Origin: Alphaproteobacteria bacterium
GTDB taxonomy: Bacteria > Pseudomonadota > Alphaproteobacteria > Sphingomonadales > Sphingomonadaceae
Length of the DNA stretch: 64,000 bases
Assembly (NCBI GenBank): GCA_019232625.1
Contig: JAFANP010000055.1
Location: forward strand, 1 to 64,000
Reading direction: 5' to 3'
Part shown: positions 1 through 64,000 of the stretch, piece by piece
Position numbering within the stretch: position 1 is the first letter of the stretch
Layout of the letters: the number at the start of each line of letters is the position of its first letter
Position numbers and translations under genes: made by a program
Notes under the pieces: generated by a model
What the model saw: only the letters and a program-made list of their open reading frames with translations
Databases searched by the model: none
Told to the model about the DNA's origin: nothing

Positions 1-380
1 AGCGCGCCGCCGATCCCTGCAAGACCGAGACCGGTCAGCCAGGCGGTCAGAAGGCCAGGGGGATACCACTCGGTGCCGCCATCGGCGGTGGGGCGCGCCA
101 ACAGGGCCTGGCGCACCAGCAGAACCACAGGAACGACATCGAGCGCGGCAAACAGCCCTACGGCCACGAGGTTGCTCGCCGCCCATAGCACGATCGAGGC
201 GGCGAGACCGGCCAGTGCGGCGGCATTGACGCCGCCCCACAAGCCGGCGAGGAACAGCGGCAGCTGCGCCAGATAGACGAGGATCAGCGAGCTCGAAGAG
301 CCGCTCAGCGACAGCAGGTAAGGGCAGGCGGCAACAGCTCCGCACAGTGCGGCAACGCCGGCGACCCCGATCCGGAACAT
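1..380 (-). CDS. DUF2232-like membrane protein (N-terminal part, runs off window)
   Basis: Partial gene read on the minus strand from an ATG at 380 and still open at base 1 (about 126 codons). The product is very hydrophobic from the start (MFRIGVAGVAALCGAVAACP, then several Leu/Ala/Val-rich spans), so it is a polytopic inner-membrane protein. It follows rpsF-rpsR on the same strand with a 23-bp gap. In sphingomonads this place, before rplI, is normally taken by a DUF2232 protein of unknown function. The family call rests on position and hydropathy. The reading frame itself is well supported. Confidence 0.7.
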   Translation of the reverse strand, partial: MFRIGVAGVAALCGAVAACPYLLSLSGSSSSLILVYLAQLPLFLAGLWGGVNAAALAGLAASIVLWAASNLVAVGLFAALDVVPVVLLVRQALLARPTADGGTEWYPPGLLTAWLTGLGLAGIGGA

Positions 381-403
381 CCGGTGATCCGCCGCACGCC
401 GGC

Positions 404-628
404 TCACTTCACCATGTACGGGAGCAGGCCGAGAAAGCGTGCGCGCTTGATCGCCTGGGCGAGCTCGCGCTGCTTCTTGGCCGAGACCGCGGTGATGCGG
501 CTGGGGACGATCTTGCCGCGCTCAGAGACGAAGCCCTGGAGCAGGCGGACGTCCTTGTAGTCGATCCGGGGAGCGTCCTTGCCCGAGAAGGGGCAGCTCT
601 TGCGGCGACGGAAGAATGGGCGTGCCAT
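404..628 (-). CDS. rpsR: 30S ribosomal protein S18
   Basis: A 74-residue basic protein, full length for bacterial S18. It has the typical N-terminal [10 protein letters not shown] and the family core [22 protein letters not shown], followed by an [11 protein letters not shown] helix. S18 binds 16S rRNA in the small-subunit platform next to S6. It lies 18 bp downstream of rpsF in the same operon, the usual arrangement. Confidence 0.97.
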
Positions 629-646
629 CGTTGCTGGTCCTTTCTC

Positions 647-1090
647 TTAGGCGTCGGCGAAGTCGGGACGGGGGGCGCGGTCGCCGCGGTCGGGACGGTC
701 GCCCCGGTCGCGGTCGCGGCCGCCGCCGCGGTCGCCACGATCACCGCGGTCGCCGCGCTCGTTCCGCTCGTTGCGGCGCATCATCGCCGACGGGCCCTGC
801 TCGTGGGCGTCGACGCGGATCGTCATGTAGCGGATGACGTCCTCGTTGATCTGGGTCTGGCGCTCCAGCTCGGCGACGACGGGCGCGGGCGCGTCGAAGT
901 CGAGCATCACGTAATGGCCCTTGCGGTTCTTGGCGATCCGGTAGGCAAGCGAGCGCAGGCCCCAGGTCTCGGTCTTGACGACGCGGCCGCCGTTCGACTC
1001 GATGATTTCGGTGGCGGTCTGCGCCAGCGCGTCGACCTGGGCCTGGGCCAGGTCCTGACGCGCGATGAACACATGCTCGTAGAGCGGCAT
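647..1090 (-). CDS. rpsF: 30S ribosomal protein S6 with repetitive RGD-rich tail
   Basis: S6 binds the S18/16S rRNA platform. The frame extends upstream to 1333, but the conserved start is [14 protein letters not shown], and this ATG (1088-1090) is preceded by AAAGGAC, so the product is 147 residues. The S6 fold covers roughly residues 1-105 (with [15 protein letters not shown]). The remaining ~40 residues are a low-complexity tail built of repeated RGD/RGDR units ending PRPDFADA. Such charged tails are common on alphaproteobacterial S6. First gene of rpsF-rpsR-DUF2232, divergent from fabD across a 257-bp gap in which I see no confident promoter. Confidence 0.96.
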
Positions 1091-1347
1091 GTTCGCATGT
1101 CCTTTTCTCTTGGCCGATCGCTGACGCCGCCCGATGCGGACGCCCCTCCGGCTGTCGTCTCGAAAATAAACCGGGGCGGCAGGCGCATGGCCGCCGCCCC
1201 GGATGCGCCGCTCCATAGCAGAAGCGGCCGTTTTGGCAAGGCCGGCCTGGCGCGATCGGGGTAGCAGGTCGCGGCCCATCCCGGTCCCGGCGGTTGACCC
1301 TTCCAGCCGCGCTGGCCTAGTCGCTCGCCGCAACGAGAGGAGAGGCG

Positions 1348-2268
1348 ATGCGCGCGTTCATTTTCCCGGGGCAGGGGAGCCAGTCGGTCGGCATGGGAAA
1401 GGCCCTGGCCGAAGCGAGCCGGATTGCCCGCGAGCTGTTCGAGGAGGTCGACGAGGCGCTCGGCCAGAATCTCGCCCGGCTGATGGCGGAGGGCCCCCAG
1501 GACGAGCTGACGCTGACCGAGAACGCCCAGCCCGCCATCATGGCGAACGCGCTGGCGACGTTGCGCGCGTCCGGAATCGACATCTCCAAGGCGAGCTTCG
1601 TGGCCGGCCACAGCCTCGGCGAATATACCGCGCTCGCGGCGGCGGGGGCGTTCGACGCCGCGACGACGGCGCGGCTCCTCAAGCTGCGCGGCCAGGCCAT
1701 GCAGCGGGCGGTCCCCGTCGGCGAGGGCGCGATGGCCGCCCTGCTCGGCGCCGACGTCGCCACAGCCCGCGCGGTGGCGGACGCGGCCGCCCGAGGGGAG
1801 GTCTGCACCGTCGCCAACGACAACGATCCGACCCAGGTGGTCATTTCCGGCCATCGCGGCGCGGTCGAGCGGGCGCTCGGCCTGGCGAAGGAGAAGGGGG
1901 CGAAGCGGGCCGTCCTGCTGCCGGTCTCCGCTCCCTTCCACTCGCCTCTGATGGAGCCCGCGGCGCGGGAGATGGAGCAGGCGCTCGCCGACGCGCGGAT
2001 CGCCGCCCCCGCGGTGCCGCTCTACGCCAACGTCACCGCCGCCCCCGTCACTGCCGCCGACGATATCCGCCGCCTCCTGGTCGAGCAGGTCACCGGCATG
2101 GTCCGCTGGCGCGAGAGCGTCGCCGCCATGGCCGAAGCGGGCGTCACCCACTTCGTCGAGTTCGGCGGCAAGGTGCTCGGCCCGATGGTGAAGCGCATCG
2201 CCCCCGACGCCGCGGTGACCAGCGTCGTCACGATGGACGACCTCGATGCGCTGGTGAAGGAAGTCTGA
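1348..2268 (+). CDS. fabD: Malonyl-CoA:ACP transacylase
   Basis: Transfers malonyl from CoA to acyl carrier protein, supplying extender units for fatty-acid synthesis. The 306 residues match the family length. Visible features are the N-terminal FPGQGSQ, the nucleophile elbow GHSLGEY with Ser89, Arg114 in KLRGQAMQ for carboxylate binding, and His198 in SAPFHSPLM. The start has a good ribosome site (GAGGAGAGG). It is followed by fabG, acpP and fabF on the same strand, the standard fab cluster. Confidence 0.97.
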
Positions 2269-2305
2269 CCGCGCGCGAGCGCGGCGGCCTGGAACGGAGA
2301 AGAGC

Positions 2306-3046
2306 ATGTTCGACCTATCAGGAATGACCGCCCTGGTGACCGGGGCTTCGGGGGGCATCGGGTCGGCGATCGCGCAGGCGCTTGCCGGGCAGGGGGCTCG
2401 GCTGGCGGTTTCGGGCTCGAACATGGAGAAGCTGGAAGCCTTCCGGTCCGGCCTCGGCGGCGATCACGTCGCCTTGGGGTGCAACCTCTCGGATGCCGCG
2501 GCCGTCGATGCGCTGGTTCCGCAGGCGGTGGAAGCGCTGGGAGGAAAGCTCGACATCCTCGTCAACAACGCCGGGGTCACGCGCGACAATCTCGCCATGC
2601 GGATGAAGGACGAGGAATGGTCGGACGTGATCCGGATCAACCTCGAGGCGGCCTTCCGGCTCTCGCGCGCCGCGCTCAAGCCGATGATGCGGGCCCGCTT
2701 CGGGCGGATCATCTCGGTCACCTCGGTGGTGGGCTCGACCGGCAATCCGGGCCAGGCCAATTATGCCGCCTCCAAGGCGGGGCTGGCCGGCATGTCCAAG
2801 GCCTTCGCCCAGGAGGTGGCGAGCCGCAACATCACGGTCAACCTGATCGCGCCCGGGATGATCCGCTCGGCCATGACCGACGCCCTCAACGAGCAGCAGC
2901 GGGAGACCATCCTGTCGCGCATCCCGTCGGGGCGGCTCGGCGAGGGCAGCGACGTCGCTGCCGCCGCCGTCTATCTCGCCAGCCGCGAAGGCGGCTACGT
3001 CACCGGCCAGACGATCCACGTCAACGGGGGCATGGCGATGCTGTGA
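2306..3046 (+). CDS. fabG: 3-oxoacyl-ACP reductase
   Basis: NADPH-dependent reduction of beta-ketoacyl-ACP, the first reductive step of fatty-acid elongation. A classical short-chain dehydrogenase of 246 residues: cofactor motif TGASGGIG (12-19), NNAG (87-90), and the catalytic set Ser140, Tyr153 and Lys157 (YAASK). It ends TGQTIHVNGGMAML, typical of FabG. Ribosome site GGAGAAGAG before the ATG. It sits 37 bp after fabD. Confidence 0.97.
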   Translation: MFDLSGMTALVTGASGGIGSAIAQALAGQGARLAVSGSNMEKLEAFRSGLGGDHVALGCNLSDAAAVDALVPQAVEALGGKLDILVNNAGVTRDNLAMRMKDEEWSDVIRINLEAAFRLSRAALKPMMRARFGRIISVTSVVGSTGNPGQANYAASKAGLAGMSKAFAQEVASRNITVNLIAPGMIRSAMTDALNEQQRETILSRIPSGRLGEGSDVAAAAVYLASREGGYVTGQTIHVNGGMAML

Positions 3047-3139
3047 GCCGGGCCGCTCCGCTTTTGGCGGCGGCCCCTTGCCAGCCCCGGCGGCGAACGG
3101 CTAGGGCATGCGCAAACAATACCTAGGGAAGGGTAGAAC

Positions 3140-3376
3140 ATGAGCGAGACCGCCGACCGCGTGAAGAAGATCGTCGTCGAGCACCTGGGCGTCGAGGCGG
3201 ACAAGGTGACCGAGGACGCCAGCTTCATCGACGATCTGGGCGCCGACAGCCTCGACATCGTCGAGCTGGTGATGGCTTTCGAGGAGGAATTCTCTGTCGA
3301 GATCCCCGACGACGCCGCCGAGAAGATCACGACCGTCCGCGACGCCATCGACTATATCGACGCGAACAAGGGCTGA
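3140..3376 (+). CDS. acpP: Acyl carrier protein
   Basis: A 78-residue acidic four-helix carrier. The DSL motif (Asp36-Ser37-Leu38 in [15 protein letters not shown]) holds the serine that receives 4'-phosphopantetheine. Ribosome site GGGAAGGG. It lies between fabG and fabF, as in most proteobacteria. It is the primary-metabolism carrier; the much smaller carrier at 59866 belongs to the thiopeptide cluster. Confidence 0.98.
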
Positions 3377-3507
3377 GCGAGACGCCGGACCCGCTCGACC
3401 TGGGCCGGCCCGACTGTCCACCGCCCTTTTGACGGCCCCGGAAGGAAGGGCTTCGGCAGGCTCAGCCCGGACGGGACTGGGCCTGTCGCGTGTATGGAGA
3501 CTGCAAT

Positions 3508-4767
3508 ATGCGCCGCGTAGTCGTTACCGGTCTTGGAATGGTGTCGCCCCTCGGGGCGGACGTCGAGACGAGCTGGCGGAACATCCTCGCCTCGAAGAGC
3601 GGCGCGGCCCGGATCACCCACTTCGATCCCGAGGATTATGCCTGCAAGATCGCCTGCGAGGTGAAGCCGGCGGACCATGAATATGGCTTCGATCCGAACA
3701 AGCGGGTCGATCACAAGGTGCAGCGCCAGGTCGACCCGTTCATCGTGTTCGGCATAGACGCGGCCGGGCAGGCGATCGAGGATGCCGGTCTCACCGACAT
3801 GTCGGAGGAGGAGCGCTACCGGGTCGGAGTCTCCATCGGCTCGGGCATCGGCGGCCTTCCGGGGATCGAGAAGGAAAGCCTCGTCCTCCACGAGAAGGGG
3901 CCGCGGCGGGTGAGCCCGCACTTCGTCCACGGCCGACTCATCAACCTCATCTCGGGGCAGGTCTCGATCAAATACGGCCTGATGGGGCCGAACCACGCGG
4001 TGGTCACCGCCTGCTCGACCGGCGCCCACTCGATCGGCGATGCGGCGCGCATGATCGTCATGGACGATGCGGACGTGATGCTTGCCGGCGGCTCGGAGGC
4101 GGCGATCTGCCCGATCGGAATCGCCGGCTTCTCCCAGGCCCGTGCGCTTTCGACCAACTTCAACGACGAGCCGGAGCGCGGCAGCCGTCCCTACGACCGC
4201 GACCGCGACGGCTTCGTGATGGGCGAGGGGGCCGGCGTCGTGGTGCTCGAGGAATATGAGCGGGCCAAGAAGCGCGGGGCCAAGATCTACGCCGAGGTGG
4301 TCGGCTACGGCATGTCCGGCGACGCCTATCACGTCACCGCCCCCCATCCCGAGGGCGCCGGCGGCTACCGGGCGATGGAAGTGGCGATGAAGCGCTCCGG
4401 CCTGGCCCTGTCCGACATCGACTATATCAACGCCCACGGCACCTCGACCCCGCTCGGCGACGAGCTGGAGCTGGGCGCCGTCCGCCGCCTGTTCGGCAAC
4501 AATATCGGCCATCTGTCGATGAGCTCGACGAAGTCGGCGATTGGCCACCTCCTCGGCGGCGCCGGGGCGGTCGAGGCGATCTTCTGCATCCTCGCGCTGC
4601 GCGACCAGATCGCCCCGCCCACACTCAACCTCGACCATCCGAGCGAGGCGACCGAAGGCGTGGACCTGGTCCCCAAGGTCGCCCGGGAGCGCGAGATCAA
4701 GGCGGTGCTGAACAACAGCTTCGGCTTCGGCGGGACCAATGCCAGCCTCGTCATGAAGGCCGTGTGA
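3508..4767 (+). CDS. fabF: 3-oxoacyl-ACP synthase II
   Basis: Condensing enzyme that elongates acyl-ACP with malonyl-ACP. The product has 419 residues from the ATG at 3508, which follows GGAGA. An in-frame ATG at 3490 would add six residues but has no ribosome site. The catalytic triad is visible: Cys169 (VVTACSTGAHS), His310 (INAHGTSTPLGD) and His347 (SAIGHLLGGAG). The C-terminal NNSFGFGGTNAS is diagnostic of KAS I/II enzymes. Last fab gene before mltG, 4 bp away. Confidence 0.97.
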   Translation: MRRVVVTGLGMVSPLGADVETSWRNILASKSGAARITHFDPEDYACKIACEVKPADHEYGFDPNKRVDHKVQRQVDPFIVFGIDAAGQAIEDAGLTDMSEEERYRVGVSIGSGIGGLPGIEKESLVLHEKGPRRVSPHFVHGRLINLISGQVSIKYGLMGPNHAVVTACSTGAHSIGDAARMIVMDDADVMLAGGSEAAICPIGIAGFSQARALSTNFNDEPERGSRPYDRDRDGFVMGEGAGVVVLEEYERAKKRGAKIYAEVVGYGMSGDAYHVTAPHPEGAGGYRAMEVAMKRSGLALSDIDYINAHGTSTPLGDELELGAVRRLFGNNIGHLSMSSTKSAIGHLLGGAGAVEAIFCILALRDQIAPPTLNLDHPSEATEGVDLVPKVAREREIKAVLNNSFGFGGTNASLVMKAV

Positions 4768-4771
4768 GCCG

Positions 4772-5737
4772 GTGAGGAAATGGCTCGCGCTGGGGCTGCT
4801 GGCGGCCGCCGCGCTGATCGCGGGTCTTTACTTGATCCAGGGCTGGAACGGCGCGGGCCCGGCTCAGCGGCCGACGGCGGTGCTGATCCCGCGCGGCGCC
4901 AGCCTTCCGCGCTCCGCTGAGATCCTCGCCCGGGCCGGCGTGATCCGCTCGCCCGGGCGCTTCGTCTTCCAGGCCAAGCTGCTGGGCGGCGGCGCGCCGA
5001 TCAAGGCGGGCGAATATGAGATACCCGCCCACGCCAGCAGCGCGCGCGTGCTCGCCCTGCTGCAGAGCGGCCGCACCCTCCAGCGGCTCGTCACGGTGCC
5101 CGAGGGCATGCCCTCCATCCTCGTCTGGGAGCGGCTGATGAGCGCGCCCGCCCTCACCGGCGCGGTGGCGGTGCCGGCGGAGGGGTCGGTGCTTCCGGAC
5201 AGCTACGCCTACCAGCGCGGCGAGAGCCGGGCGGCCGTTCTGAACCGGATGCAGAGGGCGATGGCGAGGACGCTCGCCGCGCTCTGGGCGAAGCGCGCGC
5301 CGACGACCGTGGTGAGGAGCCCGGCCGAGGCGATCGTCCTCGCCTCGATCGTCGAGAAGGAGACCGGCAAGGCCTCCGAGCGGGCGATGGTTGCGGGCGT
5401 CTACGCGAACCGGCTGCGGCAGGGGATGAAGCTCGATGCCGATCCGACGGTCATCTACCCGGTGACCAAGGGGAAGCCGCTCGGCCGCCGCATCCTCGTT
5501 TCCGAGCTGCACGCCGTCAACGGCTACAACACCTATGCGATGGCGGGCCTGCCGGTCGGCCCGATCGCCAATCCCGGCACGGCCTCGATCGAGGCCGTGC
5601 TTCACCCCGCCCAGACGCCGGCGCTCTATTTCGTCGCCGACGGCACCGGGGGCCACGTCTTCGCGAACAGCCTCGCCGAGCACAATGCCAATGTCGAAAA
5701 GTGGCGCGCCATCCGCCGCGCCCGCGGCGAGATGTAG
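4772..5737 (+). CDS. mltG: Endolytic peptidoglycan transglycosylase
   Basis: Membrane-anchored lytic transglycosylase thought to terminate nascent glycan strands. A GTG start 4 bp after fabF gives 321 residues. A single N-terminal transmembrane helix (about residues 4-24) is followed by a LysM-like segment and the YceG/MltG catalytic domain, with ASIVEKET (191-198) holding the catalytic glutamate and a later YNTYAMAGLPVGPIANPG. fabF-mltG adjacency is common. The stop is immediately followed by the stop of the convergent NlpC gene (TAG|CTA), leaving no spacer. Confidence 0.95.
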   Translation: MRKWLALGLLAAAALIAGLYLIQGWNGAGPAQRPTAVLIPRGASLPRSAEILARAGVIRSPGRFVFQAKLLGGGAPIKAGEYEIPAHASSARVLALLQSGRTLQRLVTVPEGMPSILVWERLMSAPALTGAVAVPAEGSVLPDSYAYQRGESRAAVLNRMQRAMARTLAALWAKRAPTTVVRSPAEAIVLASIVEKETGKASERAMVAGVYANRLRQGMKLDADPTVIYPVTKGKPLGRRILVSELHAVNGYNTYAMAGLPVGPIANPGTASIEAVLHPAQTPALYFVADGTGGHVFANSLAEHNANVEKWRAIRRARGEM

Positions 5738-6559
5738 CTACAGCGCCAGCCGCCGCCGCTCCAGGCGGGAGGCGCTGCCGGCGGGCTGGGCGCAGGTGAA
5801 GGGCTCCACCGCCACCTTCTGGGCCGCGGGGCTCACCTGGATGGCCATGCGGTCGTCGACCATGATGCCGACATGGTCGTCGCAGAAGAGCAGGTCGCCG
5901 CGCCGCAGCGGCGCGCTCTCGGGCACCTCCTCGCCGAGCCCGCGCTGCTCCTTCGCGTCGCGCGGGCAGTCTATCCCGCACAGCTGGAGCGAGAGCTGGA
6001 CGAGCCCCGAGCAGTCGATCCCCTGGCAGGTGCGGCCGCCGGGCAGGTAGGGCGCGCCGAGAAGCCGAGTCGCCACCGCCACCGGATCCTCCTCCGGCTC
6101 CCCGACCGGGCGCAGGTAGCTGAGGGGGACGAACCCCCCTTCGAACTCGAGCACCGCGCCCTTGCTCAAGCCGTGCAGGCGCGAGCCGAGCGGCAGGTAG
6201 GCGACCGGCGGCGACAGCGGATCCGGATCGGGCTGTACCGGCGCCGTCGGCTCGATCACGACGTGGGTGGTCGGCAGCGGATCGGCGAGCTCGATCGCCT
6301 CCACATAGCCGACGCGGCGGTCGGCGGCGCAATAGCCCCAGGCCCAGCCGGCGGTGAGGTCGAGAACGGCGAATTCCTCCCCCGGGAGCAGCTGCGACAC
6401 CGCCGGCTCGCCGTCGCCCGGCGCCTCGCGGACGAAGGTCGGGAAGAGGCCGCAGGAACGGATCAGCGCCCGCGCGTAGTGCGGCGCGAACAGGCGGCCG
6501 GCCAGCTCGACGTCCGCAATGTCCTGGCGAAAGGCGTTGAGGCGCGGGTCGAGCGCCAC
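5738..6559 (-). CDS. NlpC/P60 cell-wall peptidase with SH3-like domain
   Basis: Predicted gamma-D-glutamyl-diamino-acid endopeptidase acting on peptidoglycan peptides. Residues about 20-150 look like one or two bacterial SH3 modules. The papain-like NlpC domain follows, with Cys183 in GIDCSGLVQ and His229 in DDHVGIMV. No signal peptide is seen. The start is uncertain: the open frame reaches a TTG at 6682, but that lies 98 bp inside the MarR gene. I chose GTG 6559, downstream of the MarR stop, although similarity to relatives may begin a few codons earlier (LDGPS). Confidence 0.85.
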   Translation of the reverse strand: MALDPRLNAFRQDIADVELAGRLFAPHYARALIRSCGLFPTFVREAPGDGEPAVSQLLPGEEFAVLDLTAGWAWGYCAADRRVGYVEAIELADPLPTTHVVIEPTAPVQPDPDPLSPPVAYLPLGSRLHGLSKGAVLEFEGGFVPLSYLRPVGEPEEDPVAVATRLLGAPYLPGGRTCQGIDCSGLVQLSLQLCGIDCPRDAKEQRGLGEEVPESAPLRRGDLLFCDDHVGIMVDDRMAIQVSPAAQKVAVEPFTCAQPAGSASRLERRRLAL

Positions 6560-6584
6560 CGACGGACCGTCGAGCGCGATGCGC

Positions 6585-6965
6585 TTACCCGTGTTGGAGG
6601 AGGATTCCCCGTTCCTTGGCCGCGCCGCGCCGGCCGGAGCCGGCGCCTTCCTGCTGCTCGATATTGCGTTCGAAGCGCTCAAGGAACTCCTGCCCTATGC
6701 TGGTCTTGGCGACGAACACGTTCCGTCGGTCGGCCTCGTCGCGGACGCGGCGGAGATAGCCGAGCGTGCCCAGAGTATTCAAGGCGCGCGTGATCACCGG
6801 CTTGGACACCCCGAGGATATGGGCGAGGCCACGCACCGTGTGGGGGCCGGGCGTGAGGTAGACCAGCAGGAGAAGCGCCATCTGGCGATTGGTGAGGTCC
6901 GGCTGGCCTGACCGCACATAGCCGATCAGCGTCTGCATCCAGCTCCTGAGAGCGCGCTCTGACAC
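6585..6965 (-). CDS. MarR/winged-helix family transcriptional regulator
   Basis: A 126-residue DNA-binding protein with a winged helix at about residues 25-100: TNRQMALLLLVYL, then HTVRGLAHILGVSKPVITRALNTL as the helix-turn-helix. A GTG start at 6965 follows AGAAGGA. It has a short Gly/Arg/Glu tail ending LLQHG. It lies just upstream of the NlpC gene and 106 bp after the M17 aminopeptidase on the same strand. Neither ligand nor target can be told from sequence. Confidence 0.85.
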   Translation of the reverse strand: MSERALRSWMQTLIGYVRSGQPDLTNRQMALLLLVYLTPGPHTVRGLAHILGVSKPVITRALNTLGTLGYLRRVRDEADRRNVFVAKTSIGQEFLERFERNIEQQEGAGSGRRGAAKERGILLQHG

Positions 6966-7071
6966 TGGTCCTTCTCCAATTCCGAGTGTCGCTTATTTCG
7001 GTTCCTAAACCAGTCAGAACGTGTTTCGTTTCTTTCCTATTGAGAATTCGACGCAAAAATGTGGCGGGCCG

Positions 7072-8463
7072 TCAGCCCCGGTAGCGAATCGACAGGGCTT
7101 CCCAGGCGGCGCGGAGCCCCAGCGCGTCGCCGCCCTTGGGCCGGCCCGGCTTGGCCGACGCGCGCCAGGCGAAGGTGTCGAAATGGGCCCACGGCGTCCC
7201 CTCCGGCACGAACCGCTCCAGGAAGAGCGCCGCCGTCACCGCGCCGGCAAAGCCGCCTTCCGCCGCATTGCCGAAATCGGCGACGTCGGAGGCGAACATC
7301 TCGTCATAGGCCTTCCACAGCGGCATCCGCCACACCGGGTCCGTCACCGCAACGCCGGCGCCGAGCAGCGATTCGGCGAGGGCGTCGTCGTTGGCGAACA
7401 GCGCCGGCAGGTCCGGGCCGAGCGCCACCCGCGCCGCCCCGGTCAGCGTCGCGAAGTCGAGGATCAGCTCCGGCGACTGCTCGGCGGCGCGGGCCAGGGC
7501 GTCCCCGAGGATGAGGCGGCCCTCGGCGTCGGTATTGCCGATCTCGACCGTGAGGCCCTTGCGGCTGCGCAGGATGTCGCCGGGCCGGAAGGCATTGCCG
7601 GACACCGCATTCTCCACCGCCGGGACGAGGAGGTGGAGACGGACGGGAAGGCCGCTCCTCACGATCAGCTGGGCGAGGGCGAGGGCGTGGGCGGCGCCGC
7701 CCATGTCCTTCTTCATCAGCCGCATGCCGGCCGAAGGCTTGATGTCGAGCCCGCCCGAATCGAAGCACACGCCCTTGCCGACGATCGCGATGCGCGGATG
7801 GCGCCGGTCGCCCCATTCCAGCTCGATCAGGCGCGGCGCCCTGTCGGCGCTCGCGGCCCGCCCGACGGCGGCGATCATCGGATAGCCTTCCTCCAGCGCG
7901 GCGCCGGACGTGACGGTCAGCGCCGCCCCGGCCTCGTCGGCGATGCGGCGCGCCGCCGCCTCGAGCTCGGCCGGTCCCATGTCGCCGGCCGGCGTGTTGA
8001 CGAGGTCGCGCACCAGGGCCGTCGCTTCGGCGAGCCGGATCGTCTCCGCGATCCGCGCCGGCTCGGAGGTGAGCAGAATGCGCGGCCCGGTCTTCTCCTT
8101 GGCCTCCTTGTAGCGGTCGAACCGATACTGGCCGAGCAGCCACCCCAGCGCCGCGAGCCCGGGCGCCTGCCCTTCGACCCGGTACCTTCCCTCCGGCAGG
8201 CTTTCCGCCGCCTTGGCGAGGCACCAGGGGCTCAGCGCTCCGACATCGGCGACGCCGAGCGCGGCCGACCAATCCTCCGCGCGCTCGCCCGGCAGGATGG
8301 CGAGCTGATAGCCTTCGCCCTTGAAGCCTTGCGCCGCGACCGCCTGGCGCGTCCGCGGCGGCTGCGCCTTGAGCCAGGGTTCGAACCGGGCCTTGTCGAC
8401 GAGGTGGATCGCGGTGGCGGGCTGGCCCTTGTCGGCGCGGAGGAGGTCTGTGAGGGCGGTCAT
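7072..8463 (-). CDS. Leucyl aminopeptidase family protein (M17)
   Basis: Cytosolic dizinc aminopeptidase removing N-terminal residues from peptides. 463 residues. The catalytic C-terminal half contains the metal ligands Lys230, Asp235 (VGKGVCFDSGG), Asp253 (MKKDMGG) and Asp312/Glu314 within the family signature NTDAEGRL. The N-terminal half (about 1-160) is the divergent M17 regulatory domain. It is somewhat shorter than PepA (about 500), as in the second M17 paralogue of many alphaproteobacteria. Confidence 0.93.
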   Translation of the reverse strand: MTALTDLLRADKGQPATAIHLVDKARFEPWLKAQPPRTRQAVAAQGFKGEGYQLAILPGERAEDWSAALGVADVGALSPWCLAKAAESLPEGRYRVEGQAPGLAALGWLLGQYRFDRYKEAKEKTGPRILLTSEPARIAETIRLAEATALVRDLVNTPAGDMGPAELEAAARRIADEAGAALTVTSGAALEEGYPMIAAVGRAASADRAPRLIELEWGDRRHPRIAIVGKGVCFDSGGLDIKPSAGMRLMKKDMGGAAHALALAQLIVRSGLPVRLHLLVPAVENAVSGNAFRPGDILRSRKGLTVEIGNTDAEGRLILGDALARAAEQSPELILDFATLTGAARVALGPDLPALFANDDALAESLLGAGVAVTDPVWRMPLWKAYDEMFASDVADFGNAAEGGFAGAVTAALFLERFVPEGTPWAHFDTFAWRASAKPGRPKGGDALGLRAAWEALSIRYRG

Positions 8464-8518
8464 GCCTGCCGCCTAGCGCAAGCCGCCGCGGGTCGCCAGC
8501 GCGCGACGGGGCCGCCGG

Positions 8519-9094
8519 TCAGAGCACGACGTTGCGGATGAAGCGCACCGCGCCGCCGCCGCCGTTGGCGAAGACATAAGGCGCGGCGCTGCTGAAGATC
8601 AGGAAGTCGCCCGCGGCGATGTCCCGGCTGCCGTCCGCCGTCTCGACGGTCAGCACGCCCTCGATCACCCAGAGCATTTCGTGCCAACCGCCGGACCCCG
8701 CCTCCGAGGGGTAGCGCTCGCCTTCGCCGAGCGACCAGACCCACAGCTCCGCCTCGCGCGTCGCCGGAGCCGCGCCGAGCAGCGTCGCCTGGCTCTCCGC
8801 CTGCAGCCCACGCCAGGCGATGCTGGCGATCCTGCGGCTGTCCGGCGCTTCGGGAGGACGCACCATCTGCGAGAAGCTGACCTCCAGTGCCGCGGCCAGC
8901 CGGTCGAGGCTCGAGAGGCTGACATTCGCCTCCCCGCTCTCGATCGCCACGATCATCCGGCGGCTGATCCCGGAAAGCGTGGCGAGGCCCGACTGGCTGA
9001 GGCCGCGCTCCTGCCTGAAGCGGCGAAGGTTGCCGCCGACATGGCTCAGTATGTCCGGCCGCGAGGGCGATTGACTGCGCAATATATTTCCCAT
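8519..9094 (-). CDS. XRE-family regulator with C-terminal cupin domain
   Basis: The product has 191 residues from the ATG at 9094; the frame runs to 9166 but conserved sequence begins after MGNILRSQ. An N-terminal helix-turn-helix (about residues 20-75; GLSQSGLATLSGISRRMIVAIESG) is joined to a cupin barrel (about 105-188; GWHEMLWVIEGVLTVE). This architecture typically senses a small metabolite and represses a linked gene. It is divergent from the beta-lactamase-like gene at 9145 with only 50 bp between starts, so it may control that gene (inference). Confidence 0.88.
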   Translation of the reverse strand: MGNILRSQSPSRPDILSHVGGNLRRFRQERGLSQSGLATLSGISRRMIVAIESGEANVSLSSLDRLAAALEVSFSQMVRPPEAPDSRRIASIAWRGLQAESQATLLGAAPATREAELWVWSLGEGERYPSEAGSGGWHEMLWVIEGVLTVETADGSRDIAAGDFLIFSSAAPYVFANGGGGAVRFIRNVVL

Positions 9095-9144
9095 AGCTCT
9101 AGGGGCAGTATGTTGCACAGGCCTTCGGAAAGGAAGGGGAAGCG

Positions 9145-10230
9145 GTGATCGCCAGGCTCTTGGCACTCGGAGTGGCGCTGAGCCTCGTCTGCGGCCCGCT
9201 CGCCGCGCGCCCTTCCGCCCAGGATCTTGGCGCTGTCGTCGAGGGATTCGCCAAGGAGCACGATTTCAGCGGGACCGTCCTCGTCGAGCAGGGCCCGCGG
9301 CGGCTCTATGCGCGCAGCTTCGGCCTCGCCGACCGCGCCTTCGGCGTTCCGGTGTCGAGCGCCACCCGCTTCCGGATCGGCTCGATCACCAAATTGTTCA
9401 CTGCCGTCCTGGTGCTCCAGCTCGAGGAGGAGGGGAAGCTGTCCCTCGAGGCCCCGGTCCGGCAGTATCTGCCGGACTTTCCGGGCGAGGGCGGCGATGC
9501 CATCACGCTCGGCCAGCTGCTCAACCACACGTCCGGCCTCGCCCAATATGACGACGTGGGCAGCTATCAGGAGGCGTTCGCGCGGGGCGTGCCGAAATAC
9601 CAGCGCCCGGTTCCGCCGGCCGAGCTGCTGGCGCTTTGCTGCAGCGGAAAGCTCGCCGCCAGGCCCGGCAGCCGGTTCGACTACAACAACGCCGATTATT
9701 TCGTGCTCGGCCGGATCGTGGAGCGCGTCACCGGCATGAGCTACGAGGAGGCGCTCGCCCAGCGGATCCTGCGGCCGCTGGGCCTGCGCGATACCGGAAT
9801 GGTGCATTGGTCCGCGATCGTCGACCGGCTGGCGCCCACCTACTTCTACCGCGACGACAGCCGGACTCTGATCAACGACATGCCGGTCTATCACGAGAAT
9901 TGGTATGCCGCCGCCGGCCTCTACTCGACGGGTGGAGACCTGCTCCGCTTCGCCCAGGCGCTCTACGGGGGCCGGCTGCTGGGGCCGACCGCGCTCCGTC
10001 GGATGCTCACGCCCGGCCTCGACGATTACGGCTACGGCCTGTGGAGCTACACGATCGAGCGGGGCGGCCGGAAATATCGCGTCGCCAAGCGGCCCGGAAG
10101 CGTGATGGGGGCGAACGGGGTCCTCTACCGGCTGCTCGACCGGGACACGACGATCGTCATCCTGGCCAACACCAATCGCGCGGACCTCGACGTCTTCGCC
10201 CAGAAGGTGGCCGACGCGCTGGTGAAGTAA
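9145..10230 (+). CDS. Serine hydrolase of the beta-lactamase/class C family
   Basis: Secreted penicillin-binding-protein-like hydrolase. GTG start, 361 residues, with an N-terminal signal peptide (about residues 1-25, ending near AARPSAQ). The SxxK motif is Ser80-Ile-Thr-Lys83 and the second motif Tyr180-Asn-Asn. An LNHTSGL segment typical of PF00144 esterases/peptidases lies between. Without a clear KTG box it may be an esterase or D-peptidase instead of a true beta-lactamase. It is divergent from the XRE-cupin regulator. Confidence 0.85.
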   Translation: MIARLLALGVALSLVCGPLAARPSAQDLGAVVEGFAKEHDFSGTVLVEQGPRRLYARSFGLADRAFGVPVSSATRFRIGSITKLFTAVLVLQLEEEGKLSLEAPVRQYLPDFPGEGGDAITLGQLLNHTSGLAQYDDVGSYQEAFARGVPKYQRPVPPAELLALCCSGKLAARPGSRFDYNNADYFVLGRIVERVTGMSYEEALAQRILRPLGLRDTGMVHWSAIVDRLAPTYFYRDDSRTLINDMPVYHENWYAAAGLYSTGGDLLRFAQALYGGRLLGPTALRRMLTPGLDDYGYGLWSYTIERGGRKYRVAKRPGSVMGANGVLYRLLDRDTTIVILANTNRADLDVFAQKVADALVK

Positions 10231-10240
10231 GGCCGATCCC

Positions 10241-11641
10241 TTAGTCGAGGGCGTCGGTGCGCGCGCCGAGCGGTGCATCGGCGACATGCATGACGGTCTT
10301 CAAGTTCATGAATTCATGCATGCCATATTCGCTGAGCTCCCGGCCGTAGCCGGAGCGCTTGATGCCGCCGAACGGCGCTTCGGGCGCGGAGGCGAGCATC
10401 TGGTTGACCGCCGTCATTCCGGCCTCGATGTCGCGCACGAAGCGCTCCTGCTCCGCCTGCTCGCGGGTCCAGACGGATGAGCCGAGGCCGAACGGTATGT
10501 CGTTGGCGAGGCGAATCGCATCGTCGAGGTCCGCGGCGCGGAAGACCATCGCGATCGGCCCGAATATCTCCTCCTGAGTCAGCGGGCTGTCCGGCGGCAC
10601 GTCCGTCAGGATGCCGGCCTTCAAAAAGGCGCCGGGGCCCTCCACGCGCTCGCCGCCGGTCAGCCGCGCGCCGAGACGCTTCGCCTCCTCGAGCTGCTCC
10701 AGCACCGTGTCGCGCTGCTCGAAGCTGGAAAGAGGCCCCATGTCGGTCGCCGAGTCGAACGGGTCGCCGGCCCTGACCGCCGCCATGGCGGGCACGAACT
10801 TCTCCATGAACGCGTCGTAGACGTCGGCGTGGACGATCATGCGCTTGGCGCAGATGCAGGACTGGCCGGTGTTCTGGACCCGGGCCTTCACACCCTGCTT
10901 CACCGCGTCGTCCAGGTCGGCCGAGGGCATGACCACGAACGGGTCGGAGCCGCCGAGCTCCAGCACCACCTTCTTCAGCGCCTTGCCGGCCGCCGCGGCG
11001 ACGGCCTGGCCGGCGCCCTCGCTGCCGGTGAGGGTGACGGCGGCGATGCGATCGTCGGCGATCAGCGCGCCGACCGCGCCGGAGCGGATCGCGAGGTTCT
11101 GGAACAGGCCTTCGGGCGCGCCGGCCTCGGTCACCATCTCCTCGATCAGGCTCGCCACCCCCTGGACGATGCTGGCATGCTTCAGCAGGCCGACATTGCC
11201 CGCCATGATGGCGGGGGCGAGGAAGCGGACCACCTGCCAATAAGGGAAGTTCCACGGCATCACGGCGAGCACCGGGCCGATCGGCAGCCAGCGCAGCTCC
11301 GCCGTGCCGCCCGCGGCGAGCGCCTGGCGCCGCGGCGCCAGCATGGCCGGGCCGTCCTTGGCGTAGACGCGGAAGCCGGCGGTGCACTTGTCCACCTCGG
11401 CCAGCGCCGTGGCGTAGGTCTTCCCCATCTCCAGGCTCGCCATGCGCGCCAGCCGCTCGCGATTCGTCTCGAAACGGTCGGCGATGCGGGCGAGGAGGGC
11501 GGTGCGCTCGTCGAGGGAGGTGGTGCGCCAGCGGCGAAACGCCTCGTCGGCCTTGGCGACCTTCGCCTCGATTTCCCCCGGCGTCAGCTCCTCGTGGGTG
11601 GCGATCTCCTCGCCGGTGGCCGGATTGACGCTCCTCATCAT
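10241..11641 (-). CDS. NAD(P)-dependent aldehyde dehydrogenase, succinate-semialdehyde type
   Basis: Oxidises an aldehyde to the acid. 466 residues with the full ALDH set: Asn131 in PWNFPYW, Glu228 in LELGGSDPF, and the nucleophile Cys262 in GQSCICAKR. GSDPF and CICAKR resemble the Sad/YneI-type succinate-semialdehyde dehydrogenases, so that substrate is the best guess. The gene starts 3 bp after the rimO stop, so the two are probably cotranscribed. It is distinct from the cluster ALDH at 52334. Confidence 0.9.
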   Translation of the reverse strand: MMRSVNPATGEEIATHEELTPGEIEAKVAKADEAFRRWRTTSLDERTALLARIADRFETNRERLARMASLEMGKTYATALAEVDKCTAGFRVYAKDGPAMLAPRRQALAAGGTAELRWLPIGPVLAVMPWNFPYWQVVRFLAPAIMAGNVGLLKHASIVQGVASLIEEMVTEAGAPEGLFQNLAIRSGAVGALIADDRIAAVTLTGSEGAGQAVAAAAGKALKKVVLELGGSDPFVVMPSADLDDAVKQGVKARVQNTGQSCICAKRMIVHADVYDAFMEKFVPAMAAVRAGDPFDSATDMGPLSSFEQRDTVLEQLEEAKRLGARLTGGERVEGPGAFLKAGILTDVPPDSPLTQEEIFGPIAMVFRAADLDDAIRLANDIPFGLGSSVWTREQAEQERFVRDIEAGMTAVNQMLASAPEAPFGGIKRSGYGRELSEYGMHEFMNLKTVMHVADAPLGARTDALD

Positions 11642-11644
11642 CGC

Positions 11645-12994
11645 TCAGCTCTCCAATGGGACTCCGTAGAGGTCGTGCTCGTCGGCATCCTCGACCCGCA
11701 CCCGGACGATGTCGCCCTGGGCGACGTGCGGGGCGTCGCGCAGGTGGACCTCGCCGTCTATCTCGGGCGCATCCGCCTTGGAGCGCCCGGTGGCGCCGCC
11801 TTCGCCGTCGGCGACGTCGATCAGAACGTCGATCTCCCGGCCGAGCTTCGCCTGGAGCTTCGCGGCCGAGATGCGCGCGGTGAGGTCCATGAGGCGGGCG
11901 TAGCGCTCCTCCTTCACCTCTTCCGGCACCGCTCCGGGCAGGCCGTTCGCGGCCGCGCCCTGGACCGGCTCGAAGCGGAAGGCGCCGACCCGGTCGAGCT
12001 GCGCCTCTTCCAGCCACTGCATCAGATAGTCGAAGTCCGCCTCGGTCTCGCCGGGGAAGCCGACGACGAAGGAGGAGCGGATGGCGATGTCGGGGCAGAT
12101 CTCGCGCCACCCGCGGATCCGCTCGAGCACCTTCGCTTCGTTGGCAGGGCGCTTCATCGCCTTCAGAACCGACGGCGCGGCGTGCTGGAACGGAATGTCG
12201 AGATAGGGGAGCACCAGCCCCTCGGCCATCAGCGGGATGACCCGGTCGACGTGCGGATAGGGGTAGACGTAGTGGAGCCGCACCCAGGCGCCGAGCGTGC
12301 CGAGCTCGCGGGCGAGGTCGGTCATGTGGGCGCGGACCGGCCGTCCCTTCCAGCTCCACTCGCCATGGCGCAGGTCGACCCCGTAAGCCGACGTGTCCTG
12401 GCTGATGACGAGCAGCTCCTTGGTCCCGGCGGCGACCAGCTTCTCCGCCTCGCGCAGGATGGCGTCGGGACGGCGGCTGGCGAGATCGCCGCGGAGCGAC
12501 GGGATGATGCAGAAGCTGCAGCGATGGTTGCAGCCTTCGGAGATCTTCAGATAGCTGTAGTGGCGCGGGGTGAGCTTGAGCCCGCCTTCCGGCACCAGGT
12601 TGAGGTAGGCTGACGGGGGGATGGGCGCGGCGACGTGGACGGCGCCGACCACCTGCTCATATTGGTGCGGCCCGGTGACGGCGAGCACTTCCGGGAAGCG
12701 CTCGCGGATGATTTCGGCCTCCTTGCCCATGCAGCCGGTGACGATGACGCGGCCGTTCTCGGCGATCGCCTCGCCGATCGCGGCCAAGCTCTCCTCCTTG
12801 GCGGAATCGAGGAAGCCGCAGGTATTGACCAGCACCACGTCGGCCTGCTCGTAATCGGGCGAGAGCTGGTAGCCGTCGGACCTCAGCTTGGTGAGGATCC
12901 GCTCCGAATCGACCAGCGCCTTGGGGCAGCCGAGCGAAACCATGCCGACCTTGGGCGGGGAGGGGAGCTGAACTTCCATGGGAGCGGCGCACAT
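11645..12994 (-). CDS. rimO: Ribosomal protein S12 methylthiotransferase
   Basis: Radical SAM enzyme that adds a methylthio group to an Asp of ribosomal protein S12. 449 residues. The UPF0004 domain has three cluster cysteines (Cys23 in [12 protein letters not shown], Cys59 in NTCGF, Cys88 in TGCMG). The radical SAM triad CNHRCSFC is Cys155, Cys159 and Cys162. A TRAM domain closes the C-terminus. The sequence KALVDSE separates RimO from MiaB. The start could be 12994 or the ATG at 12979; neither has a clear ribosome site. Confidence 0.94.
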
Positions 12995-13041
12995 AGTGCC
13001 GCCGGGCGATTTTTCCTAGGGGCGGACGCGTGCTTCCCGCT

Positions 13042-13587
13042 TCAGGCCGGGCGCGGCCCGAAATCGAGGATCGGCGGCGGCTCGCGTGGCGGCGGCACCT
13101 CGCGGGCGGGGCCGTCCGGCGGCCGCACCGTCGGCACCGCCTGGCGGCTCAGCACCGCCCCGTCCGAGGCCAAGCGGTGCAGGAAATGCTGCCGCGGCTC
13201 GCCGCCGGGCTTCAGCCGGGCGAGGGCACGGCTCTGCTCCGCCGTCAGCCGGAAGCGGGTATAGCCGCGGTCGATCAGGCAGCGGTCGACGCTCGCCTGG
13301 AGCTGGTCCTCCACCGTCACGGTCGCCGCGTGCACGACGATCTCGCGCGCCCGCGCATAAGAGAAAAGATCGGCGGACATCGCTCCGGCGGCGCGGGCCA
13401 CGTGGGCGATCTCGTCGAACGTCAGCTTGGTGTCGAAGGCGGCGTTCGAGCATTGGTTCGAGTCCAGCCGGTATTCGGCATAGCCGACATCGGGCTTGCC
13501 CCAGCTCAGCCCGCCGGCGGCGGCGGGAGAGGCGGCGAGGGTGAGGAAGGCGAAAGCGGCAAGGCTGCGCGTGACGGGCCGGGGCAT
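13042..13587 (-). CDS. Hypothetical secreted protein with proline-rich C-terminus
   Basis: 181 residues with a signal peptide (MPRPVTRSLAAFAFLTLAA, cleavage near AAAGG). Two cysteines (NQCSN and DRCLI) could form a disulfide. The last ~35 residues are Pro/Arg-rich (PPDGPAREVPPPREPPPI). No family is recognised; proteins like this recur in sphingomonads near surE. It is a probable periplasmic protein of unknown function. Confidence 0.7.
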   Translation of the reverse strand: MPRPVTRSLAAFAFLTLAASPAAAGGLSWGKPDVGYAEYRLDSNQCSNAAFDTKLTFDEIAHVARAAGAMSADLFSYARAREIVVHAATVTVEDQLQASVDRCLIDRGYTRFRLTAEQSRALARLKPGGEPRQHFLHRLASDGAVLSRQAVPTVRPPDGPAREVPPPREPPPILDFGPRPA

Positions 13588-13663
13588 TGCGGGCTCCCAT
13601 CTGACGTCGGAGCCCGGCGATTATCACGAAGCCGTTTCGGCGTCGAGGCGAGGAGGGCGTTCG

Positions 13664-14440
13664 CTAGCCGCCGCCGCCATCGAATGCCGTTCGCAGCCTT
13701 TCGAGGGAGGGATCGTGGGTAAGGTCGAGGTGGAGCGGGGTGACGCTCACGAATCCGTCCGCGACGGCCTCGAGGTCCGTCTGGTGTCCAGGGGTCTCGA
13801 TCATCGAGCCCAGCGCGAACCAGAAATAATCGTAGCCGCGCGGATCTGTACGGGGCTCGATGCGGAGGCGCCCGTAATCGCGCAGGCCCTGGCGGACGAC
13901 GCGGATTCCGCGCACCCGCTCCGCAGAGACCGCGGGAAAGTTGACGTTGACCAGCGTACGCGGCGCCATCGGCTCGGCGAGGAGGGGGCGCAGCACCCGC
14001 TCCGCCCAGCCCTCCGCCGCGCCGAACGGGACGGTGTCGCCCATGCCTTCGCGCATATAGGCCTGGCTGAGCGCCACCGAGGGAATGCCGGCGAGCGCCC
14101 CCTCCATCGCCGCGGAGCAGGTGCCCGAATAGGTCACGTCCTCGCCGAGATTGGCGCCCCGGTTGACCCCGGACAGGATGACGTCCGGCCGCCCCTCCTT
14201 CATGATGTGCGCGATCGCCATCATCACCGAGTCCGTAGGCGTGCCCGTCACGCAATAGCGCCGCTCGCCGAGCCTGCGGAGCCGCACCGGGCGGGTGAGG
14301 GTGAGCGAGTGCCCGGCGCCGGACTGCTCCTCCGCAGGCGCGACGATCCAGACGTCGTCGGAGAAACGCCGGGCGATCCGCTCGAGGACCTTGAGGCCGG
14401 TGGCGTTCACGCCGTCGTCGTTGGTGAGGAGGATGCGCAT
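13664..14440 (-). CDS. surE: 5'/3'-nucleotidase SurE
   Basis: Metal-dependent phosphatase hydrolysing nucleoside monophosphates in stationary phase. 258 residues, full length. It starts with the signature MRILLTNDDG (Asp8-Asp9 bind the metal), with EEQSGAGHSLTL, and SGVNRGANLGEDVTYSGTC in the core. It is divergent from the host-attachment-family gene at 14534. Confidence 0.95.
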   Translation of the reverse strand: MRILLTNDDGVNATGLKVLERIARRFSDDVWIVAPAEEQSGAGHSLTLTRPVRLRRLGERRYCVTGTPTDSVMMAIAHIMKEGRPDVILSGVNRGANLGEDVTYSGTCSAAMEGALAGIPSVALSQAYMREGMGDTVPFGAAEGWAERVLRPLLAEPMAPRTLVNVNFPAVSAERVRGIRVVRQGLRDYGRLRIEPRTDPRGYDYFWFALGSMIETPGHQTDLEAVADGFVSVTPLHLDLTHDPSLERLRTAFDGGGG

Positions 14441-14533
14441 CGCCTCGCGCTAGGCCGCCCCGGCGGGGCGGGCAAGCGGGCAACCATCGCGCCGATTCGG
14501 GCGTTCGCCCCGAAAGCCGCAAGGGAGGACCAG

Positions 14534-14977
14534 ATGCAGGTTCCGCACAACGTTTTCGTCGTCGTCGCCGACGGCAGGAAGATGCTGTTCTTCAGGAACG
14601 AGGGGGATTCCGAATTCCCCAAGCTGGAGGTGGAGCGCAAGCGCGAGACGGCGGACGCGCCCGATCGCGACCAGAAGACGGACGCCCCCGGCCGCGCGTT
14701 CGACTCTTCGGGCGGCGCCGGCCGGAGCGCGTACGAGGAAGTGGATTTCCACCAGCTGGAGGAGGACCGCTTCGCCGCCGAGACTGCCGAGCTGTTGCGC
14801 AAGCGGGCGCTGAGCAACGATTACGAGCAGCTCATCATCGTCGCTCCGCCGCGCACGCTGGGCGAGCTCAGGAAGCATTATCACAAGGAGGTGGAGAAGC
14901 GCCTCGCCGGCGAGGTCGCCAAGGACCTCACCGGTCATCCGGTGGCCGAGATCGAGAAGATCCTGAAGGCGGAATAA
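14534..14977 (+). CDS. Host attachment family protein
   Basis: 147 residues from an ATG with an excellent ribosome site (AAGGGAGGACCAG). It opens VPHNVFVVVADGRKMLFFRN and ends with GHPVAEIEKILKAE, the pattern of the Host_attach family (PF10116, named from Agrobacterium and related to peptide-release-factor folds). A highly charged segment rich in Arg, Glu and Asp lies in the middle. Function is unproven; it is likely a soluble cytoplasmic protein. Confidence 0.85.
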   Translation: MQVPHNVFVVVADGRKMLFFRNEGDSEFPKLEVERKRETADAPDRDQKTDAPGRAFDSSGGAGRSAYEEVDFHQLEEDRFAAETAELLRKRALSNDYEQLIIVAPPRTLGELRKHYHKEVEKRLAGEVAKDLTGHPVAEIEKILKAE

Positions 14978-15031
14978 GCCCGGCACGGCCGTGCGAGCCG
15001 AGCATCGACAGGTCCAACCCAGGAGAAGACA

Positions 15032-15544
15032 TTGCGCAAGATGTTGTTTGCAGCGTCCCTTTCGCTTGCGGCGATGGCCGCGCCGGCGGCGGCCCAGCCG
15101 TCCGCGGCGCCCGCGATATCGGCCGGCATGGCGGTGAAGGACGCCCAGGGCGGCGAGGTGGGCACGGTCGCCCGGGTCGACGGCCAATATTACGTGATCA
15201 AGACCGACAGGCACGAGGTGCGGCTGCCGGCGAGCTCGTTCACACCGTCGAACGGCGCGCTCCTGTTCGGCATGACCCGCGACCAGCTCAATGCCGAGGT
15301 CGAGAAGGCGCTGACCGCCTCCGCCGCCAGGATCGCCCCCGGAGCGGCCGTGGCCGACCAGGCGGGCGGCGCGGTCGGGACGATCACGGCGGTCGACGCG
15401 GAGAGCGTCACCGTCAAGCTCGCGTCCGGAACCCTCGTGCGCCTGCCGAAGGCGGCGGTCGCGGCCGGGCCGGGCGGGGCCGTCATAGGCTCCACCGCCG
15501 CCCAGCTCGAAGCGGCGGCCAAGGTCGGCGCCGGCGGGAAGTAG
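15032..15544 (+). CDS. Secreted protein with two PRC-barrel-like repeats
   Basis: 170 residues from a TTG start at 15032 (ATG 15041 is an alternative). The signal peptide ends near APAAAQPS. The mature part contains two similar beta-rich repeats, GMAVKDAQGGEVGTVARVDG and GAAVADQAGGAVGTITAVDA, each followed by VxLPxxxF/A. This resembles PRC-barrel-like modules seen in many sphingomonad secreted proteins. Function unknown. A strong palindromic terminator follows 26 bp later. Confidence 0.75.
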   Translation: MRKMLFAASLSLAAMAAPAAAQPSAAPAISAGMAVKDAQGGEVGTVARVDGQYYVIKTDRHEVRLPASSFTPSNGALLFGMTRDQLNAEVEKALTASAARIAPGAAVADQAGGAVGTITAVDAESVTVKLASGTLVRLPKAAVAAGPGGAVIGSTAAQLEAAAKVGAGGK

Positions 15545-15569
15545 CCGCCCGGCGCAAGGCTCCAGGGAA

Positions 15570-15599
15570 AAGGCCGCGCCTCCCGGGAGGCGCGGCCTT
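15570..15599. terminator. Perfect 30-bp palindrome, bidirectional terminator
   Basis: A loop-less perfect palindrome of 15-bp arms (left arm AAGGCCGCGCCTCCC) between convergent genes ending at 15544 and 15621. Its A/T ends (AA at the left, TT at the right) fit intrinsic termination in both directions. Confidence 0.75.
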
Positions 15600-15620
15600 C
15601 TCGTTGCGCTGCGAGGCGGC

Positions 15621-16778
15621 TCAGGCGGTCCGCGAAACCCGGCGGCGGGCGACGAGCGCGGCGGCTCCGGCGCCGAACAGCAGGATCATCGGCGGCGCCG
15701 GCACTTCGTGGCCGCCGGTCGAGCCGGTGCTGCCCGACGAGCCGCTGCTCGTCGAGGAGGAGCCGCTGGAGGCGGAGGAGGAAGCGCTGGAGCCGGACGA
15801 GGCGGAGCTGCTGCTGCCGCTCGACCCGTTGGAGCTGCTCGTGCTGCCGCCGAAGCTGGACGAGCCGCCGGTCGCCCCGCTGCTGGTCGAGCTGGACGAG
15901 GAGCCCGAGGAGGCGCTGGAGGCGCTCGACGCCGAGGAGGCCGAGCTGGCGGACGAGCCGGAGCTGCCCGAGGAGCCGGAGCTGCCCGAGCTACCCGATG
16001 AGCCGGAGCTGCCCGAGCTTCCCGACGAGCCGGAGCTGCCCGAGGAACCCGTGCTGCCGGTGGAGCCGGACGAGCCGTGGCCGCACTTCCCGCAAGGCTT
16101 GGGCGGCGGCTTGTGGCCGCCGCTCGACGAGCTGCCGCCGGACGAGCCGCTCGACGAGGACGAGCTGGAGCTCGCCGACGAGGAGCTCGAGGCGCTGGAG
16201 GAGGAGGCGCTCGAGGAGACGCCGCTCGAGGTGGAGGTCGAGCCGCCGCTGGTGGAGGTCGATCCGCCGGAGGTCGAGGTCGAGCCGCCCGAGGTGGAGG
16301 TGGAGCTGCCGCCGGACGAGGTGGAGACGCCGCTCGAGGTCGAGACGTTGCCGCTCGACGTGGAGGCGGTGAAGAAGGCGTTGCCGCTGGAGCCGCCGAA
16401 GAAGCCGCCCGAGAAGAAGCCGCTGCCGAAGCCGAAGCCGCCGCCGGACGAGCCGCCGACGATGATCGGCACGCCGCCGCCGGCGGATTCGACGGGCGGC
16501 AGGGGGGGAAGGGGCATCGGCACGCCCGGATAGGTGACCGTCTCGGTGGTGACGGTGCGCCCGGGCTGGCGGATGAGGCAGGTGGCGCGGGCGACGCGCC
16601 GGACCCGCTTCACCGTCTTGGCGCGGGCATAGGCCCTGGGCGCGGGGGCCGCCTTGACGTGACGGACCAGCGCCGGGCGCTGCGGCGGGTTGGCGGCGAC
16701 GTGGGCCGCCCCCGCGCCGATGACGGCGCCGCCGCAAGTGCAGGCGGCGAGTTTCGCGAGAGCCATTCGTACCGACAT
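15621..16778 (-). CDS. Ser/Gly-rich PEP-CTERM surface protein
   Basis: 385 residues. An N-terminal signal-like segment (LAKLAACTCGGAVIGAGAA) precedes a basic linker. A very low-complexity domain follows (about residues 105-350) made of Ser, Gly and Thr: SGGSTST repeats, then about ten GSS units, then SSA units. The C-terminus is a PEP-CTERM-type sorting signal: VPAPPM, a hydrophobic helix, then ARRRVSRTA. Such proteins are processed by exosortase and released to the surface or matrix. A central CGKCGH motif could bind metal. The opposite strand is an open Glu/Leu/Pro frame, an artefact of the repeat. Confidence 0.8.
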   Translation of the reverse strand: MSVRMALAKLAACTCGGAVIGAGAAHVAANPPQRPALVRHVKAAPAPRAYARAKTVKRVRRVARATCLIRQPGRTVTTETVTYPGVPMPLPPLPPVESAGGGVPIIVGGSSGGGFGFGSGFFSGGFFGGSSGNAFFTASTSSGNVSTSSGVSTSSGGSSTSTSGGSTSTSGGSTSTSGGSTSTSSGVSSSASSSSASSSSSASSSSSSSSGSSGGSSSSGGHKPPPKPCGKCGHGSSGSTGSTGSSGSSGSSGSSGSSGSSGSSGSSGSSGSSGSSASSASSASSASSASSGSSSSSTSSGATGGSSSFGGSTSSSNGSSGSSSSASSGSSASSSASSGSSSTSSGSSGSTGSTGGHEVPAPPMILLFGAGAAALVARRRVSRTA

Positions 16779-16893
16779 AGCAACGCACCCTGTTCCAAGG
16801 CTTCGATGCGGACCGGGAAGTCACGAGCGACTAACCGGCGGCTGCATCTGGCTATCGCGACGAATGCAAAAGATTTCCTTATGCGCAAGCGCG

Positions 16894-17020
16894 TTAACCA
16901 TGATGTGCCTCTGAAATGGCGGCGAAATGGCCGTTGGCGCGGGTTCCGTCCCATTGCTGGACAGACCGAGGTGAGGGGTGAACGTCTTGGGAGCCCGGAG
17001 GCACGGCACCTTATGGTTAA
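16894..17020. promoter_or_regulatory. Two inverted TTAACCAT motifs (CtrA half-site-like)
   Basis: The 504-bp gap 16779-17282 is AT-richer than its surroundings. It holds TTAACCAT at 16894-16901 and its reverse complement ATGGTTAA at 17013-17020. TTAACCAT is the half-site associated with the alphaproteobacterial cell-cycle regulator CtrA. The pair lies between the divergent PEP-CTERM gene and dksA; either could be the target. The rest of the gap shows no gene. A possible dksA promoter near 17160-17185 (TTGTAG, 17 bp, TATAGG) is weak. Confidence 0.4.
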
Positions 17021-17282
17021 CGGATCGCTTCCGATCCGATTCGCGCGACGTCTTGGCGAAAAACCGCCGCGACCCGGCCACGCACCCGGCGCTGCGGCCA
17101 AAATGTCACGCGCGACGATTTCCACAGGAAATATTTTCGACCGATATTTGAGTGACTTGTAGTTGACGCTTGCGATCAGTATAGGCGCGCTCGGGGCAGA
17201 AGCCTTTAATCCCGGACGACTCGGGCAAGGCTTCGGAGAGTGAGCGGACCGGCGGTCCGGTCCGCGAAGAGGCGGAGGGGTT

Positions 17283-17735
17283 ATGGCTACGGCTATCAGC
17301 AACATATTCGACCAGGGTTACCCGCAACGTGGGGCTGCGGACTATCGCCCCACCTCCACCGAGGAGTTCATGAATCCGGCGCAGCTCGCCTATTTCAGGC
17401 AGAAGCTGCTCGGCTGGAAGGACGAGATCATCCGCGAGAGCGCCGACACGATGGCGCAGCTGAAGAGCGGCCCGATCCGCGAGGCGGACGTGACCGACCG
17501 CGCGTCTTCCGAGACCGACTGGGCGATCGAGCTCAGGACCCGGGACCGTCAGCGCAAGCTCATCTCCAAGATCGACTCGGCGCTGCGGCGCATCGAGACG
17601 GGCGACTACGGCTTCTGCGAAGTGACGGGGGAGCCGATCTCGCTCGCCCGCCTCGAGGCCCGGCCGATCGCGACGATGACGATCGAGGCCCAGGAGCGGC
17701 ACGAGCGCAACGAGCGAATCAGCCGCGACGACTGA
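17283..17735 (+). CDS. dksA: RNA polymerase-binding transcription factor DksA (one-cysteine type)
   Basis: Binds the RNA polymerase secondary channel and, with ppGpp, adjusts rRNA and amino-acid promoters. 150 residues. The coiled coil spans about 33-105 and carries the tip residues DVTDRAS (Asp69, Asp72, Ala74), equivalent to E. coli Asp71, Asp74 and Ala76. The zinc-finger region GDYGFCEVTGEPISLARL has only one cysteine (Cys112); the other three positions are replaced. It should therefore fold without zinc, as in other reduced-cysteine DksA proteins. Confidence 0.93.
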   Translation: MATAISNIFDQGYPQRGAADYRPTSTEEFMNPAQLAYFRQKLLGWKDEIIRESADTMAQLKSGPIREADVTDRASSETDWAIELRTRDRQRKLISKIDSALRRIETGDYGFCEVTGEPISLARLEARPIATMTIEAQERHERNERISRDD

Positions 17736-17778
17736 GCGGAGTCGGCGCGCCTCCGTTCGAAAAGAAGCGAGGCACCCC

Positions 17779-17858
17779 TCGTCCCGGGCGAAGGCCGGGA
17801 CCTGCTTCCTGCTGGCTGGGAAGTGGAAAGAGAGATCCCGGCTTTCGCCGGGATGACG
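17779..17858. repeat. REP-like palindromic pair downstream of dksA
   Basis: Two head-to-head imperfect copies of a unit like GTCCCGGGCGAAGGCCGGGA and ATCCCGGCTTTCGCCGGGAT, separated by about 30 bp. GTCATCCCGGCGAAAGCCGGGAT is a familiar extragenic palindrome of sphingomonad genomes. It may stabilise mRNA ends or end transcription. Confidence 0.6.
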
Positions 17859-17906
17859 GAGCCTCTGCCCTTGTGACGGCGGCGCGGCCCTGCGCCTGAC
17901 GAGAAA

Positions 17907-17936
17907 ACGGGCCCCAGCTTCGCGCCGCGGGCCCGT
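17907..17936. terminator. Hairpin between dksA and the DUF465 gene
   Basis: Arms ACGGGCCC (17907-17914) and GGGCCCGT (17929-17936) with a 14-base loop, between the convergent dksA and 17961-18119 genes. There is no long T run, so the terminator role is probable but not certain. Confidence 0.5.
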
Positions 17937-17960
17937 CATCTTCCTTGCGCTGACCGCCGC

Positions 17961-18119
17961 CTAGTGAAGGCCGACGATCTCCTCTTTCACGCGCAGCTTC
18001 TCCTTCTTGAGTCGGGACAGGGTGGCCATGTCCGGCGCGGGACGCTGTTCTTCTTCCAGGATGCGCGCCTCGATGTCGGCGTGCTTCGTCTCCAATGCCG
18101 AGATATGCGCCTGTTGCAT
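17961..18119 (-). CDS. DUF465 (YdcH-like) mini-protein
   Basis: 52 residues, ATG at 18119 with AAGGAG upstream: MQQAHISALETKHADIEARI, a PAPD turn, then ATLSRLKKEKLRVKEEIVGL. The family is a short helical hairpin of charged coiled coils of unknown function, often present in several copies in alphaproteobacteria. It is the same family as the next gene, on the opposite strand. Confidence 0.85.
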   Translation of the reverse strand: MQQAHISALETKHADIEARILEEEQRPAPDMATLSRLKKEKLRVKEEIVGLH

Positions 18120-18274
18120 TCCCATCTCCTTTGCTGGTGTGCGTGGGCGTTTAACGATCGTCGAGCCGGTCCGTCTCCCTCCTTCAGGCGGACGGGCGCA
18201 TATGTACGGCGGCCCGCCGATCGGCTAATCCTACTCCGTTCCGGGGCGGCCGGGTAGGGGGTCCAGAAGGCGGT

Positions 18275-18487
18275 ATGGCGACGATCGGGGGCGGAGAGAT
18301 CGGCGCGGCGTCGCGCCTCGTGCGCCTCAGGATGGAGCATCGCGATCTGGACTCGGCGATCGAGGCGCTCGTCGCGATGCCGGCGCCCGACCAGCTCCAG
18401 CTCGCCCGCCTGAAGAAGCGCAAGCTGCGCCTCAAGGACGAGATCGCCGCGCTCGAGGACCAGCTGATCCCGGATATCATCGCCTAG
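18275..18487 (+). CDS. DUF465 (YdcH-like) mini-protein, second copy
   Basis: 70 residues preceded by AGAAGG. After a short Gly-rich start the helical hairpin is clear: ASRLVRLRMEHRDLDSAIEA, a MPAPD turn, then LARLKKRKLRLKDEIAAL. It shares the APD turn, the LxRLKK(E/R)KLRxKxEI helix and the length with the divergent copy at 17961. Function unknown. Confidence 0.85.
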   Translation: MATIGGGEIGAASRLVRLRMEHRDLDSAIEALVAMPAPDQLQLARLKKRKLRLKDEIAALEDQLIPDIIA

Positions 18488-18599
18488 GTCGCCTTCCTGG
18501 CTGATGGCGAGACCCAGGCGACCGTCCCCGTCCGACACAGCTGGACGTTCACCTTCTTTCCCAATTCCCGCCGGCTTCCGGCTGTGGCACTGCCTCCCC

Positions 18600-19067
18600 A
18601 TGGCCGAAGTCGACGCCCGGGTTGCGCTCACGCCGAAGCTGGTCGGCGCCCTCTACACCGAGGCGATGGTGCTCGCCGACGAGGCGCGCGCCTATTTCGA
18701 CCGGAACGGCCGCGAGGAACGCGACTCGCTCGACCCGCTGGTCCGCGTCGGCTTCTCCTGCGAATCGCTGAAGGTGACGACGCGGCTGATGCACGTCATC
18801 GCGTGGCTGCTCACCCAGCGGGCGGTCGAGGCCGGAGAGATCACCCCGCGGCAGGCGAGGACCCCGGCGCGCCGGCTCGGCGAGGCGCCGCCCACCGACG
18901 AAGCGCTGATCGAGCGCCTTCCCGACGCCGCGGTCGCGCTCATCCAGGCGAGCCGCGACCTCTATGCCCGCGTCCGGCGGCTCGACGAGGGATCGGATCC
19001 CGCCGCCGCCGAGCCCCATGCGAGCCCCGCGCGCAGCCTCCTCTCGCGGCTCGAACGCACCTTCTGA
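18600..19067 (+). CDS. rcdA: RcdA-like protein (DUF1465)
   Basis: 155 residues from the ATG at 18600; the upstream part of the frame (from 18504) is not conserved-looking. It begins MAEVDARVALTPKLVGALYT and has the all-helical DUF1465 layout, with DEARAYFD, VTTRLMHVIAWLLTQRAV and the Pro/Arg-rich tail. In Caulobacter, RcdA (DUF1465) is an adaptor delivering the cell-cycle regulator CtrA to the ClpXP protease. The role here is inferred from family only. Confidence 0.75.
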   Translation: MAEVDARVALTPKLVGALYTEAMVLADEARAYFDRNGREERDSLDPLVRVGFSCESLKVTTRLMHVIAWLLTQRAVEAGEITPRQARTPARRLGEAPPTDEALIERLPDAAVALIQASRDLYARVRRLDEGSDPAAAEPHASPARSLLSRLERTF

Positions 19068-19068
19068 G

Positions 19069-19149
19069 AAAATGGGGACAGTGACTGTTTTTCGGACGGG
19101 CGTGCGCACGTGCCGGGGAAACGGGAAAAATGGTTACTGTCCCCATTTT
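19069..19149. repeat. Inverted repeat of the AATGGGGACAGT type (RAYT-associated REP-like)
   Basis: AAAATGGGGACAGT at 19069-19082 is exactly inverted as ACTGTCCCCATTTT at 19136-19149, enclosing about 53 bp with an inner GTGCGCAC palindrome. It begins 1 bp after the rcdA stop and ends 17 bp before the alcohol dehydrogenase start. This sequence class is commonly found with REP-associated tyrosine transposases; no transposase gene is present here. Confidence 0.65.
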
Positions 19150-19166
19150 CCTCTAGGAGGACGGCC

Positions 19167-20306
19167 ATGAGCGCCTTCACCTTCTCCTACGGGCCGCGGC
19201 TGGTCTCCGGGTCCGGCGCGGCGGCCGGGATCGCCGAGTTGCTCCCGCCCGGACCCTGCCTTTTCGTCACCGACGCGTCGCTGCGCGCGCTCGGCCTCGC
19301 CGACGCGGTCCTCGCCGCGCTCGACCGCGCCGGCAGGGAGGTGCGGATCTTCGACGCGGTGGAGGCGGATCCTTCGAGGGACACGCTCCTCGCCGCGGTC
19401 GAGGCGGGACGAGGCTGCGCCTCCGTCGTCGGCTTCGGCGGCGGCAGCCCGATGGATGTCGCCAAGCTCGCCGCCTATCTGCTTGGAAGCGGCGACGACC
19501 TCGAGGCGATCTGGGGGGTGGGCAAGGCGCTCGGGCCGCGCCTGCCGCTGGTCCTGGTGCCGACCACCGCCGGCACGGGCTCGGAGGCGACGCCGATCAG
19601 CGTCATCACCGTCGGCGGCAGCCTCAAGCTGGCCGTGAACAGCGCCCCGCTCGCCGCCGACTGGGCGGTGCTCGACGCCGAGCTGACGCTCGGTCTTCCC
19701 CGCGGCGTCACCGCGGCCACAGGCCTCGACGCGATCGTCCACGCGATCGAGGCCTATACCTCGGTGCGGCTCAAGAATCCGGTTTCCGACGCGCTGGCGA
19801 GGGAGGCGCTGAGGCTCCTCGCCGGCAACCTGCTGCGGGCGTGCGACTCGCCGGGGGACAAGTCGGCGCGGGAGGCGATGCTGCTCGGCGCGCATCTGGC
19901 AGGCGTCGCCTTCGCCAACGCGCCGGTGGCCGGCGTCCACGCCTTGGCCTACCCCCTGGGCGGACATTTCCACGTGCCGCACGGCGTCTCCAACGCGCTG
20001 ATGCTGACCCATGTGCTGGGGCACAATCTCCATGCCGCGACTCCGCTCTACGCCGAGCTCGGCACGCTGCTCGATCCGGCGCTCGCCGCGCTCGGCCGGC
20101 AGGGGCAGGCGCAGGGCTTCGTCGAGAGGATAGGGGCGCTGTGCCGGGCCGCGGGCGTACCCGCCCGCCTGTCCGAGGTCGGCGTCACCGCGGCGGATCT
20201 CGACCTCCTCGCCGCGGAGGCGATGAAGCAGGAGCGGCTGCTGGTGAACAATCCGTGCGAGATCAGCGAGGCCGACGCGCGCCGGCTCTACGCGGCGGCG
20301 CTGTGA
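19167..20306 (+). CDS. Iron-containing alcohol dehydrogenase family protein
   Basis: 379 residues from an ATG preceded by AGGAGG. The Rossmann-like N-terminus carries GFGGGSPMDVAKL, then PTTAGTGSEATP. The metal-binding region includes GLDAIVHAIEAY and HALAYPLGGHFHVPHGVSNA, with the histidines that bind Fe(II). The family covers alcohol dehydrogenases, maleylacetate reductases and hydroxyacid-oxoacid transhydrogenases; the substrate is not clear. It overlaps the thioesterase gene by 4 bp (GTGA), so they are co-translated. Confidence 0.9.
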   Translation: MSAFTFSYGPRLVSGSGAAAGIAELLPPGPCLFVTDASLRALGLADAVLAALDRAGREVRIFDAVEADPSRDTLLAAVEAGRGCASVVGFGGGSPMDVAKLAAYLLGSGDDLEAIWGVGKALGPRLPLVLVPTTAGTGSEATPISVITVGGSLKLAVNSAPLAADWAVLDAELTLGLPRGVTAATGLDAIVHAIEAYTSVRLKNPVSDALAREALRLLAGNLLRACDSPGDKSAREAMLLGAHLAGVAFANAPVAGVHALAYPLGGHFHVPHGVSNALMLTHVLGHNLHAATPLYAELGTLLDPALAALGRQGQAQGFVERIGALCRAAGVPARLSEVGVTAADLDLLAAEAMKQERLLVNNPCEISEADARRLYAAAL

Positions 20307-20737
20307 GCCGCCCGCCGCTCCTCGGCCGGGACGCCTATCGGGCATGGCGCCGGATCGGGACCCGCTGGTCGGACAACGATGCCTACGGCCACGTCAACAA
20401 TACCGTCTATTACCAATGGTTCGACACCGTGGTGAATGCTTGGCTGATCGAGGCGGGGCTGCTCGACGTCGCCGCGGGCGACCCGATCGGCCTGGTCGTC
20501 GAGACCGGCTGCCGCTTCGCCCGGCCGCTCGCTTATCCGGAGACGGTGGAGCTCGGGCTGGGGGTGGAGCGCCTCGGCGAATCCAGCGTGCGCTACCGGC
20601 TGGGTGTGTTCGGCATCGGAGAGCCGGACGCGGCGGCGGAGGGGTTCTTCGTCCACGTCCATGTCGGACGGGAGACGCGGCGGCCGGTGCCGCTGCCCGA
20701 GGAATGGCGCCGGCGGCTGGAGGAGATTGCGTGGTGA
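20303..20737 (+). CDS. Hotdog-fold acyl-CoA thioesterase (4HBT type)
   Basis: 144 residues, GTG start inside the stop of the preceding alcohol dehydrogenase. The 4HBT core RWSDNDAYGHVNNTVYYQWF has the active-site Asp and the helix start NNTVYYQWFD. These enzymes hydrolyse acyl-CoA or acyl-ACP. Coupled expression with the dehydrogenase suggests a shared catabolic step, not identified. Confidence 0.88.
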   Translation: MSRPPLLGRDAYRAWRRIGTRWSDNDAYGHVNNTVYYQWFDTVVNAWLIEAGLLDVAAGDPIGLVVETGCRFARPLAYPETVELGLGVERLGESSVRYRLGVFGIGEPDAAAEGFFVHVHVGRETRRPVPLPEEWRRRLEEIAW

Positions 20738-20741
20738 AGGC

Positions 20742-20858
20742 CGAGAGCCTGATCGTCTTAGGTTGAAACGCCGGTGGCGTTTCAACCTGAGGCGTGAATC
20801 AGGCTCTCGATATATGTCTGGACCATGATTCACGCTTCAGGCTGATTCAGCCTGAAGC
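20742..20858. repeat. Nested palindrome cluster between convergent genes
   Basis: Almost every base of this spacer pairs. CGAGAGCCTGAT (20742-20753) pairs with ATCAGGCTCTCG (20799-20810). Within it AGGTTGAAACGCC (20760-20772) pairs with GGCGTTTCAACCT (20776-20788). GCGTGAATCA (20792-20801) pairs with TGATTCACGC (20826-20835). GCTTCAGGCTGA at 20834 begins a 25-bp palindrome to 20858. Alternative foldings are possible. It may act as a bidirectional terminator or be a REP/MITE-like element. Confidence 0.7.
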
Positions 20859-20867
20859 GATCATGAT

Positions 20868-21833
20868 CTAGAGGCCCGCCTTCGCCCTCAGCTCGGCCTT
20901 CGCCTCCTCATATTCGCGACCCAGCTGCGCCACATAGTCGCCCGCGCCCTGGACCTTGTCGATCGCGCCGATGCCCTGGCCCGATCCCCAGATGTCGCGC
21001 CACGCCTTCTTCGCGCCGGCGCCGGCGAAGTTCATGGTCTTCAGGTCGCCCTCGGGCAGCGCGTCGGGGTCCATTCCGGCGGCGACGATGGACTGGCGCA
21101 GGTAATTGCCGTGGACGCCGGTGAAATAGCTGGAATAGACGACGTCGGACGCACGGCCGCCGACGATGCCCTGCTTGTACTCGGGCTGGGCATGGGCCTC
21201 CTCGGTGGCGACGAACGGGGTGCCGATATAGGCGAGGTCGGCGCCCATCGCCTGGGCGGCGAGCACGGCGCGGCCGGTGGCGATCGCGCCCGACAGGATC
21301 AGCGGCCCGTCGAACCATTGCCTGACCTCCTGCACCAGGGCGAAGGGGGAAAGGGTGCCGGCATGGCCGCCGGCGCCGGCGGAGACGCAGATCAGACCGT
21401 CCGCGCCCTTTTCCACCGCCTTGCGGGCGAAGCGATCATGAATGATGTCGTGAAGCGTGATTCCGCCCCAGGCGTGGACGCCCTGGTTGACCTCGACGAT
21501 CGCGCCCAACGAGGTGATGACGATCGGCACCTTCCACTTGGCACAGGTCGCCATGTCGGCTTCGAGGCGGTCGTTGGAGCGATGGACGATCTGGTTGACC
21601 GCGTAGGGCGCGGCGGGCGTGTCGGGATGGTCGCGGTCCCAGGCGGCAAGCTCCTCATGGATGCGGTGCAGCCATTCGTCGAGCAGGCCCTGGGGCCGGG
21701 CGTTGAGGGCCGGGAAGGATCCGACGATCCCGGCCTTGCACTGCGCGATGACGAGGTCCGGGTTGGAGACGATGAACAGCGGTGCGCCGATCACCGGCAG
21801 CCGGAGGCGGGAGAAGAGGGGGGGCAGGCTCAT
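20868..21833 (-). CDS. Nitronate monooxygenase family protein
   Basis: FMN-dependent TIM-barrel oxidoreductase of the NMO/2-nitropropane dioxygenase family. 321 residues. The N-terminus LPVIGAPLFIVSNPDLVIAQ, the phosphate-binding GAGGHAGTLSPFALV, and GADLAYIGTPFVATEEAHA are typical of class I-like NMOs. It oxidises toxic nitronates or related compounds; the exact substrate is open. Confidence 0.9.
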   Translation of the reverse strand: MSLPPLFSRLRLPVIGAPLFIVSNPDLVIAQCKAGIVGSFPALNARPQGLLDEWLHRIHEELAAWDRDHPDTPAAPYAVNQIVHRSNDRLEADMATCAKWKVPIVITSLGAIVEVNQGVHAWGGITLHDIIHDRFARKAVEKGADGLICVSAGAGGHAGTLSPFALVQEVRQWFDGPLILSGAIATGRAVLAAQAMGADLAYIGTPFVATEEAHAQPEYKQGIVGGRASDVVYSSYFTGVHGNYLRQSIVAAGMDPDALPEGDLKTMNFAGAGAKKAWRDIWGSGQGIGAIDKVQGAGDYVAQLGREYEEAKAELRAKAGL

Positions 21834-21884
21834 TGCGCCTGCTTAACGGAAGGCCCGGCGGTGGCAAGCGGCGTGCCGCCTGTC

Positions 21885-22094
21885 TCAGTGGCTGAGGCCG
21901 CGCCCCTCCGAGGCGAATTGCGACCCGGCGAAGGGCAAGGCGGTGGCGCAGAAGCCGCATTCCGCCGAGACCCGCCCCACATACCAGTGGGTGCGGCCGC
22001 AGGCGGGGCAGTGGTTGGTCTCGTTGGGGCGGAAGACGGCGTGATAGCCGCGCCGGCTCGGATCGTAGCGAAGGGCGCTTGCCTGGCTGGCCAT
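21885..22094 (-). CDS. Small zinc-ribbon protein
   Basis: 69 residues with two cysteine pairs, CPAC (in NETNHCPACGRTHWYVGRV) and CGFC (in SAECGFCATALPF), spaced as in a zinc ribbon. Ribosome site AAGGAGG. Unknown function. The HWYVGR segment recurs in small sphingomonad zinc-ribbon proteins. Confidence 0.75.
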   Translation of the reverse strand: MASQASALRYDPSRRGYHAVFRPNETNHCPACGRTHWYVGRVSAECGFCATALPFAGSQFASEGRGLSH

Positions 22095-22338
22095 GAATTC
22101 CTCCTTGCGGCGACTTCGGATTTGGAAGTTGGCTTAGAGTTCGCGAGTTGTCATCCGCGCGATTATCTTGGTCCCGAAGCGGGAAGCCTTCCGGCGAAAG
22201 GTTAAGGGGCGAGGAGAAGCCTGAACCTCAAGTCAGTGCCAGATTGTCCTCCACCCAAGTGCGTTGATCTTGCAGCACCAACGACCACTCGACTCCTCAC
22301 ACGAATTGCGCGATGATAAACCCTTGGGGGGGCGACTC

Positions 22339-25300
22339 ATGGTTGCTACCGGCAGACTTGCCGTGCGTGTGCACGCGATGCTTCTCGCGTTGCCTCTGCT
22401 TCTCCTGGTGTCTCTAATATTCGCGCCCGCTCCCGCAACGGCGCAGCCCGTTTTGACCGTTACCAAGACCCTCTGCAGCCACGGAGGATGCGGTCTGACC
22501 TCCGTTTCGCCAGGGGTTTCGGTTTATTATGAGGTCAGCGTCAACAACGTCGGCAACGCGTCGGCGGTGGTCGACATCGTCGACACGCTTCCGCCCGGCT
22601 TCCAGCTGACCGGCACGACCTGCGGCCCCCCGGGCGGCCCCTATGTCCCGGTGACCACCGGCGCTCCCGGAACCGTCCCGCAGCAGACGGTGCCGGCCAA
22701 CGGCATCAGGGTCTGTCAGTTCGCCGGCTATTTCGCCGCCTCCTCGGCGACCGGCGGCAACAACAGCGTCAAAATCTATCCCGCCGGCACCTCCACGACC
22801 CCGCTCGCCACCGGCACCTGGAACGCCGCCTTGGACCTCAACGGGCCGCTCCCGACCGACCTCGCGCTCACCAAGACCGCCGACAAGGCTTCGGTGAACC
22901 TCACCGGCGGCTCCCAGATCGTCAAATATACGCTCACCGTGGAGAATATGGGGCAGAGCGACCTCTATCTCGGCTCGTTCTTCGCGCTGCAGGACGAGTT
23001 CGCGCTCCAGCCGTCGAGCGTCGCCCTGTTCACCAGCCTCGTCACGTCCACCTGCGTCGTCGTCCGGCTGCCGGCGAACATGACCGGGCCGCAGTCGGAC
23101 TGCCTCGCACCGGTCCCCACCACGCCGACCATGCCGCGCCTGGTCGGATCGAGCGCCTTCACCGATTTCGCGACCTGGCGCTTCTCCACGGGATCGCCGG
23201 GGCTGCTGAGGGTAGGCGACAAGATCGTCATCACCTTGTGGGTGAAGATCATGCGCGCGCCGGAGGCGAACTGCTACATCCTGCCGGGCGCCGACGGGCT
23301 GATCGAGCGCGCCCATATCGCCATGAACCTGCAGCCGGCGAGCGGATCCGCACCGCCGACCGCGCTCTTCGACCAGAATACCGCCAACAACCAGGCGAGC
23401 CTGCCGCTCGCCGTGACGACCGGCGCGACGCTCCAGGACCCGCTGTGCAACGCGCCCTACGGCACGGCGCCGCCGGTCATGCTGGTCGGCAAGACTCAGA
23501 TCCTCCCCTCGCCCAGCGCCATCATCCCATGGGCGCCCGTGACGACGATCCGCTACCAGCTGCGGATCAAGAACGTCTCGACGACGCCGCTGACCCAGAT
23601 CAAGATCTCGGACATCGTCCAGGAGGGGGTAGGGACGCCGCCCTTCACCGCGACCGTCGTCAACCAGACCTGCGGCACCGCCTGCACCGCCGCGGTGGTT
23701 TTCCCGCCGCAGCAGCTACCGGGCTATGGGATGCGCCGGACCATGTTCAATGCGACCATCGGCAGCATCGGTGCGGGCGCGACCGTGGCCTTCGAGATCC
23801 GCCTTCGATACAGCAATCCCCGGTGCGACAGCATGCCGAGCGTCGGCGTCAAGCTGGTTCACAACTGGTTCCGGATTTCCCAATGGACCCAAAGCGGCAC
23901 CACCGTCCCCGCTGCGTTCGAGGTCGGCGCGACCACCCGGATGCGGCCCGTCCCGGCCTGCCCGCTGAAGGTCAAGAAGACGGCAGCGACGCCGCGGACC
24001 CTCTTCAACTTCCCCAACACGTTCCAGGTCCAGTTCATCAACCCGACGCCGGGCACCTTCACGGTCGGCTCGCTGCTCGACACGGCACGGATCGTCTCCT
24101 CCAGCGTCTCGCCTTACGCCGTCGCCCTGCAGGTGGACTATAGCTACGCCTGCAGCCCGACCGCGGGGAGCGTGACGGGCTATCCCTCGGTCACCGGGCT
24201 CCAGACCGCCTGGATGGTGGAGACGCAGCTGCCGCAGCAGGGGGTGCGGCTGATCCAGAATACCGGCCCCGTCACCTTCGGACCGAATTCGACGCTGACC
24301 TGCACGGTCACGACGGTGGTCCGCCCGCCGCCGGCCGGCGACCCCTATTGCGGGTCCGGCCGATGGGACAATTCCGCCATCCTGGACCTCTCGGCGAATT
24401 ACGACCCGAACCTGCAATGGCCGAGCGGCCCGCCGGGGATGTGGGCGACGGTCGGCCTGCCGCTGCCGCAATGCTTCAACCTGGTGGTGAACAAGATCGC
24501 CGGCAATTCATGGACGTGGCAGGGCGGCGGGCCGCTCAGCTGGACCGTCAAGACCACCAACCGTGGGGACCCGATTCCCGCGGGCGCGCCGTTGGCGTTC
24601 CACGACAGCTTCAACGCGGTGGTCAACGTAACCGGGCAGGCGACCACCTGCACGCCGGCGGTTCCGGCCTGCGGGCTGATTGGCGCGGCCGATCCGCCCG
24701 GGCCGGTGACGTCCTGGCATTTCACGCCGGTCGCGATCGACCACGGGCAGACGGCCCAGACCGTGATCAACGTGGCCGGCGCCCCGCCCCTGCTGGCGCC
24801 GCCGGCCCAGGTCTGCAACACCTGGGAGGCCGAGCTGCAGTTCACCATGGCGACGCTCGGCGCCTATTATTTCAAGGACCCGACGACGGTGAAGAGCACC
24901 GCCTGCACCGCGGTGCTCGACACGGGCAGCCTGACCGTGATCAAGAAGGTGACCAACAGCACCGGCGCGATCGTCCCGTCCGGGACGATCTTCCCCATCT
25001 CCGTCAACTGCCTCCCCTATGGCCCCAATGTCCCCGCGAACCTGGCGGACGCGGGCAGCATCACCTTCCAGCACATCCCGGCCGGAAGCCAGTGCACGCT
25101 CACCGAGACGCCGCCGCAGCCGCCGGGGAGCCCGATGTGCGAGCCGGGCGCTTGGGCGACCTATTTCGTGCCCGGCCCGACCAACGTCGTCACCATTCCC
25201 GGCGGCGGCGCCACGGCCACCGTGACCGTCGAGAACCAGCTCGGCTGTCCCGGCACCGCGACCATGATCATCCGCAAGGCGACCATCTTCCCGCCCGGCT

Positions 25301-25665
25301 CGGTCCCCTTCTCCTCCGTCCTCGTCGACGTGAACTGCCTTCCCGGCCCGACCACGACGACCGTGCCGCTTCCGGCTAACGGGCAAATCAGCGTCCCCAA
25401 CCTGCCGACGCCGTCCTCCTGCACGCTGGTCGAGCATCTTCCCCCCGGAACGCCGGGGTGCAACTGGAGCGTCTCGCAAAATCCGCCGGGCGCGATAGCG
25501 TTTCCCACCAACGGCCTCATCAAGACGGTCACCCTGGTGAACAGCTGGGGATGCGGGGTGCCCACGCCGCCGTCGCTCAGCCCGGCGCGGCCCGCTCCGC
25601 CCGCCGTCCGCCCGCCCGTTCCCGCCGGAGGAGGGGGTCAGGCGGGCGCCGGGACGACCGGATAG
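22339..25665 (+). CDS. Large secreted DUF11 / SpaA-like repeat protein
   Basis: 1108 residues from ATG 22339, preceded by a G-rich ribosome site; an upstream in-frame start at 22264 lacks one. Signal peptide about 1-36 (LLLLVSLIFAPAPATAQ). The rest is beta-sandwich repeats: DUF11-like modules (VLTVTKTLCS; TDLALTKTADKASVN; MLVGKTQILPSPS), then two DUF5979-like modules near the C-terminus (GSLTVIKKVTNSTG; ATMIIRKATIFPPG), with paired cysteines. It ends in a Pro/Gly-rich tail without LPXTG, PEP-CTERM or a beta-barrel, so how it is held is unclear. The last 28 bp overlap the convergent Lrp gene. The 244-bp gap before it shows nothing I can assign. Confidence 0.8.
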   Translation: MVATGRLAVRVHAMLLALPLLLLVSLIFAPAPATAQPVLTVTKTLCSHGGCGLTSVSPGVSVYYEVSVNNVGNASAVVDIVDTLPPGFQLTGTTCGPPGGPYVPVTTGAPGTVPQQTVPANGIRVCQFAGYFAASSATGGNNSVKIYPAGTSTTPLATGTWNAALDLNGPLPTDLALTKTADKASVNLTGGSQIVKYTLTVENMGQSDLYLGSFFALQDEFALQPSSVALFTSLVTSTCVVVRLPANMTGPQSDCLAPVPTTPTMPRLVGSSAFTDFATWRFSTGSPGLLRVGDKIVITLWVKIMRAPEANCYILPGADGLIERAHIAMNLQPASGSAPPTALFDQNTANNQASLPLAVTTGATLQDPLCNAPYGTAPPVMLVGKTQILPSPSAIIPWAPVTTIRYQLRIKNVSTTPLTQIKISDIVQEGVGTPPFTATVVNQTCGTACTAAVVFPPQQLPGYGMRRTMFNATIGSIGAGATVAFEIRLRYSNPRCDSMPSVGVKLVHNWFRISQWTQSGTTVPAAFEVGATTRMRPVPACPLKVKKTAATPRTLFNFPNTFQVQFINPTPGTFTVGSLLDTARIVSSSVSPYAVALQVDYSYACSPTAGSVTGYPSVTGLQTAWMVETQLPQQGVRLIQNTGPVTFGPNSTLTCTVTTVVRPPPAGDPYCGSGRWDNSAILDLSANYDPNLQWPSGPPGMWATVGLPLPQCFNLVVNKIAGNSWTWQGGGPLSWTVKTTNRGDPIPAGAPLAFHDSFNAVVNVTGQATTCTPAVPACGLIGAADPPGPVTSWHFTPVAIDHGQTAQTVINVAGAPPLLAPPAQVCNTWEAELQFTMATLGAYYFKDPTTVKSTACTAVLDTGSLTVIKKVTNSTGAIVPSGTIFPISVNCLPYGPNVPANLADAGSITFQHIPAGSQCTLTETPPQPPGSPMCEPGAWATYFVPGPTNVVTIPGGGATATVTVENQLGCPGTATMIIRKATIFPPGSVPFSSVLVDVNCLPGPTTTTVPLPANGQISVPNLPTPSSCTLVEHLPPGTPGCNWSVSQNPPGAIAFPTNGLIKTVTLVNSWGCGVPTPPSLSPARPAPPAVRPPVPAGGGGQAGAGTTG

Positions 25666-26102
25666 GCGGTGGTGAACTTCACCCGTTCCATGGCAAAGCG
25701 GGAGGTGACGTTCTTGAGGGGCACGAGCGCGATCAGCTTGCGGTAAAAATTGTCGTAGGCGCCCATGCTGGCGACGGCGACGCGGAGCAGATAGTCGACG
25801 TCGCCGGCCATGCGGTGGACCTCCATCACCTCCGGCATGTCGAGGACGAGCGCCGCGAAGCGCTCCAGCCATTCGCCGCTATGGTCGCCCGTCTCCACCT
25901 CGAGGAAAACGGTGAGGCCGAGGCCGATCGCCTCCGGATCGACCAGCGCCACCCGCCGCTGGATGACGCCGCTCTCCTCCATCCGCTGGATCCGGCGCCA
26001 GCAGGGCGTCTGGGAGAGGTTCACCCGCTTCGCGACCTCCGCGACCGGGAGCGACGCGTCGTCCTGGATGATGCGCAGGATCTTGAGGTCAGTGGCATCC
26101 AT
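25638..26102 (-). CDS. Lrp/AsnC family transcriptional regulator
   Basis: 154 residues: N-terminal winged HTH (about 1-60, MDATDLKILRIIQDDASLPV ... VNLSQTPCWRRIQRME) and C-terminal RAM ligand-binding domain (about 65-150, with MAGDVDYLLRVAV). It is divergent from the cysH operon, and its promoter region carries matching repeats, so it may sense an amino acid and act on sulfur assimilation (inference). The 3' end overlaps the DUF11 gene. Confidence 0.9.
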   Translation of the reverse strand: MDATDLKILRIIQDDASLPVAEVAKRVNLSQTPCWRRIQRMEESGVIQRRVALVDPEAIGLGLTVFLEVETGDHSGEWLERFAALVLDMPEVMEVHRMAGDVDYLLRVAVASMGAYDNFYRKLIALVPLKNVTSRFAMERVKFTTAYPVVPAPA

Positions 26103-26123
26103 TCAATCCCTCCCGCTCATATG

Positions 26124-26287
26124 GAATAATCTTCTACACAGAAGATGGTGCGGCGCAACGTGCGTGTTTTCTCCGGCGCCGCGTTGTGCGCCAAACCACC
26201 CCGGTTTATCTCTGTCTTTCACCGTTCGAGATGGCGGTTCGTGTCGTATGACGGGAGCCTAATTCCGGATCAGATAGAATAATCTTC
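26124..26287. promoter_or_regulatory. Candidate operators between the lrp-like gene and cysH
   Basis: The 11-mer GAATAATCTTC occurs at 26124-26134 and again at 26277-26287, just before the cysH start. The first copy opens a perfect palindrome ATCTTCT-ACAC-AGAAGAT (26129-26146). AT-rich dyads repeated in phase are typical of Lrp-family sites, so autoregulation and control of the cys operon are plausible but unproven. Confidence 0.45.
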
Positions 26288-26292
26288 CAAGT

Positions 26293-27069
26293 TTGGAGCA
26301 GGCTGTGTCGCGGGAGGCGGAGTTCGGGTCGGGGGGAGCGGGAGCCGGCGCCGCGATCCTTGCCGTCGCCCGGTCCTCAGAGCCGCTCGACCGGCTGCGC
26401 CGGCTGGTGGAGGCGGTGCCCGGCCGCCGGGTCTTCACGACCAGCTTCGGCCTCGAGGACCAGCTCCTTACCCACTTCATCCTTGGCGAGCGGCTGCCGA
26501 TCGAGGTGGCGACGCTCGACACCGGGCGGCATTTCCCGTCGACCTATCGCCTGTGGCAGGAGACGGAGGAGCGCTACGGAGTCCGCATCCGCTCCTATCA
26601 TCCCGACGCCGACGCGCTGGCCGCGACGATCGCGGACAGCGGCGTCAACGGCTTCTACCATTCCAAGGCGGCGCGGCTCGCCTGCTGCGACGTGCGCAAG
26701 GTCCAGCCGCTGGCGCGGGCCCTCGCCGGCGCTTCGGCCTGGGTGACCGGACTGAGGGCGGATCAATCGGGCCAGCGCGCCTCCGTTCCGCTGGCGGCCT
26801 GGGACGCCGAGCGGGCCCTTGTGAAGGTCTCGCCGCTGTTCGACTGGTCGCGCGAGCGGGTCGCGGCCGCCTGCGAGGCGGCGGCGGTTCCGGTCAACGC
26901 GCTCCACGCCGAGGGCTATGCCTCGATCGGTTGCGAGCCTTGCACCCGCGCCCTGCGCGCCGGCGAGCCGGAGCGGGCGGGACGCTGGTGGTGGGAGACG
27001 GACGATGCGCGGGAATGCGGCCTCCATGTCGGCGCCGACGGCCGTCTGGTGCGGAGCAAGGCGGCATGA
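26293..27069 (+). CDS. cysH: Phosphoadenylyl/adenylyl-sulfate reductase, [4Fe-4S] type
   Basis: Reduces activated sulfate to sulfite. 258 residues from TTG 26293 (GTG 26305 is possible). The FeS ligands of the APS-reductase type are all present: Cys131-Cys132 ([10 protein letters not shown]) and Cys214/Cys217 (GCEPC). The catalytic cysteine is Cys242 in ECGLH. The PP-loop region is [11 protein letters not shown]. These cysteines indicate preference for APS over PAPS. First gene of cysH-G-D-N-J-I. Confidence 0.93.
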
Positions 27070-28451
27070 GCGGCGAACGAGTCCCGCTGGCGACCCCGCC
27101 GCGGATCGGCGCGCTTCCGAGCCTTCCGCTGTTCCACAACCTTCGCGACCGCAAGGCGCTCGTCGTCGGCGGCTCGGAAGGGGCGGACTGGAAGGCGGAG
27201 CTGCTCGCCGCCGCCGGGTCCGACGTCGTGCGGGTGGCCGGGCAATGGCATTCGGACGACCTCAACGGCGCGGCGATCGCCGTCGCCGACCTTCCCGACG
27301 AGGCGGAGGCGCGGCGCTTCGCCGCCGCCGCCCGCGCCGCCGGCGTGCCGGTCAATCTGATCGACCGTACCGAACTGTGCGACTTCCAGTTCGGCACGAT
27401 CCTCAACCGCGACCCCGTCGTCCTCGCAATCTCCACGTCCGGCGCGGCGCCGATGCTGGGCCAGTCGATCCGCGCTCGGCTGGAGGCGGTGCTGCCGGCG
27501 GGCCTCGCCGCGTGGGCGAGGGCGGCGCAGGAATGGCGTCCGCGCGTCAAGGCGCTGCTGGCGGATGCGCGCGACCGCAAGGCCTTCTGGCGGCGCTTCA
27601 CCGACGCCGCCTGGGCGCGGGCGGAGGAGGCGCCGAAGGAAGCGGACTTCGCGGCGTTCGTCGAGGGGGAGGCGGGGAATCCTCGCGGCTCCGTCACCCT
27701 GGTCGGCGCCGGGCCCGGCGATCCGGAGCTGCTGACGCTGAAGGCGGTGCGCGCGCTGCAACGCGCCACGACCATCCTCTACGACGATCTCGTCGGCCCG
27801 GGCGTGCTGGAGCTCGCCCGCCGCGAGGCGAAGAGGATCGCCGTCGGCAAGAGCGGCGGCGGGCCCTCCTGCCGCCAGTCGGAGATCGACGCCCTTCTCG
27901 TCGACCTGGCGCGGGCCGGCGAGACCGTGGTTCGCCTCAAGGGCGGCGACCCGACGATCTTCGGCCGGGCCGCCGAGGAGCTGGCCGCCTGCCGCGCCGC
28001 CGGCGTCGCCGTCGCGATGATACCGGGCATCTCCGCGGGGCAGGCGGCGGCGGCCTCGCTCGGACTCTCCCTTACCGAGCGGCAGCGGGCCCGGCGCGTC
28101 CAGTTCGTCACCGGCCACGGCGCCGACGGGCGGCTCCCCGCCGATATCGACTGGGGCGCCATCGCCGACCGCAAGGCGACGACCCTCCTCTACATGCCGC
28201 GCGCGACGCTCGGGGCCTTCGTCCGCAAGGCCCTGGCGAAGGGGCTCGACCCCGCCACCCCCGCGGTCGCCGCGGCCAGCGTCTCGCTTCCGGGCGAGGC
28301 CCATGCCGCCGGGACGCTGGTCGAGATCGAGCGCCTCGCCGCCGGCCTGCCGCTTGGCGCGCCCGTGCTCATCGTCATCGGCTGGGTGGCGCGCGACCTC
28401 GCCGCCCAGCCCGCCTCGCTCCTCCCGTTCCCGAAAGCGCTCGCCTCATGA
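27066..28451 (+). CDS. cysG: Siroheme synthase (trifunctional)
   Basis: Makes siroheme for the sulfite reductase encoded downstream. 461 residues. The N-terminal part (about 20-210) is the precorrin-2 dehydrogenase/ferrochelatase ([16 protein letters not shown]). The C-terminal part (about 215-455) is uroporphyrinogen-III methyltransferase with [35 protein letters not shown] and [11 protein letters not shown]. Overlaps cysH by ATGA. Confidence 0.94.
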
Positions 28452-29371
28452 ATGCCCCCGCCGCCTTCGGACAGCGCAGCCTCACCCATCTCGACGAGCT
28501 GGAAGCGGAGAGCATCGAGATCCTGCGCGAGGTGGTGGCCGAGACCGAAAAGCCGGTGATGCTCTATTCGGTGGGCAAGGATTCGGCGGTGATGCTCCAC
28601 CTCGCGCGGAAGGCCTTCTTTCCCGCGCCGCCGCCCTTTCCGCTGCTCCACGTCGACACGACCTGGAAGTTCCGCGACATGTACGCGCTGCGCGACCGCG
28701 TCGCTCGCGAGAGCGGGATGGAGCTGATCGTCCACCGCAACCCGGAGGCGGAGCGGCTCGGCATCAACCCGTTCGACGACGGCCCCGTCCACACCGACAT
28801 GTGGAAGACCGAGGGGCTGAAGCAGGCGCTCGACCTCCACGGCTTCGACGCGGCGTTCGGCGGCGCCCGCCGGGACGAGGAGAAGAGCCGGGCCAAGGAG
28901 CGGATCTTCTCCTTCCGCTCCGCCAGCCATCGCTGGGATCCGCGCAACCAGCGGCCCGAGCTGTGGAGCCTCTACAATGCCAGGAAGGGGCCGAAGGAGA
29001 CGATCCGCGTCTTCCCTATGTCCAACTGGACCGAGCTCGACGTCTGGCAATATATCTACGCCGAGGGCGTGCCGATCGTGCCGCTCTACCTTGCCGCGCC
29101 GCGCCCGACGGTGGAGCGCGACGGCCTGCTCCTGATGGTCGACGACGAGCGGTTCCGGCTGCGCGACGGCGAGGTGCCCGTCGAGCGCTCGATCCGCTTC
29201 AGGACGCTGGGCTGCTATCCGCTGACCGGCGCGGTGGAGAGCGACGCCGCCACCCTGCCGGAGGTGATCCGCGAGATGCTCGTCGTCTCGACTTCGGAGC
29301 GGCAGGGGCGGGCGATCGACCGGGACGGCGGCGCCAGCATGGAGCGCAAGAAGCAGGAAGGCTATTTCTGA
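28448..29371 (+). CDS. cysD: Sulfate adenylyltransferase subunit 2
   Basis: Catalytic ATP-sulfurylase subunit forming APS from sulfate and ATP. 307 residues. The PP-loop [27 protein letters not shown], and the C-terminal [19 protein letters not shown] match CysD. It overlaps cysG by ATGA and touches cysN (TGATG). Confidence 0.96.
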
Positions 29372-31032
29372 TGGCGACCGCCTTCCGCAGCGAAGACGGC
29401 GCCGACGAGGCGCGCCGCGAGGTGGACGCCTATATCGAGGCGAGCGCGCGCAAGTCGCTGCTGCGCTTCATCACCTGCGGGTCGGTGGACGACGGAAAGT
29501 CGACCCTGATCGGCCGGCTGCTCTACGATTCAAGGCTGCTGTTCGAGGACCAGCTCGCCGCGCTGGAGAGCGACAGCCGCCGATCCGGGAACGTCGCGGA
29601 GGGGCTCGACCTGTCGCTGCTCGTCGACGGTCTCGCCGCCGAGCGCGAGCAGGGCATCACCATCGACGTCGCCTACCGCTTCTTCGCGACCGGGCGGCGC
29701 AAGTTCATCGTCGCCGACACGCCCGGCCACGAGCAATATACGCGCAACATGGTGACGGGCGCCTCCACGGCCGACCTCGCCGTGATCCTGGTCGACGCCA
29801 CCAAGGGCGTGCTGACGCAGACCCGCCGCCACTCCTTCCTCGTCCACCTGCTCGGCATCCGCAACCTCGTCCTCGCGGTCAACAAGATGGACCTCGCCGG
29901 CTACGACGAGGCGATTTTCTCGTCGGTGGTCGCGGACTATCGGCGCTTCGCGCGCGAGGCGGGGATCGAAGGCTTCACCGCCATTCCGATGGTCGGCCTC
30001 ACCGGCGACAACGTCACCAGCCGCTCGGAAAGGATGGGCTGGTATGACGGGCCGTCCCTGCTCGAGCATCTGGAGACGGTGCCGGCCGCTCCGCGGGCGC
30101 TCGCCGCAGAGCCTTTCCGGATGGCCGTCCAGTGGGTCAACCGCCCGTCGGCGGACTTCCGCGGCTATGCCGGGCGGATCGCCAGCGGACGGATCCGCGT
30201 CGGCGACGAGATCGCCGTCCTCCCCGCCGGCCGCCGCTCGCGGGTGAGCCGCATCGTCACCTTCGACGGCGACCTCGACCAGGCCAAGGCCGGCCAGTCG
30301 GTGACGCTCACCCTCGCCGACCCGGTCGACTGCGCGCGCGGCGACCTGATCGCCGCGCCCGAGGGCACCCCGCCGGCGGTGCAGCGTATCGGCGCCACCC
30401 TGGTGTGGATGGGGGAGGAGGCGCTGGCACCTCGGCGGGCCTATGCGCTGAAGATCGGCGCGCGCACCCTCAACGCCACGGTGAGCCGGCTGCGCGCCCT
30501 CGTCGACGTCAACTCGCTCGACGAGCGTCCGGCGGCGACGCTCGCCCTCAACGACATCGGCCGGGTCGAGATCGACCTCGACCGGCCGATACCCGGCATC
30601 CCCTACGCGGAGAGCCGGCGGCTCGGCGGCTTCATCCTCATCGACCGGCTCACCCACGCGACGGTCGCGGCCGGCCTCGTCGAGGACTTTCCGCTCGACT
30701 CCGGACGCGGGGACGGCGCGGCGGAGGGGGCGATATTGTGGCTGGCGGGCGACGACCGGGCGGAGCGCGCCCGCCGCCGCGCGGCGCGGTCGCGGGCGAT
30801 CGGACGGACGGTGGCGATCCTCGACGAGGCGACGCTCGCCGCGCTCAACGGCGACCTCGGCGAAGCCGACCGCGGCGAGAAGCTGCGGCGGGTGCGCGAG
30901 GTGGCGCGGCTGATCAGCGGCGCCGGCGCCGACGTGCTGATCGCCCTCGACGCCGCGCCGGAGGAGTCGCGGCCGGGCCGGCGGATCGAGCCCGGCGAGC
31001 CGGAGGAGGGGGAGGATATATGGGTGATCTGA
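29371..31032 (+). CDS. cysN: Sulfate adenylyltransferase subunit 1 with degenerate APS-kinase tail
   Basis: GTPase subunit that drives APS formation by CysD. 553 residues. GTPase motifs: GSVDDGKST (37-45), DTPGHEQY, NKMD; EF-Tu-like barrels follow to about residue 440. The last ~100 residues resemble a CysC APS kinase that has lost its P-loop: AILWLAGDDRAERARR where GLSGSGKST would be, then recognisable DLGEADRGEKLRRVREVARL and GADVLIAL before the end. It therefore lacks kinase activity and the C-terminal kinase half. This agrees with an APS-using CysH. Confidence 0.93.
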   Translation: MATAFRSEDGADEARREVDAYIEASARKSLLRFITCGSVDDGKSTLIGRLLYDSRLLFEDQLAALESDSRRSGNVAEGLDLSLLVDGLAAEREQGITIDVAYRFFATGRRKFIVADTPGHEQYTRNMVTGASTADLAVILVDATKGVLTQTRRHSFLVHLLGIRNLVLAVNKMDLAGYDEAIFSSVVADYRRFAREAGIEGFTAIPMVGLTGDNVTSRSERMGWYDGPSLLEHLETVPAAPRALAAEPFRMAVQWVNRPSADFRGYAGRIASGRIRVGDEIAVLPAGRRSRVSRIVTFDGDLDQAKAGQSVTLTLADPVDCARGDLIAAPEGTPPAVQRIGATLVWMGEEALAPRRAYALKIGARTLNATVSRLRALVDVNSLDERPAATLALNDIGRVEIDLDRPIPGIPYAESRRLGGFILIDRLTHATVAAGLVEDFPLDSGRGDGAAEGAILWLAGDDRAERARRRAARSRAIGRTVAILDEATLAALNGDLGEADRGEKLRRVREVARLISGAGADVLIALDAAPEESRPGRRIEPGEPEEGEDIWVI

Positions 31033-32867
31033 AGCCGCCGCCGCCGCGGCCCGAATCGGTCGCCGCCGCGATCGGCCGGCAGCTCTCGCCGGAGACCGCG
31101 CTGACGCTCGAGCAATGGCAGCATGTCGAGGCGCTCGCCCGCTCGGTCCAGCCGCCGCAGGCGCAGTGGATCAGCGGCTTCTTCGCCGGCCTCGACGCGG
31201 GGCTGCTGCGCGGCTCGGGCGCAGCGGCGCCGGAGCCCGCCGCAGCGCAAGGCCGGACGCTCACCATCCTCTACGGCAGCGAGACGGGCAACGGCCGGTC
31301 GCTCGCCAAGGCGCTTGCGTCCGAGGCGTCGGCGCGGGGCCTTTCCCCCCGCCTCGCCGACATGGCCGACTATAAGCGACAGGCGCTGAAGGAGGAGGAG
31401 GACCTCCTCGTCGTCGCAAGCACCCACGGCGAGGGCGACCCGCCCCAGCCCAGCCTCGCCTTCTTCGAATATCTCGAAGGGCCGCGCGCGCCCCGGCTCG
31501 AGCGGCTCCGCTTCTCGGTCCTGGCGCTGGGCGATTCGACCTACGAGAAATATTGCGAGGCGGGAAAGCGGATCGACCGCCGCCTCGAGGCGCTCGGCGC
31601 CACCCGCCTCCACGCGCGGGTCGATTGCGACGTGGATTATGACGATCCGGCGGCGCTGTGGAGCCGGGCGGTGCTGGACCGGCTCGCCGCGGACCTGGCC
31701 GCGCCGGCGCCGGCGCGCGGCGGCCCCGCGGCCTTCGCGACCGCGACCGCCCACGACCGGCGCAACCCGTTCTCCGCCGCGGTGCTGGAGAATATCGTCA
31801 TCGTCGGGCGCGGATCGACCAAGGAGACCCGCCACCTCGAGCTCGACCTCTCCGGCTCGGGCCTGAGCTACGAGCCCGGCGACGCGATCGGCATCGCCGC
31901 CGCCAACGACCCGGCCGTGGCGGCGACGCTGATCGAGGCGTGCGGCCTGGACGGCGGCGCGCCGGTGAGCGTGAAAGGCGAGGCGCTGACCTTGGCGGAA
32001 GCGCTTGCGCAGCGCTTCGAGATCGCCTTGGCCAGCCCCCGCTTCGTCGAGCAATGGGCGCGGCTGAGCGGGGCGGCGGAGCTCGCCGCCCTGCTCGGCG
32101 AGGATCGCGCCGCCGAGCGGGTGCGGTTCCTCCACGCCCATCACGTCGTCGACATCGTCCGGCGCTATCCGGTGCGGGGGATCGACGCCGAGGGCCTCCT
32201 CGCCGGGCTGAGGCCGCTCCAGCCAAGGCTCTATTCGATCGCGTCCAGCCTCGCCGCCATGCCGGACGAGGCGCACATCACCGTCGCGCCGGTGCGCTAC
32301 GCCCTTCACGGCGAGCCGCGCTGCGGCGTCGCCTCCGGGCAGCTTGCCGACCGGACCCAAATGGGCGACCGCCTGCCGGTCTACATCCAGCCCAATCCGC
32401 ATTTCCGGCTTCCGGCCGGGGACGCCCCGATCGTGATGATCGGCGCGGGCACCGGCGTCGCCCCCTATCGCGCCTTCCTCCAGGAGCGCGAGGCGAAGGG
32501 ACAGGCGTCGCGCGCCTGGCTGTTCCTCGGCGAGCGCAACTTCCGAAGCGACTTCCTCTACCAGACCGAATGGCAGGCGTGGCTCAAGGACGGCGTGCTG
32601 AGCCGCATGGACGTCGCCTTCTCGCGGGACCAGGCCGAGCGGATCTACGTCCAGCAGCGGATGGTGGAGCGCGGCAAGGAGCTGTTCGCCTGGCTCGAGG
32701 AGGGCGCGCACCTCTATGTCTGCGGCGATGCCGCCGCCCTGGCCCCCGACGTCCACGCGGCGCTGATCCGGATCGTCGGCGAGCAGGGCGGCCTGGATCG
32801 CGAGGCTGCCGAAGCCTATGTCGCGAACCTCGCCGCCGGGCAGCGCTACCAGCGCGACGTCTACTGA
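31020..32867 (+). CDS. cysJ: Sulfite reductase [NADPH] flavoprotein alpha-component
   Basis: Passes electrons from NADPH through FAD and FMN to the CysI hemoprotein. 615 residues from ATG 31020, overlapping cysN by 13 bp. Flavodoxin domain (about 80-220): LYGSETGNGRSLAKAL, STHGEGDPP, LGDSTYEKYC. FAD/NADPH reductase domain: RLYSIAS, GVASGQLADR, MIGAGTGVAPYRAFLQER and CGDA near the end; it ends QRYQRDVY. Full length for the family. Confidence 0.95.
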   Translation: MGDLKPPPPRPESVAAAIGRQLSPETALTLEQWQHVEALARSVQPPQAQWISGFFAGLDAGLLRGSGAAAPEPAAAQGRTLTILYGSETGNGRSLAKALASEASARGLSPRLADMADYKRQALKEEEDLLVVASTHGEGDPPQPSLAFFEYLEGPRAPRLERLRFSVLALGDSTYEKYCEAGKRIDRRLEALGATRLHARVDCDVDYDDPAALWSRAVLDRLAADLAAPAPARGGPAAFATATAHDRRNPFSAAVLENIVIVGRGSTKETRHLELDLSGSGLSYEPGDAIGIAAANDPAVAATLIEACGLDGGAPVSVKGEALTLAEALAQRFEIALASPRFVEQWARLSGAAELAALLGEDRAAERVRFLHAHHVVDIVRRYPVRGIDAEGLLAGLRPLQPRLYSIASSLAAMPDEAHITVAPVRYALHGEPRCGVASGQLADRTQMGDRLPVYIQPNPHFRLPAGDAPIVMIGAGTGVAPYRAFLQEREAKGQASRAWLFLGERNFRSDFLYQTEWQAWLKDGVLSRMDVAFSRDQAERIYVQQRMVERGKELFAWLEEGAHLYVCGDAAALAPDVHAALIRIVGEQGGLDREAAEAYVANLAAGQRYQRDVY

Positions 32868-32881
32868 CTCGCGGCCCCGGC

Positions 32882-34600
32882 ATGAACGCCTTCACCCCCC
32901 CGCCCGACCGAAGCAAGGACCTTTCGCAGCCGCTCGACCGGCTGGGCCCCGACGAGCGGATCAAATATCATTCGGATCATCTGCGCGGGACGATCGAGCA
33001 CAGCCTGCTGGACCGGATCAGCGGCGGCGTCGTCTTCGAAGACAACAAGCTGATGAAGTTCCACGGCATCTACCAGCAGGACGACCGCGACATACGCGAC
33101 GAGCGGCGGCGGCAGAAGCTGGAGCCGGCCTACAGCTTCATGGTGCGGGTGCGGCTTCCCGGAGGCGTGTGCACGCCGGACCAGTGGCTGAAGCTGGACT
33201 CGCTCGCCCGGGCCCATGGCGGCGACACGATCCGCCTGACCACGCGCCAGACCGTCCAGTTCCACTGGGTGCTGAAGGACGAGCTGAAGACGACCATCCA
33301 GGGGCTGCACGACGTTCTGCTCGACACCATCGCCGCCTGCGGCGACGATGCCCGCGGCGTCATGTGCACCGCCGACCCGCGCGACTCCCGCCTCCATGCG
33401 GAGGTGGCGGAACTGGCCAAGACGCTGAGCCGCCACGTCATCCCCCGCGCCCGCGCCTATCACGAGATATGGTACGGCAAGGAGCGCGTGGCGACGTCGG
33501 AGGAGGAGGAGGAGGAGCCCTTCTACGGCCGGACCTATTTGCCGCGTAAGTTCAAGATCGCCTTCGTCATCCCGCCGTCCAACGACGTCGACGTCTACAC
33601 GCAGGATCTCGGCTTCATCGCCATCGAGGGTCCGGGGGGGCTGGAAGGCTTCAACCTCGTCATCGGCGGCGGCATGGGCCGGTCCGACCAGGACCGGGAG
33701 ACCTATGCGCGGCTCGCCGACCCGATCGGCTTCGTTCCAAAGGACCGGCTGCTCGACGCCGCCGACGCCGTGATGGGCGTGCAGCGCGATTTCGGCAACC
33801 GGGTGGAGCGGTCGCGCGCGCGGTTCAAATATACGGTGGACGACAAGGGGCTGGATTTCGTCCGAGGCGAGATCGAGCGGCGGCTGGGCTCGCCGCTGGC
33901 GCCGCCCCGGCCCTTCGTCCTCGATTCGAACGGCGACGCCTTCGGCTGGCGCCAGGCGGAGGACGGACGCTGGAACGTCACCCTGCTCGTCGAGAGCGGG
34001 CGGATCGCGAACCGCCCCGGGCGGGCGACGATGGACGCGATCCGGGCGGTGGCGAAGGCGCACAAGGGCCATTTCCGGCTGACGCCCAACCAGAATCTGA
34101 TGATCGCCGGCGTGGCGCCGGAGGATCGGCCAGGGCTCGAAGCGCTGCTTGCCGGCCACGGCATCGCCGAGGACGGCGCCGGCGCCCTGCGCCGCAACGC
34201 CGTCGCCTGCGTCGCCTTGCCGACCTGCCCGCTCGCCATGGCGGAAGCGGAGCGCTACCTGCCCGGCTTCCTCGGCAAGGTCGAGCCGATCCTCGAGCGC
34301 CACGGCCTGGCCGGGGAGCCGGTGACGATGCGGATCAGCGGATGCCCGAACGGCTGCTCTCGCCCCTATGTGGCGGAGATCGCCCTCACCGGCCGGGCGC
34401 CGGGCAAGTACAACCTCTGGCTCGGCGGCGGCTTCCACGGCGAGCGGCTGGCGCGCCTCTATCGCGAGAATATCGGCGAGGAGACGATCCTCGAGATCCT
34501 CGACGAGGCGCTCGGCCGCTATGCCGCGGAGCGGACGCCGGGCGAGCGGTTCGGCGATTATCTGTGGCGGACGGGCTATGTCGCCGCCGAGACCGTCTAG
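32882..34600 (+). CDS. cysI: Sulfite reductase hemoprotein beta-component
   Basis: Six-electron reduction of sulfite to sulfide at a coupled [4Fe-4S]-siroheme centre. 572 residues. The cluster ligands are Cys443 and Cys449 (ACVALPTCPL), Cys488 and Cys492 (SGCPNGCSRP). Substrate/siroheme-binding basic segments include RLTTRQTVQFHW and FRLTPNQN. Last gene of the operon; a strong hairpin follows. Confidence 0.95.
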   Translation: MNAFTPPPDRSKDLSQPLDRLGPDERIKYHSDHLRGTIEHSLLDRISGGVVFEDNKLMKFHGIYQQDDRDIRDERRRQKLEPAYSFMVRVRLPGGVCTPDQWLKLDSLARAHGGDTIRLTTRQTVQFHWVLKDELKTTIQGLHDVLLDTIAACGDDARGVMCTADPRDSRLHAEVAELAKTLSRHVIPRARAYHEIWYGKERVATSEEEEEEPFYGRTYLPRKFKIAFVIPPSNDVDVYTQDLGFIAIEGPGGLEGFNLVIGGGMGRSDQDRETYARLADPIGFVPKDRLLDAADAVMGVQRDFGNRVERSRARFKYTVDDKGLDFVRGEIERRLGSPLAPPRPFVLDSNGDAFGWRQAEDGRWNVTLLVESGRIANRPGRATMDAIRAVAKAHKGHFRLTPNQNLMIAGVAPEDRPGLEALLAGHGIAEDGAGALRRNAVACVALPTCPLAMAEAERYLPGFLGKVEPILERHGLAGEPVTMRISGCPNGCSRPYVAEIALTGRAPGKYNLWLGGGFHGERLARLYRENIGEETILEILDEALGRYAAERTPGERFGDYLWRTGYVAAETV

Positions 34601-34637
34601 GGCGTCCTTCCCGATCTCCTAGCCGGGAGGGATGCTC

Positions 34638-34667
34638 GGGGCTCCGGTTTGCGAGGACCGGAGCCCC
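34638..34667. terminator. Bidirectional terminator between cysI and the TonB receptor gene
   Basis: Perfect 11-bp arms GGGGCTCCGGT (34638-34648) and ACCGGAGCCCC (34657-34667), 8-base loop, followed by TTC. It lies between two convergent stops. Confidence 0.75.
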
Positions 34668-34674
34668 TTCGGCA

Positions 34675-37128
34675 TCAGAAGCGCACGGCCAGCGTCACGC
34701 CGTAGGTGCGCGGGTCGCCGGGCTGGCCGACGACGAGGCCGGTGCTCCCCGACTGGGTCGCCAGCACCTCGAAATAATGGGTGTCGAAGGCGTTGCGCAG
34801 CCAAGCGGAGAGGTTCCAGCCGTCGTTCCACCGATAGCCGACGCGGAAGTTCGCCAGCGAATAGCCGTTCACGTCGGTATAGGCCGAGCGGGAGGGGTTG
34901 GACGAGAAGCGGGAGCGGTAGCTTCCGTCGTACCCGACGAAGACCTCGCCGTCGACGCCGAGCAGCCCGGCCGGCGCCGAATATTCGCCGCCCCAGGACG
35001 CCGACCAGCGCGAGATCCCGGGAAGCCACTGGCCCGATATGTCGCAATTGGCCGGACTGAAGCCGCCCGGCGTCCCTGGAGGGCTCGGCGGATTGGCGGC
35101 GGTCGCGGCGGTGCCGCCGGACAGCTCGGGCGGGCAGGGCGCATCGGTGAAGCGCACATATTCGTGATCGGTGAAGGCGCCGTTGAAGTAGAGGCTGAGG
35201 CCGCGGACGGGGCGGAGGGCGGAATCGATCTCGACGCCGCGGACTCGGACCTTCTCGGCATTGGCGAGATAGCCGCGCAGAACGCCCAATTGCCCGTTGG
35301 TGACGGTCGCCTGATAGTCGCCGATCTCGGTCCAGAAGCCGGCGATGTTGAGCGTCGCCCTGCCGGCGAGCGGCTGCGTCTTCAGCCCCACCTCGTAATG
35401 CCGCACGCGCTCGGGCTTCACGCTCGCCGCGCTGAGGATCGGTTGGTTCGCGGCGTCGAGCGGAAGCCCGGAGAGGTTGATGCCGCCCGATTTGAACGTC
35501 CGCGCATAGGTGGCGTAGGCCATCACCCGGTCGCTCAGCTGGAACGAGGCGGTGAAGTCGGCCGAAACGTTCCAGTCGCTGAACTTCGCGCGATAGCTTT
35601 GCGGCGACAATTGGCTCAGCTGCTGCGCGGTGAGCGCCGTGCCGGTGCCGTTGGTGACCGTCGCCACGTACGAGCCGTTCTTGCGGTCGTAATTGACCCT
35701 GAGGCCCGGCTGCAGGCGAAGCCGGTCGGTCACCCGCCAGCTGAGCTGGCCGAAGGCGGCGACGCTGGTGTTGCTGAAATCGATGTCGTTCTCCGAGGTT
35801 AGGCCGTTCAGAACCGCGGGGTTGGTGCCGCTCGGGCCGAGCAGCCAGCGGCTCGCCGCCGGACCCTGGCGCTGAAGGCCGGACGTGTGGAGCGTCTGGT
35901 GGAACGCGAACAGGCCGGCCACGTAGTCGAGCCGCCGCTTGCCGTTGGAGGCGATGCGGAATTCCTGCGTCCATTGCTGCTGGCGGGACGGATTGGCCGA
36001 GACGGTGGTGATCGGAAGGCCGGTGAAGTCGCGGTCGTTCGAGGGGTCCCAGTTCCAGAAGCGGAAGGCGCTCACCGAGGTGAGGGTGGCGGCGCCGAGA
36101 TCATATTCGGCGCGGAGCGCCGCGCCGCCGAGCTCCTGGTGGGCGCGAAGCTCGGTATCGAGATCGGTCAGCCGGTCGAAGGGGTCGGTGCTCGGCGGCG
36201 CGTAGCCGAAGGCGGCGGCGAGGGCGGCGAACTGGCGGTTGAGCGGCCGCTGCGTGGCCCCGGTGCGCACGTAGATCTGGGCGCAGCATTCCGGGTTCTG
36301 GCGGTTGTAGTCGCCGGAGAGGGTCAGATCGAGGCTCGGCGTGGCGCGCACCAGGATCTGGCCGCGCACCCCGACATTGTCCTGTCCGTTGACCCAGCGG
36401 CCGCTGGTGACGTTGAAGATCGTGCCGCGCCGCTTGGTCAACGATCCCGCCAGGCGGAAGGCGACCGTGTCCCCGAGGATCGGCCCGGAGACCGAGGTCT
36501 TGAGCTGCCGGAAGTCGAGATTGCCGACCGAAGCCTCGCCTCGCGCCTGCCAGGTGAAGCTCGGCGCACGCGTGGTGATGTTGATGGCGCCGGCGGTCGT
36601 GTTCTTGCCGTAGAGCGTGCCCTGCGGCCCGCGCAGCACCTCCATCCGCTCGACGTCGAGGAAATCGAACGTCGCGGCGGCGATGCGGCTGTAATAGACC
36701 TGGTCGACATAGATGCCGACGCCCTGCTCGATGCCGTCGTTGGTGAGGCCGAACGGGGCGCCGAGCCCGCGTATGTTGGCGGCGCTGTTGCGGGGGTTGG
36801 TCGAGTAGAAGGTCAGCGTCGGCTGGATCTGGGTGAGGCGGCTGACATTGTAGCTGCCCGTACGTTCGAGTTGCGCCCCGGTTACGACCGACACGGCGAT
36901 CGGCACCTGCTGAAGGCTTTCGTCGCGGCGGCGGGCGGTGACGACGATCACCCCGTCGTCCTCGGTAGCGGGGACGGCGGCCTCCGGCGGGACCGGCGCC
37001 GGGGAGGAGTCCGCCTGCGCGTCGGCCGGTGTGGAGGCGAGGAGCGCCAGCGCGGCCGCGCCCGCCAGCCATGCGGCATGGCGGCGGTCCGGCAGGGGCG
37101 CTGCGGACGGGGACTTCGTGAGCCTCAT
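34675..37128 (-). CDS. TonB-dependent outer-membrane receptor
   Basis: 817 residues from ATG 37128 with GGAG upstream; the frame continues to 37494 without a good start. Signal peptide about 1-38 (LAGAAALALLASTPADAQA). Plug domain about 55-170 starting DDGVIVVTARRRDESLQQVP, then the 22-strand barrel ending GDPRTYGVTLAVRF. The plug type (ARRRDESLQQVP) is that of the sphingomonad IroE/FyuA-like receptors. Sitting between the cys assimilation and sulfate uptake operons, it may import an organosulfur compound (inference). It is the longest gene of the sulfur region on the minus strand. Confidence 0.92.
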   Translation of the reverse strand: MRLTKSPSAAPLPDRRHAAWLAGAAALALLASTPADAQADSSPAPVPPEAAVPATEDDGVIVVTARRRDESLQQVPIAVSVVTGAQLERTGSYNVSRLTQIQPTLTFYSTNPRNSAANIRGLGAPFGLTNDGIEQGVGIYVDQVYYSRIAAATFDFLDVERMEVLRGPQGTLYGKNTTAGAINITTRAPSFTWQARGEASVGNLDFRQLKTSVSGPILGDTVAFRLAGSLTKRRGTIFNVTSGRWVNGQDNVGVRGQILVRATPSLDLTLSGDYNRQNPECCAQIYVRTGATQRPLNRQFAALAAAFGYAPPSTDPFDRLTDLDTELRAHQELGGAALRAEYDLGAATLTSVSAFRFWNWDPSNDRDFTGLPITTVSANPSRQQQWTQEFRIASNGKRRLDYVAGLFAFHQTLHTSGLQRQGPAASRWLLGPSGTNPAVLNGLTSENDIDFSNTSVAAFGQLSWRVTDRLRLQPGLRVNYDRKNGSYVATVTNGTGTALTAQQLSQLSPQSYRAKFSDWNVSADFTASFQLSDRVMAYATYARTFKSGGINLSGLPLDAANQPILSAASVKPERVRHYEVGLKTQPLAGRATLNIAGFWTEIGDYQATVTNGQLGVLRGYLANAEKVRVRGVEIDSALRPVRGLSLYFNGAFTDHEYVRFTDAPCPPELSGGTAATAANPPSPPGTPGGFSPANCDISGQWLPGISRWSASWGGEYSAPAGLLGVDGEVFVGYDGSYRSRFSSNPSRSAYTDVNGYSLANFRVGYRWNDGWNLSAWLRNAFDTHYFEVLATQSGSTGLVVGQPGDPRTYGVTLAVRF

Positions 37129-37486
37129 GAGCGTCTCCGGGTGAGTCGGTATGTTGAGGAGAAACTCTACCGATGACGTTGACAATAGGCCGCCGCAGAA
37201 AGCGTCAAACTTCCGCGCTGCCGCGGCGGAAGGAGACAAAGCTGCCCCGGCGGGGCGGCGCGACGGCAAAATTCGGCTCCCGCGGGCCCGGCCGCTCCCG
37301 CGCGCGCGCCTAGAAGCCCGCCGCTCACCGGGGCGACCGGCAGAATCTTTCCCGGCCGGGCGCACCCGCAGCGTGAATTGCTCTTTCCCGTGGTGGCCGC
37401 GCAACGGTACTGCTTTTTTGGATGCAGCTATTGTCCACCCGAGTGGTTGACTATGTTGCGAGCCTGAATCGGAAGGAGGAGTGAAG

Positions 37487-37546
37487 ATGCGCAACGCCGC
37501 CCGGATCGCCCGGCTTCCAGTCGCTTCCGCTCCTCCCCGCGGCTGA
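37487..37546 (+). CDS. Possible 19-codon leader ORF upstream of cysT
   Basis: ATG 37487 with an ideal ribosome site (AAGGAGGAGTGAAG) opens a 19-residue frame MRNAARIARLPVASAPPRG that stops at 37544-37546. The cysT frame overlaps this stop in another phase and has no ATG, GTG or TTG between the in-frame stop at 37465 and ATG 37612. Either it is a leader coupled to a CTG start (37543), or one base is wrong and this is the true N-terminus of CysT. The rest of the 483-bp gap 37129-37611 shows no gene. Confidence 0.4.
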   Translation: MRNAARIARLPVASAPPRG

Positions 37547-37611
37547 CGGCGGCCGCCGTTCCCGCTCCGCTCCGCCGCGCGCGTTCGGCGCTCCCGGGCT
37601 TCGGCCTGTCG

Positions 37612-38391
37612 ATGGGCATCACCCTGCTCTGGCTGTCGCTCATCGTCCTGCTTCCGCTGAGCGCGGTCTTCGCCAAGAGCCTCGGCGCCGGCTGGTCCGG
37701 CTTCTGGGCCGCGGCCGGATCCGAGCGGGCGCTCGCAGCCTACCGATTGAGCTTCGGCGGGGCGTTGCTCGCCGCCGCGGTCAACCTCGTCTTCGGGCTG
37801 CTCGTCGCCTGGGTGCTGGTCCGCTACGCCTTTCCCGGGCGGCGCCTGCTCGGGGCGCTGGTCGATCTTCCCTTCGCCTTGCCGACCGCAGTCGCCGGCA
37901 TCGCCCTGACCGCGCTCTACGCCGAGAGCGGACCGATCGGGCGGGTGCTGGCGGCCGCCGACCTGCCGGTCGCCTATCGGCCGGCCGGCGTCGTCGTGGC
38001 GCTGGTCTTCATCGGCCTTCCCTTCGTGGTGAGAACGGTGGAGCCGGTCCTCGCCCAGGTTTCCCGCGAGACGGAGGAGGCCGCGCTGACTCTCGGCGCG
38101 ACGCGGCTTCAGACCTTCCGGCGGGTCATCCTCCCCGCCCTTGCGCCGGCGCTCGCCACCGGCTTCGCGCTCGCCTTCGCCCGCGGCGCCGGCGAATATG
38201 GCTCGGTGATCTTCATCGCCGGCAACATGCCCTATCGCTCCGAGATCGCGCCGCTGCTGATCATCACCCAGCTCGAGGAATATGATTATGCCGGCGCCAC
38301 CGCCATCGCCGTGGTGATGCTGCTCATTTCCTTCCTGATGCTGCTCCTCCTCAACCTCCTCCAGGTATGGCAGCGAAGGACCGCCGCATGA
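37612..38391 (+). CDS. cysT: Sulfate/thiosulfate ABC transporter permease CysT
   Basis: Inner-membrane channel half for sulfate import. 259 residues from ATG 37612, which leaves all transmembrane helices intact (first: TLLWLSLIVLLPLSAVFA). The permease EAA loop is EEAALTLGATRLQTFRRVILP. The reading frame remains open upstream and encodes RARSALPGFGLS, which resembles the usual CysT N-terminus, so the real start is probably upstream (see the leader ORF). Overlaps cysW by ATGA. Confidence 0.88.
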   Translation: MGITLLWLSLIVLLPLSAVFAKSLGAGWSGFWAAAGSERALAAYRLSFGGALLAAAVNLVFGLLVAWVLVRYAFPGRRLLGALVDLPFALPTAVAGIALTALYAESGPIGRVLAAADLPVAYRPAGVVVALVFIGLPFVVRTVEPVLAQVSRETEEAALTLGATRLQTFRRVILPALAPALATGFALAFARGAGEYGSVIFIAGNMPYRSEIAPLLIITQLEEYDYAGATAIAVVMLLISFLMLLLLNLLQVWQRRTAA

Positions 38392-39230
38392 GCCGCCCCT
38401 CGCCGCTGCAGGAGTCGGGGGCGGTGCGGTGGCTGCTCGTCTCGCTTGCGGTCGCCTATGTCGGCCTCGTGCTGATCATGCCGCTGGGCCTCGTCTTCTA
38501 CGAGGCGCTGCGCGGCGGAATCCGCACCTGGCTGGAGGCCGTCTCGGAACCCGATGCGCGCGCGGCCATCCGGCTGACCCTGCTGGTGGCGGCGATCGCG
38601 GTGCCGCTCAACGTCGTCTTCGGCATCGCCGCCGCCTGGGCCGTGACCAAGCACGCCTTCCGCGGCAAGGCGGTGCTGGTGACGCTGATCGATCTCCCCT
38701 TCTCCGTCTCCCCGGTGGTCGCCGGGCTGATGTACGTCCTCCTGTTCGGGGCCAACGGCTGGTTCGGGCCGTGGCTGCAGGAGAGGGGGCTCGAGATCGT
38801 CTTCGCGGTGCCGGGCATCGTCCTCGCCACCGTCTTCGTCACCTTCCCCTTCGTCGCGCGCGAGCTCATCCCGCTGATGGAATCGCAGGGCAAGTCCGAC
38901 GAGGAGGCGGCGCTGTCGCTCGGCGCGAGCGGATGGCAGACCCTGTGGCACGTCACCTTGCCCAACATACGCTGGGCGCTCCTCTACGGAGTGCTGCTGT
39001 GCAATGCGCGCGCGATGGGCGAGTTCGGCGCCGTTTCCGTCGTTTCCGGCCACATACGCGGCGAGACCAACACCATGCCGCTGCACGTCGAGGTGCTCTA
39101 CAATGAATATAATTTCGCCGCCGCTTTCGCGGTCGCCTCTCTCCTGGCTCTTCTCGCCCTCCTCACCCTCGCCCTCAAATCCTTCCTCGAGTGGCGTCAC
39201 CGCGGCGCGATCGCGGCGCTCGGCCACTGA
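38388..39230 (+). CDS. cysW: Sulfate/thiosulfate ABC transporter permease CysW
   Basis: 280 residues, six hydrophobic helices, EAA loop [21 protein letters not shown]. It has the CysW-type C-terminus [20 protein letters not shown]. It partners with CysT. ATG lies inside the cysT stop (ATGA). Confidence 0.93.
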
Positions 39231-39231
39231 C

Positions 39232-39948
39232 ATGTCGATCCGGGTGGACGAGGTCTCGAAGCGCTACTCCGCCTATCCGGCCCTCGACGGGGTGACGCTG
39301 GAGGTGAGGGAACGGGAGTTCGTCGCCCTGCTCGGCCCCTCAGGATCGGGCAAGACGACCCTGCTGCGGATCATCGCGGGGCTCGATTTCCCGGATAGCG
39401 GGCGGATCCTGTTCGGCGAGAGCGACGTCACCGACCAGCCCGCGGCGCAGCGCGGCATCGGCTTCGTGTTCCAGCATTACGCCCTGTTCGGGCACATGAC
39501 CGTCGAGCGCAACATCGCCTTCGGCCTCGACATATTGAAGCGCAAGGCAAGGCCGCCGCGCGACGAGATAAGGGCGCGGGTGGCGGACCTGCTGACGCTC
39601 GTCCAGCTCGACGGCTACGGCCCGCGCTATCCCTCGCAGCTCTCGGGCGGGCAGCGCCAGCGCGTGGCGCTGGCGCGAGCGCTCGCCCGCAACCCGCGCA
39701 TCCTCCTGCTCGACGAGCCGTTCGGGGCGCTCGACGCAAAGGTGCGCCGCGAGCTTCGCGACGCGCTGCGCAGCATCCACGACGCGATCGGCCTGACCTC
39801 GATCTTCGTCACCCATGACCATGAGGAAGCCTTCGCGCTGGCCGACCGGGTGGCCATCCTCAACCAGGGCAGTGTGGAACAGTTCGACGCTCCGGCGCGC
39901 ATCGCCGCGGCGCCGGGAAGCGACTTCGTCCGGAGCTTCCTCGAATGA
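39232..39948 (+). CDS. cysA: Sulfate ABC transporter ATP-binding protein CysA, short form
   Basis: 238 residues: Walker [11 protein letters not shown]-loop [13 protein letters not shown], signature LSGGQRQR, Walker [13 protein letters not shown], and switch THDHEEA. It stops after the ABC domain (FVRSFLE), about 100 residues short of the usual CysA, so the C-terminal TOBE regulatory domain is missing. One base separates it from cysW. Confidence 0.92.
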
Positions 39949-39971
39949 CCGGACACAAACGGAGAGACGCC

Positions 39972-41009
39972 ATGCGCCCATCCTTCCGCCTCATCGCCGC
40001 CTCGATCGTCCTCGCCCTTCCGCTCGCCGCCTGCTCAGGCGGCGGAGGCGGGAAGGGGGCGCAGGGGACGGTGCAGATCCTCAACGTCTCCTACGACCCG
40101 ACCCGCGAGCTCTATCGCGACGTGAACGCCGCCTTCGCCCGGCAATGGAAGCAGCAGAAGGGCCAGGCGGTGCGGGTGCGGATGAGCCACGGCGGCTCGG
40201 GCAAGCAGTCCCGCGCGGTCATCGACGGCCTCGAGGCGGACGTCGTCACGCTCGGCCTCGGCTACGACGTCGACGTCATTGCGCAGAAGACGAAGCGCAT
40301 CCCGGCCGACTGGCAGGCCCGGCTGCCCGACAACAGCGCGCCCTACACCTCGACCATCGTGTTCCTGGTCCGCGCCGGCAATCCCAAGCATATACGGGAC
40401 TGGGGCGACCTGGTGCGGCCCGACGTCAAGGTGATCACGCCCAACCCCAAGACGAGCGGCGGCGCCCGCTGGAACTTCCTGGCGGCCTGGGGCTACGGCC
40501 GCAGGGCCGGAGGCTCGGACGCGGCGGCCGAGCAATATGTGAAGCGCCTGTTCGCCAACGTGCCCGTGCTCGACAGCGGCGCGCGCGGCGCCACCACCAC
40601 CTTCGCCGAGCGGGGCCTGGGCGACGTGCTGCTCGCCTGGGAGAACGAGGCCTTCCTCGCCCAGAAGGAGCTCGGCGCGGGCAAGTTCGAGATCGTCGCG
40701 CCTTCGCTCTCGATCCTCGCGGAGCCTCCGGTGGCGGTGGTCGAGGCGAACGCCCGCAAGCACGGCACGGGCGCGGTGGCCGAGGCCTATCTGCGCTTCC
40801 TCTACACGCCCGAGGGGCAGGAGATCATCGCCCGCCACTATTTCCGGCCGCGCGACCCCCAGGTGGCGGCGAGCCACGCCGGCGAGTTCCCGCAGATCCA
40901 GCTCCTCACCATCGACAGGGACTTCGGCGGATGGTCCGCGGCCCAGGCGCGCTTCTTCGCCGACGGCGGCGTTTTCGACCGAATCGCCGCGCGGAAAGGG
41001 AGGAAGTAG
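39972..41009 (+). CDS. Sulfate-binding lipoprotein of the CysTWA importer
   Basis: 345 residues from ATG 39972 (GGAGAG upstream); ATG 39945 overlapping the cysA stop is less likely. The lipobox LPLAAC puts Cys21 at the mature end, so it is a membrane-anchored binding protein, unlike the free periplasmic Sbp/CysP of E. coli. The core has [40 protein letters not shown] and [19 protein letters not shown], the sulfate-binding family signatures. Confidence 0.93.
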
Positions 41010-41102
41010 GGGCGCGCTCAGGCGAGCGATCGCATGAAGTTGAGAACACCAATTTTTTTCTCTTAATCCACTTGCCTGCCAGATGAAGGCCAGTCTACCA
41101 AA

Positions 41103-41127
41103 GGTCAGGGATCACGAGTCACTGACC
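41103..41127. promoter_or_regulatory. Possible operator upstream of the thiopeptide exporter operon
   Basis: GGTCAG (41103-41108) and CTGACC (41122-41127) form a 25-bp imperfect dyad 18 bp before the ATG of the first cluster gene. GAGTCAC inside it recurs just after the start codon. The 135-bp gap also has an AT-rich tract near 41050. No regulator gene is seen in the cluster to match it. Confidence 0.25.
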
Positions 41128-41144
41128 AGTGGGGGGTAAGTGAA

Positions 41145-42224
41145 ATGAGTCACGCGTCGTCCGCGGCTCCTATACTGACGGCAGAAATACCTGAAGCTGG
41201 TTTGGCCGGGCACGGACCGGTGGCGAGCGAATGCGCACTGTCGTTCGATCGCGTCACCAAAGTCTATCGCAAGGGCAAGATGGCGCTGTCGGAATTGTCG
41301 TTCGAGGTGCCGCGCGGCACCACGACCGCGCTCCTCGGCCCGAACGGCGCGGGCAAGACCACCGCGATCAAGATCCTCGTCGGGCTGACCGAGCCGACGT
41401 CGGGCCGGGTGGAGATCGGCGGCATGCCCTTCTCCGCCGACCGCCGCCCCTTCCAGCGCCTGGTCGGCTATGTCGGGCAGTTCACGAGCGTCGAGGTCAC
41501 CGCCACGGCGCAGCAGAACCTGGAGCTCCAGGCCGCCTTGTTCCGCCTGCCGCCCGCCGTTCGGAGGCAGCGCATCGAGTATCTGTCGCATCTGTTCGAG
41601 CTCGACCGCCTCGGCGACAAGCGCGCCATGTCGCTTTCCGGGGGCCAGAAGCGCCGCCTCGACATCGCCATGGCGCTGGTCCACGACCCGCAGATCCTGA
41701 TCATGGACGAGCCCACCGTCAGCCTCGACGTCGAGGGCGAGCGGGAGGTCTGGCAGCATCTCGTCGCGACGCGGCGCGAGCAGGAGCTGACCCTGCTCTT
41801 CTCCACCCACTATCTCGACCAGGCGGACCGCTACGCCGAGAACATCCTGTTCATCAACCATGGCAGGCTGGTGACCGCCGGCAGCCCGACCGCTCTCAAG
41901 GAGCTGGTCGAAGGCGACACGATCACGCTCTCCTGCGCGGACAGCAACGCGGCCGCCAGGGGCTACGAGCTGATCGAGCCGCTGCCCTTCATCGAGGCCG
42001 TGTCGGTGCAGGGGGCCAACCTCATCGCCGTCGCGAAGGACGGCCCGCGGGTCATCGCCCGGCTCGTCGGCCAGCTCCAGGAAGCGGGGCTGACGGTGGA
42101 GCAGGTCCAGGTCAGCCGGCCGTCGCTCAACGACGTCTACACTTTGCTTACGGGCGACGACTTCGAGGCGGTGGACGCCGCCGGTCGGCCCATACCCAAG
42201 CCGCAGTTCGGGAGGCCCTTCTAA
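41145..42224 (+). CDS. Thiopeptide cluster: ABC exporter ATP-binding protein (DrrA-like)
   Basis: 359 residues. After a 30-residue lead-in comes an ABC domain: Walker A GPNGAGKTT (65-73), signature LSGGQKRR, Walker B ILIMDEPTVSLD, switch STHYLDQ. A C-terminal extension ends SRPSLNDVYTLLTG, as in DrrA-type drug-export ATPases. It starts the six-gene operon 41145-49367 and pairs with the permease that follows (TAATG overlap). Role: export of the finished peptide and probably self-protection (inference). Confidence 0.9.
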   Translation: MSHASSAAPILTAEIPEAGLAGHGPVASECALSFDRVTKVYRKGKMALSELSFEVPRGTTTALLGPNGAGKTTAIKILVGLTEPTSGRVEIGGMPFSADRRPFQRLVGYVGQFTSVEVTATAQQNLELQAALFRLPPAVRRQRIEYLSHLFELDRLGDKRAMSLSGGQKRRLDIAMALVHDPQILIMDEPTVSLDVEGEREVWQHLVATRREQELTLLFSTHYLDQADRYAENILFINHGRLVTAGSPTALKELVEGDTITLSCADSNAAARGYELIEPLPFIEAVSVQGANLIAVAKDGPRVIARLVGQLQEAGLTVEQVQVSRPSLNDVYTLLTGDDFEAVDAAGRPIPKPQFGRPF

Positions 42225-42985
42225 TGGTCGGAGCTTTGGTCCTCGCGCAGCGCCTGATCCGGAACAACCTCCGGATCCCGATCTTCTTCATTCTCTCGCT
42301 CAGCCAGCCCATCCTCTATCTCGTCCTGTTCGGGCAGCTCTTCTCCCGGGTGACGCCGCTGGTCACCGACCGGACCCACTCGTACGTCGAGTTCCTGGCA
42401 CCCGGGATGGCGATGCTCGCCGCCATGTTCGGCTCGATCTATTCGGGCATCGGAACGCTTGCCGACGTCGACAGGGGCATGTTCGACCGCATCATCACCG
42501 CGCCCATCTCGCGTACGAGCATCGCGATCTCCTACCTCCTGTCGACCTGCTTCCTCGTCGTACTCCAGGCGAGCGTCATCCTGATCGTCTCCGCCTTGAT
42601 GGGTGCGAACCCTCCCGGCGGGCTGGGCGGCGCCTTCGCCGTGATCCTGATCGCCGTGCTGGCGGGCATCGGCTTCGGGGCGATCTCGAACGCGCTCGCC
42701 TTCGCGACGGGCCAGTCGGACGCGATCATGCCGCTGCTCAACTTCCTGACGCTCCCGATGATGTTCCTTTCGACGACCATGATCTCGGCCGGCATGATGC
42801 CGCACTGGATCAAGACCGCGGCGCTGTTCAATCCGCTGAGCTGGTCGGTCTCGGTCGCGCGCGGGGCCTATACCGGCGTGTGGACCGCTCAGACCAGCCT
42901 GTTCCTCGTGCTGATGCTGGGCTTCTGCGCCCTTGCGATCTTCCTGATGCTGGCCGCCTTCGGCCGCTTCCTCAGCCGGCGGTGA
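42224..42985 (+). CDS. Thiopeptide cluster: ABC-2 type permease (DrrB-like)
   Basis: 253 residues with six hydrophobic helices (IPIFFILSLSQPILYLVLFG; FLVVLQASVILIVSALM; FAVILIAVLAGIGFGAI; MPLLNFLTLPMMFLSTTMIS among them) and the ABC-2 consensus region TLPMMFLSTTMISAGMMPHW-IKTAALFNPLSW. It forms the channel for the preceding ATPase. The 3' end overlaps the next gene by GTGA. Confidence 0.9.
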   Translation: MVGALVLAQRLIRNNLRIPIFFILSLSQPILYLVLFGQLFSRVTPLVTDRTHSYVEFLAPGMAMLAAMFGSIYSGIGTLADVDRGMFDRIITAPISRTSIAISYLLSTCFLVVLQASVILIVSALMGANPPGGLGGAFAVILIAVLAGIGFGAISNALAFATGQSDAIMPLLNFLTLPMMFLSTTMISAGMMPHWIKTAALFNPLSWSVSVARGAYTGVWTAQTSLFLVLMLGFCALAIFLMLAAFGRFLSRR

Positions 42986-44829
42986 GCGGCGGGAGCCCGG
43001 CCGCCGGGCTCGGCGATCGCCGCTTCCGGCTGCGCAGCGACGTCACCGTCCTGCTCAACGAGGAAGGGGCGGTGGTGCGCGGCCCCGCCACGTCGCTGGA
43101 GCTGAAGAGCCGCTCGATCGGCGAGGCGATAAGCTGGCTCTGGCCCCGCCTCGACGGAACCCGCCCCCTCGAAGCGGTCACGGCCGAGCTGCCGCCGGGG
43201 ACGCGCGGCGCCATGGCCGGCCTGGTCGCGAGGCTGCACAGCGGCGGCATGCTGCTCGACCTCGTCGAGGAGGATCCGGAGCGCCTTGCCAGGTTGAGCG
43301 GCCTCTACCCAGAGCAGGTGTCGTTCCTCGCCCACCGCAGCGGCACGCCGCTCGCCGCCTTCGACCGCTTTCGTCGCGCCAACATCCGCGTCCAGGGGGA
43401 GGGCGTGGTGCTCCGCAACGTCGCCGCGGCGCTGGCCGATTACGGCGCCCTCAAGGCGCGCTTCGCAACGCCCGCGCCCGACCCGGCGCTGGACCGGCTC
43501 GTGGCGGCGGCGAACGGCCGCGATCCGGAGCGGGATTTCGAGATCGGCGACGGGGGCGGCGAGGCCGGCGGGGAGGGGAATGCCGACATCCTGATCGATG
43601 CCGGCTGCGATCTTGCCGACGCCTTCGCCGCCCGCCTCTGCGACCCCGGGGCGAGCGCCCCCCGCCTGGCCGGCATCTACCGTTCCGGCGAGCGGCTGGC
43701 GGTGCTGCTCCATCTCGGCCGGGACGGGGAGGCTCCTTGCTTCCGCAGCTTCGCCGACGCGGCGCCCAAGCCCCCCGACCCCGAGCCGATCGCACCGGCC
43801 GCCGCCGCGATCGCCGCCCATCATTGCGTCGCCGCCTTGTTTTCGGACCTTACCGGGATCGTCGCGCAGGGCGCGCCGTCGCTGCTCGAGATCGACCAGG
43901 ACCGGCTGACCAGTCGCGCGCGCCGCCTCGCCGGGCACCCGGACTGTCCACGTCATGGCGCGCAGGCGAGCCGGACGGCGCTGCCGGCCGAAGCCGTGCT
44001 GCAGCCGGAGGCGAGCTTCCCGCGACCCGACATACCCGACTCCGTCGCCGCGACGCGCGAGACCTACGACGCCATCCACCGCGCCTCGTCGGCCCTCGTA
44101 GCCCCGGTGGGCGGGCCGTTCCTCGATTTGGGTGAAGCGGACCTCGCGCAGGTGCCGTTCGCCCGAAGCGCCGTTTCGGTGCGCCTTTCGAGCCGCGCCG
44201 GCGGTTCGGACGAGCGCCTCGTCTGTGCCGCGCTGTCGGCGCGGGAGGCGCGCAACCAGGTCATGCTCCTCGCAGCCGAACGATGGTCCGGCAGCGCCTG
44301 CCCGACCGGCGAACCCGGGGAAGCGGGGGTCGGGGCGGGCTGGTCCCTGACGGAGGCCGCCGTGCGCGCGCTGGCAGGGCTTGCGGGCGAAGCGGGGCCG
44401 GACGGCGACATCCGCCGCCTCTCGCTCGAGGAGGTCGCGCGCCACGGCCCGACGACCGCCCACCTCGCCGAGATCGCCGCCGGGCTCGGCTCCCCCGCCT
44501 TGGAGGGCGAGGGCTTCCTGTTGGCGAAGGCCGCGCACGGAGGCTGGCTCTCCTGGCGCGCTTCCGAGCCGTCCAGCTCCCCGGCCCTGGGCGCGACGCC
44601 GGGCCAGGCGCTGGGCAACAGCCTCTTCCGCGCACTGGTCCGATGCATGCCGGATGGCCCCCATGCCGGGACTCTCGTCTGCGACGCGGCCGCCGACGAT
44701 GTCCGCGCCATGCTGGCGGAGGCGTCGCGGCGGGTGGAGTTCGTCGAGATCGACACTCCCATGCCGATCTCCGACGCAGCCGACGGCGTCCGGCTCCGCC
44801 TGGTCGAGGCGAGGCGGCGGCGGCAGTGA
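42982..44829 (+). CDS. Thiopeptide cluster: ocin-ThiF-like leader-binding cyclodehydratase partner (NosH/TbtF-like)
   Basis: 615 residues, GTG start. Similar in size and place to the ocin-ThiF-like proteins that bring the precursor to the YcaO enzyme. The first ~80 residues (RFRLRSDVTVLLNEEGAVVR ... LPPGTRGAMAGLV) look like a RiPP recognition element, a winged helix binding the leader. A degenerate E1/ThiF-like region follows (NIRVQGEGVVLRNVAAAL), and a C-x3-H segment (DCPRHG). No ATP-binding E1 motif is visible, as expected of this class. The assignment leans on context: it directly precedes the YcaO gene. Confidence 0.78.
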   Translation: MSGGSPAAGLGDRRFRLRSDVTVLLNEEGAVVRGPATSLELKSRSIGEAISWLWPRLDGTRPLEAVTAELPPGTRGAMAGLVARLHSGGMLLDLVEEDPERLARLSGLYPEQVSFLAHRSGTPLAAFDRFRRANIRVQGEGVVLRNVAAALADYGALKARFATPAPDPALDRLVAAANGRDPERDFEIGDGGGEAGGEGNADILIDAGCDLADAFAARLCDPGASAPRLAGIYRSGERLAVLLHLGRDGEAPCFRSFADAAPKPPDPEPIAPAAAAIAAHHCVAALFSDLTGIVAQGAPSLLEIDQDRLTSRARRLAGHPDCPRHGAQASRTALPAEAVLQPEASFPRPDIPDSVAATRETYDAIHRASSALVAPVGGPFLDLGEADLAQVPFARSAVSVRLSSRAGGSDERLVCAALSAREARNQVMLLAAERWSGSACPTGEPGEAGVGAGWSLTEAAVRALAGLAGEAGPDGDIRRLSLEEVARHGPTTAHLAEIAAGLGSPALEGEGFLLAKAAHGGWLSWRASEPSSSPALGATPGQALGNSLFRALVRCMPDGPHAGTLVCDAAADDVRAMLAEASRRVEFVEIDTPMPISDAADGVRLRLVEARRRRQ

Positions 44830-46643
44830 GCGGTCTCGCGCCGGCGATGCGCGGGGAGCCGGCGGCGGTGGCGGCGGCGCGCCGCACGCTCGATCGCCGG
44901 CCCGACCTCGCGGCGAGGCTGGCGGAAAGCGGGCTTCCGATCCTGCTGCGGTCCTTCCCCGCGGCCGCCGTGGAGCCGCTGAACGCTTCGGAGGAGGTCG
45001 GCGTCATCGCCGCGCGGTCGGCCTTGTTCGTCGCCCGTCTGCGGGCCGACGGCCCGTGCCCGACCTGTTTCGAGACGGCGCTGGCGCGGGGCGGGGCTCC
45101 CTCCTCGGCGTCGGACGCGTCGCCCTTCCTGCCCGAGACCAATCCCTCGGCGCTGCCGCTCGCGCTCGAGCTCGCCGCCCATGCCGCGGCGTGCGACGCC
45201 GGAGAGGAAGCCGAACCCGTCTGGCGAGTGGACGCCGCCAGCCTGCGAGTGAGCCGCGAAGCCCTGCTTCCGGCGGAGGGCTGCCCGGCTTGCGCGCCCC
45301 CGCCCAGCCGCGGAGACGCCGCAGCGCCGCCCCCGGCCGCGACCGGGCCGGCGGCCTCGCCGACGCGGCGCCGGCCGATCGAGACGCTCCAGGCGCCGCT
45401 GCGCGAGGCCTGCGTCGGACCCTCGCTGGGGCTCGTCCAGGAATGCGGCTTCGACCTCCAGATGCCGGTCGCCGCCGCTTCCGCCTGGTCCCCCGTCAAC
45501 GAGAACAGGCGCGAGCCGACCTTGGGACGCGCCGAGCGCTACGACTTCGCACTGACGGTCGCGCTCGCGGAGGCCCTGGAGCGCAATGCCGGCCTGTTCG
45601 GAGGCATCGGCCATGCCGTCCGCCGAGCGCCCTTGTCCGCCTTGGGCGAGGAGGCGATAGACCCGCGCACCCTCGGCCTTCATCCCGATCCGCTCTACGA
45701 CCGGCCGGGCTTTCCTTTCCGCCGCTTCGACCCGGAGGCGGCGATCAGCTGGGCGGCGGCGCTGGACCTCGGCGCCGGACGCCGGGTGTGGGTGCCGCGC
45801 TGCTTCGCCTTCTACGCCCCGACCGAGGAGCCGGCGCTCGCCTTCGAGACGTCGAACGGCTGCGCCATCGGATCGAGCCTCGCCGAAGCGGCCCTGCACG
45901 GGCTGATCGAGCTCGTCGAACGCGACGCCTTTCTCCACCATTGGTATCGCCGCGCCTCGCCCCCGCGCATCGACGGGATCCTCGCGAGCACGCCCGACCT
46001 CGCCGTCCGCGCGGCGCGTATCCGGCTCTTCACCGGAGCGGAGCTGCAGGTCGTCGATACGACTCGAGATCATCTTATCCCCTCGGTCGCGGTGGTCGCG
46101 CTGCGCGACGGGGGCCGCGGCCCGGCCACCGCCTTGGCGGCCGGCGCCGGCCTAAGCCTGTCGGCGGCAGCGGGCGCCGCCCTGCTCGAGCTCGGCGGCC
46201 ACATGATGCGGCTCGCCGCCCTTTTCGAGGACGAGGCCGAGATCGCCGCTCTGCGCCCGCTTCTCGATCGCTCCGAGACCGTGCGGACGATGGAGCAGCA
46301 CGGGGCCGTCAACGCCTTGCCCGAGGCCCGCTCGCGCTTCGCGCCCCTGCTCGCCGGGCCGCGCTGCGACGGCGAGGGCGGGGGCGCCTGGCGCGCAGCC
46401 GTCCCCGGCGACTCGCCCGAGGCGGTCCTGGCGGCGCTGGTGGCGCGGCTCGAGGCGCTGGGCGAGCGGGTGATCGTCGTCGACCAGACGACGCGGGCCC
46501 TCGCCCGCCTCGGCCTCCACGCCGCCAAGGTCCTCGTGCCGGGCTGGCTGCCGATGACGTTCGGGCACATGTTCCGCCGCACCGCGCTGCCGAGCCTCGC
46601 CGCGGTCGACGACGCCTCCCTCCTTCCCCATCCCTTCCCGTGA
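44826..46643 (+). CDS. Thiopeptide cluster: YcaO cyclodehydratase (NosG/TbtG-like)
   Basis: Uses ATP to turn Cys residues of the core into thiazolines. 605 residues, GTG start in the preceding stop. An N-terminal cyclodehydratase-associated region carries two Cys pairs, Cys78/Cys81 (CPTC) and Cys153/Cys156 (CPAC), likely a zinc site. The YcaO domain starts near residue 205, with LTVALAEALERNAG and NGCAIGSSLAEAALHGLIEL-VERDAF, the ATP/Mg-binding helices. It ends LLPHPFP, the proline-rich C-terminus typical of azoline-forming YcaO enzymes. Confidence 0.9.
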   Translation: MSGLAPAMRGEPAAVAAARRTLDRRPDLAARLAESGLPILLRSFPAAAVEPLNASEEVGVIAARSALFVARLRADGPCPTCFETALARGGAPSSASDASPFLPETNPSALPLALELAAHAAACDAGEEAEPVWRVDAASLRVSREALLPAEGCPACAPPPSRGDAAAPPPAATGPAASPTRRRPIETLQAPLREACVGPSLGLVQECGFDLQMPVAAASAWSPVNENRREPTLGRAERYDFALTVALAEALERNAGLFGGIGHAVRRAPLSALGEEAIDPRTLGLHPDPLYDRPGFPFRRFDPEAAISWAAALDLGAGRRVWVPRCFAFYAPTEEPALAFETSNGCAIGSSLAEAALHGLIELVERDAFLHHWYRRASPPRIDGILASTPDLAVRAARIRLFTGAELQVVDTTRDHLIPSVAVVALRDGGRGPATALAAGAGLSLSAAAGAALLELGGHMMRLAALFEDEAEIAALRPLLDRSETVRTMEQHGAVNALPEARSRFAPLLAGPRCDGEGGGAWRAAVPGDSPEAVLAALVARLEALGERVIVVDQTTRALARLGLHAAKVLVPGWLPMTFGHMFRRTALPSLAAVDDASLLPHPFP

Positions 46644-48184
46644 GGAGCACGGCCGCCTCGGCCGCCTCCGCGGGCGAGAGGGGAGGCGAGGCGCTGGACT
46701 TCATCCGCGCCCTCCACCGCGCGCCGCACGCGACCTTCGTCCCCGACGGTGAGCTGGACTGGAGCCGGGCGCCGCCCTTCCTGCCATCGTCGCTGGGCGC
46801 CTCGCTGGTGGCGCTCCCGCCCGCGGAAGCGCCGTGGCAGGGGGCCGCCGACGAGGACGACGCCTTCGCGGAGCTCGGTCGCTGGCTGGCCTCATCCCTG
46901 ATGTGCCATCGCACCCGGGTGGCGGGCGGCGAGGGGCGGAACGCGAGACGCGCGCCCGCCGCGCGCAGGGCCCTGGCTTCGGGCGGAGCGGCCTATCCGG
47001 CCGACCTTTATCTCCGGTTCGGAGCGGATTGGGCGGCCGTTTCCCCCCTTCTTCCCGGCCATTGGTGGCTGTACCTGCCGCACCGTCATTCGCTCGCCGC
47101 GCATTGCGCAGCGGAGCCGCCGGGACCGGACGACCGGGTCGAGGCGGCCTTGGTCACCGTCCTCTCGCGCACGGCGTTCAAATATCGCGAATTCGCCTAT
47201 CGCCTTTCCGCCGTCGACACCGGCGTCGCCCTGGGGCGGCTGACCGCCTGCCTCGGCGCCGGCGGGGCCGGCTTCGAGGTCGCGGACGCGCCGGAAGGCG
47301 GCGGCCCGCCGCTGATCGAGCCTGAGGAGCAAGCGGCGGCCCGGATCGTCTGCCGCTTTCCCGGCGCCTTGAGGCCATCGGCCGGGGCCGGGACCGGAGC
47401 AGGGGCGCGGCGCCTGAGGGTGGAGGCCGGCAAGGAGGCGCGTCGCGCGGCGATCTCGGCCGGCCAGCCGTCCATCTTCGCCGCCCTCGCCGCCGCGCCC
47501 GCCGCGCCGGCCGCGCCGGCCGGGGCGCCGGCCGTTTCCCCGCCGCCCGCCGGCGCGGGCCGCATCGCCCTGCCGGATCCGCCGGCGAGGGAGCCGCGCC
47601 CGTTGAGGGCCGTCGTCCATGCCAGGCGCTCCGAAGCGACCGCGTTCAGCGGCGTTCCGGTGCCGCTCGCCGCCGTCGCCGCATGCCTTCGCGGCGCGAG
47701 GGGCGCGCTTGCGCCCCTGCACGGCTTCGCCGCGGGGGCCGGGATCGGGATCGGCTGCGCCCTCATCGGCGTGGACGGCGTCGGGCCCGTAGCCGGCCTC
47801 CTGGACGGGCAGGGCGCGGCGCTCGAGATCACCCGGCGCGGCTCCGTCGCGGAGGCGCTCGACCGGGCGATGCTGCTGCACGCGTTCGACATGCGCCAGT
47901 GCGGCTTCGTCCTCCACGTCATCGCGGATATCGAGGGCCCTCTTTGCCGGGAAGGGCCCGTCGCCTACCGCCGCTCCCAGATGGCGGTGGGGGCGATGCT
48001 CGACGCCGCCACCCTCGCGGCGGTCGAGAACGACCTTTCCGCCCACGCCTTCCTCGGCTTCTCCGCGCCGCAGACCGCGCGCCTCTACGGCCTGGATCCG
48101 GAGGGCAGCGTGCTTCCGGTCGCCCAGCTCTGCGTCGGGCGCCCCCGCCAATTCAGCCAGTGGGAGACCGCCATTGTCGGATAA
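46640..48184 (+). CDS. Thiopeptide cluster: azoline dehydrogenase, nitroreductase/SagB type (NosF/TbtE-like)
   Basis: FMN enzyme that oxidises thiazolines to thiazoles. 514 residues, GTG start overlapping the YcaO stop. Two nitroreductase-like halves are visible, about 70-240 (LYLRFGADWAAVSPLLPGHW; SRTAFKYREFAYRLSAVDTG) and about 345-505 (RRSEATAFSGVPVPLAAVAA; QMAVGAMLDAATLA). YREFAYRLSAVDTG is the SagB-type signature. An Ala/Pro-rich linker (AAAPAAPAAPAGAPA) joins the halves. Confidence 0.85.
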   Translation: MRSTAASAASAGERGGEALDFIRALHRAPHATFVPDGELDWSRAPPFLPSSLGASLVALPPAEAPWQGAADEDDAFAELGRWLASSLMCHRTRVAGGEGRNARRAPAARRALASGGAAYPADLYLRFGADWAAVSPLLPGHWWLYLPHRHSLAAHCAAEPPGPDDRVEAALVTVLSRTAFKYREFAYRLSAVDTGVALGRLTACLGAGGAGFEVADAPEGGGPPLIEPEEQAAARIVCRFPGALRPSAGAGTGAGARRLRVEAGKEARRAAISAGQPSIFAALAAAPAAPAAPAGAPAVSPPPAGAGRIALPDPPAREPRPLRAVVHARRSEATAFSGVPVPLAAVAACLRGARGALAPLHGFAAGAGIGIGCALIGVDGVGPVAGLLDGQGAALEITRRGSVAEALDRAMLLHAFDMRQCGFVLHVIADIEGPLCREGPVAYRRSQMAVGAMLDAATLAAVENDLSAHAFLGFSAPQTARLYGLDPEGSVLPVAQLCVGRPRQFSQWETAIVG

Positions 48185-49367
48185 TTCGGCCGCGCCGGTG
48201 GGCCAGCCGCCTCACTTCCATCCGCTCGTCGGTGCGTGGATCGTCACCCGCCATGCCGACGCGGTGACCGTGCTCGGCAACCCCGACCTGTTCTCGTCCA
48301 GCGCCGCGTTCGCCGGCAGCTTCCAGCAGCTCGGCTGCCCCGCCGACATCGCGGAGCGCCTCGAAGCGATCGTCCCGGCCGGCACTCCCCAGCTCGTCGC
48401 CTCGGACCGGCCGCAGCACGGCCTGCTTCGCCCGCTCGCCACCCGCCTCTTCACCACGGCGCGAATCGAGGCCTATCGGCCGATCGTGCGCGATCTCGCG
48501 CAGGGGCTTGCCGACGATCTGGCGGGCCCCGGTCCGGTCGACCTTCATGCCCGTTTCGCAATTCCGTTCAGCGCCCGCGCCGTGCTTCGGGTGCTCGGCG
48601 TGGAGGCCGATCGCGCCCCCGCCGTCGAGGCGCTGGCGGCGAGCGCCTCCCTGCTGTTCTTCGTCCAGCTGGACGAGGCGGCCAAGCGGCGCTCCGCGGA
48701 GGCGCTGCTGGCGCTGGAAGAGGAGATGGCGGTCCTTCTCGACGCCCGCACGGCGGCGCCGCGCGACGACCTCGCCTCGGCCCTGGCTCGCGCCAACGCC
48801 TCGGAGAGCGAGCCGTTGAAGCGGGCCCAGCTCATCCAGCTGCTGCTCGACATGGCCTTCGCCGGCACGGACCCGGTGGCGACCGTGCTGTCCTCCTTCA
48901 TGCTGCGCCTGCTGGCCACGGGCGGCGCGTGGCGCCGCGCCGCCGCGACGCCCGAGACGATCGGCTCGGTCGTCGAGGAAGCGGTGAGGCTGGCAAGCGG
49001 GCTGCGCGGCATCGCGCGGCGGGCGGTGCGGGATACCGAGGTGGGCGGCACGCCGATCGAGGCGGGGGCGACCGTCCTCGTCATGCCAGGCCCGGTCAAT
49101 CGGGACGAGGGCGTGTTCCCCGATCCGGGCAATGTCTGCCCCGGCCGCGCCGGGGCGCGAACCCATATCGGCTTCGGCTACGGCATCCATTATTGCGTCG
49201 GGGCGCCGCTCGGGAGGCTCGACCTCGAGCTTGCGCTCACCGCGCTGCTCGAGCGCTTTCCGGACATGCGGCTCTGGCCCAGCCAGCCGGTCGCTTTCGC
49301 GCGCGCGCCCCTCCTCACCCAGGTCGGCCGCCTGCTCGTCGATCCGGGGCCGCGGCGCGGCGGCTGA
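48174..49367 (+). CDS. Thiopeptide cluster: cytochrome P450 (NosB/NosC-like role)
   Basis: 397 residues from TTG 48174, overlapping the dehydrogenase gene by 11 bp. P450 motifs: I-helix FAGTD (229-233), ExxR as Glu269-Arg272 (EEAVRL), heme ligand Cys341 in GFGYGIHYCVGAP. No signal or membrane anchor, so a soluble bacterial type. Nosiheptide needs two P450s, one hydroxylating Glu6 and one the pyridine. A conserved Glu6 in the core makes Glu hydroxylation the likelier role (inference). Ends the first operon. Confidence 0.9.
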   Translation: MSDNSAAPVGQPPHFHPLVGAWIVTRHADAVTVLGNPDLFSSSAAFAGSFQQLGCPADIAERLEAIVPAGTPQLVASDRPQHGLLRPLATRLFTTARIEAYRPIVRDLAQGLADDLAGPGPVDLHARFAIPFSARAVLRVLGVEADRAPAVEALAASASLLFFVQLDEAAKRRSAEALLALEEEMAVLLDARTAAPRDDLASALARANASESEPLKRAQLIQLLLDMAFAGTDPVATVLSSFMLRLLATGGAWRRAAATPETIGSVVEEAVRLASGLRGIARRAVRDTEVGGTPIEAGATVLVMPGPVNRDEGVFPDPGNVCPGRAGARTHIGFGYGIHYCVGAPLGRLDLELALTALLERFPDMRLWPSQPVAFARAPLLTQVGRLLVDPGPRRGG

Positions 49368-49397
49368 CCGCCCGCCCCAGGCTTGGCGGCCCGCCCG

Positions 49398-51110
49398 TCA
49401 GGGGCAGGGGAGGGCGAGCGTCCGCGTCGTGACCGGACCGAGCGGGGACAGAGCGGCGAGTATTTCGGCGCGGACCGTTTCGGGCCGGGCGGTGCCGCCC
49501 GCCAGCGGCGCGAGCACCATCAGCTCGGTCGCGGCGCCGGAAAGGGCGGGGGCGCAGGTGCGGGCGGCGGCGCCGCCACGCTCGGACGCGACGATGCCCT
49601 TGGCGTCGCGCACCACCAGCTCTCCCTCGCGGCAACGCCACGGCTCGCCCTCCGCCGCCACGTAGAATTCCCCGGTGTTGGCGGTGTCGACCCACCAGAG
49701 GCCGGCGATCCGGCGCGGGTCGTGGACCGAGAGCATCGCGCCGAGGCCGCGAAGCCGGTTCGCCAGCTTCCGGGCGGCGTCGGGCGGCGCCGCGGCGCCC
49801 GCCTCGATCCTCACCGAGGCGGCGAAGGGGGAGACCGGCGCGTCGCCCGGCGACGCCCGGTCGTCGGCGGAGGAGGGCGCGTCGAAGGTCGCCGCGGGGG
49901 CGTTCAGAGTCCGCTCCAGATAGCCGATACCCATGCCGCCCGTGCCCCTCGCCTCGGCGGGGATATAGTCGCGCGCGATCCCGAGGTGGAACGTCCGCCA
50001 GGCCAGGAAGGCGCGCTGGACCTGGTCGAGATGGTAGAGGAGCTGGCGCCGGTCCGCCGCGCTCCAGCCCGCCGCGCGCTCCGCCAGCATGAGCGCGATG
50101 CCGGGGGCGACGGTGGAATCCGAGGGGACGTCGCCGACCAGCGGCTGGCCCTCCAGGGCGGCGACCTTCTCGGCGCCGAACCCGCGGATCGCCCGGTCGA
50201 GGATTTGGTAGTTGCGCGACTGGATGGCGCTCGATCCGCCGGTCTCGGGCCGGAAGCCGTCGAAGAAATTCTCCTTGGGCAAGGTACGGAACGTGGTGGC
50301 GAACAGCTTGAGCAGCAGGGCGACCTGCGCCGAGGCCTCCTTGACGCGCGCCAGCACCCGTTCCGGGGCGTCGGGCAGTTCCTGGGCCGCGACCAGGGCC
50401 CGCCAGGCGGGGATGAAGCAGCATTCGGCGAGATGGGTGACGCGGATGAACATCAGCTCGTCGTGGAAGCGGCTCTGCGGCAGCGCGGTCAGCAGGACGA
50501 GCCCGAGCAGACCGTCGGCGTCGTTGGCAAGGGCGATCCAGTCCGGGCCGCCCGGAAGCCAGTTGCGCAGCGTCGGCAGGGTGAGCGGAACCGCGGCCGT
50601 CCCGGCGAAGGCGGCAAGATCGCGCAGCGCGTCGATCCGCGCCGCGACCTGCGCCCGCACGAAGCGGAAGGGGGGCGAGCCCTGGTCCGCGAGCGCCAGC
50701 GCCTGCTCCTCCTCGCGCAGCCAGTCGGCGAGGATGGTGGCGAAGGCGATTCGCGACCGGCGGACGACGAGGTCCACGTCGGGGGCGAGGATGAAGCGCT
50801 CGAGGAGCGGGAGGTTGAGATAATTGCCGTAGTTGAGCTCGCCGCGGCCGATCGCCTCCTCGATCTCGAGGAAGGCGATGGCGAGATCCCGCGCCCGCGC
50901 GACCGGTCCGCTTCCGGCCACTCCATCCAGATCCTTGAGGTCGGCGAGCAGCGCCATGAGGGGCGCGCGCAGCTCCGCGGCGACGTGGGCGCGGCCCCCG
51001 CGGCGGCAGGCGAGCAGGAACGGCCTCGCCGGGGAGGCGGCCAGCCGCGCCGCGACATGCGCTTCACCGGCGGCCGCCGGCATGGGGGATGGAGCGGCCG
51101 CCGTCGCCAC
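49398..51110 (-). CDS. Tryptophan 2,3-dioxygenase-like heme protein with C-terminal extension
   Basis: 570 residues, GTG start 2 bp after the methyltransferase stop. TDO/IDO-superfamily features: HDELMFIRVTHLAE (His216 region, like HDEMLFI...HQTSE of TDO), QSRNYQILDRAI, then YHLDQVQRAFLAWRTFHLGI with His375 as likely heme ligand, and GTGG (389-392) before GIGYLERTL. TDO itself is about 280-380 residues; here about 90 extra N-terminal and 170 C-terminal residues are added, the latter with VDTANTGEFYV. It may cleave the tryptophan ring, or do another reaction as PrnB does. It is proposed to replace NosL in making the side-ring acid (inference). Confidence 0.7.
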   Translation of the reverse strand: MATAAAPSPMPAAAGEAHVAARLAASPARPFLLACRRGGRAHVAAELRAPLMALLADLKDLDGVAGSGPVARARDLAIAFLEIEEAIGRGELNYGNYLNLPLLERFILAPDVDLVVRRSRIAFATILADWLREEEQALALADQGSPPFRFVRAQVAARIDALRDLAAFAGTAAVPLTLPTLRNWLPGGPDWIALANDADGLLGLVLLTALPQSRFHDELMFIRVTHLAECCFIPAWRALVAAQELPDAPERVLARVKEASAQVALLLKLFATTFRTLPKENFFDGFRPETGGSSAIQSRNYQILDRAIRGFGAEKVAALEGQPLVGDVPSDSTVAPGIALMLAERAAGWSAADRRQLLYHLDQVQRAFLAWRTFHLGIARDYIPAEARGTGGMGIGYLERTLNAPAATFDAPSSADDRASPGDAPVSPFAASVRIEAGAAAPPDAARKLANRLRGLGAMLSVHDPRRIAGLWWVDTANTGEFYVAAEGEPWRCREGELVVRDAKGIVASERGGAAARTCAPALSGAATELMVLAPLAGGTARPETVRAEILAALSPLGPVTTRTLALPCP

Positions 51111-51111
51111 G

Positions 51112-51762
51112 TCAGCGTCGCCGCAGCTCGGCGGCGACCGCTTTCGCGCCGCCCGGGAAGATCGTCGCCGCGTAGAGCACGTCGCGGCACTCGACCAGCT
51201 CCCACCGCTCCGCCGGGAAGGTGTCGAGAATCGCCTGGCGTGAGAGGCGGCGCGGACCGCCGGTGCGGGTCTCCTTGTCGCCGATGCCGAGGACGTGGAC
51301 CACCGAGCCGGGGTGGGTCAGCTGCTCGAGACGCTCGCCGTAGAGGCGGCGTTCCGAATCGGAGAAACCGTGCAGCGTGGCCGAATCGAGGATGGTGTCG
51401 AAGCGCCCGAGATCGTCGAGGTCGGCGAAGACGTCGCGCTCCTGGAAGGAGATCGCCCAGGCCGGATCGCGCGGCCGGGCGTCGGCCCGAGCGATCGCCT
51501 CGCCGACGAAGTCGATCCCCACCACCTCATGGCCGCGCGCGGCCAGATAGAGGGTGTTGGCGCCGGTGCCGCAGCCTATGTCGAGCACCCGCCCGGCAAA
51601 GCCGCCGCGCTCGGCGATCGCCACCACCTCGGGCTGGGCCCGGTCCACCTCCCACGGCGCGTTGCCGAGATAGATCATTCGATAGGTGCGGGCGCTGACC
51701 CCGTTCTCGCGCAAGGGATCCTGCTGCGCGCCGAGCGTGATCGCCTCCGATATGCCGTTCAT
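51112..51762 (-). CDS. SAM-dependent class I methyltransferase
   Basis: 216 residues. Motif I VLDIGCGTGANTLYLA (about 60-75), motif II EVVGIDFVGEAI, and DTILDSATLHGF. It resembles small-molecule (thiopurine-type) methyltransferases, not the rRNA methylases that give thiopeptide resistance. Between the TDO-like and DUF5946 genes in one minus-strand operon, so it may methylate the aryl building block (inference). Confidence 0.85.
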   Translation of the reverse strand: MNGISEAITLGAQQDPLRENGVSARTYRMIYLGNAPWEVDRAQPEVVAIAERGGFAGRVLDIGCGTGANTLYLAARGHEVVGIDFVGEAIARADARPRDPAWAISFQERDVFADLDDLGRFDTILDSATLHGFSDSERRLYGERLEQLTHPGSVVHVLGIGDKETRTGGPRRLSRQAILDTFPAERWELVECRDVLYAATIFPGGAKAVAAELRRR

Positions 51763-51780
51763 GAACTCTCCTCTCCTGAC

Positions 51781-52305
51781 TCACATGCGTCGAATCGCCT
51801 CGTCCGCCAGCGCGGAGACGCGGGAATGGTGGGGCCGCCACGACGCCCAGACGGCCGCCGCCCAGTCGCGCACCCGCTTGCCGTGGTCGGCGGCGTCGCG
51901 GGCCTCGATCACGTCGCGCACGGTGAGCGCGGCATGGTCGGCGGGCGGGTCGAGCCAGGTGAGCCGGTCGGTGAGCTTCTGGGTCATCGCCCCGATGACG
52001 TGGCGCGCGAAGGCGCCGTCGGCGCCGCGATCGAGCACGAGATGGAGGCCGACGAGATGGACGTTGACCGACTGGATCGACCGCCGCTCCGGCACTCCGG
52101 GATGCTGCACGGCGTAGGCGTCGACGGTGAGCCGGTGGACCGCCATATAGGCCGGATCGCTATATTCGCGCGCAAGCACCTCGCTGTAGAGAGCCCAGCA
52201 GCCGGGCGAGGAGAGAACATAAGCGTGAGTCGCGCCCTCGGTCGGCGGCAGCTTCAGGCCGCAGCCGGGGCACGATTCGACGGCGGCCTGCATCATCCCG
52301 TTCAT
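51781..52305 (-). CDS. DUF5946 family protein
   Basis: 174 residues from ATG 52305 (GTG 52323 is also open). Begins with a zinc-ribbon-like half site ESCPGCGLKLPP, then THAYVLSSPGCWALYSEVLA, DAYAVQHPG and SIQSVNVHLVGLHLVL, the DUF5946 pattern. Later His/Trp-rich LTWLDPPADHAALTVRDV. No known reaction. Its conserved Cys and His suggest metal binding. Between the ALDH and methyltransferase genes on the minus strand. Confidence 0.75.
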   Translation of the reverse strand: MNGMMQAAVESCPGCGLKLPPTEGATHAYVLSSPGCWALYSEVLAREYSDPAYMAVHRLTVDAYAVQHPGVPERRSIQSVNVHLVGLHLVLDRGADGAFARHVIGAMTQKLTDRLTWLDPPADHAALTVRDVIEARDAADHGKRVRDWAAAVWASWRPHHSRVSALADEAIRRM

Positions 52306-52333
52306 CGCACCGCCCTCGCGCACCTCCCGCCGC

Positions 52334-53779
52334 TCACATCTGTGCGGTGACCCACTTCAACTGCGTGAGCGCCGCCAGAGACTCCTCCGTTCCGGTTCGG
52401 CCCATGCCGCTGTCGCCCACGCCGCCGAACGGAACGTGCGGCTCGTCGTGGACGGTAGGCGCGTTGATGTGGACCATTCCGGAGCGAACGTCGTGAGCGA
52501 AACGCAGCGCCTGCGCAATGTCCCGCGTGTAGATGGCCGCCGACAGCCCGTAGCGGCTGGCATTGGCGAGCGAAATCGCCTCGTCGAGGGAGCCGATCCG
52601 GTAGAGCTGCGCCACCGGTCCGAACGTCTCCTCGTCGAACACCGCCATGTCCGGCTCGACGCCCTCCAGCACGGTCGGCTGGCAGACATTGCCGTCCCAG
52701 CCGCCGCCCGCCAGGACGCGGGCGCCCTTCGCCACCGCTCCCTCGATGTGGGAGCGCACCCGCGCCCTCTGGCGGGGGTTGATGATCGGCCCGACGAGCG
52801 TGTCGGGAGAGCGCAGGTTGCCGCAGGGCAGGGTGCTCGCCGCCGCCGCGAAGGCCGCCGCGAACCGGTCGTAGAGGCCGTCCTCCACGAAGATGCGGCT
52901 CGACCCCATGCATACCTGGCCCTGGTAGAGGAATATACCGAACACGGCGCCGGCCACGGCCTGGTCGAGGTCCGCATCCTCGAGGACCACCAGCGGGCTC
53001 TTGCCGCCGAGCTCGAGGATGGCCGGCTTGAGCTGCGCGCCGCACAGGGCGCCGATATGCTTGCCGACCGCGCTCGATCCGGTGAACAGAACCGCGCGGA
53101 CCCGCCTGTCCTGGGTCAGCGAATCGCCTATCTCCGCGCCCGATCCGGTCACGACGTTGAACAGCCCCGCCGGCAGCCCCGCCTCCGCATAGAGCTCGGC
53201 CAGCCTCAGCGTGATCAGCGGCGCGTCCTCCGAGGGAAGCGCCACCACGGCGTTGCCGGCCGCCAGCGCCATCGAGGAGGCCTTGACCCCGATCAGCAGC
53301 GGCACGTTGAAGGGGGTGATGCTCGCGACGACCCCGGCCGGCTGGCGAAGGCTCAGGCTGAAGCGATCGGGCGCGTCGGAGGGAAAGGTCTGACCGCCGC
53401 CCCGCCGCGCGGCACCCGCCGCGGCCCGCAGCGCATCGACCGCCATCTGGATCTCGAATCGCGCCTTGCCGACGGGGGACCCGATCTCCTCGATCAACAA
53501 ATCGACGAAGGCCTCGCAATCCCGCTCCAACAGTGCGGCGGCAGACGTGAGAACTGATTCGCGCTCCCGGACGCTGAGGCGCGTGCTCTTCGCCGCCTCG
53601 TCGGCGGCCGAGACTGCACGGTCGACATCGACCGCATTTCCCCTCGCGATTTTCGAAATCGGCGAGTCGTCGACAGGATTGCTGGTAAAGAAATAGTCAC
53701 CGCTATCCGGTTCGGCTACTTTGCCGCCGATCCAGTGTCCGCGGCACGCAAGTACCCTGCCCACCCCATGATCTGCCAT
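52334..53779 (-). CDS. Aldehyde dehydrogenase, aryl-aldehyde (benzaldehyde/vanillin) type
   Basis: 481 residues, ATG 53779 with AGGAG. ALDH motifs: TPFNVPLL, LFTGSSAVGKHIG, catalytic Glu in LELGGKSPLVV, nucleophile Cys in YQGQVCMGSSR, and VHDEPHVPFGGVGDSGMGR near the end, like benzaldehyde and vanillin dehydrogenases. First gene of the four-gene minus-strand operon, divergent from the precursor. It may produce the aryl carboxylic acid used by the ligase at 60066 (inference). Confidence 0.88.
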   Translation of the reverse strand: MADHGVGRVLACRGHWIGGKVAEPDSGDYFFTSNPVDDSPISKIARGNAVDVDRAVSAADEAAKSTRLSVRERESVLTSAAALLERDCEAFVDLLIEEIGSPVGKARFEIQMAVDALRAAAGAARRGGGQTFPSDAPDRFSLSLRQPAGVVASITPFNVPLLIGVKASSMALAAGNAVVALPSEDAPLITLRLAELYAEAGLPAGLFNVVTGSGAEIGDSLTQDRRVRAVLFTGSSAVGKHIGALCGAQLKPAILELGGKSPLVVLEDADLDQAVAGAVFGIFLYQGQVCMGSSRIFVEDGLYDRFAAAFAAAASTLPCGNLRSPDTLVGPIINPRQRARVRSHIEGAVAKGARVLAGGGWDGNVCQPTVLEGVEPDMAVFDEETFGPVAQLYRIGSLDEAISLANASRYGLSAAIYTRDIAQALRFAHDVRSGMVHINAPTVHDEPHVPFGGVGDSGMGRTGTEESLAALTQLKWVTAQM

Positions 53780-53862
53780 TACCCGCTCCTGCCTCGTCTC
53801 TGCTGAGCCGAAAGACTAAAACCATTATGGATTTAAACTGATAGTATGGGGCGGTTGGGTCA

Positions 53863-53890
53863 TTGTAAAGCATTAGCCTTGTGATATTGT
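53863..53890 (+). promoter_or_regulatory. Candidate promoter P1 of the precursor gene
   Basis: TTGTAA (53863-53868), 16-bp spacer, TATTGT (53885-53890) in the AT-rich divergent region before the precursor. The block TGTAAAG within it recurs 67 bp later at 53932-53938, so the two may share a regulator. Confidence 0.35.
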
Positions 53891-53905
53891 CGGCCCGCGC
53901 CACCC

Positions 53906-53934
53906 TTGGCGCAAAGGGGGGCGTCGAGTACTGT
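53906..53934 (+). promoter_or_regulatory. Candidate promoter P2 of the precursor gene
   Basis: TTGGCG (53906-53911), 17-bp spacer, TACTGT (53929-53934), about 90 bp before the precursor ATG. It competes with P1 as the main start. Confidence 0.35.
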
Positions 53935-54026
53935 AAAGACTTGAAAAGGTCCGGCGGCTTTGGCTTGCGCAGCAGTCCAGATGGTGTCGGTCCATTGTTT
54001 GCGCGCATTAAGAAGGGGAATGACTA

Positions 54027-54215
54027 ATGGATATCGTGGGTAGCAACCTTTCCCTTGACGACCTCGAGATCAACGAGCTGGAAGTTTCCCAGTTCCTCGA
54101 CGCGACCATCGAAGATGCGAGCGCCGAGATCTCGAAGGTGATGTCGGCTTCGTGTACGACTTGCGAGTGCTGCTGCAGCTGCAGCATCCTCGTGGACGAG
54201 CCGACGTCCGCTTGA
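54027..54215 (+). CDS. Thiopeptide precursor peptide (nosiheptide-type core)
   Basis: 62 residues; ATG 54027 lies behind AAGGGG. Acidic leader of 41 residues (LSLDDLEINELEVSQFLD ... ISKVMSA), then core SCTTCECCCSCS at 42-53 and a tail ILVDEPTSA at 54-62. As I recall it, the nosiheptide core is SCTTCECCCSCSS, also after a leader ending KVMSA; residues 1-12 would be identical. By that precedent Ser42 and Ser51 (core 1 and 10) form the pyridine, five Cys become thiazoles, Thr44 becomes Dhb, Glu47 (core 6) and Cys49 (core 8) anchor the side ring. Residue 13 is Ile, not Ser, and the tail has no counterpart, so C-terminal processing must differ. Confidence 0.96.
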   Translation: MDIVGSNLSLDDLEINELEVSQFLDATIEDASAEISKVMSASCTTCECCCSCSILVDEPTSA

Positions 54216-54231
54216 TCTGCTGAAATGACGG

Positions 54232-54265
54232 GGCGGTACGCATTCGACTTGGGATGCGTACCGCC
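54232..54265 (+). terminator. Attenuating hairpin after the precursor gene
   Basis: Perfect 12-bp arms GGCGGTACGCAT (54232-54243) and ATGCGTACCGCC (54254-54265), 10-base loop, then TTCC. It begins 17 bp after the precursor stop. It probably ends most transcripts or protects their 3' end, so that precursor is made in excess over the enzymes downstream. Confidence 0.7.
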
Positions 54266-54310
54266 TTCCAAGAATAGCGACGACAACATCGCAAGAAATC
54301 GGGGGAGTGC

Positions 54311-55549
54311 ATGTTTGCCAGTCAACAGGTCCAGCACAGACCGCAGGTTCGGACTTCCGTCGATGTGTCGTCCTTAAGTCTTTACGTTCACTTTCCTTTT
54401 TGCAGGCAGAAATGTCACTTCTGCGATTGGGTGCAGCGCGTGCCCAAGCAGGATCTTTTGCGGGAAGCGGGCGATTCGAAGCGCAGGAGCTATGTCGACG
54501 CACTGTCGCATGAGCTGCGCGAGCGAGGCATGCGCCTGACCGCGGAAGGCTACCGGCCGACCGTCATCTACTGGGGCGGCGGCACCTCCACGTCGATGAG
54601 CGGCGACGAGGTGGCCGCGATCGTCGAGACCATGAGGGACGGGTTCGATCTTTCGGAGGTCCGCGAGTGGACCATCGAAGGCAGCCCCGACACGGTTTCT
54701 CCCGAATCGCTCGCCCATTACCGCGCGCTCGGCTTCAACCGCTTCAGCGTCGGCGTTCAGTCCTTCCAGGACGGACGGCTGCGCAAGCTCGGCCGCCGCC
54801 ACAACAGCGACCAGGGCCGCGACGCGATCCGCGCGGCGCGGGCGGCGGGGTTCGAGACGGTGAGCCTCGACATCATGTGCGGCTTCGCGGACGAGACGCC
54901 CGAGGAGACCGACGCCAACGTCGCCGCGGCCGTCGACCTCCACCCCGAGCATCTCTCGGTCTACACCTTCCGCCCGACCGAAGGCACCGTCATCCGCCGC
55001 TCGATCGATCACCACCAGGTGAAGCTCGAGGTCGCCCGGCAGCTCGCCTCCTACCAGCGTGCGAGCAAGGCGCTGGTGCGTGCCGGCTACGCCGAATATG
55101 GAGTCGGATATTTCGGACAGCCGGCGGAGAACGTCACCGCGATGTTCCAGCTTCGCTCCGACGTCGCAGGCTTCGGATCGGGAGCGGTGTCGATCATGGA
55201 TGGCACCTATCTCGGCCACACCAGCGGCCTGCTCGACCGTTATATAGACGATCCTTTGCACCATGATTTCGAGCAGTCCTTGATGGCCCCCGGAGTGGCG
55301 CTGTCCCTGCTGCGCAGCGGCCTTTCGATCCATGGCGGGATCGCCGCGGACGATTGGGAGAGGCGGATCGGAGAAAGCCTTGCCGAGAGCTTGCGCCGGC
55401 CGGAGATCGCCCGGCTGCTGGCGATGCTCGACGTCACCGGCGCCGTCGAGCTCAGCGAGGAACGCATCGCCCTGCGGCCGGAAAAGGCGGCGCTGGTGAT
55501 TATCGGCCTGATGAACCAGGCGATGCTCGCCTCCTCCGCGACGCAATGA
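54311..55549 (+). CDS. Thiopeptide cluster: HemN-like radical SAM protein (NosN/TbtI-like class C methylase)
   Basis: 412 residues, ATG with GGGGGAG. FeS triad CRQKCHFC in SLYVHFPFCRQKCHFCDW, then IYWGGGTSTSMS, EGSPDTVS, RFSVGVQSFQDGRLRKLGR, the HemN/HemW-like SAM-binding pattern. The C-terminal region is that of class C methylases. NosN of nosiheptide transfers the C1 unit and closes the side ring; TbtI methylates a thiazole. The neighbouring NosI/J/K-like genes favour a NosN role. Heme synthesis (HemW) is less likely here. Confidence 0.85.
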   Translation: MFASQQVQHRPQVRTSVDVSSLSLYVHFPFCRQKCHFCDWVQRVPKQDLLREAGDSKRRSYVDALSHELRERGMRLTAEGYRPTVIYWGGGTSTSMSGDEVAAIVETMRDGFDLSEVREWTIEGSPDTVSPESLAHYRALGFNRFSVGVQSFQDGRLRKLGRRHNSDQGRDAIRAARAAGFETVSLDIMCGFADETPEETDANVAAAVDLHPEHLSVYTFRPTEGTVIRRSIDHHQVKLEVARQLASYQRASKALVRAGYAEYGVGYFGQPAENVTAMFQLRSDVAGFGSGAVSIMDGTYLGHTSGLLDRYIDDPLHHDFEQSLMAPGVALSLLRSGLSIHGGIAADDWERRIGESLAESLRRPEIARLLAMLDVTGAVELSEERIALRPEKAALVIIGLMNQAMLASSATQ

Positions 55550-58251
55550 CGGGCCTCGACGCCGCCGCCGAGCGCCCCACTGCTGACATGACCGGGATCG
55601 GCGCCGCGGGCTTCGACGAGAGCGAGGCGACGCCGCTCGCCGCGCCGCGTCCGCAGGTCGCCGGCCTGATCCTGTCGAGGCGCTGCGCGCTGGACTTCGC
55701 GGCGCTGGGGCCGCTCGGCGCCGAGGCGGCGATGGCGACGCTCGCCGAGGCGGAGCGGCTTGCAGGAAGCTGCGCCGAGGCGGCGGAGGCGCTCGCCGGC
55801 GCTCTCTTCCCCCTGGTGTCGCGCTGTTCCGAGACGGAGCGCCGCATCGTGCTCGCCGTGAAGCGCGCCGTCCACAACCAGCGCGACGTGACTCCGGAGC
55901 AGGCGGCGGCGCTGATCGCGCTCGGCGGTCCCGCCGTGGACGACGCGCTGGCGCGCTACGGCCGTTCCCGCGCCGAGGCGATCGACGCGCGCCGACGTGC
56001 CGAAGCGCAGTTCGAGGCGACTCTCGACGGCGGCCGTCGCACGATCGCGACGCTGGCCGGCGGGCAGGATTTCCTGAAGGCGCTCCACCTTTCCGGGCGG
56101 CAGCTCGTCGAGAGCAGCTGGCGCTACAGCCGCGGCGTCCTGGAGGAAGGGCGCTGCGACAAGGCGTCGCGGAAGATGGAAGCGCGGCTGGTCAGCTTCC
56201 TCTATCGGATGGCGCTGAAGCCGTCGCCTTTCGGCTCTTTCGTCGAGCTGCGCTTCCACGCGCGCGACTCGGCCCCGTCGACCGAATCGGCCCCGACCCG
56301 TCACGTCGTCGTCGCGCGGATGCTGCTCCTTTGGCTGGTCAACAACCTGCTGCGCTATCCGCCGATCGCCGCCCAGGCCCGGCTGAGGCTCAACCCGCTC
56401 ATCACGTGGGAGCCGGATCGGCTCACCTTCTTCCGGCGCGCGGAAGAGGGGGCCTACGACATGTTCGGGCGCGAGCGGTTCGTCGCATTGCCGCGACGCC
56501 CGGCCATCGACCGGCTGCTCGCCGCCGCCGCGCGCCAAGGCAGCGTCCCCGCCCTGATCGAGGAGATGGTCGGGCATGGGGAGGACGAGGCGACTGTGCG
56601 GGCGGTGCTGGAGCGGCTGATCGAATGCGGCGCCATCGAGCGGACCTTGAACATCCCCGATCAGACGTTGCGCTACGCGCGCGCCGCCGCCGAGGCCTTC
56701 GCTTCGATGCCCGGAGAGGCGGCGGAGCGGGCGAGCCAGGCCTTCGCCAACATCGACGCGATGGAGACGGAGTTCGCCGAGGCGGACGTCGCGGGCCGCA
56801 TCAGCCTGGTCGGGCGGCTCTACGGCGAGATCGAATCGGCCAGCGCCATTTCGGGCGATTCCGTTCCCGGCCCCGAGGGCATCAAGACCTATTTCTACGA
56901 GGAGGTCGGCTCGCGCGTGCCGGCGGACGCGATCGTGCCGGAAATCCCCGAATCGGTCGTCTCGGACCTCGCCGACCTCACCCCGGCGATCGGCCTGTTC
57001 GACGAGATACTGATCGAGCGCCTCGCCCTCTACCATTTCTTCCGGGAGCGATTCGGCGAGTCGGGCGCGCCGGTGCCGCTCCTCGACATGTACAAGGCCT
57101 TTTCCAGCCTCGCCCCGGAGGAGATCGATCGTCGTCTCGCCGGCGGCGACTGCCCGGAAGTGGCCGCCCTCTCCGTCCTGCGGCGCGAGTGGATCCAGGA
57201 GGTTCGGGCGCGTCTCGCCGAGCATGGCGGGGACGAGGTGGACCTGCGCGCGGTCGCTCCGGACCTGTTCAGGCCGCCGCACCGTGCGTTCGCGCGGCCG
57301 TGGGATTCGGCGAGCTTTTATCTCCAGCCGAGCGATGCCGCCTTTGGGGGGCCGATCGCGATGAACGGCGCGACCATGGGCCATGGGGCGGCCATGGCGC
57401 GCTTTTGCTCCGTTCTGGAGGAAAGGTCGGAACTCGGCGCCGTGCTTCGCCGGTCGGACGAACGGGCCTTTCCCGAGGCGCGCCGCGCGGATCTGACGGC
57501 GGTGCTCGGCACCAACACCAACCTCCATCCCCCCGTCTGGGCGGAGCAGATCGAATATCCCGGCTCACTCGCCGCCGACGACGGCCGGCCGGTGCTCCAT
57601 CTGAACGCGCTCGCCGTCTCCGCCGACCCGGACACGCACCGGCTGGTGCTCACCAGCGAAGGCGATCCGCGGCCGATCGACCTGACGCCGCTCAATGCCC
57701 TCTATCCGACCATCGGGCCGAGCCTCTATCGCTTCCTCAGCCTCCTCTCGCCCTACGGGAACTTCCGCAGCCGGGCGTGGCTGCTGCACCTCACCGAGCG
57801 CGGGCGCGGCCTCTCCGGCCTGCCGCGGATCCGCTACGGATCGATCGTCCTGCAGCGGCGCTGCCGGATCGTCGGCGCCGATGCGGCGGCGACGCTCGCG
57901 GAGACCGATCCGATGACGCTCGAGGGCCTGGCCGCGTTCGAGGCCTGGCGCCGGGCGCACGACCTGCCCCGCCGGGGCTTCTATTCCGGCTTCGCCGAAG
58001 CCGGGTCGGGCCGAGGGCGATCGACGGTGGAAGCCGTGCTCAAGCAGTCGCGGCAGATGCGGCTGCGCAAGCCCCATTTCTACGACTTCGCCAATCCTTT
58101 TCTGATGCGTGCGCTTCGCGCGCACCTTTCCGCGAACCCGGAGCTGAGCCTGCTGTTCGAGGAATGCCTGCCCGACGCCGCCTGCTACGAAGGCGGCGGC
58201 CCCTCCCGCGCGGAGGAGTTCATCGTCCAGCTGGACGTGCCCCGCCGATGA
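55546..58251 (+). CDS. Thiopeptide cluster: LanB-type glutamylating dehydratase (NosE/TbtB-like)
   Basis: Glutamyl-tRNA-dependent esterification of Ser/Thr, first half of dehydration. 901 residues from ATG 55546 (ATGA overlap); the open frame reaches further up but inside the radical SAM gene. Lantibiotic dehydratase N-terminal domain features: SRKMEARLVSFLYRMALKPS-PFGSFVEL, and RWLPSPLL-like counterparts later (FYLQPSDAAFGG; VLGTNTNLHPPVWAEQIEYP; LHLNALAVS). It lacks a C-terminal elimination domain, which is the separate next gene, the split layout of thiopeptide clusters. Confidence 0.92.
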   Translation: MTGLDAAAERPTADMTGIGAAGFDESEATPLAAPRPQVAGLILSRRCALDFAALGPLGAEAAMATLAEAERLAGSCAEAAEALAGALFPLVSRCSETERRIVLAVKRAVHNQRDVTPEQAAALIALGGPAVDDALARYGRSRAEAIDARRRAEAQFEATLDGGRRTIATLAGGQDFLKALHLSGRQLVESSWRYSRGVLEEGRCDKASRKMEARLVSFLYRMALKPSPFGSFVELRFHARDSAPSTESAPTRHVVVARMLLLWLVNNLLRYPPIAAQARLRLNPLITWEPDRLTFFRRAEEGAYDMFGRERFVALPRRPAIDRLLAAAARQGSVPALIEEMVGHGEDEATVRAVLERLIECGAIERTLNIPDQTLRYARAAAEAFASMPGEAAERASQAFANIDAMETEFAEADVAGRISLVGRLYGEIESASAISGDSVPGPEGIKTYFYEEVGSRVPADAIVPEIPESVVSDLADLTPAIGLFDEILIERLALYHFFRERFGESGAPVPLLDMYKAFSSLAPEEIDRRLAGGDCPEVAALSVLRREWIQEVRARLAEHGGDEVDLRAVAPDLFRPPHRAFARPWDSASFYLQPSDAAFGGPIAMNGATMGHGAAMARFCSVLEERSELGAVLRRSDERAFPEARRADLTAVLGTNTNLHPPVWAEQIEYPGSLAADDGRPVLHLNALAVSADPDTHRLVLTSEGDPRPIDLTPLNALYPTIGPSLYRFLSLLSPYGNFRSRAWLLHLTERGRGLSGLPRIRYGSIVLQRRCRIVGADAAATLAETDPMTLEGLAAFEAWRRAHDLPRRGFYSGFAEAGSGRGRSTVEAVLKQSRQMRLRKPHFYDFANPFLMRALRAHLSANPELSLLFEECLPDAACYEGGGPSRAEEFIVQLDVPRR

Positions 58252-59156
58252 CCGACGTGCCGCCGTGGATCTGCTGGCATCTCTTCTACCATTCGAACCA
58301 GGACGCCATCCTGGCCGAAGCGGTGAAGCCGCTGGTGGACGAGCTGGATGCCGGAGGGCATCTCTCCGGATTCTTCTTCCTGCGCTACTGGGACGGCGGG
58401 CCGCACCTCAGGCTGCGCTTCCGCCCGGCGGCCGCGGCCTTCGCGCCCGCCCTCGTCGAGCGGGTCGAATCGGCCCTGCGCGCGGGCGTGCGGGAGACTC
58501 CCAGCACCGCGCCGATCGATGCCGTCACCTATGCGCGGATGGCCGGGCATCTCGGCCGCGCCGAGGGGGTGGAGGCCGAATCGCTGCGCCCCGACAACCT
58601 CCTCGAGCGGCGCGACTACGTCCCCGAGACGGGGAAATATGGCGAGGGCGCCGGCATGGCGTGCGCCGAGCGGATATTCTCGGCGAGCAGCCGCGCAGCG
58701 CTCGATTCGCTGGTGCGGCGGCCGGACCGGCGCGGCGCGATCGGCGCAGGGCTTCTGGCGATGCTCTCCGGGCTTTCCGCCCTCGGCCACGACGCGGCGA
58801 GCGCCAAGGCGTTCCTCGCCCGCTACGCCGGCTTCTGGGGCGAGCATGCCAAGACGGTGCAGGGCGAGGCCGTGCGGCACGGTGCGGTGACGGCCGCGCC
58901 CGCTCTGGCGGAGGTGGCGCAGGCGATCCTCGGCGGCGGCCGCATCCCAGGTCCGCTCGCCGGCTGGGCTCGGGCGCTCTCCGGCGCCCGCGAGGCGCTG
59001 GGGCTTCGCCCCGGCGTCGAGCCGGACGCTCGGCGGGACTTCCTCGCCACCAATTATTTCCACACCCACAACAACCGGCTCGGCCTCCTCACCCTGGACG
59101 AAGCCTATCTGGGCCGGCTCGCGGACGCCTCGCTGGCGAGGCGGGAGGCGGCATGA
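58248..59156 (+). CDS. Thiopeptide cluster: split LanB elimination domain (NosD/TbtC-like)
   Basis: Removes glutamate to form dehydroalanine/dehydrobutyrine. 302 residues of the thiopeptide-type SpaB C-terminal-like family: WICWHLFYHSNQDAILAEAV, FFFLRYWDGGPHLRLRF, TGKYGEGAGMACAERIFSAS and the C-terminal NYFHTHNNRLGL. ATG within the stop of the dehydratase gene. HTHNNRLG is the family's C-terminal signature. Confidence 0.9.
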   Translation: MTDVPPWICWHLFYHSNQDAILAEAVKPLVDELDAGGHLSGFFFLRYWDGGPHLRLRFRPAAAAFAPALVERVESALRAGVRETPSTAPIDAVTYARMAGHLGRAEGVEAESLRPDNLLERRDYVPETGKYGEGAGMACAERIFSASSRAALDSLVRRPDRRGAIGAGLLAMLSGLSALGHDAASAKAFLARYAGFWGEHAKTVQGEAVRHGAVTAAPALAEVAQAILGGGRIPGPLAGWARALSGAREALGLRPGVEPDARRDFLATNYFHTHNNRLGLLTLDEAYLGRLADASLARREAA

Positions 59157-59869
59157 ACGCCGCCGCCGCCGCGCCCGGAATCATCGTCCTCCACGGGCTG
59201 ATGGGGACCGCCGCGAGCCATTTCGGCCGGCCGATGGCCGCCTGGCGGGAGCGGCGGCGCGTCTATCCGGTCGACCTTCCCGGCCACGGCGCCTGCAAGG
59301 CCGATGCGCCGGCAGCCTATTACAGCCGGGTGGCGGACTGGTTCTGCCGCGCGCTCGAGGCGGTGGGGCCGGCCCATGTCGTCGGCGCCTCCTATCTCGG
59401 CGGCACGCTCGGCCTCCTCGCCGCGCGGCGCCGCCCGGACCTGCTGCGCTCGCTCGTCGTCACGGGCTATACGGCGGAGGTGCCGCCCGCCGCCTTCGTC
59501 GCCTGGAGCGCCAGCTTCAAGATGCTCGCCGACGCGAACCCAGGGATGCAGGCGGCCTATCGGCAGCTCCACGGGCCGCGCTGGGGCGACACGCTCGCCG
59601 CCGTCACCGAGGATTGCAAGGCGTCCTACGAGACGGTGATCGCGATGCGCTGGAGCGAGATCGAGGCGCTGCCCCTACCGGTGCTGCTGGCGAACGGCGA
59701 CCTCAAGCAGAACGAGCGGGAGGCGGCCGGCCGCTACGCCTCGGGGATCGGGGCCATCACCGGGCGGGTCATCGAGGATGCCGGCCATCTGCCGATGGTC
59801 GACCGTCCGGAGGCCTTCGCCGCCGCGGTGGAGGAGTTTTGGCTGGAGCAGGACGGGGGCCACGCGTGA
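59153..59869 (+). CDS. Thiopeptide cluster: alpha/beta hydrolase acyltransferase (NosK-like)
   Basis: 238 residues, ATGA overlap. alpha/beta-hydrolase fold: oxyanion VLHGLMGT, nucleophile Ser80 in VGASYLGGT, His212 in DAGHLPMVDRPE; Asp183 in NGDLKQ is a possible acid. In nosiheptide, NosK moves the indolyl acyl group from carrier NosJ to the peptide cysteine. Direct adjacency to the carrier (59866) and the ligase (60066) supports that job here. Confidence 0.85.
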   Translation: MNAAAAAPGIIVLHGLMGTAASHFGRPMAAWRERRRVYPVDLPGHGACKADAPAAYYSRVADWFCRALEAVGPAHVVGASYLGGTLGLLAARRRPDLLRSLVVTGYTAEVPPAAFVAWSASFKMLADANPGMQAAYRQLHGPRWGDTLAAVTEDCKASYETVIAMRWSEIEALPLPVLLANGDLKQNEREAAGRYASGIGAITGRVIEDAGHLPMVDRPEAFAAAVEEFWLEQDGGHA

Positions 59870-60069
59870 ACAAGGCGGAATTGAAGGCGGAGCTTGAAGG
59901 AGTCATCCAGGACACGGTCGAGACCAGGCCGCTCGACAGCCTGGAGATGCTCGTCGTGCGGACGCTGATCCGCAGCAAGGGTATCGAGCTCGGGGACGAG
60001 GACGGCCCGTCGGAACCGACGATCAGGGGATGGATGGAATGGCTTTGCGCGCATTCGCCGGATGGATGA
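59866..60069 (+). CDS. Thiopeptide cluster: minimal acyl carrier protein (NosJ-like)
   Basis: 67 residues, GTG start inside the hydrolase stop. The phosphopantetheine site is RPLDSLEMLV with Ser25, in the DSL context of carrier proteins. Helices before and after fit a trimmed carrier fold. Easily missed because of size. It would hold the aryl acid activated by the next gene and hand it to the hydrolase-type acyltransferase. Confidence 0.82.
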   Translation: MNKAELKAELEGVIQDTVETRPLDSLEMLVVRTLIRSKGIELGDEDGPSEPTIRGWMEWLCAHSPDG

Positions 60070-61346
60070 ACGACGCCGCCGCGGCGGCCGCTTCGCGCAA
60101 CGGGGTGACGATCGGCGAGGCCTTCGTCAGCTGGCGTGACATCGACCGGAAGGCGGCGGCGCAGGCGCGCGACCTGCGCCCTTTCGCCACCTACGTCGTC
60201 GACCCCGATGCCGGCCATGACAGCTTCGTGGCGCTCCTCGCGGTGGCGCGCACGCCCGCGGCGGCCTTGCTCTGGGGGGTGCCGGCCGAGCTGCCGCTGC
60301 CGTCCGAGAAGATCGCGCCGGGGCTGCACGTCGCCGAGCCCAACCCGCTGCTGCGCCGGCTCGGCGACCGTCCGCTCTACGGCTCGTTGACCTCCGGATC
60401 GAGCGGGACGGCCAAGCTCCCGATCGGCTTTGCCGACCAGATGACGCTCACCGGCTTCCACTACGACAAGATGCTCTACGAGCCGACGCTGGGCGAGCCG
60501 GGGGAGGGCGGCACCCTCGCGACCGGGCTGCCGCCGGCCTATTCCGCGACCTTGATGATGGCGATCATCCCGGCCTGGCATACGGCGCGCAACCTGCTGG
60601 TCGTCCGGCCCGACCGCTGGGACCTCATCCATGCCCAGGCGGCGAAGGCGAAGGTGATGGCGATGAGCGTTCCGGCGCTGCTGCCGCTCGCCTGCGCCTC
60701 GGCCCCCAAGGGGAGCCGGGGCGCCGGGCTCACCCTCCTCACCACCGCCGGCTACCTCACCCGCAGCCGCATCGCCGCCGTGCGCGAGCGGCTCGACGAG
60801 GCGGGGCTGATGAGCTCCTACGGCGCCAGCGAGACGGGGGTGATGACCCTCGATCCGGCGCCGACCGGCGAGCTGCACGTCGGCCGGCCGCTGTTCGGCA
60901 AGCCGGTCTGGCTGTCGGGCGCCGGCGACGATTCGGTCGGCAAGGTCACCACGTCCGGGCCCGATTGCCGCGAATATTATCTCGACGGGGCGCCGATCCG
61001 CCACATGGACGGGACGGTGGCGATGACCGACCTCGGCCATTTCGACGGCAGCGGGCAATTGTATCTCGACGGGCGGCTAGACGCGGGCGAGAAGATGCGC
61101 GGCGTGACCATTTATCCGCGCCGGATCGAGCGCCACCTCCTGGGAATGCGCGATCTCGAGGATGCCAAGGTGCAGGTCCTCCCCGGCGCCGGCCTCGCCC
61201 CGGACCGCCTGGTGGCGACGATCGTCGGCAATGTCAGCGAGGAGGCGGTCCGCGCTTATTGCGAGCCACTGCCCGATTTCCTTCGACCCACCCATTATGT
61301 CATCAAGGCGGCCGAGCTCGCTTATTCGAACCGGGGGAAACTATAG
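60066..61346 (+). CDS. Thiopeptide cluster: acid-AMP ligase (NosI-like)
   Basis: Activates a carboxylic acid with ATP and loads it on the carrier. 426 residues from ATG 60066, overlapping the carrier stop. ANL-family motifs: P-loop TSGSSGTAKLP (109-119), SYGASETG (251-258), MTDLGHFD (Asp322), DGRLD, and catalytic Lys425 in SNRGKL at the very end. Shorter than acyl-CoA ligases, with the fatty-acid-recognition part missing, consistent with a small aryl acid substrate. Confidence 0.88.
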   Translation: MNDAAAAAASRNGVTIGEAFVSWRDIDRKAAAQARDLRPFATYVVDPDAGHDSFVALLAVARTPAAALLWGVPAELPLPSEKIAPGLHVAEPNPLLRRLGDRPLYGSLTSGSSGTAKLPIGFADQMTLTGFHYDKMLYEPTLGEPGEGGTLATGLPPAYSATLMMAIIPAWHTARNLLVVRPDRWDLIHAQAAKAKVMAMSVPALLPLACASAPKGSRGAGLTLLTTAGYLTRSRIAAVRERLDEAGLMSSYGASETGVMTLDPAPTGELHVGRPLFGKPVWLSGAGDDSVGKVTTSGPDCREYYLDGAPIRHMDGTVAMTDLGHFDGSGQLYLDGRLDAGEKMRGVTIYPRRIERHLLGMRDLEDAKVQVLPGAGLAPDRLVATIVGNVSEEAVRAYCEPLPDFLRPTHYVIKAAELAYSNRGKL

Positions 61347-61347
61347 C

Positions 61348-62460
61348 GTGCCGGCTCCCGCCCGACGTCCTTCAATGCCGTCTCATGTCGAAGTCCACAC
61401 GGACGAGTCCGTGCCGGGCCACGGCGCGCTGCCGACCCTCGTCGAGACGATCCTGCCGGCCGTCCGGGAGAGCGGCGCCCTCGACGCGCAGGCCTGCTAT
61501 TTCGACCGCCTCCTCGCCGACGGAACGGAGCGGCTGCGACTCAGCTTCGCGCCGGGGGACGCCGGAGAGCGGGCGCTGGCCCTTCTTTCGGAGCGGCTGG
61601 AGGCGCAGGGCCGCCACGCGCCCTATCGCGTCATCCACAGCCCGGGGCGAATGCTCTCGGAGCTCGTCACCGGCCCCAAGGCGGGCGAGGTGTTCGAGCG
61701 GTTCAGCCGGCGAACCGCGCCGCTGCTCTTCGGCTGGCTAGAGGATTTCGCCGACGGCCGCGCCCGGCTGCCGAGCCTCGCCTTCGATCTCCTCGCCATC
61801 CAGATACTGAGCCGCGCCGATCCCGCCGCGGCGCCGGGGAAGCGCCCTGCCTATCCGCGGTCCTTCCTCACCTACCGGTCGCACGCCGACGGATTCTTCA
61901 TCATGGCGCGCCGGCCCGACGAGGCGCGCGCCGCGGTCGAGGCGCGCTATGCCCGCGTCGCGCTGGCGTCGCAGGCGCGGCTGCGCGCTCTGCAGGAGGC
62001 GGTGAATGCCGATGCGCTCCCGCCCGAGCTCGCCGCCTGGCGGGCCGCCATGTCGACGATGCTGCGCGAGGTGCGCGAGGCGATCGACGAGGGGGCCATC
62101 TATTTCTCGGCCGGGACGGGCTATCTCGGCGACCAGAACGACCTTTCCGAAAGCCAATTCCACCAGAAGATCCAGTCGTCTTTCGGCTTCCAGTCCTTCA
62201 TGCGCTTCAACCACGCCTTCCTTGCGACGCGGCTCACCATGGGCCTCCTCTACCTGTCGCTGCGCCGGCTTGGCCTCCCGATCCTCGACCGCTATTTCCT
62301 CTGCCACGCCGTCGCCCGCTCGGTTGAGGATGTCTACCAGCTCGATCCGGTCGCCGAGCTGCACGAGTTCCTGGTCGAATCCCTCACCCCCAAATGGTGG
62401 GGCGGAATCGTCCTGCAGCCCCTCGTCCGCTTCGCGGTGCGTTACCTGCCGAGGCTTTAG
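61348..62460 (+). CDS. Thiopeptide cluster: candidate pyridine synthase (NosO/TbtD-like)
   Basis: Formal [4+2] cycloaddition of two dehydroalanines to form the pyridine macrocycle. 370 residues from GTG 61348 (GGGGGA upstream; ATG 61375 is the alternative). It belongs to the thiopeptide-type biosynthesis family: ACYFDRLLADGTERLRLSF near the N-terminus is the counterpart of the YxDG/LRLRF strand in the eliminase. The C-terminal half is all-helical (SSFGFQSFMRFNHAFLATRL; LPILDRYFLCHAVARSVEDV). It is the only unassigned family member, which supports the role. Last gene of the operon. Confidence 0.75.
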   Translation: MPAPARRPSMPSHVEVHTDESVPGHGALPTLVETILPAVRESGALDAQACYFDRLLADGTERLRLSFAPGDAGERALALLSERLEAQGRHAPYRVIHSPGRMLSELVTGPKAGEVFERFSRRTAPLLFGWLEDFADGRARLPSLAFDLLAIQILSRADPAAAPGKRPAYPRSFLTYRSHADGFFIMARRPDEARAAVEARYARVALASQARLRALQEAVNADALPPELAAWRAAMSTMLREVREAIDEGAIYFSAGTGYLGDQNDLSESQFHQKIQSSFGFQSFMRFNHAFLATRLTMGLLYLSLRRLGLPILDRYFLCHAVARSVEDVYQLDPVAELHEFLVESLTPKWWGGIVLQPLVRFAVRYLPRL

Positions 62461-62743
62461 GGGCCGGAGGCGGCGGGCTCGGCGCGTCTTTACGGAATTG
62501 GAGCCTGTCTCCGGGCGACCTTCGACCCTCGATGCTTCAGAGATGCTCGATGTGCGGCTATTTACATCGATCGGCCGTCCAATCCGACGACTTCCGGCAG
62601 CCCCGCGTTTTACTTGGCTCAATACAAAGCCTTGTCGCGATCAACTTCAGTTTTCAAGGACGCTCGATTGACTCGCGGCAACGAGTGAAACATGTTGTCT
62701 TGCTCGAGTCGCTTGACTGCTACCAAAGTTGGGGGATGGTATC
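62461..62743. other. Gap between thiopeptide cluster and next locus
   Basis: 283 bp, with lower GC after 62570, no supported gene. GATTGACTCG near 62667 could be a -35 box for the next gene, but no good -10 follows at the right distance. It is the likely right edge of the thiopeptide cluster. Confidence 0.5.
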
Positions 62744-63031
62744 ATGGATCGCGTCGCAAACGTCTTACTCGCTGCGATTTTGGCCCTTCTGGTTCTTGGC
62801 ATCACGTTCTGGATGGGCCGGGACAGCGGCATGAAGGAGGCCTCGCTGGCATCGTCGGCGTCTCTTTCCGCAGCGTCCCTCTCGGCAGCGTCTCTGTCCG
62901 CCGCCTCGCTTTCCGCAGCGTCGAGCCAGGCTTCGGCGTCGCCCATGGCAGCCTCTCCGGCGGGGCAGCCGCAGGCCCAGGGCCAGGCTCCGGCCCAGCC
63001 GCAACCGCAACAGGCGGCGCCGCGCCGCTGA
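62744..63031 (+). CDS. Small membrane-anchored protein with SAASL repeats
   Basis: 95 residues: MDRVANVLLAAILALLVLGI is one transmembrane helix, then a basic/acid stretch (GRDSGMKEASLASSAS), five tandem LSAAS units, and a Gln/Pro/Ala-rich tail (QAPAQPQPQQAAPRR). The repeats come from near-identical 15-bp units around 62863-62925. No family is recognised. It starts the locus that continues with the ferritin-like and carbamoyltransferase genes, 27 bp downstream. Confidence 0.6.
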   Translation: MDRVANVLLAAILALLVLGITFWMGRDSGMKEASLASSASLSAASLSAASLSAASLSAASSQASASPMAASPAGQPQAQGQAPAQPQPQQAAPRR

Positions 63032-63058
63032 CCGTCGCTTAACACCGGGGACGAGATC

Positions 63059-63802
63059 ATGGCTGCATTGCTGGCGCGGCTGGTCAACCCCGTTGTTTGG
63101 CGGATCCCGGGCCACGGGGCGCGCAAGTTGTTCGGCTTCTCCCTGGCCGAGCATGGAAGCATGCTCGACCTGGCCAGCGCGGCGCATCTCGCCCCGGACG
63201 AGGGGCGACGGGCCTTGTATCTGCGGCACATGCTCGACGAGGCGCGGCACGCCAAGATGTTCGCGTTGCGCTCGGGGGAGCTTCGCCTGGATCAAGGCAA
63301 GCAGTCGCTCGGCTTTCCGGTGGCGGACAACGAGGACCTCTTCGTCCGGCTCGGCGAGCTTCGCTTCCTCGCCTTCGTCCACCGCGGCGAGAAGCGCGGG
63401 CGGCAGCAGTTCGAGGCCTATCGGGAGTGGTTCGGACAGCGCGGGGACCGGAAGACGCGGGCGCTGTTCGACGCGATCATCCGCGACGAGGTGCGCCACG
63501 AGACCTACACCTACGAGCTGCTGGTCCAGCTCGCCGGCGGCCGGGAGCGGGCCTCCGCGGAGATCCGCGCCGCCGGACTGTGGGAGAAATGGCGGATCTG
63601 GCGGCGGCTCGGCCGCTTCCTTGCCGAGAAGCTCTACTTCCTCGTCATGCTCCTCGTCTATCTGGTCAGCGGACCGTTCGTGCTGCTCGCCTCGCGGCTT
63701 CGGCCCGCCGCCAAGGGCTGGGTCGATCACCAGGCTTCGCACGTCGCCGAGCCGCCCGCCGCTCCGGCGGCCCCCGCGTCGCTCGAGTGGACCGGCGCAT
63801 GA
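63059..63802 (+). CDS. Ferritin-like diiron protein with C-terminal membrane helix
   Basis: 247 residues. Ferritin-like ligands appear as Glu31 (SLAEHGSM), Glu61-x2-His64 (DEARH) and Glu144-x2-His147 (DEVRHE), with a central helix bundle. A hydrophobic helix near 200-218 (LYFLVMLLVYLVSGPFVLLA) suggests membrane attachment. It overlaps the carbamoyltransferase by ATGA. A diiron oxygenase or hydroxylase role is possible; the substrate is unknown. Confidence 0.75.
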   Translation: MAALLARLVNPVVWRIPGHGARKLFGFSLAEHGSMLDLASAAHLAPDEGRRALYLRHMLDEARHAKMFALRSGELRLDQGKQSLGFPVADNEDLFVRLGELRFLAFVHRGEKRGRQQFEAYREWFGQRGDRKTRALFDAIIRDEVRHETYTYELLVQLAGGRERASAEIRAAGLWEKWRIWRRLGRFLAEKLYFLVMLLVYLVSGPFVLLASRLRPAAKGWVDHQASHVAEPPAAPAAPASLEWTGA

Positions 63803-64000
63803 GCGCCGTCCTCGGCATCTCCGCTTATTATCACGATTCCGCGGCGGCGCTGATCGTCGACGGAAAGATCGTGGCGGCGATGCAGGAGGAGCGCTTCTCG
63901 CGCCGAAAGAACGACGCCGGGCTGCCCCATCGCGCGGCCCAGGCCTGCCTCACGCAGGCGGGCATCACCGCCGACGAGCTGGATTCGGTCGTCTTCTACG
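63799..64000 (+). CDS. Carbamoyltransferase, NodU/TobZ family (N-terminal part, runs off window)
   Basis: The first 67 codons are in the window. MSAVLGISAYYHDSAAALIV and AAMQEERFSRRKNDAGLPH are the N-terminal signature of O-carbamoyltransferases (Kae1-like domain). It would transfer carbamoyl from carbamoyl phosphate to a hydroxyl group of a metabolite or polysaccharide. Coupled to the ferritin-like gene. Whether it serves the thiopeptide or a separate glycan/metabolite locus cannot be seen. Confidence 0.88.
   Translation, partial: MSAVLGISAYYHDSAAALIVDGKIVAAMQEERFSRRKNDAGLPHRAAQACLTQAGITADELDSVVFY

Follow-up and report, generated by a model that had tools for sequence, protein, structure and literature searches.

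The cluster described here occupies positions 41145–62460 of the window, i.e., the whole 64,000-nucleotide stretch of DNA that was analyzed, and is arranged as two plus-strand operons flanking one minus-strand operon at 49398–53779 (Table 1). All 18 listed frames read openly from start to stop and display a third-position GC pattern; Rfam gave no match within the window, and no tRNA was found there. Every gene class claimed in an earlier note on this DNA (YcaO, ThiF-like protein, dehydrogenase, split LanB, pyridine synthase, P450, exporter and precursor) is present at the place claimed. Beyond that note, the locus has NosN-, NosK-, NosJ- and NosI-like genes and the minus operon, and the genome has a second thiopeptide-like cluster. 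The NosH-, NosF-, NosI-, NosO- and tryptophan 2,3-dioxygenase (TDO)-like assignments are putative, with scores below the curated cut-offs. A carbamoyltransferase gene downstream of the cluster (63799–65517) has relatives (37–46% identity) in five of the 25 other genomes of the genus, and was placed outside the cluster because none of these five genomes matches the pyridine synthase.

Table 1 Features of the thiopeptide cluster and the profile, structure or motif matches on which the assignments are based
Feature	Position	Strand	Evidence
ABC transporter ATPase, DrrA-like	41145..42224	+	PF00005 110.5 bits; TIGR01188 237.4 bits, below cut-off 312.45
ABC-2 permease, DrrB-like	42224..42985	+	PF01061 101 bits
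NosH-like ocin-ThiF partner	42982..44829	+	TIGR03693 45.7 bits, far below cut-off 561.9
NosG-like YcaO cyclodehydratase	44826..46643	+	PF02624 225.6 bits; TIGR03604 238.2 bits, above cut-off
NosF-like SagB-type azoline dehydrogenase	46640..48184	+	TIGR03605 45.6 bits, below cut-off 78.4
Cytochrome P450	48174..49367	+	PF00067 79.7 bits; heme motif FGYGIHYCVG at 334
TDO-superfamily enzyme (putative)	49398..51110	-	PF03301 23.7 bits (E 3.8e-5), below cut-off 34.9
Class I SAM methyltransferase	51112..51762	-	PF13649 55.2 bits
DUF5946 protein	51781..52323	-	PF19371 146.8 bits
Aldehyde dehydrogenase	52334..53779	-	PF00171 515 bits
Divergent region, 247 bp, minus operon to precursor	53780..54026	.	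Flanking frame coordinates
Precursor peptide, 62 aa	54027..54215	+	NF033401 53.9 bits (cut-off 37.5); TIGR03892 39.5 (cut-off 25)
NosN-like class C radical SAM methylase	54311..55549	+	PDB NocN 9p2u 348 bits; CRQKCHFC at 31
NosE-like LanB glutamylation (dehydratase) protein, LanB N	55546..58251	+	PF04738 109.2 bits
NosD-like LanB elimination protein, LanB C	58248..59156	+	PF14028 137.7 bits; TIGR03891 111.6 bits, above cut-off
NosK-like alpha/beta hydrolase (acyl transfer)	59153..59869	+	PF12697 68.9 bits
NosJ-like stand-alone mini carrier protein, 67 aa	59866..60069	+	DSL at residues 24-26
NosI-like acid-adenylating enzyme	60030..61346	+	PF00501 23.8 bits, below cut-off 29.9
NosO-like pyridine synthase ([4+2] cyclase)	61348..62460	+	NF045556 135.6 bits, below equivalog cut-off 325

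The precursor exceeds the cut-offs of both thiopeptide precursor models, is preceded by AAGGGGA ahead of its ATG, and ends in the core SCTTCECCCSCS followed by the tail ILVDEPTSA. The 17 residues ahead of the tail, KVMSASCTTCECCCSCS, are the same in seven of nine actinomycete nosiheptide-type precursors and differ by one residue in the remaining two, which argues that the locus is not a chance assembly. Relative to the series e core SCTTCEC[C/S]CSCSS, residues 1–12 are identical and Ser13 is replaced by ILVDEPTSA; the Cys8-type core we take to be that of nosiheptide. The persiathiacin core is quoted in the accessible part of PMC11406533. Glu6 and Cys8, the side-ring residues, have been retained, as have the enzyme motifs, despite less than 50% identity of the enzymes to their counterparts. 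A repeat scan of the divergent region between precursor and minus operon showed nothing notable; the region is a candidate for a control region shared by the two.

The core pattern was searched for in 84,980 species genomes (one per species, contigs of at least 3,000 bases, the window's own genome possibly lying outside the set), yielding 11 stretches, nine with actinomycete precursors and two judged to be chance matches. In one of these, an Oscillospiraceae MAG (L005), the match falls in a long frame that by eye has no thiopeptide-like leader; in Sphingomonas adhaesiva (L010) it sits within a polA-like gene, in a different reading frame of that strand. The scan gave no nosiheptide-core precursor from any other Gram-negative and none from a second sphingomonad.

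The backbone-modifying enzymes are distant relatives of those in the actinomycete clusters. Identities amount to 28–33% for the NosH-like protein against the NosH position (25% over 143 aa in L013), 30–32% for the NosF-like dehydrogenase, 31–32% and 33–36% for the NosE- and NosD-like LanB proteins, each against three actinomycete genomes, and 30–37% (local) for the NosO-like protein, matched in seven of nine actinomycete loci. The last of these also matches the structures of TsrE (7cww), TbtD (5wa3) and PbtD (5w98). With the weak ThiF-like match, the YcaO protein and the split LanB, the thiopeptide enzyme set is present. The cluster has one P450, which scores 131 and 78 bits against the pair of P450s that follow NosD in L050 and is nearer to the first, presumably NosC judging from gene order. 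The ABC transporter is likely the product exporter.

The set that loads the side ring, NosI, NosJ, NosK and NosN, is represented in full by relatives. The NosN-like protein is 44–47% identical to actinomycete NosN (matched in eight of nine loci), the NosK-like protein 41–46% (seven of nine), the NosI-like protein 36–39% over 422–450 aligned positions (six of nine), and the NosJ-like carrier, which matches no Pfam or NCBIfam model, 37–43% (four of nine). In a row-by-row comparison the window's proteins are 42–45% (NosN), 35–38% (NosI) and 39–44% (NosK) identical to the actinomycete ones. Since mean identities among the actinomycete rows are higher (NosN 75%, NosI 64%, NosK 59%, with minima of 69, 56 and 51%; the means are slightly raised, a few rows being two stretches of one genome), the enzymes have diverged while the core is unchanged. 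Positions invariant in the actinomycete sets are kept at 94 of 155 for NosI, 51 of 73 for NosK and 137 of 235 for NosN. The functions given here for NosI, J, K, L, N, O and A are taken from the accessible parts of PMC11406533 and PMC5585349, which differ in the order of the NosN and NosK steps (methylation, transfer to Cys8).

The earlier note had called the cluster complete, which in the strict sense is unsupported with regard to NosL, NosA, a second P450 and a resistance gene. NosL, the indolic-acid synthase, has no match at E ≤ 1 in the window's own genome, whereas the same search found a match in all nine actinomycete genomes bearing the core; the two genome proteins that surfaced through the BATS domain both resemble BioB by eye. 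A protein of L050, which we take to be NosA-like from its position, gave no match below E 1.4 in the window; as a query it recovers L048 and L054 and misses L052/L053, i.e., one of three other actinomycete genomes. No TSNR-type 23S rRNA methyltransferase that could confer self-resistance scored over the cut-off. Given that the genome search turned up no NosL, another route probably leads to the side ring. The C-terminus of the predicted product must likewise differ from that of nosiheptide, since the Ser on which NosA acts is replaced by Ile plus eight residues and no NosA was detected in the window.

The minus operon is tight and lies 30 bases from the P450 stop; it is tentatively assigned to the cluster by this position and its 247-base distance from the precursor. 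The 570-residue protein encoded at 49398–51110 is a predicted member of the TDO superfamily, its own profile score being below the cut-off. Residues 205–423 share 31% identity with an actinomycete protein (L045, E 1.3e-8) that itself exceeds the PF03301 cut-off (55.3 bits), so that the superfamily match is transitive; solved TDOs match weakly (E 0.011–0.02), and the HDE, GFR, WRTFH and RGTGG blocks align to them. One histidine in these blocks is the candidate heme ligand. There is no kynureninase in the minus operon. None of the actinomycete stretches examined matches the TDO-like protein at E ≤ 1e-3, as expected since those have NosL. Matches at E ≤ 0.001 occur in four of 385 genomes of the class, full-length only in the window's own, and among the 385 no second TDO-like gene adjoining a thiopeptide cluster was found. 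Weak C-terminal matches were discarded as spurious (L043 resembles PheT and L047 a peptidase, and L046 is an arginine-rich frame).

In phylogenetic trees, the YcaO protein groups with four actinomycete NosG proteins (support 100/100) and the LanB C protein with actinomycete nosiheptide proteins (98/96), both apart from the remaining thiopeptide-like clusters known from this family of the host. One of the latter, a different cluster (L024), lies in the same genome, and further ones occur in four other genomes of the family. A NosN-like match at E ≤ 1e-35 is found in one of 397 family genomes and the pyridine synthase protein in one of 26 genus genomes. Neither the TDO-like protein nor the pyridine synthase nor, at an E limit of 1e-40, the NosN-like protein matched any plasmid; viral contigs gave no match for the NosN-like protein, and PHROGs none for four cluster proteins. 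LanB N has partial matches of 19–30% in six plasmid records, among them Lactobacillus paragasseri JV-V03, and DUF5946 has matches in three.

Taken together, the locus appears to be related to the nosiheptide/nocathiacin (series e) clusters, intact-looking but deeply diverged, a reading to which, with the pathway proposed below, we assign a probability of about 0.7. It agrees with the earlier claim of a nosiheptide-type thiopeptide in a sphingomonad, for which the core identity, the NosD to NosO homologues except NosL, and the two trees speak. By homology, the ThiF-like, YcaO and SagB-like proteins would convert core cysteines to thiazoles, with the ThiF-like partner binding the leader, and the split LanB pair would dehydrate Ser and Thr. 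An aryl acid would be loaded onto the NosJ-like carrier by the NosI-like enzyme; its methylation and its transfer to Cys8 would fall to the NosN-like radical SAM enzyme and the NosK-like hydrolase, and capture of the activated methylene by Glu6 would close the side ring. The NosO-like enzyme would then form the pyridine from Ser1 and Ser10 with release of the leader, and the DrrAB-like exporter would move the product out.

The aryl acid may be tryptophan-derived and come from the divergent operon, instead of being NosL-made 3-methyl-2-indolic acid. It is most likely not a NosL product, because NosL was not found and an operon with a TDO-superfamily gene faces the precursor across 247 bp; that this operon supplies another tryptophan-derived acid, e.g., a kynurenine-derived one, has a little less than an even chance. 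A still more tentative proposal is an alphaproteobacterial macrobicyclic thiopeptide in which a heme TDO-type route replaces NosL, with a new Cys8–Glu6 side ring (kynurenine, anthranilate or quinoline type) and a NosA-free C-terminus. The competing view, that the ring is 3-methyl-2-indolic acid after all, or a simple acid of indole or aryl type, provided by an unrecognized enzyme elsewhere or by uptake, with an unrelated minus operon, is doubtful but carries real weight. It draws on the many actinomycete-invariant positions retained by the NosI-, NosK- and NosN-like proteins, on generic aldehyde dehydrogenase and methyltransferase matches and on a DUF5946 protein of unknown function; however, the NosL search came back empty with a working control, its BATS-domain candidates look like BioB, and the minus operon sits close to both P450 and precursor. 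The failure to find NosL in the genome and NosA in the window, and isolated occurrence within family and genus, would also suit a decaying relic that makes no product or a thiopeptide without a side ring; this is improbable in view of the open frames with coding GC pattern and the retention of Glu6, Cys8 and motifs.

A foreign cluster brought into a sphingomonad assembly by contamination or a chimeric contig is very unlikely. The presumed sphingomonad identity of the host is based on the flanking genes, which the earlier note had set against contamination, and largely so here: among plasmids, the upstream sulfate-binding protein (74.5 and 73.2%) and an upstream TonB receptor (68.3 and 66.9%) match Novosphingobium/Sphingomonas best. 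This evidence is one-sided with respect to the flanks, and of the three upstream flank proteins the CysW-like one gives a mixed picture, Shinella and Ensifer being level with Novosphingobium among its best matches; the assembly is in 66 contigs with an estimated contamination of 3.89%. Against this stand a cluster-bearing contig of 111 kb, GC that is alike within the cluster (0.67–0.76) and in the rest of the window (0.66–0.75), and enzyme identities to actinomycete clusters far below those among actinomycetes. Lower still we rate, and reject, another RiPP class, goadsporin- or dehydrazole-like and without pyridine: goadsporin clusters also combine YcaO and LanB (accessible part of PMC4603692), but a pyridine-synthase homologue is present here, and the profile searches proposed in the earlier note returned it together with the thiopeptide precursor matches.

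If the series e assignment is correct, the nosiheptide scaffold extends from actinomycetes to a Gram-negative host, and an unchanged core served by such divergent enzymes shows a strong hold on the core. The missing NosL raises the question, open to a direct test, of which acid is loaded by the NosI/J/K/N relatives here; an alternative acid of natural origin, if true, would be a ready-made part for equipping thiopeptide antibiotics with new side rings. The clusters in the host's family suggest an overlooked set. The novelty claimed for sphingomonads stands in the literature searched, beyond which subscription papers mostly lay: it held no such description, and the accessible part of PMC9950776, on Sphingomonas, mentions thiopeptides only as detectable by antiSMASH.

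Nosiheptide-type clusters (Cys8; L003, L004, L006, L008, L009, L012 and L013) share with the window the core SCTTCECCCSCS, the pre-core KVMSA and the NosD to NosO homologues except NosL. They differ in that the window adds a nine-residue tail, has two plus operons around a minus operon, a single P450, a Gram-negative host and enzymes of 25–47% identity, while NosL was not found in its genome nor NosA in the window. The NosJ carrier stands alone in nosiheptide (accessible part of PMC11406533), as does the NosJ-like carrier here. Nocathiacin and persiathiacin (same source; Ser8 cores in L007 and L011) have the NosN/NocN-type methylase and series e machinery in common with the window, which in contrast has Cys8, a carrier separate from the NosK-like protein, one P450 and no sugar genes seen. 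Lactocillin follows the same logic of adenylating enzyme, carrier protein and hydrolase for an aryl acid, as do thiostrepton-type thiopeptides with their quinaldic acid. According to the accessible part of PMC5585349, however, lactocillin lacks a side ring, and its proteins LclJ/I/K show no sequence relationship to NosI/J/K.

The host-family clusters (L024; L026/L030, L027, L028 and L029) share YcaO, LanB C and short precursors with C-terminal tails, but their cores are unlike nosiheptide, they have no NosN-like match at E ≤ 1e-3, and their YcaO proteins lie across the tree from the window's. Tryptophan 2,3-dioxygenases have the motif blocks, including the presumed heme-ligand histidine, in common with the TDO-like protein, and the TDO of L055, which adjoins a kynureninase, is 29–31% identical to it over 219–229 aa; unlike known TDOs, the window's protein has extra N- and C-terminal regions and adjoins a thiopeptide cluster.

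The cluster is real and intact-looking, a deeply diverged thiopeptide cluster of the nosiheptide-like type in a sphingomonad, with no detectable NosL in the genome and no detectable NosA in the window. Its 14 plus-strand genes lie in two runs, between which four genes run on the minus strand; within every run adjacent genes overlap or are <100 bases apart. The aldehyde dehydrogenase and precursor genes diverge across a 247-bp gap, and the stop codon of the gene for a tryptophan-2,3-dioxygenase (TDO)-like protein, at the end of the minus run, is 30 bases from that of the P450. All 18 genes are open frames with the third-position GC pattern, their start sites (several GTG or TTG) being our choice, and GC content is 0.67–0.76 in the cluster vs 0.66–0.75 in the rest of the window. 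The gene classes named in an earlier note (YcaO, ocin-ThiF-like protein, dehydrogenase, split LanB, pyridine-synthase candidate, P450 and exporter) are all found in the two plus runs, and the 62-residue precursor that it proposed, with the C-terminal end KVMSASCTTCECCCSCSILVDEPTSA, is borne out by passing two curated thiopeptide-precursor models.

Coordinates of the cluster, its flanks and related loci. Positions are those of the window unless a stretch is named; L024 and L025 are stretches of the host's own genome (G000), and L055 is a stretch with a TDO-like relative.
Feature	Coordinates	Strand	Content
Cluster	41145-62460		plus-strand runs and minus run
First plus run	41145-49367	+	ABC ATPase, ABC-2 permease, ocin-ThiF-like, YcaO, SagB-like, P450, in order
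Second plus run	54027-62460	+	precursor, radical SAM, LanB N, LanB C, alpha/beta hydrolase, small carrier protein, adenylating enzyme, pyridine synthase
Precursor	54027-54215	+	62 residues
Minus run	53779-49398	-	aldehyde dehydrogenase, DUF5946, methyltransferase, TDO-like, in order
TDO-like protein	49398-51110	-	570 aa
Directly upstream of cluster	34675-41009		TonB-dependent receptor (frame 939 aa, minus strand), sulfate ABC transporter set
Downstream run	63059-64000; L025 (G000:C16 63059-66972)		ferritin-like di-iron protein, carbamoyltransferase, DUF5989, one further protein
Second thiopeptide-like cluster, own genome	L024:3583-16893 (L024 = G000:C28:68000-87999)	-	precursor and enzymes described in the text
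Divergent TDO and adjoining kynureninase	L055:7872-10996	-	siderophore-type and O-methyltransferase genes nearby; genome of the Actinoplanes phylum

A search of the genome contigs of 84,980 species for CTTCECxC[S-like]C, encoded as a degenerate DNA pattern, returned 11 stretches; frame reading gave precursors ending KVMSASCTTCEC[C/S]CSCSS in nine, from Streptomyces (five), Actinoplanes, Actinokineospora, Actinoalloteichus and Micromonospora (one each), all of which we take to be actinomycetes, and the other two were judged chance. An alignment of ten rows shows no variation from KVMSAS through SCS except at position 8 of the core, which is Cys in eight rows, the window included, and Ser in two. 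The Cys8 version is presumably the core of nosiheptide itself; in the window, the Ser that is cleaved as Dha in nosiheptide is replaced by Ile, after which eight more residues follow. For persiathiacin, PMC11406533 gives the core as SCTTCECSCSCSS.

The enzymes were compared by tblastn with nine actinomycete loci, each ≤8 kb and partial, so that a missing match does not show absence: identities were 44–47% for the radical SAM protein (8/9 loci), 41–46% for the hydrolase (7/9), 37–43% for the carrier protein (4/9), 36–39% for the adenylating enzyme (6/9), 30–37%, locally, for the pyridine synthase (7/9), 25–32% for the ThiF-like protein (5/9) and 34% for YcaO (1/9). Longer stretches from four of these genomes, the fourth partial, added YcaO (35–38%), LanB N (31–32%), LanB C (33–36%) and the SagB-like protein (30–32%) in three each, and the ThiF-like protein (28–33%) in all four, one match being short. 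Among solved structures, the radical SAM protein scores 348 bits to NocN and 110 bits to HemN. Identity between the window and the actinomycete rows is 42–45% for this protein, 35–38% for the adenylating enzyme and 39–44% for the hydrolase. Actinomycete rows compared with one another average 75, 64 and 59%, with minima of 69, 56 and 51%, and these averages are slightly raised by a few rows that are two stretches of one genome. Far-reaching divergence of the enzymes has thus gone along with a fixed core.

The YcaO tree groups the window with four actinomycete proteins (support 100/100), opposite five host-family proteins, and support in the LanB C tree is 98/96, with long-branch warnings among host-family rows. 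LanB N matches actinomycete loci at E ≤ 1e-3, and no match at that threshold was obtained in the other loci of the host's family. By these trees and matches, the cluster is an old branch of its own within the nosiheptide lineage and no modification of the family's other clusters. One of these, in the host's own genome, has a precursor ending ETGASPSIIYSCSCSYTPPEPGDAPRRLA (NF033400, 30.7 bits vs a cut-off of 30), with pyridine synthase, LanB N, LanB C, YcaO, adenylation plus carrier protein, and P450. Loci with YcaO, LanB C and short candidate precursors also occur in four family genomes, G233 (L026/L030), G368 (L027), G392 (L028) and G177 (L029); these precursors have ETGAS or ETAAS ahead of C-terminally tailed cores, only that of G233 scores above curated cut-offs (NF033400 at 63.9 bits, and TIGR03892), and long pyridine-synthase matches are confined to G233 and G368.

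The pyridine synthase was found in one of 26 genus genomes, its query being specific, since it was silent on the own genome's second cluster. In sets that are samples from larger groups, a NosN-like protein occurs at E ≤ 1e-35 in 1/397 family genomes, and NF045556 at E ≤ 0.001 in 5/396 order genomes (long in the own genome, G233 and G368, short in G392 and G177, none over the cut-off) and in 1/398 phylum genomes, the window's own. Among the matches listed by title and abstract start in the open PMC literature, none describes a nosiheptide-type cluster in sphingomonads, which is weak evidence of absence because subscription papers are mostly uncovered. The host is taken as a sphingomonad from two of three upstream flank proteins, whose best plasmid matches are Novosphingobium (74.5%) and Sphingomonas (73.2%) for the sulfate-binding protein and Sphingomonas (68.3 and 66.9%) for the TonB receptor; those of the CysW-like protein are mixed (Shinella 69.4%, Ensifer 71.9%, Novosphingobium 71.0%). 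The downstream run is possibly separate from the cluster, and may have a tailoring role.

The earlier note had called the cluster complete; taken strictly, the searches for NosL and NosA do not bear this out. An Actinoplanes NosL query (L003:3963-5159, a core-scan stretch; 681 bits to solved NosL), which matched in all nine actinomycete genomes carrying the core, gave no match at E ≤ 1 in the window's whole genome, rated 99.99% complete; two BATS-domain proteins of this genome were rejected by eye as BioB-like. A NosA-like query from the longer actinomycete stretch L050 gave no match below E 1.4 in the window, a weaker statement, as it matches L048 and L054 and misses L052/L053. TSNR_N reached only 12.4 bits, under its 28.3 cut-off. 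NosA performs the C-terminal Dha cleavage in nosiheptide, according to PMC11406533.

We infer that the minus-strand operon makes the side-ring acid. Its TDO-like protein has a weak Trp_dioxygenase match (23.7 bits, under cut-off) and E 0.011–0.02 at best to solved TDOs, with which the blocks HDE (216), GFR (285), WRTFH (RTFH at 372) and RGTGG (388) align, presumably the sites of the TDO base, carboxylate-binding and heme-ligand residues. Residues 205–423 share 31% identity (E 1.3e-8) with a protein of stretch L045, from a genome sampled in the Actinoplanes phylum, which passes PF03301 and adjoins a kynureninase. Four of 385 sampled class genomes match at E ≤ 0.001, full length only in the own genome, and three of 296 sampled Actinoplanes-phylum genomes match, each partially. 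TDO-dependent aryl acids, e.g., 3-hydroxyquinaldic acid, are known from other peptide antibiotics. It counts against the operon as the source of the acid that it contains no kynureninase, that the loading enzymes resemble those for indolic acid, and that its membership in the cluster is based on position. The TDO-type operon is the best candidate for replacement acid supply.

According to PMC11406533 and PMC5585349, NosI adenylates the acid and loads it onto NosJ, its transfer to Cys8 is the work of NosK and its methylation that of NosN, with the ester closed by Glu6, and NosO homologues are the proposed pyridine makers; the two sources place the NosN step differently, one ahead of the transfer and the other following it. 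In the window, the carrier protein carries DSL at residues 24–26, and whereas carrier and hydrolase are fused in nocathiacin (PMC11406533), they are two separate proteins here.
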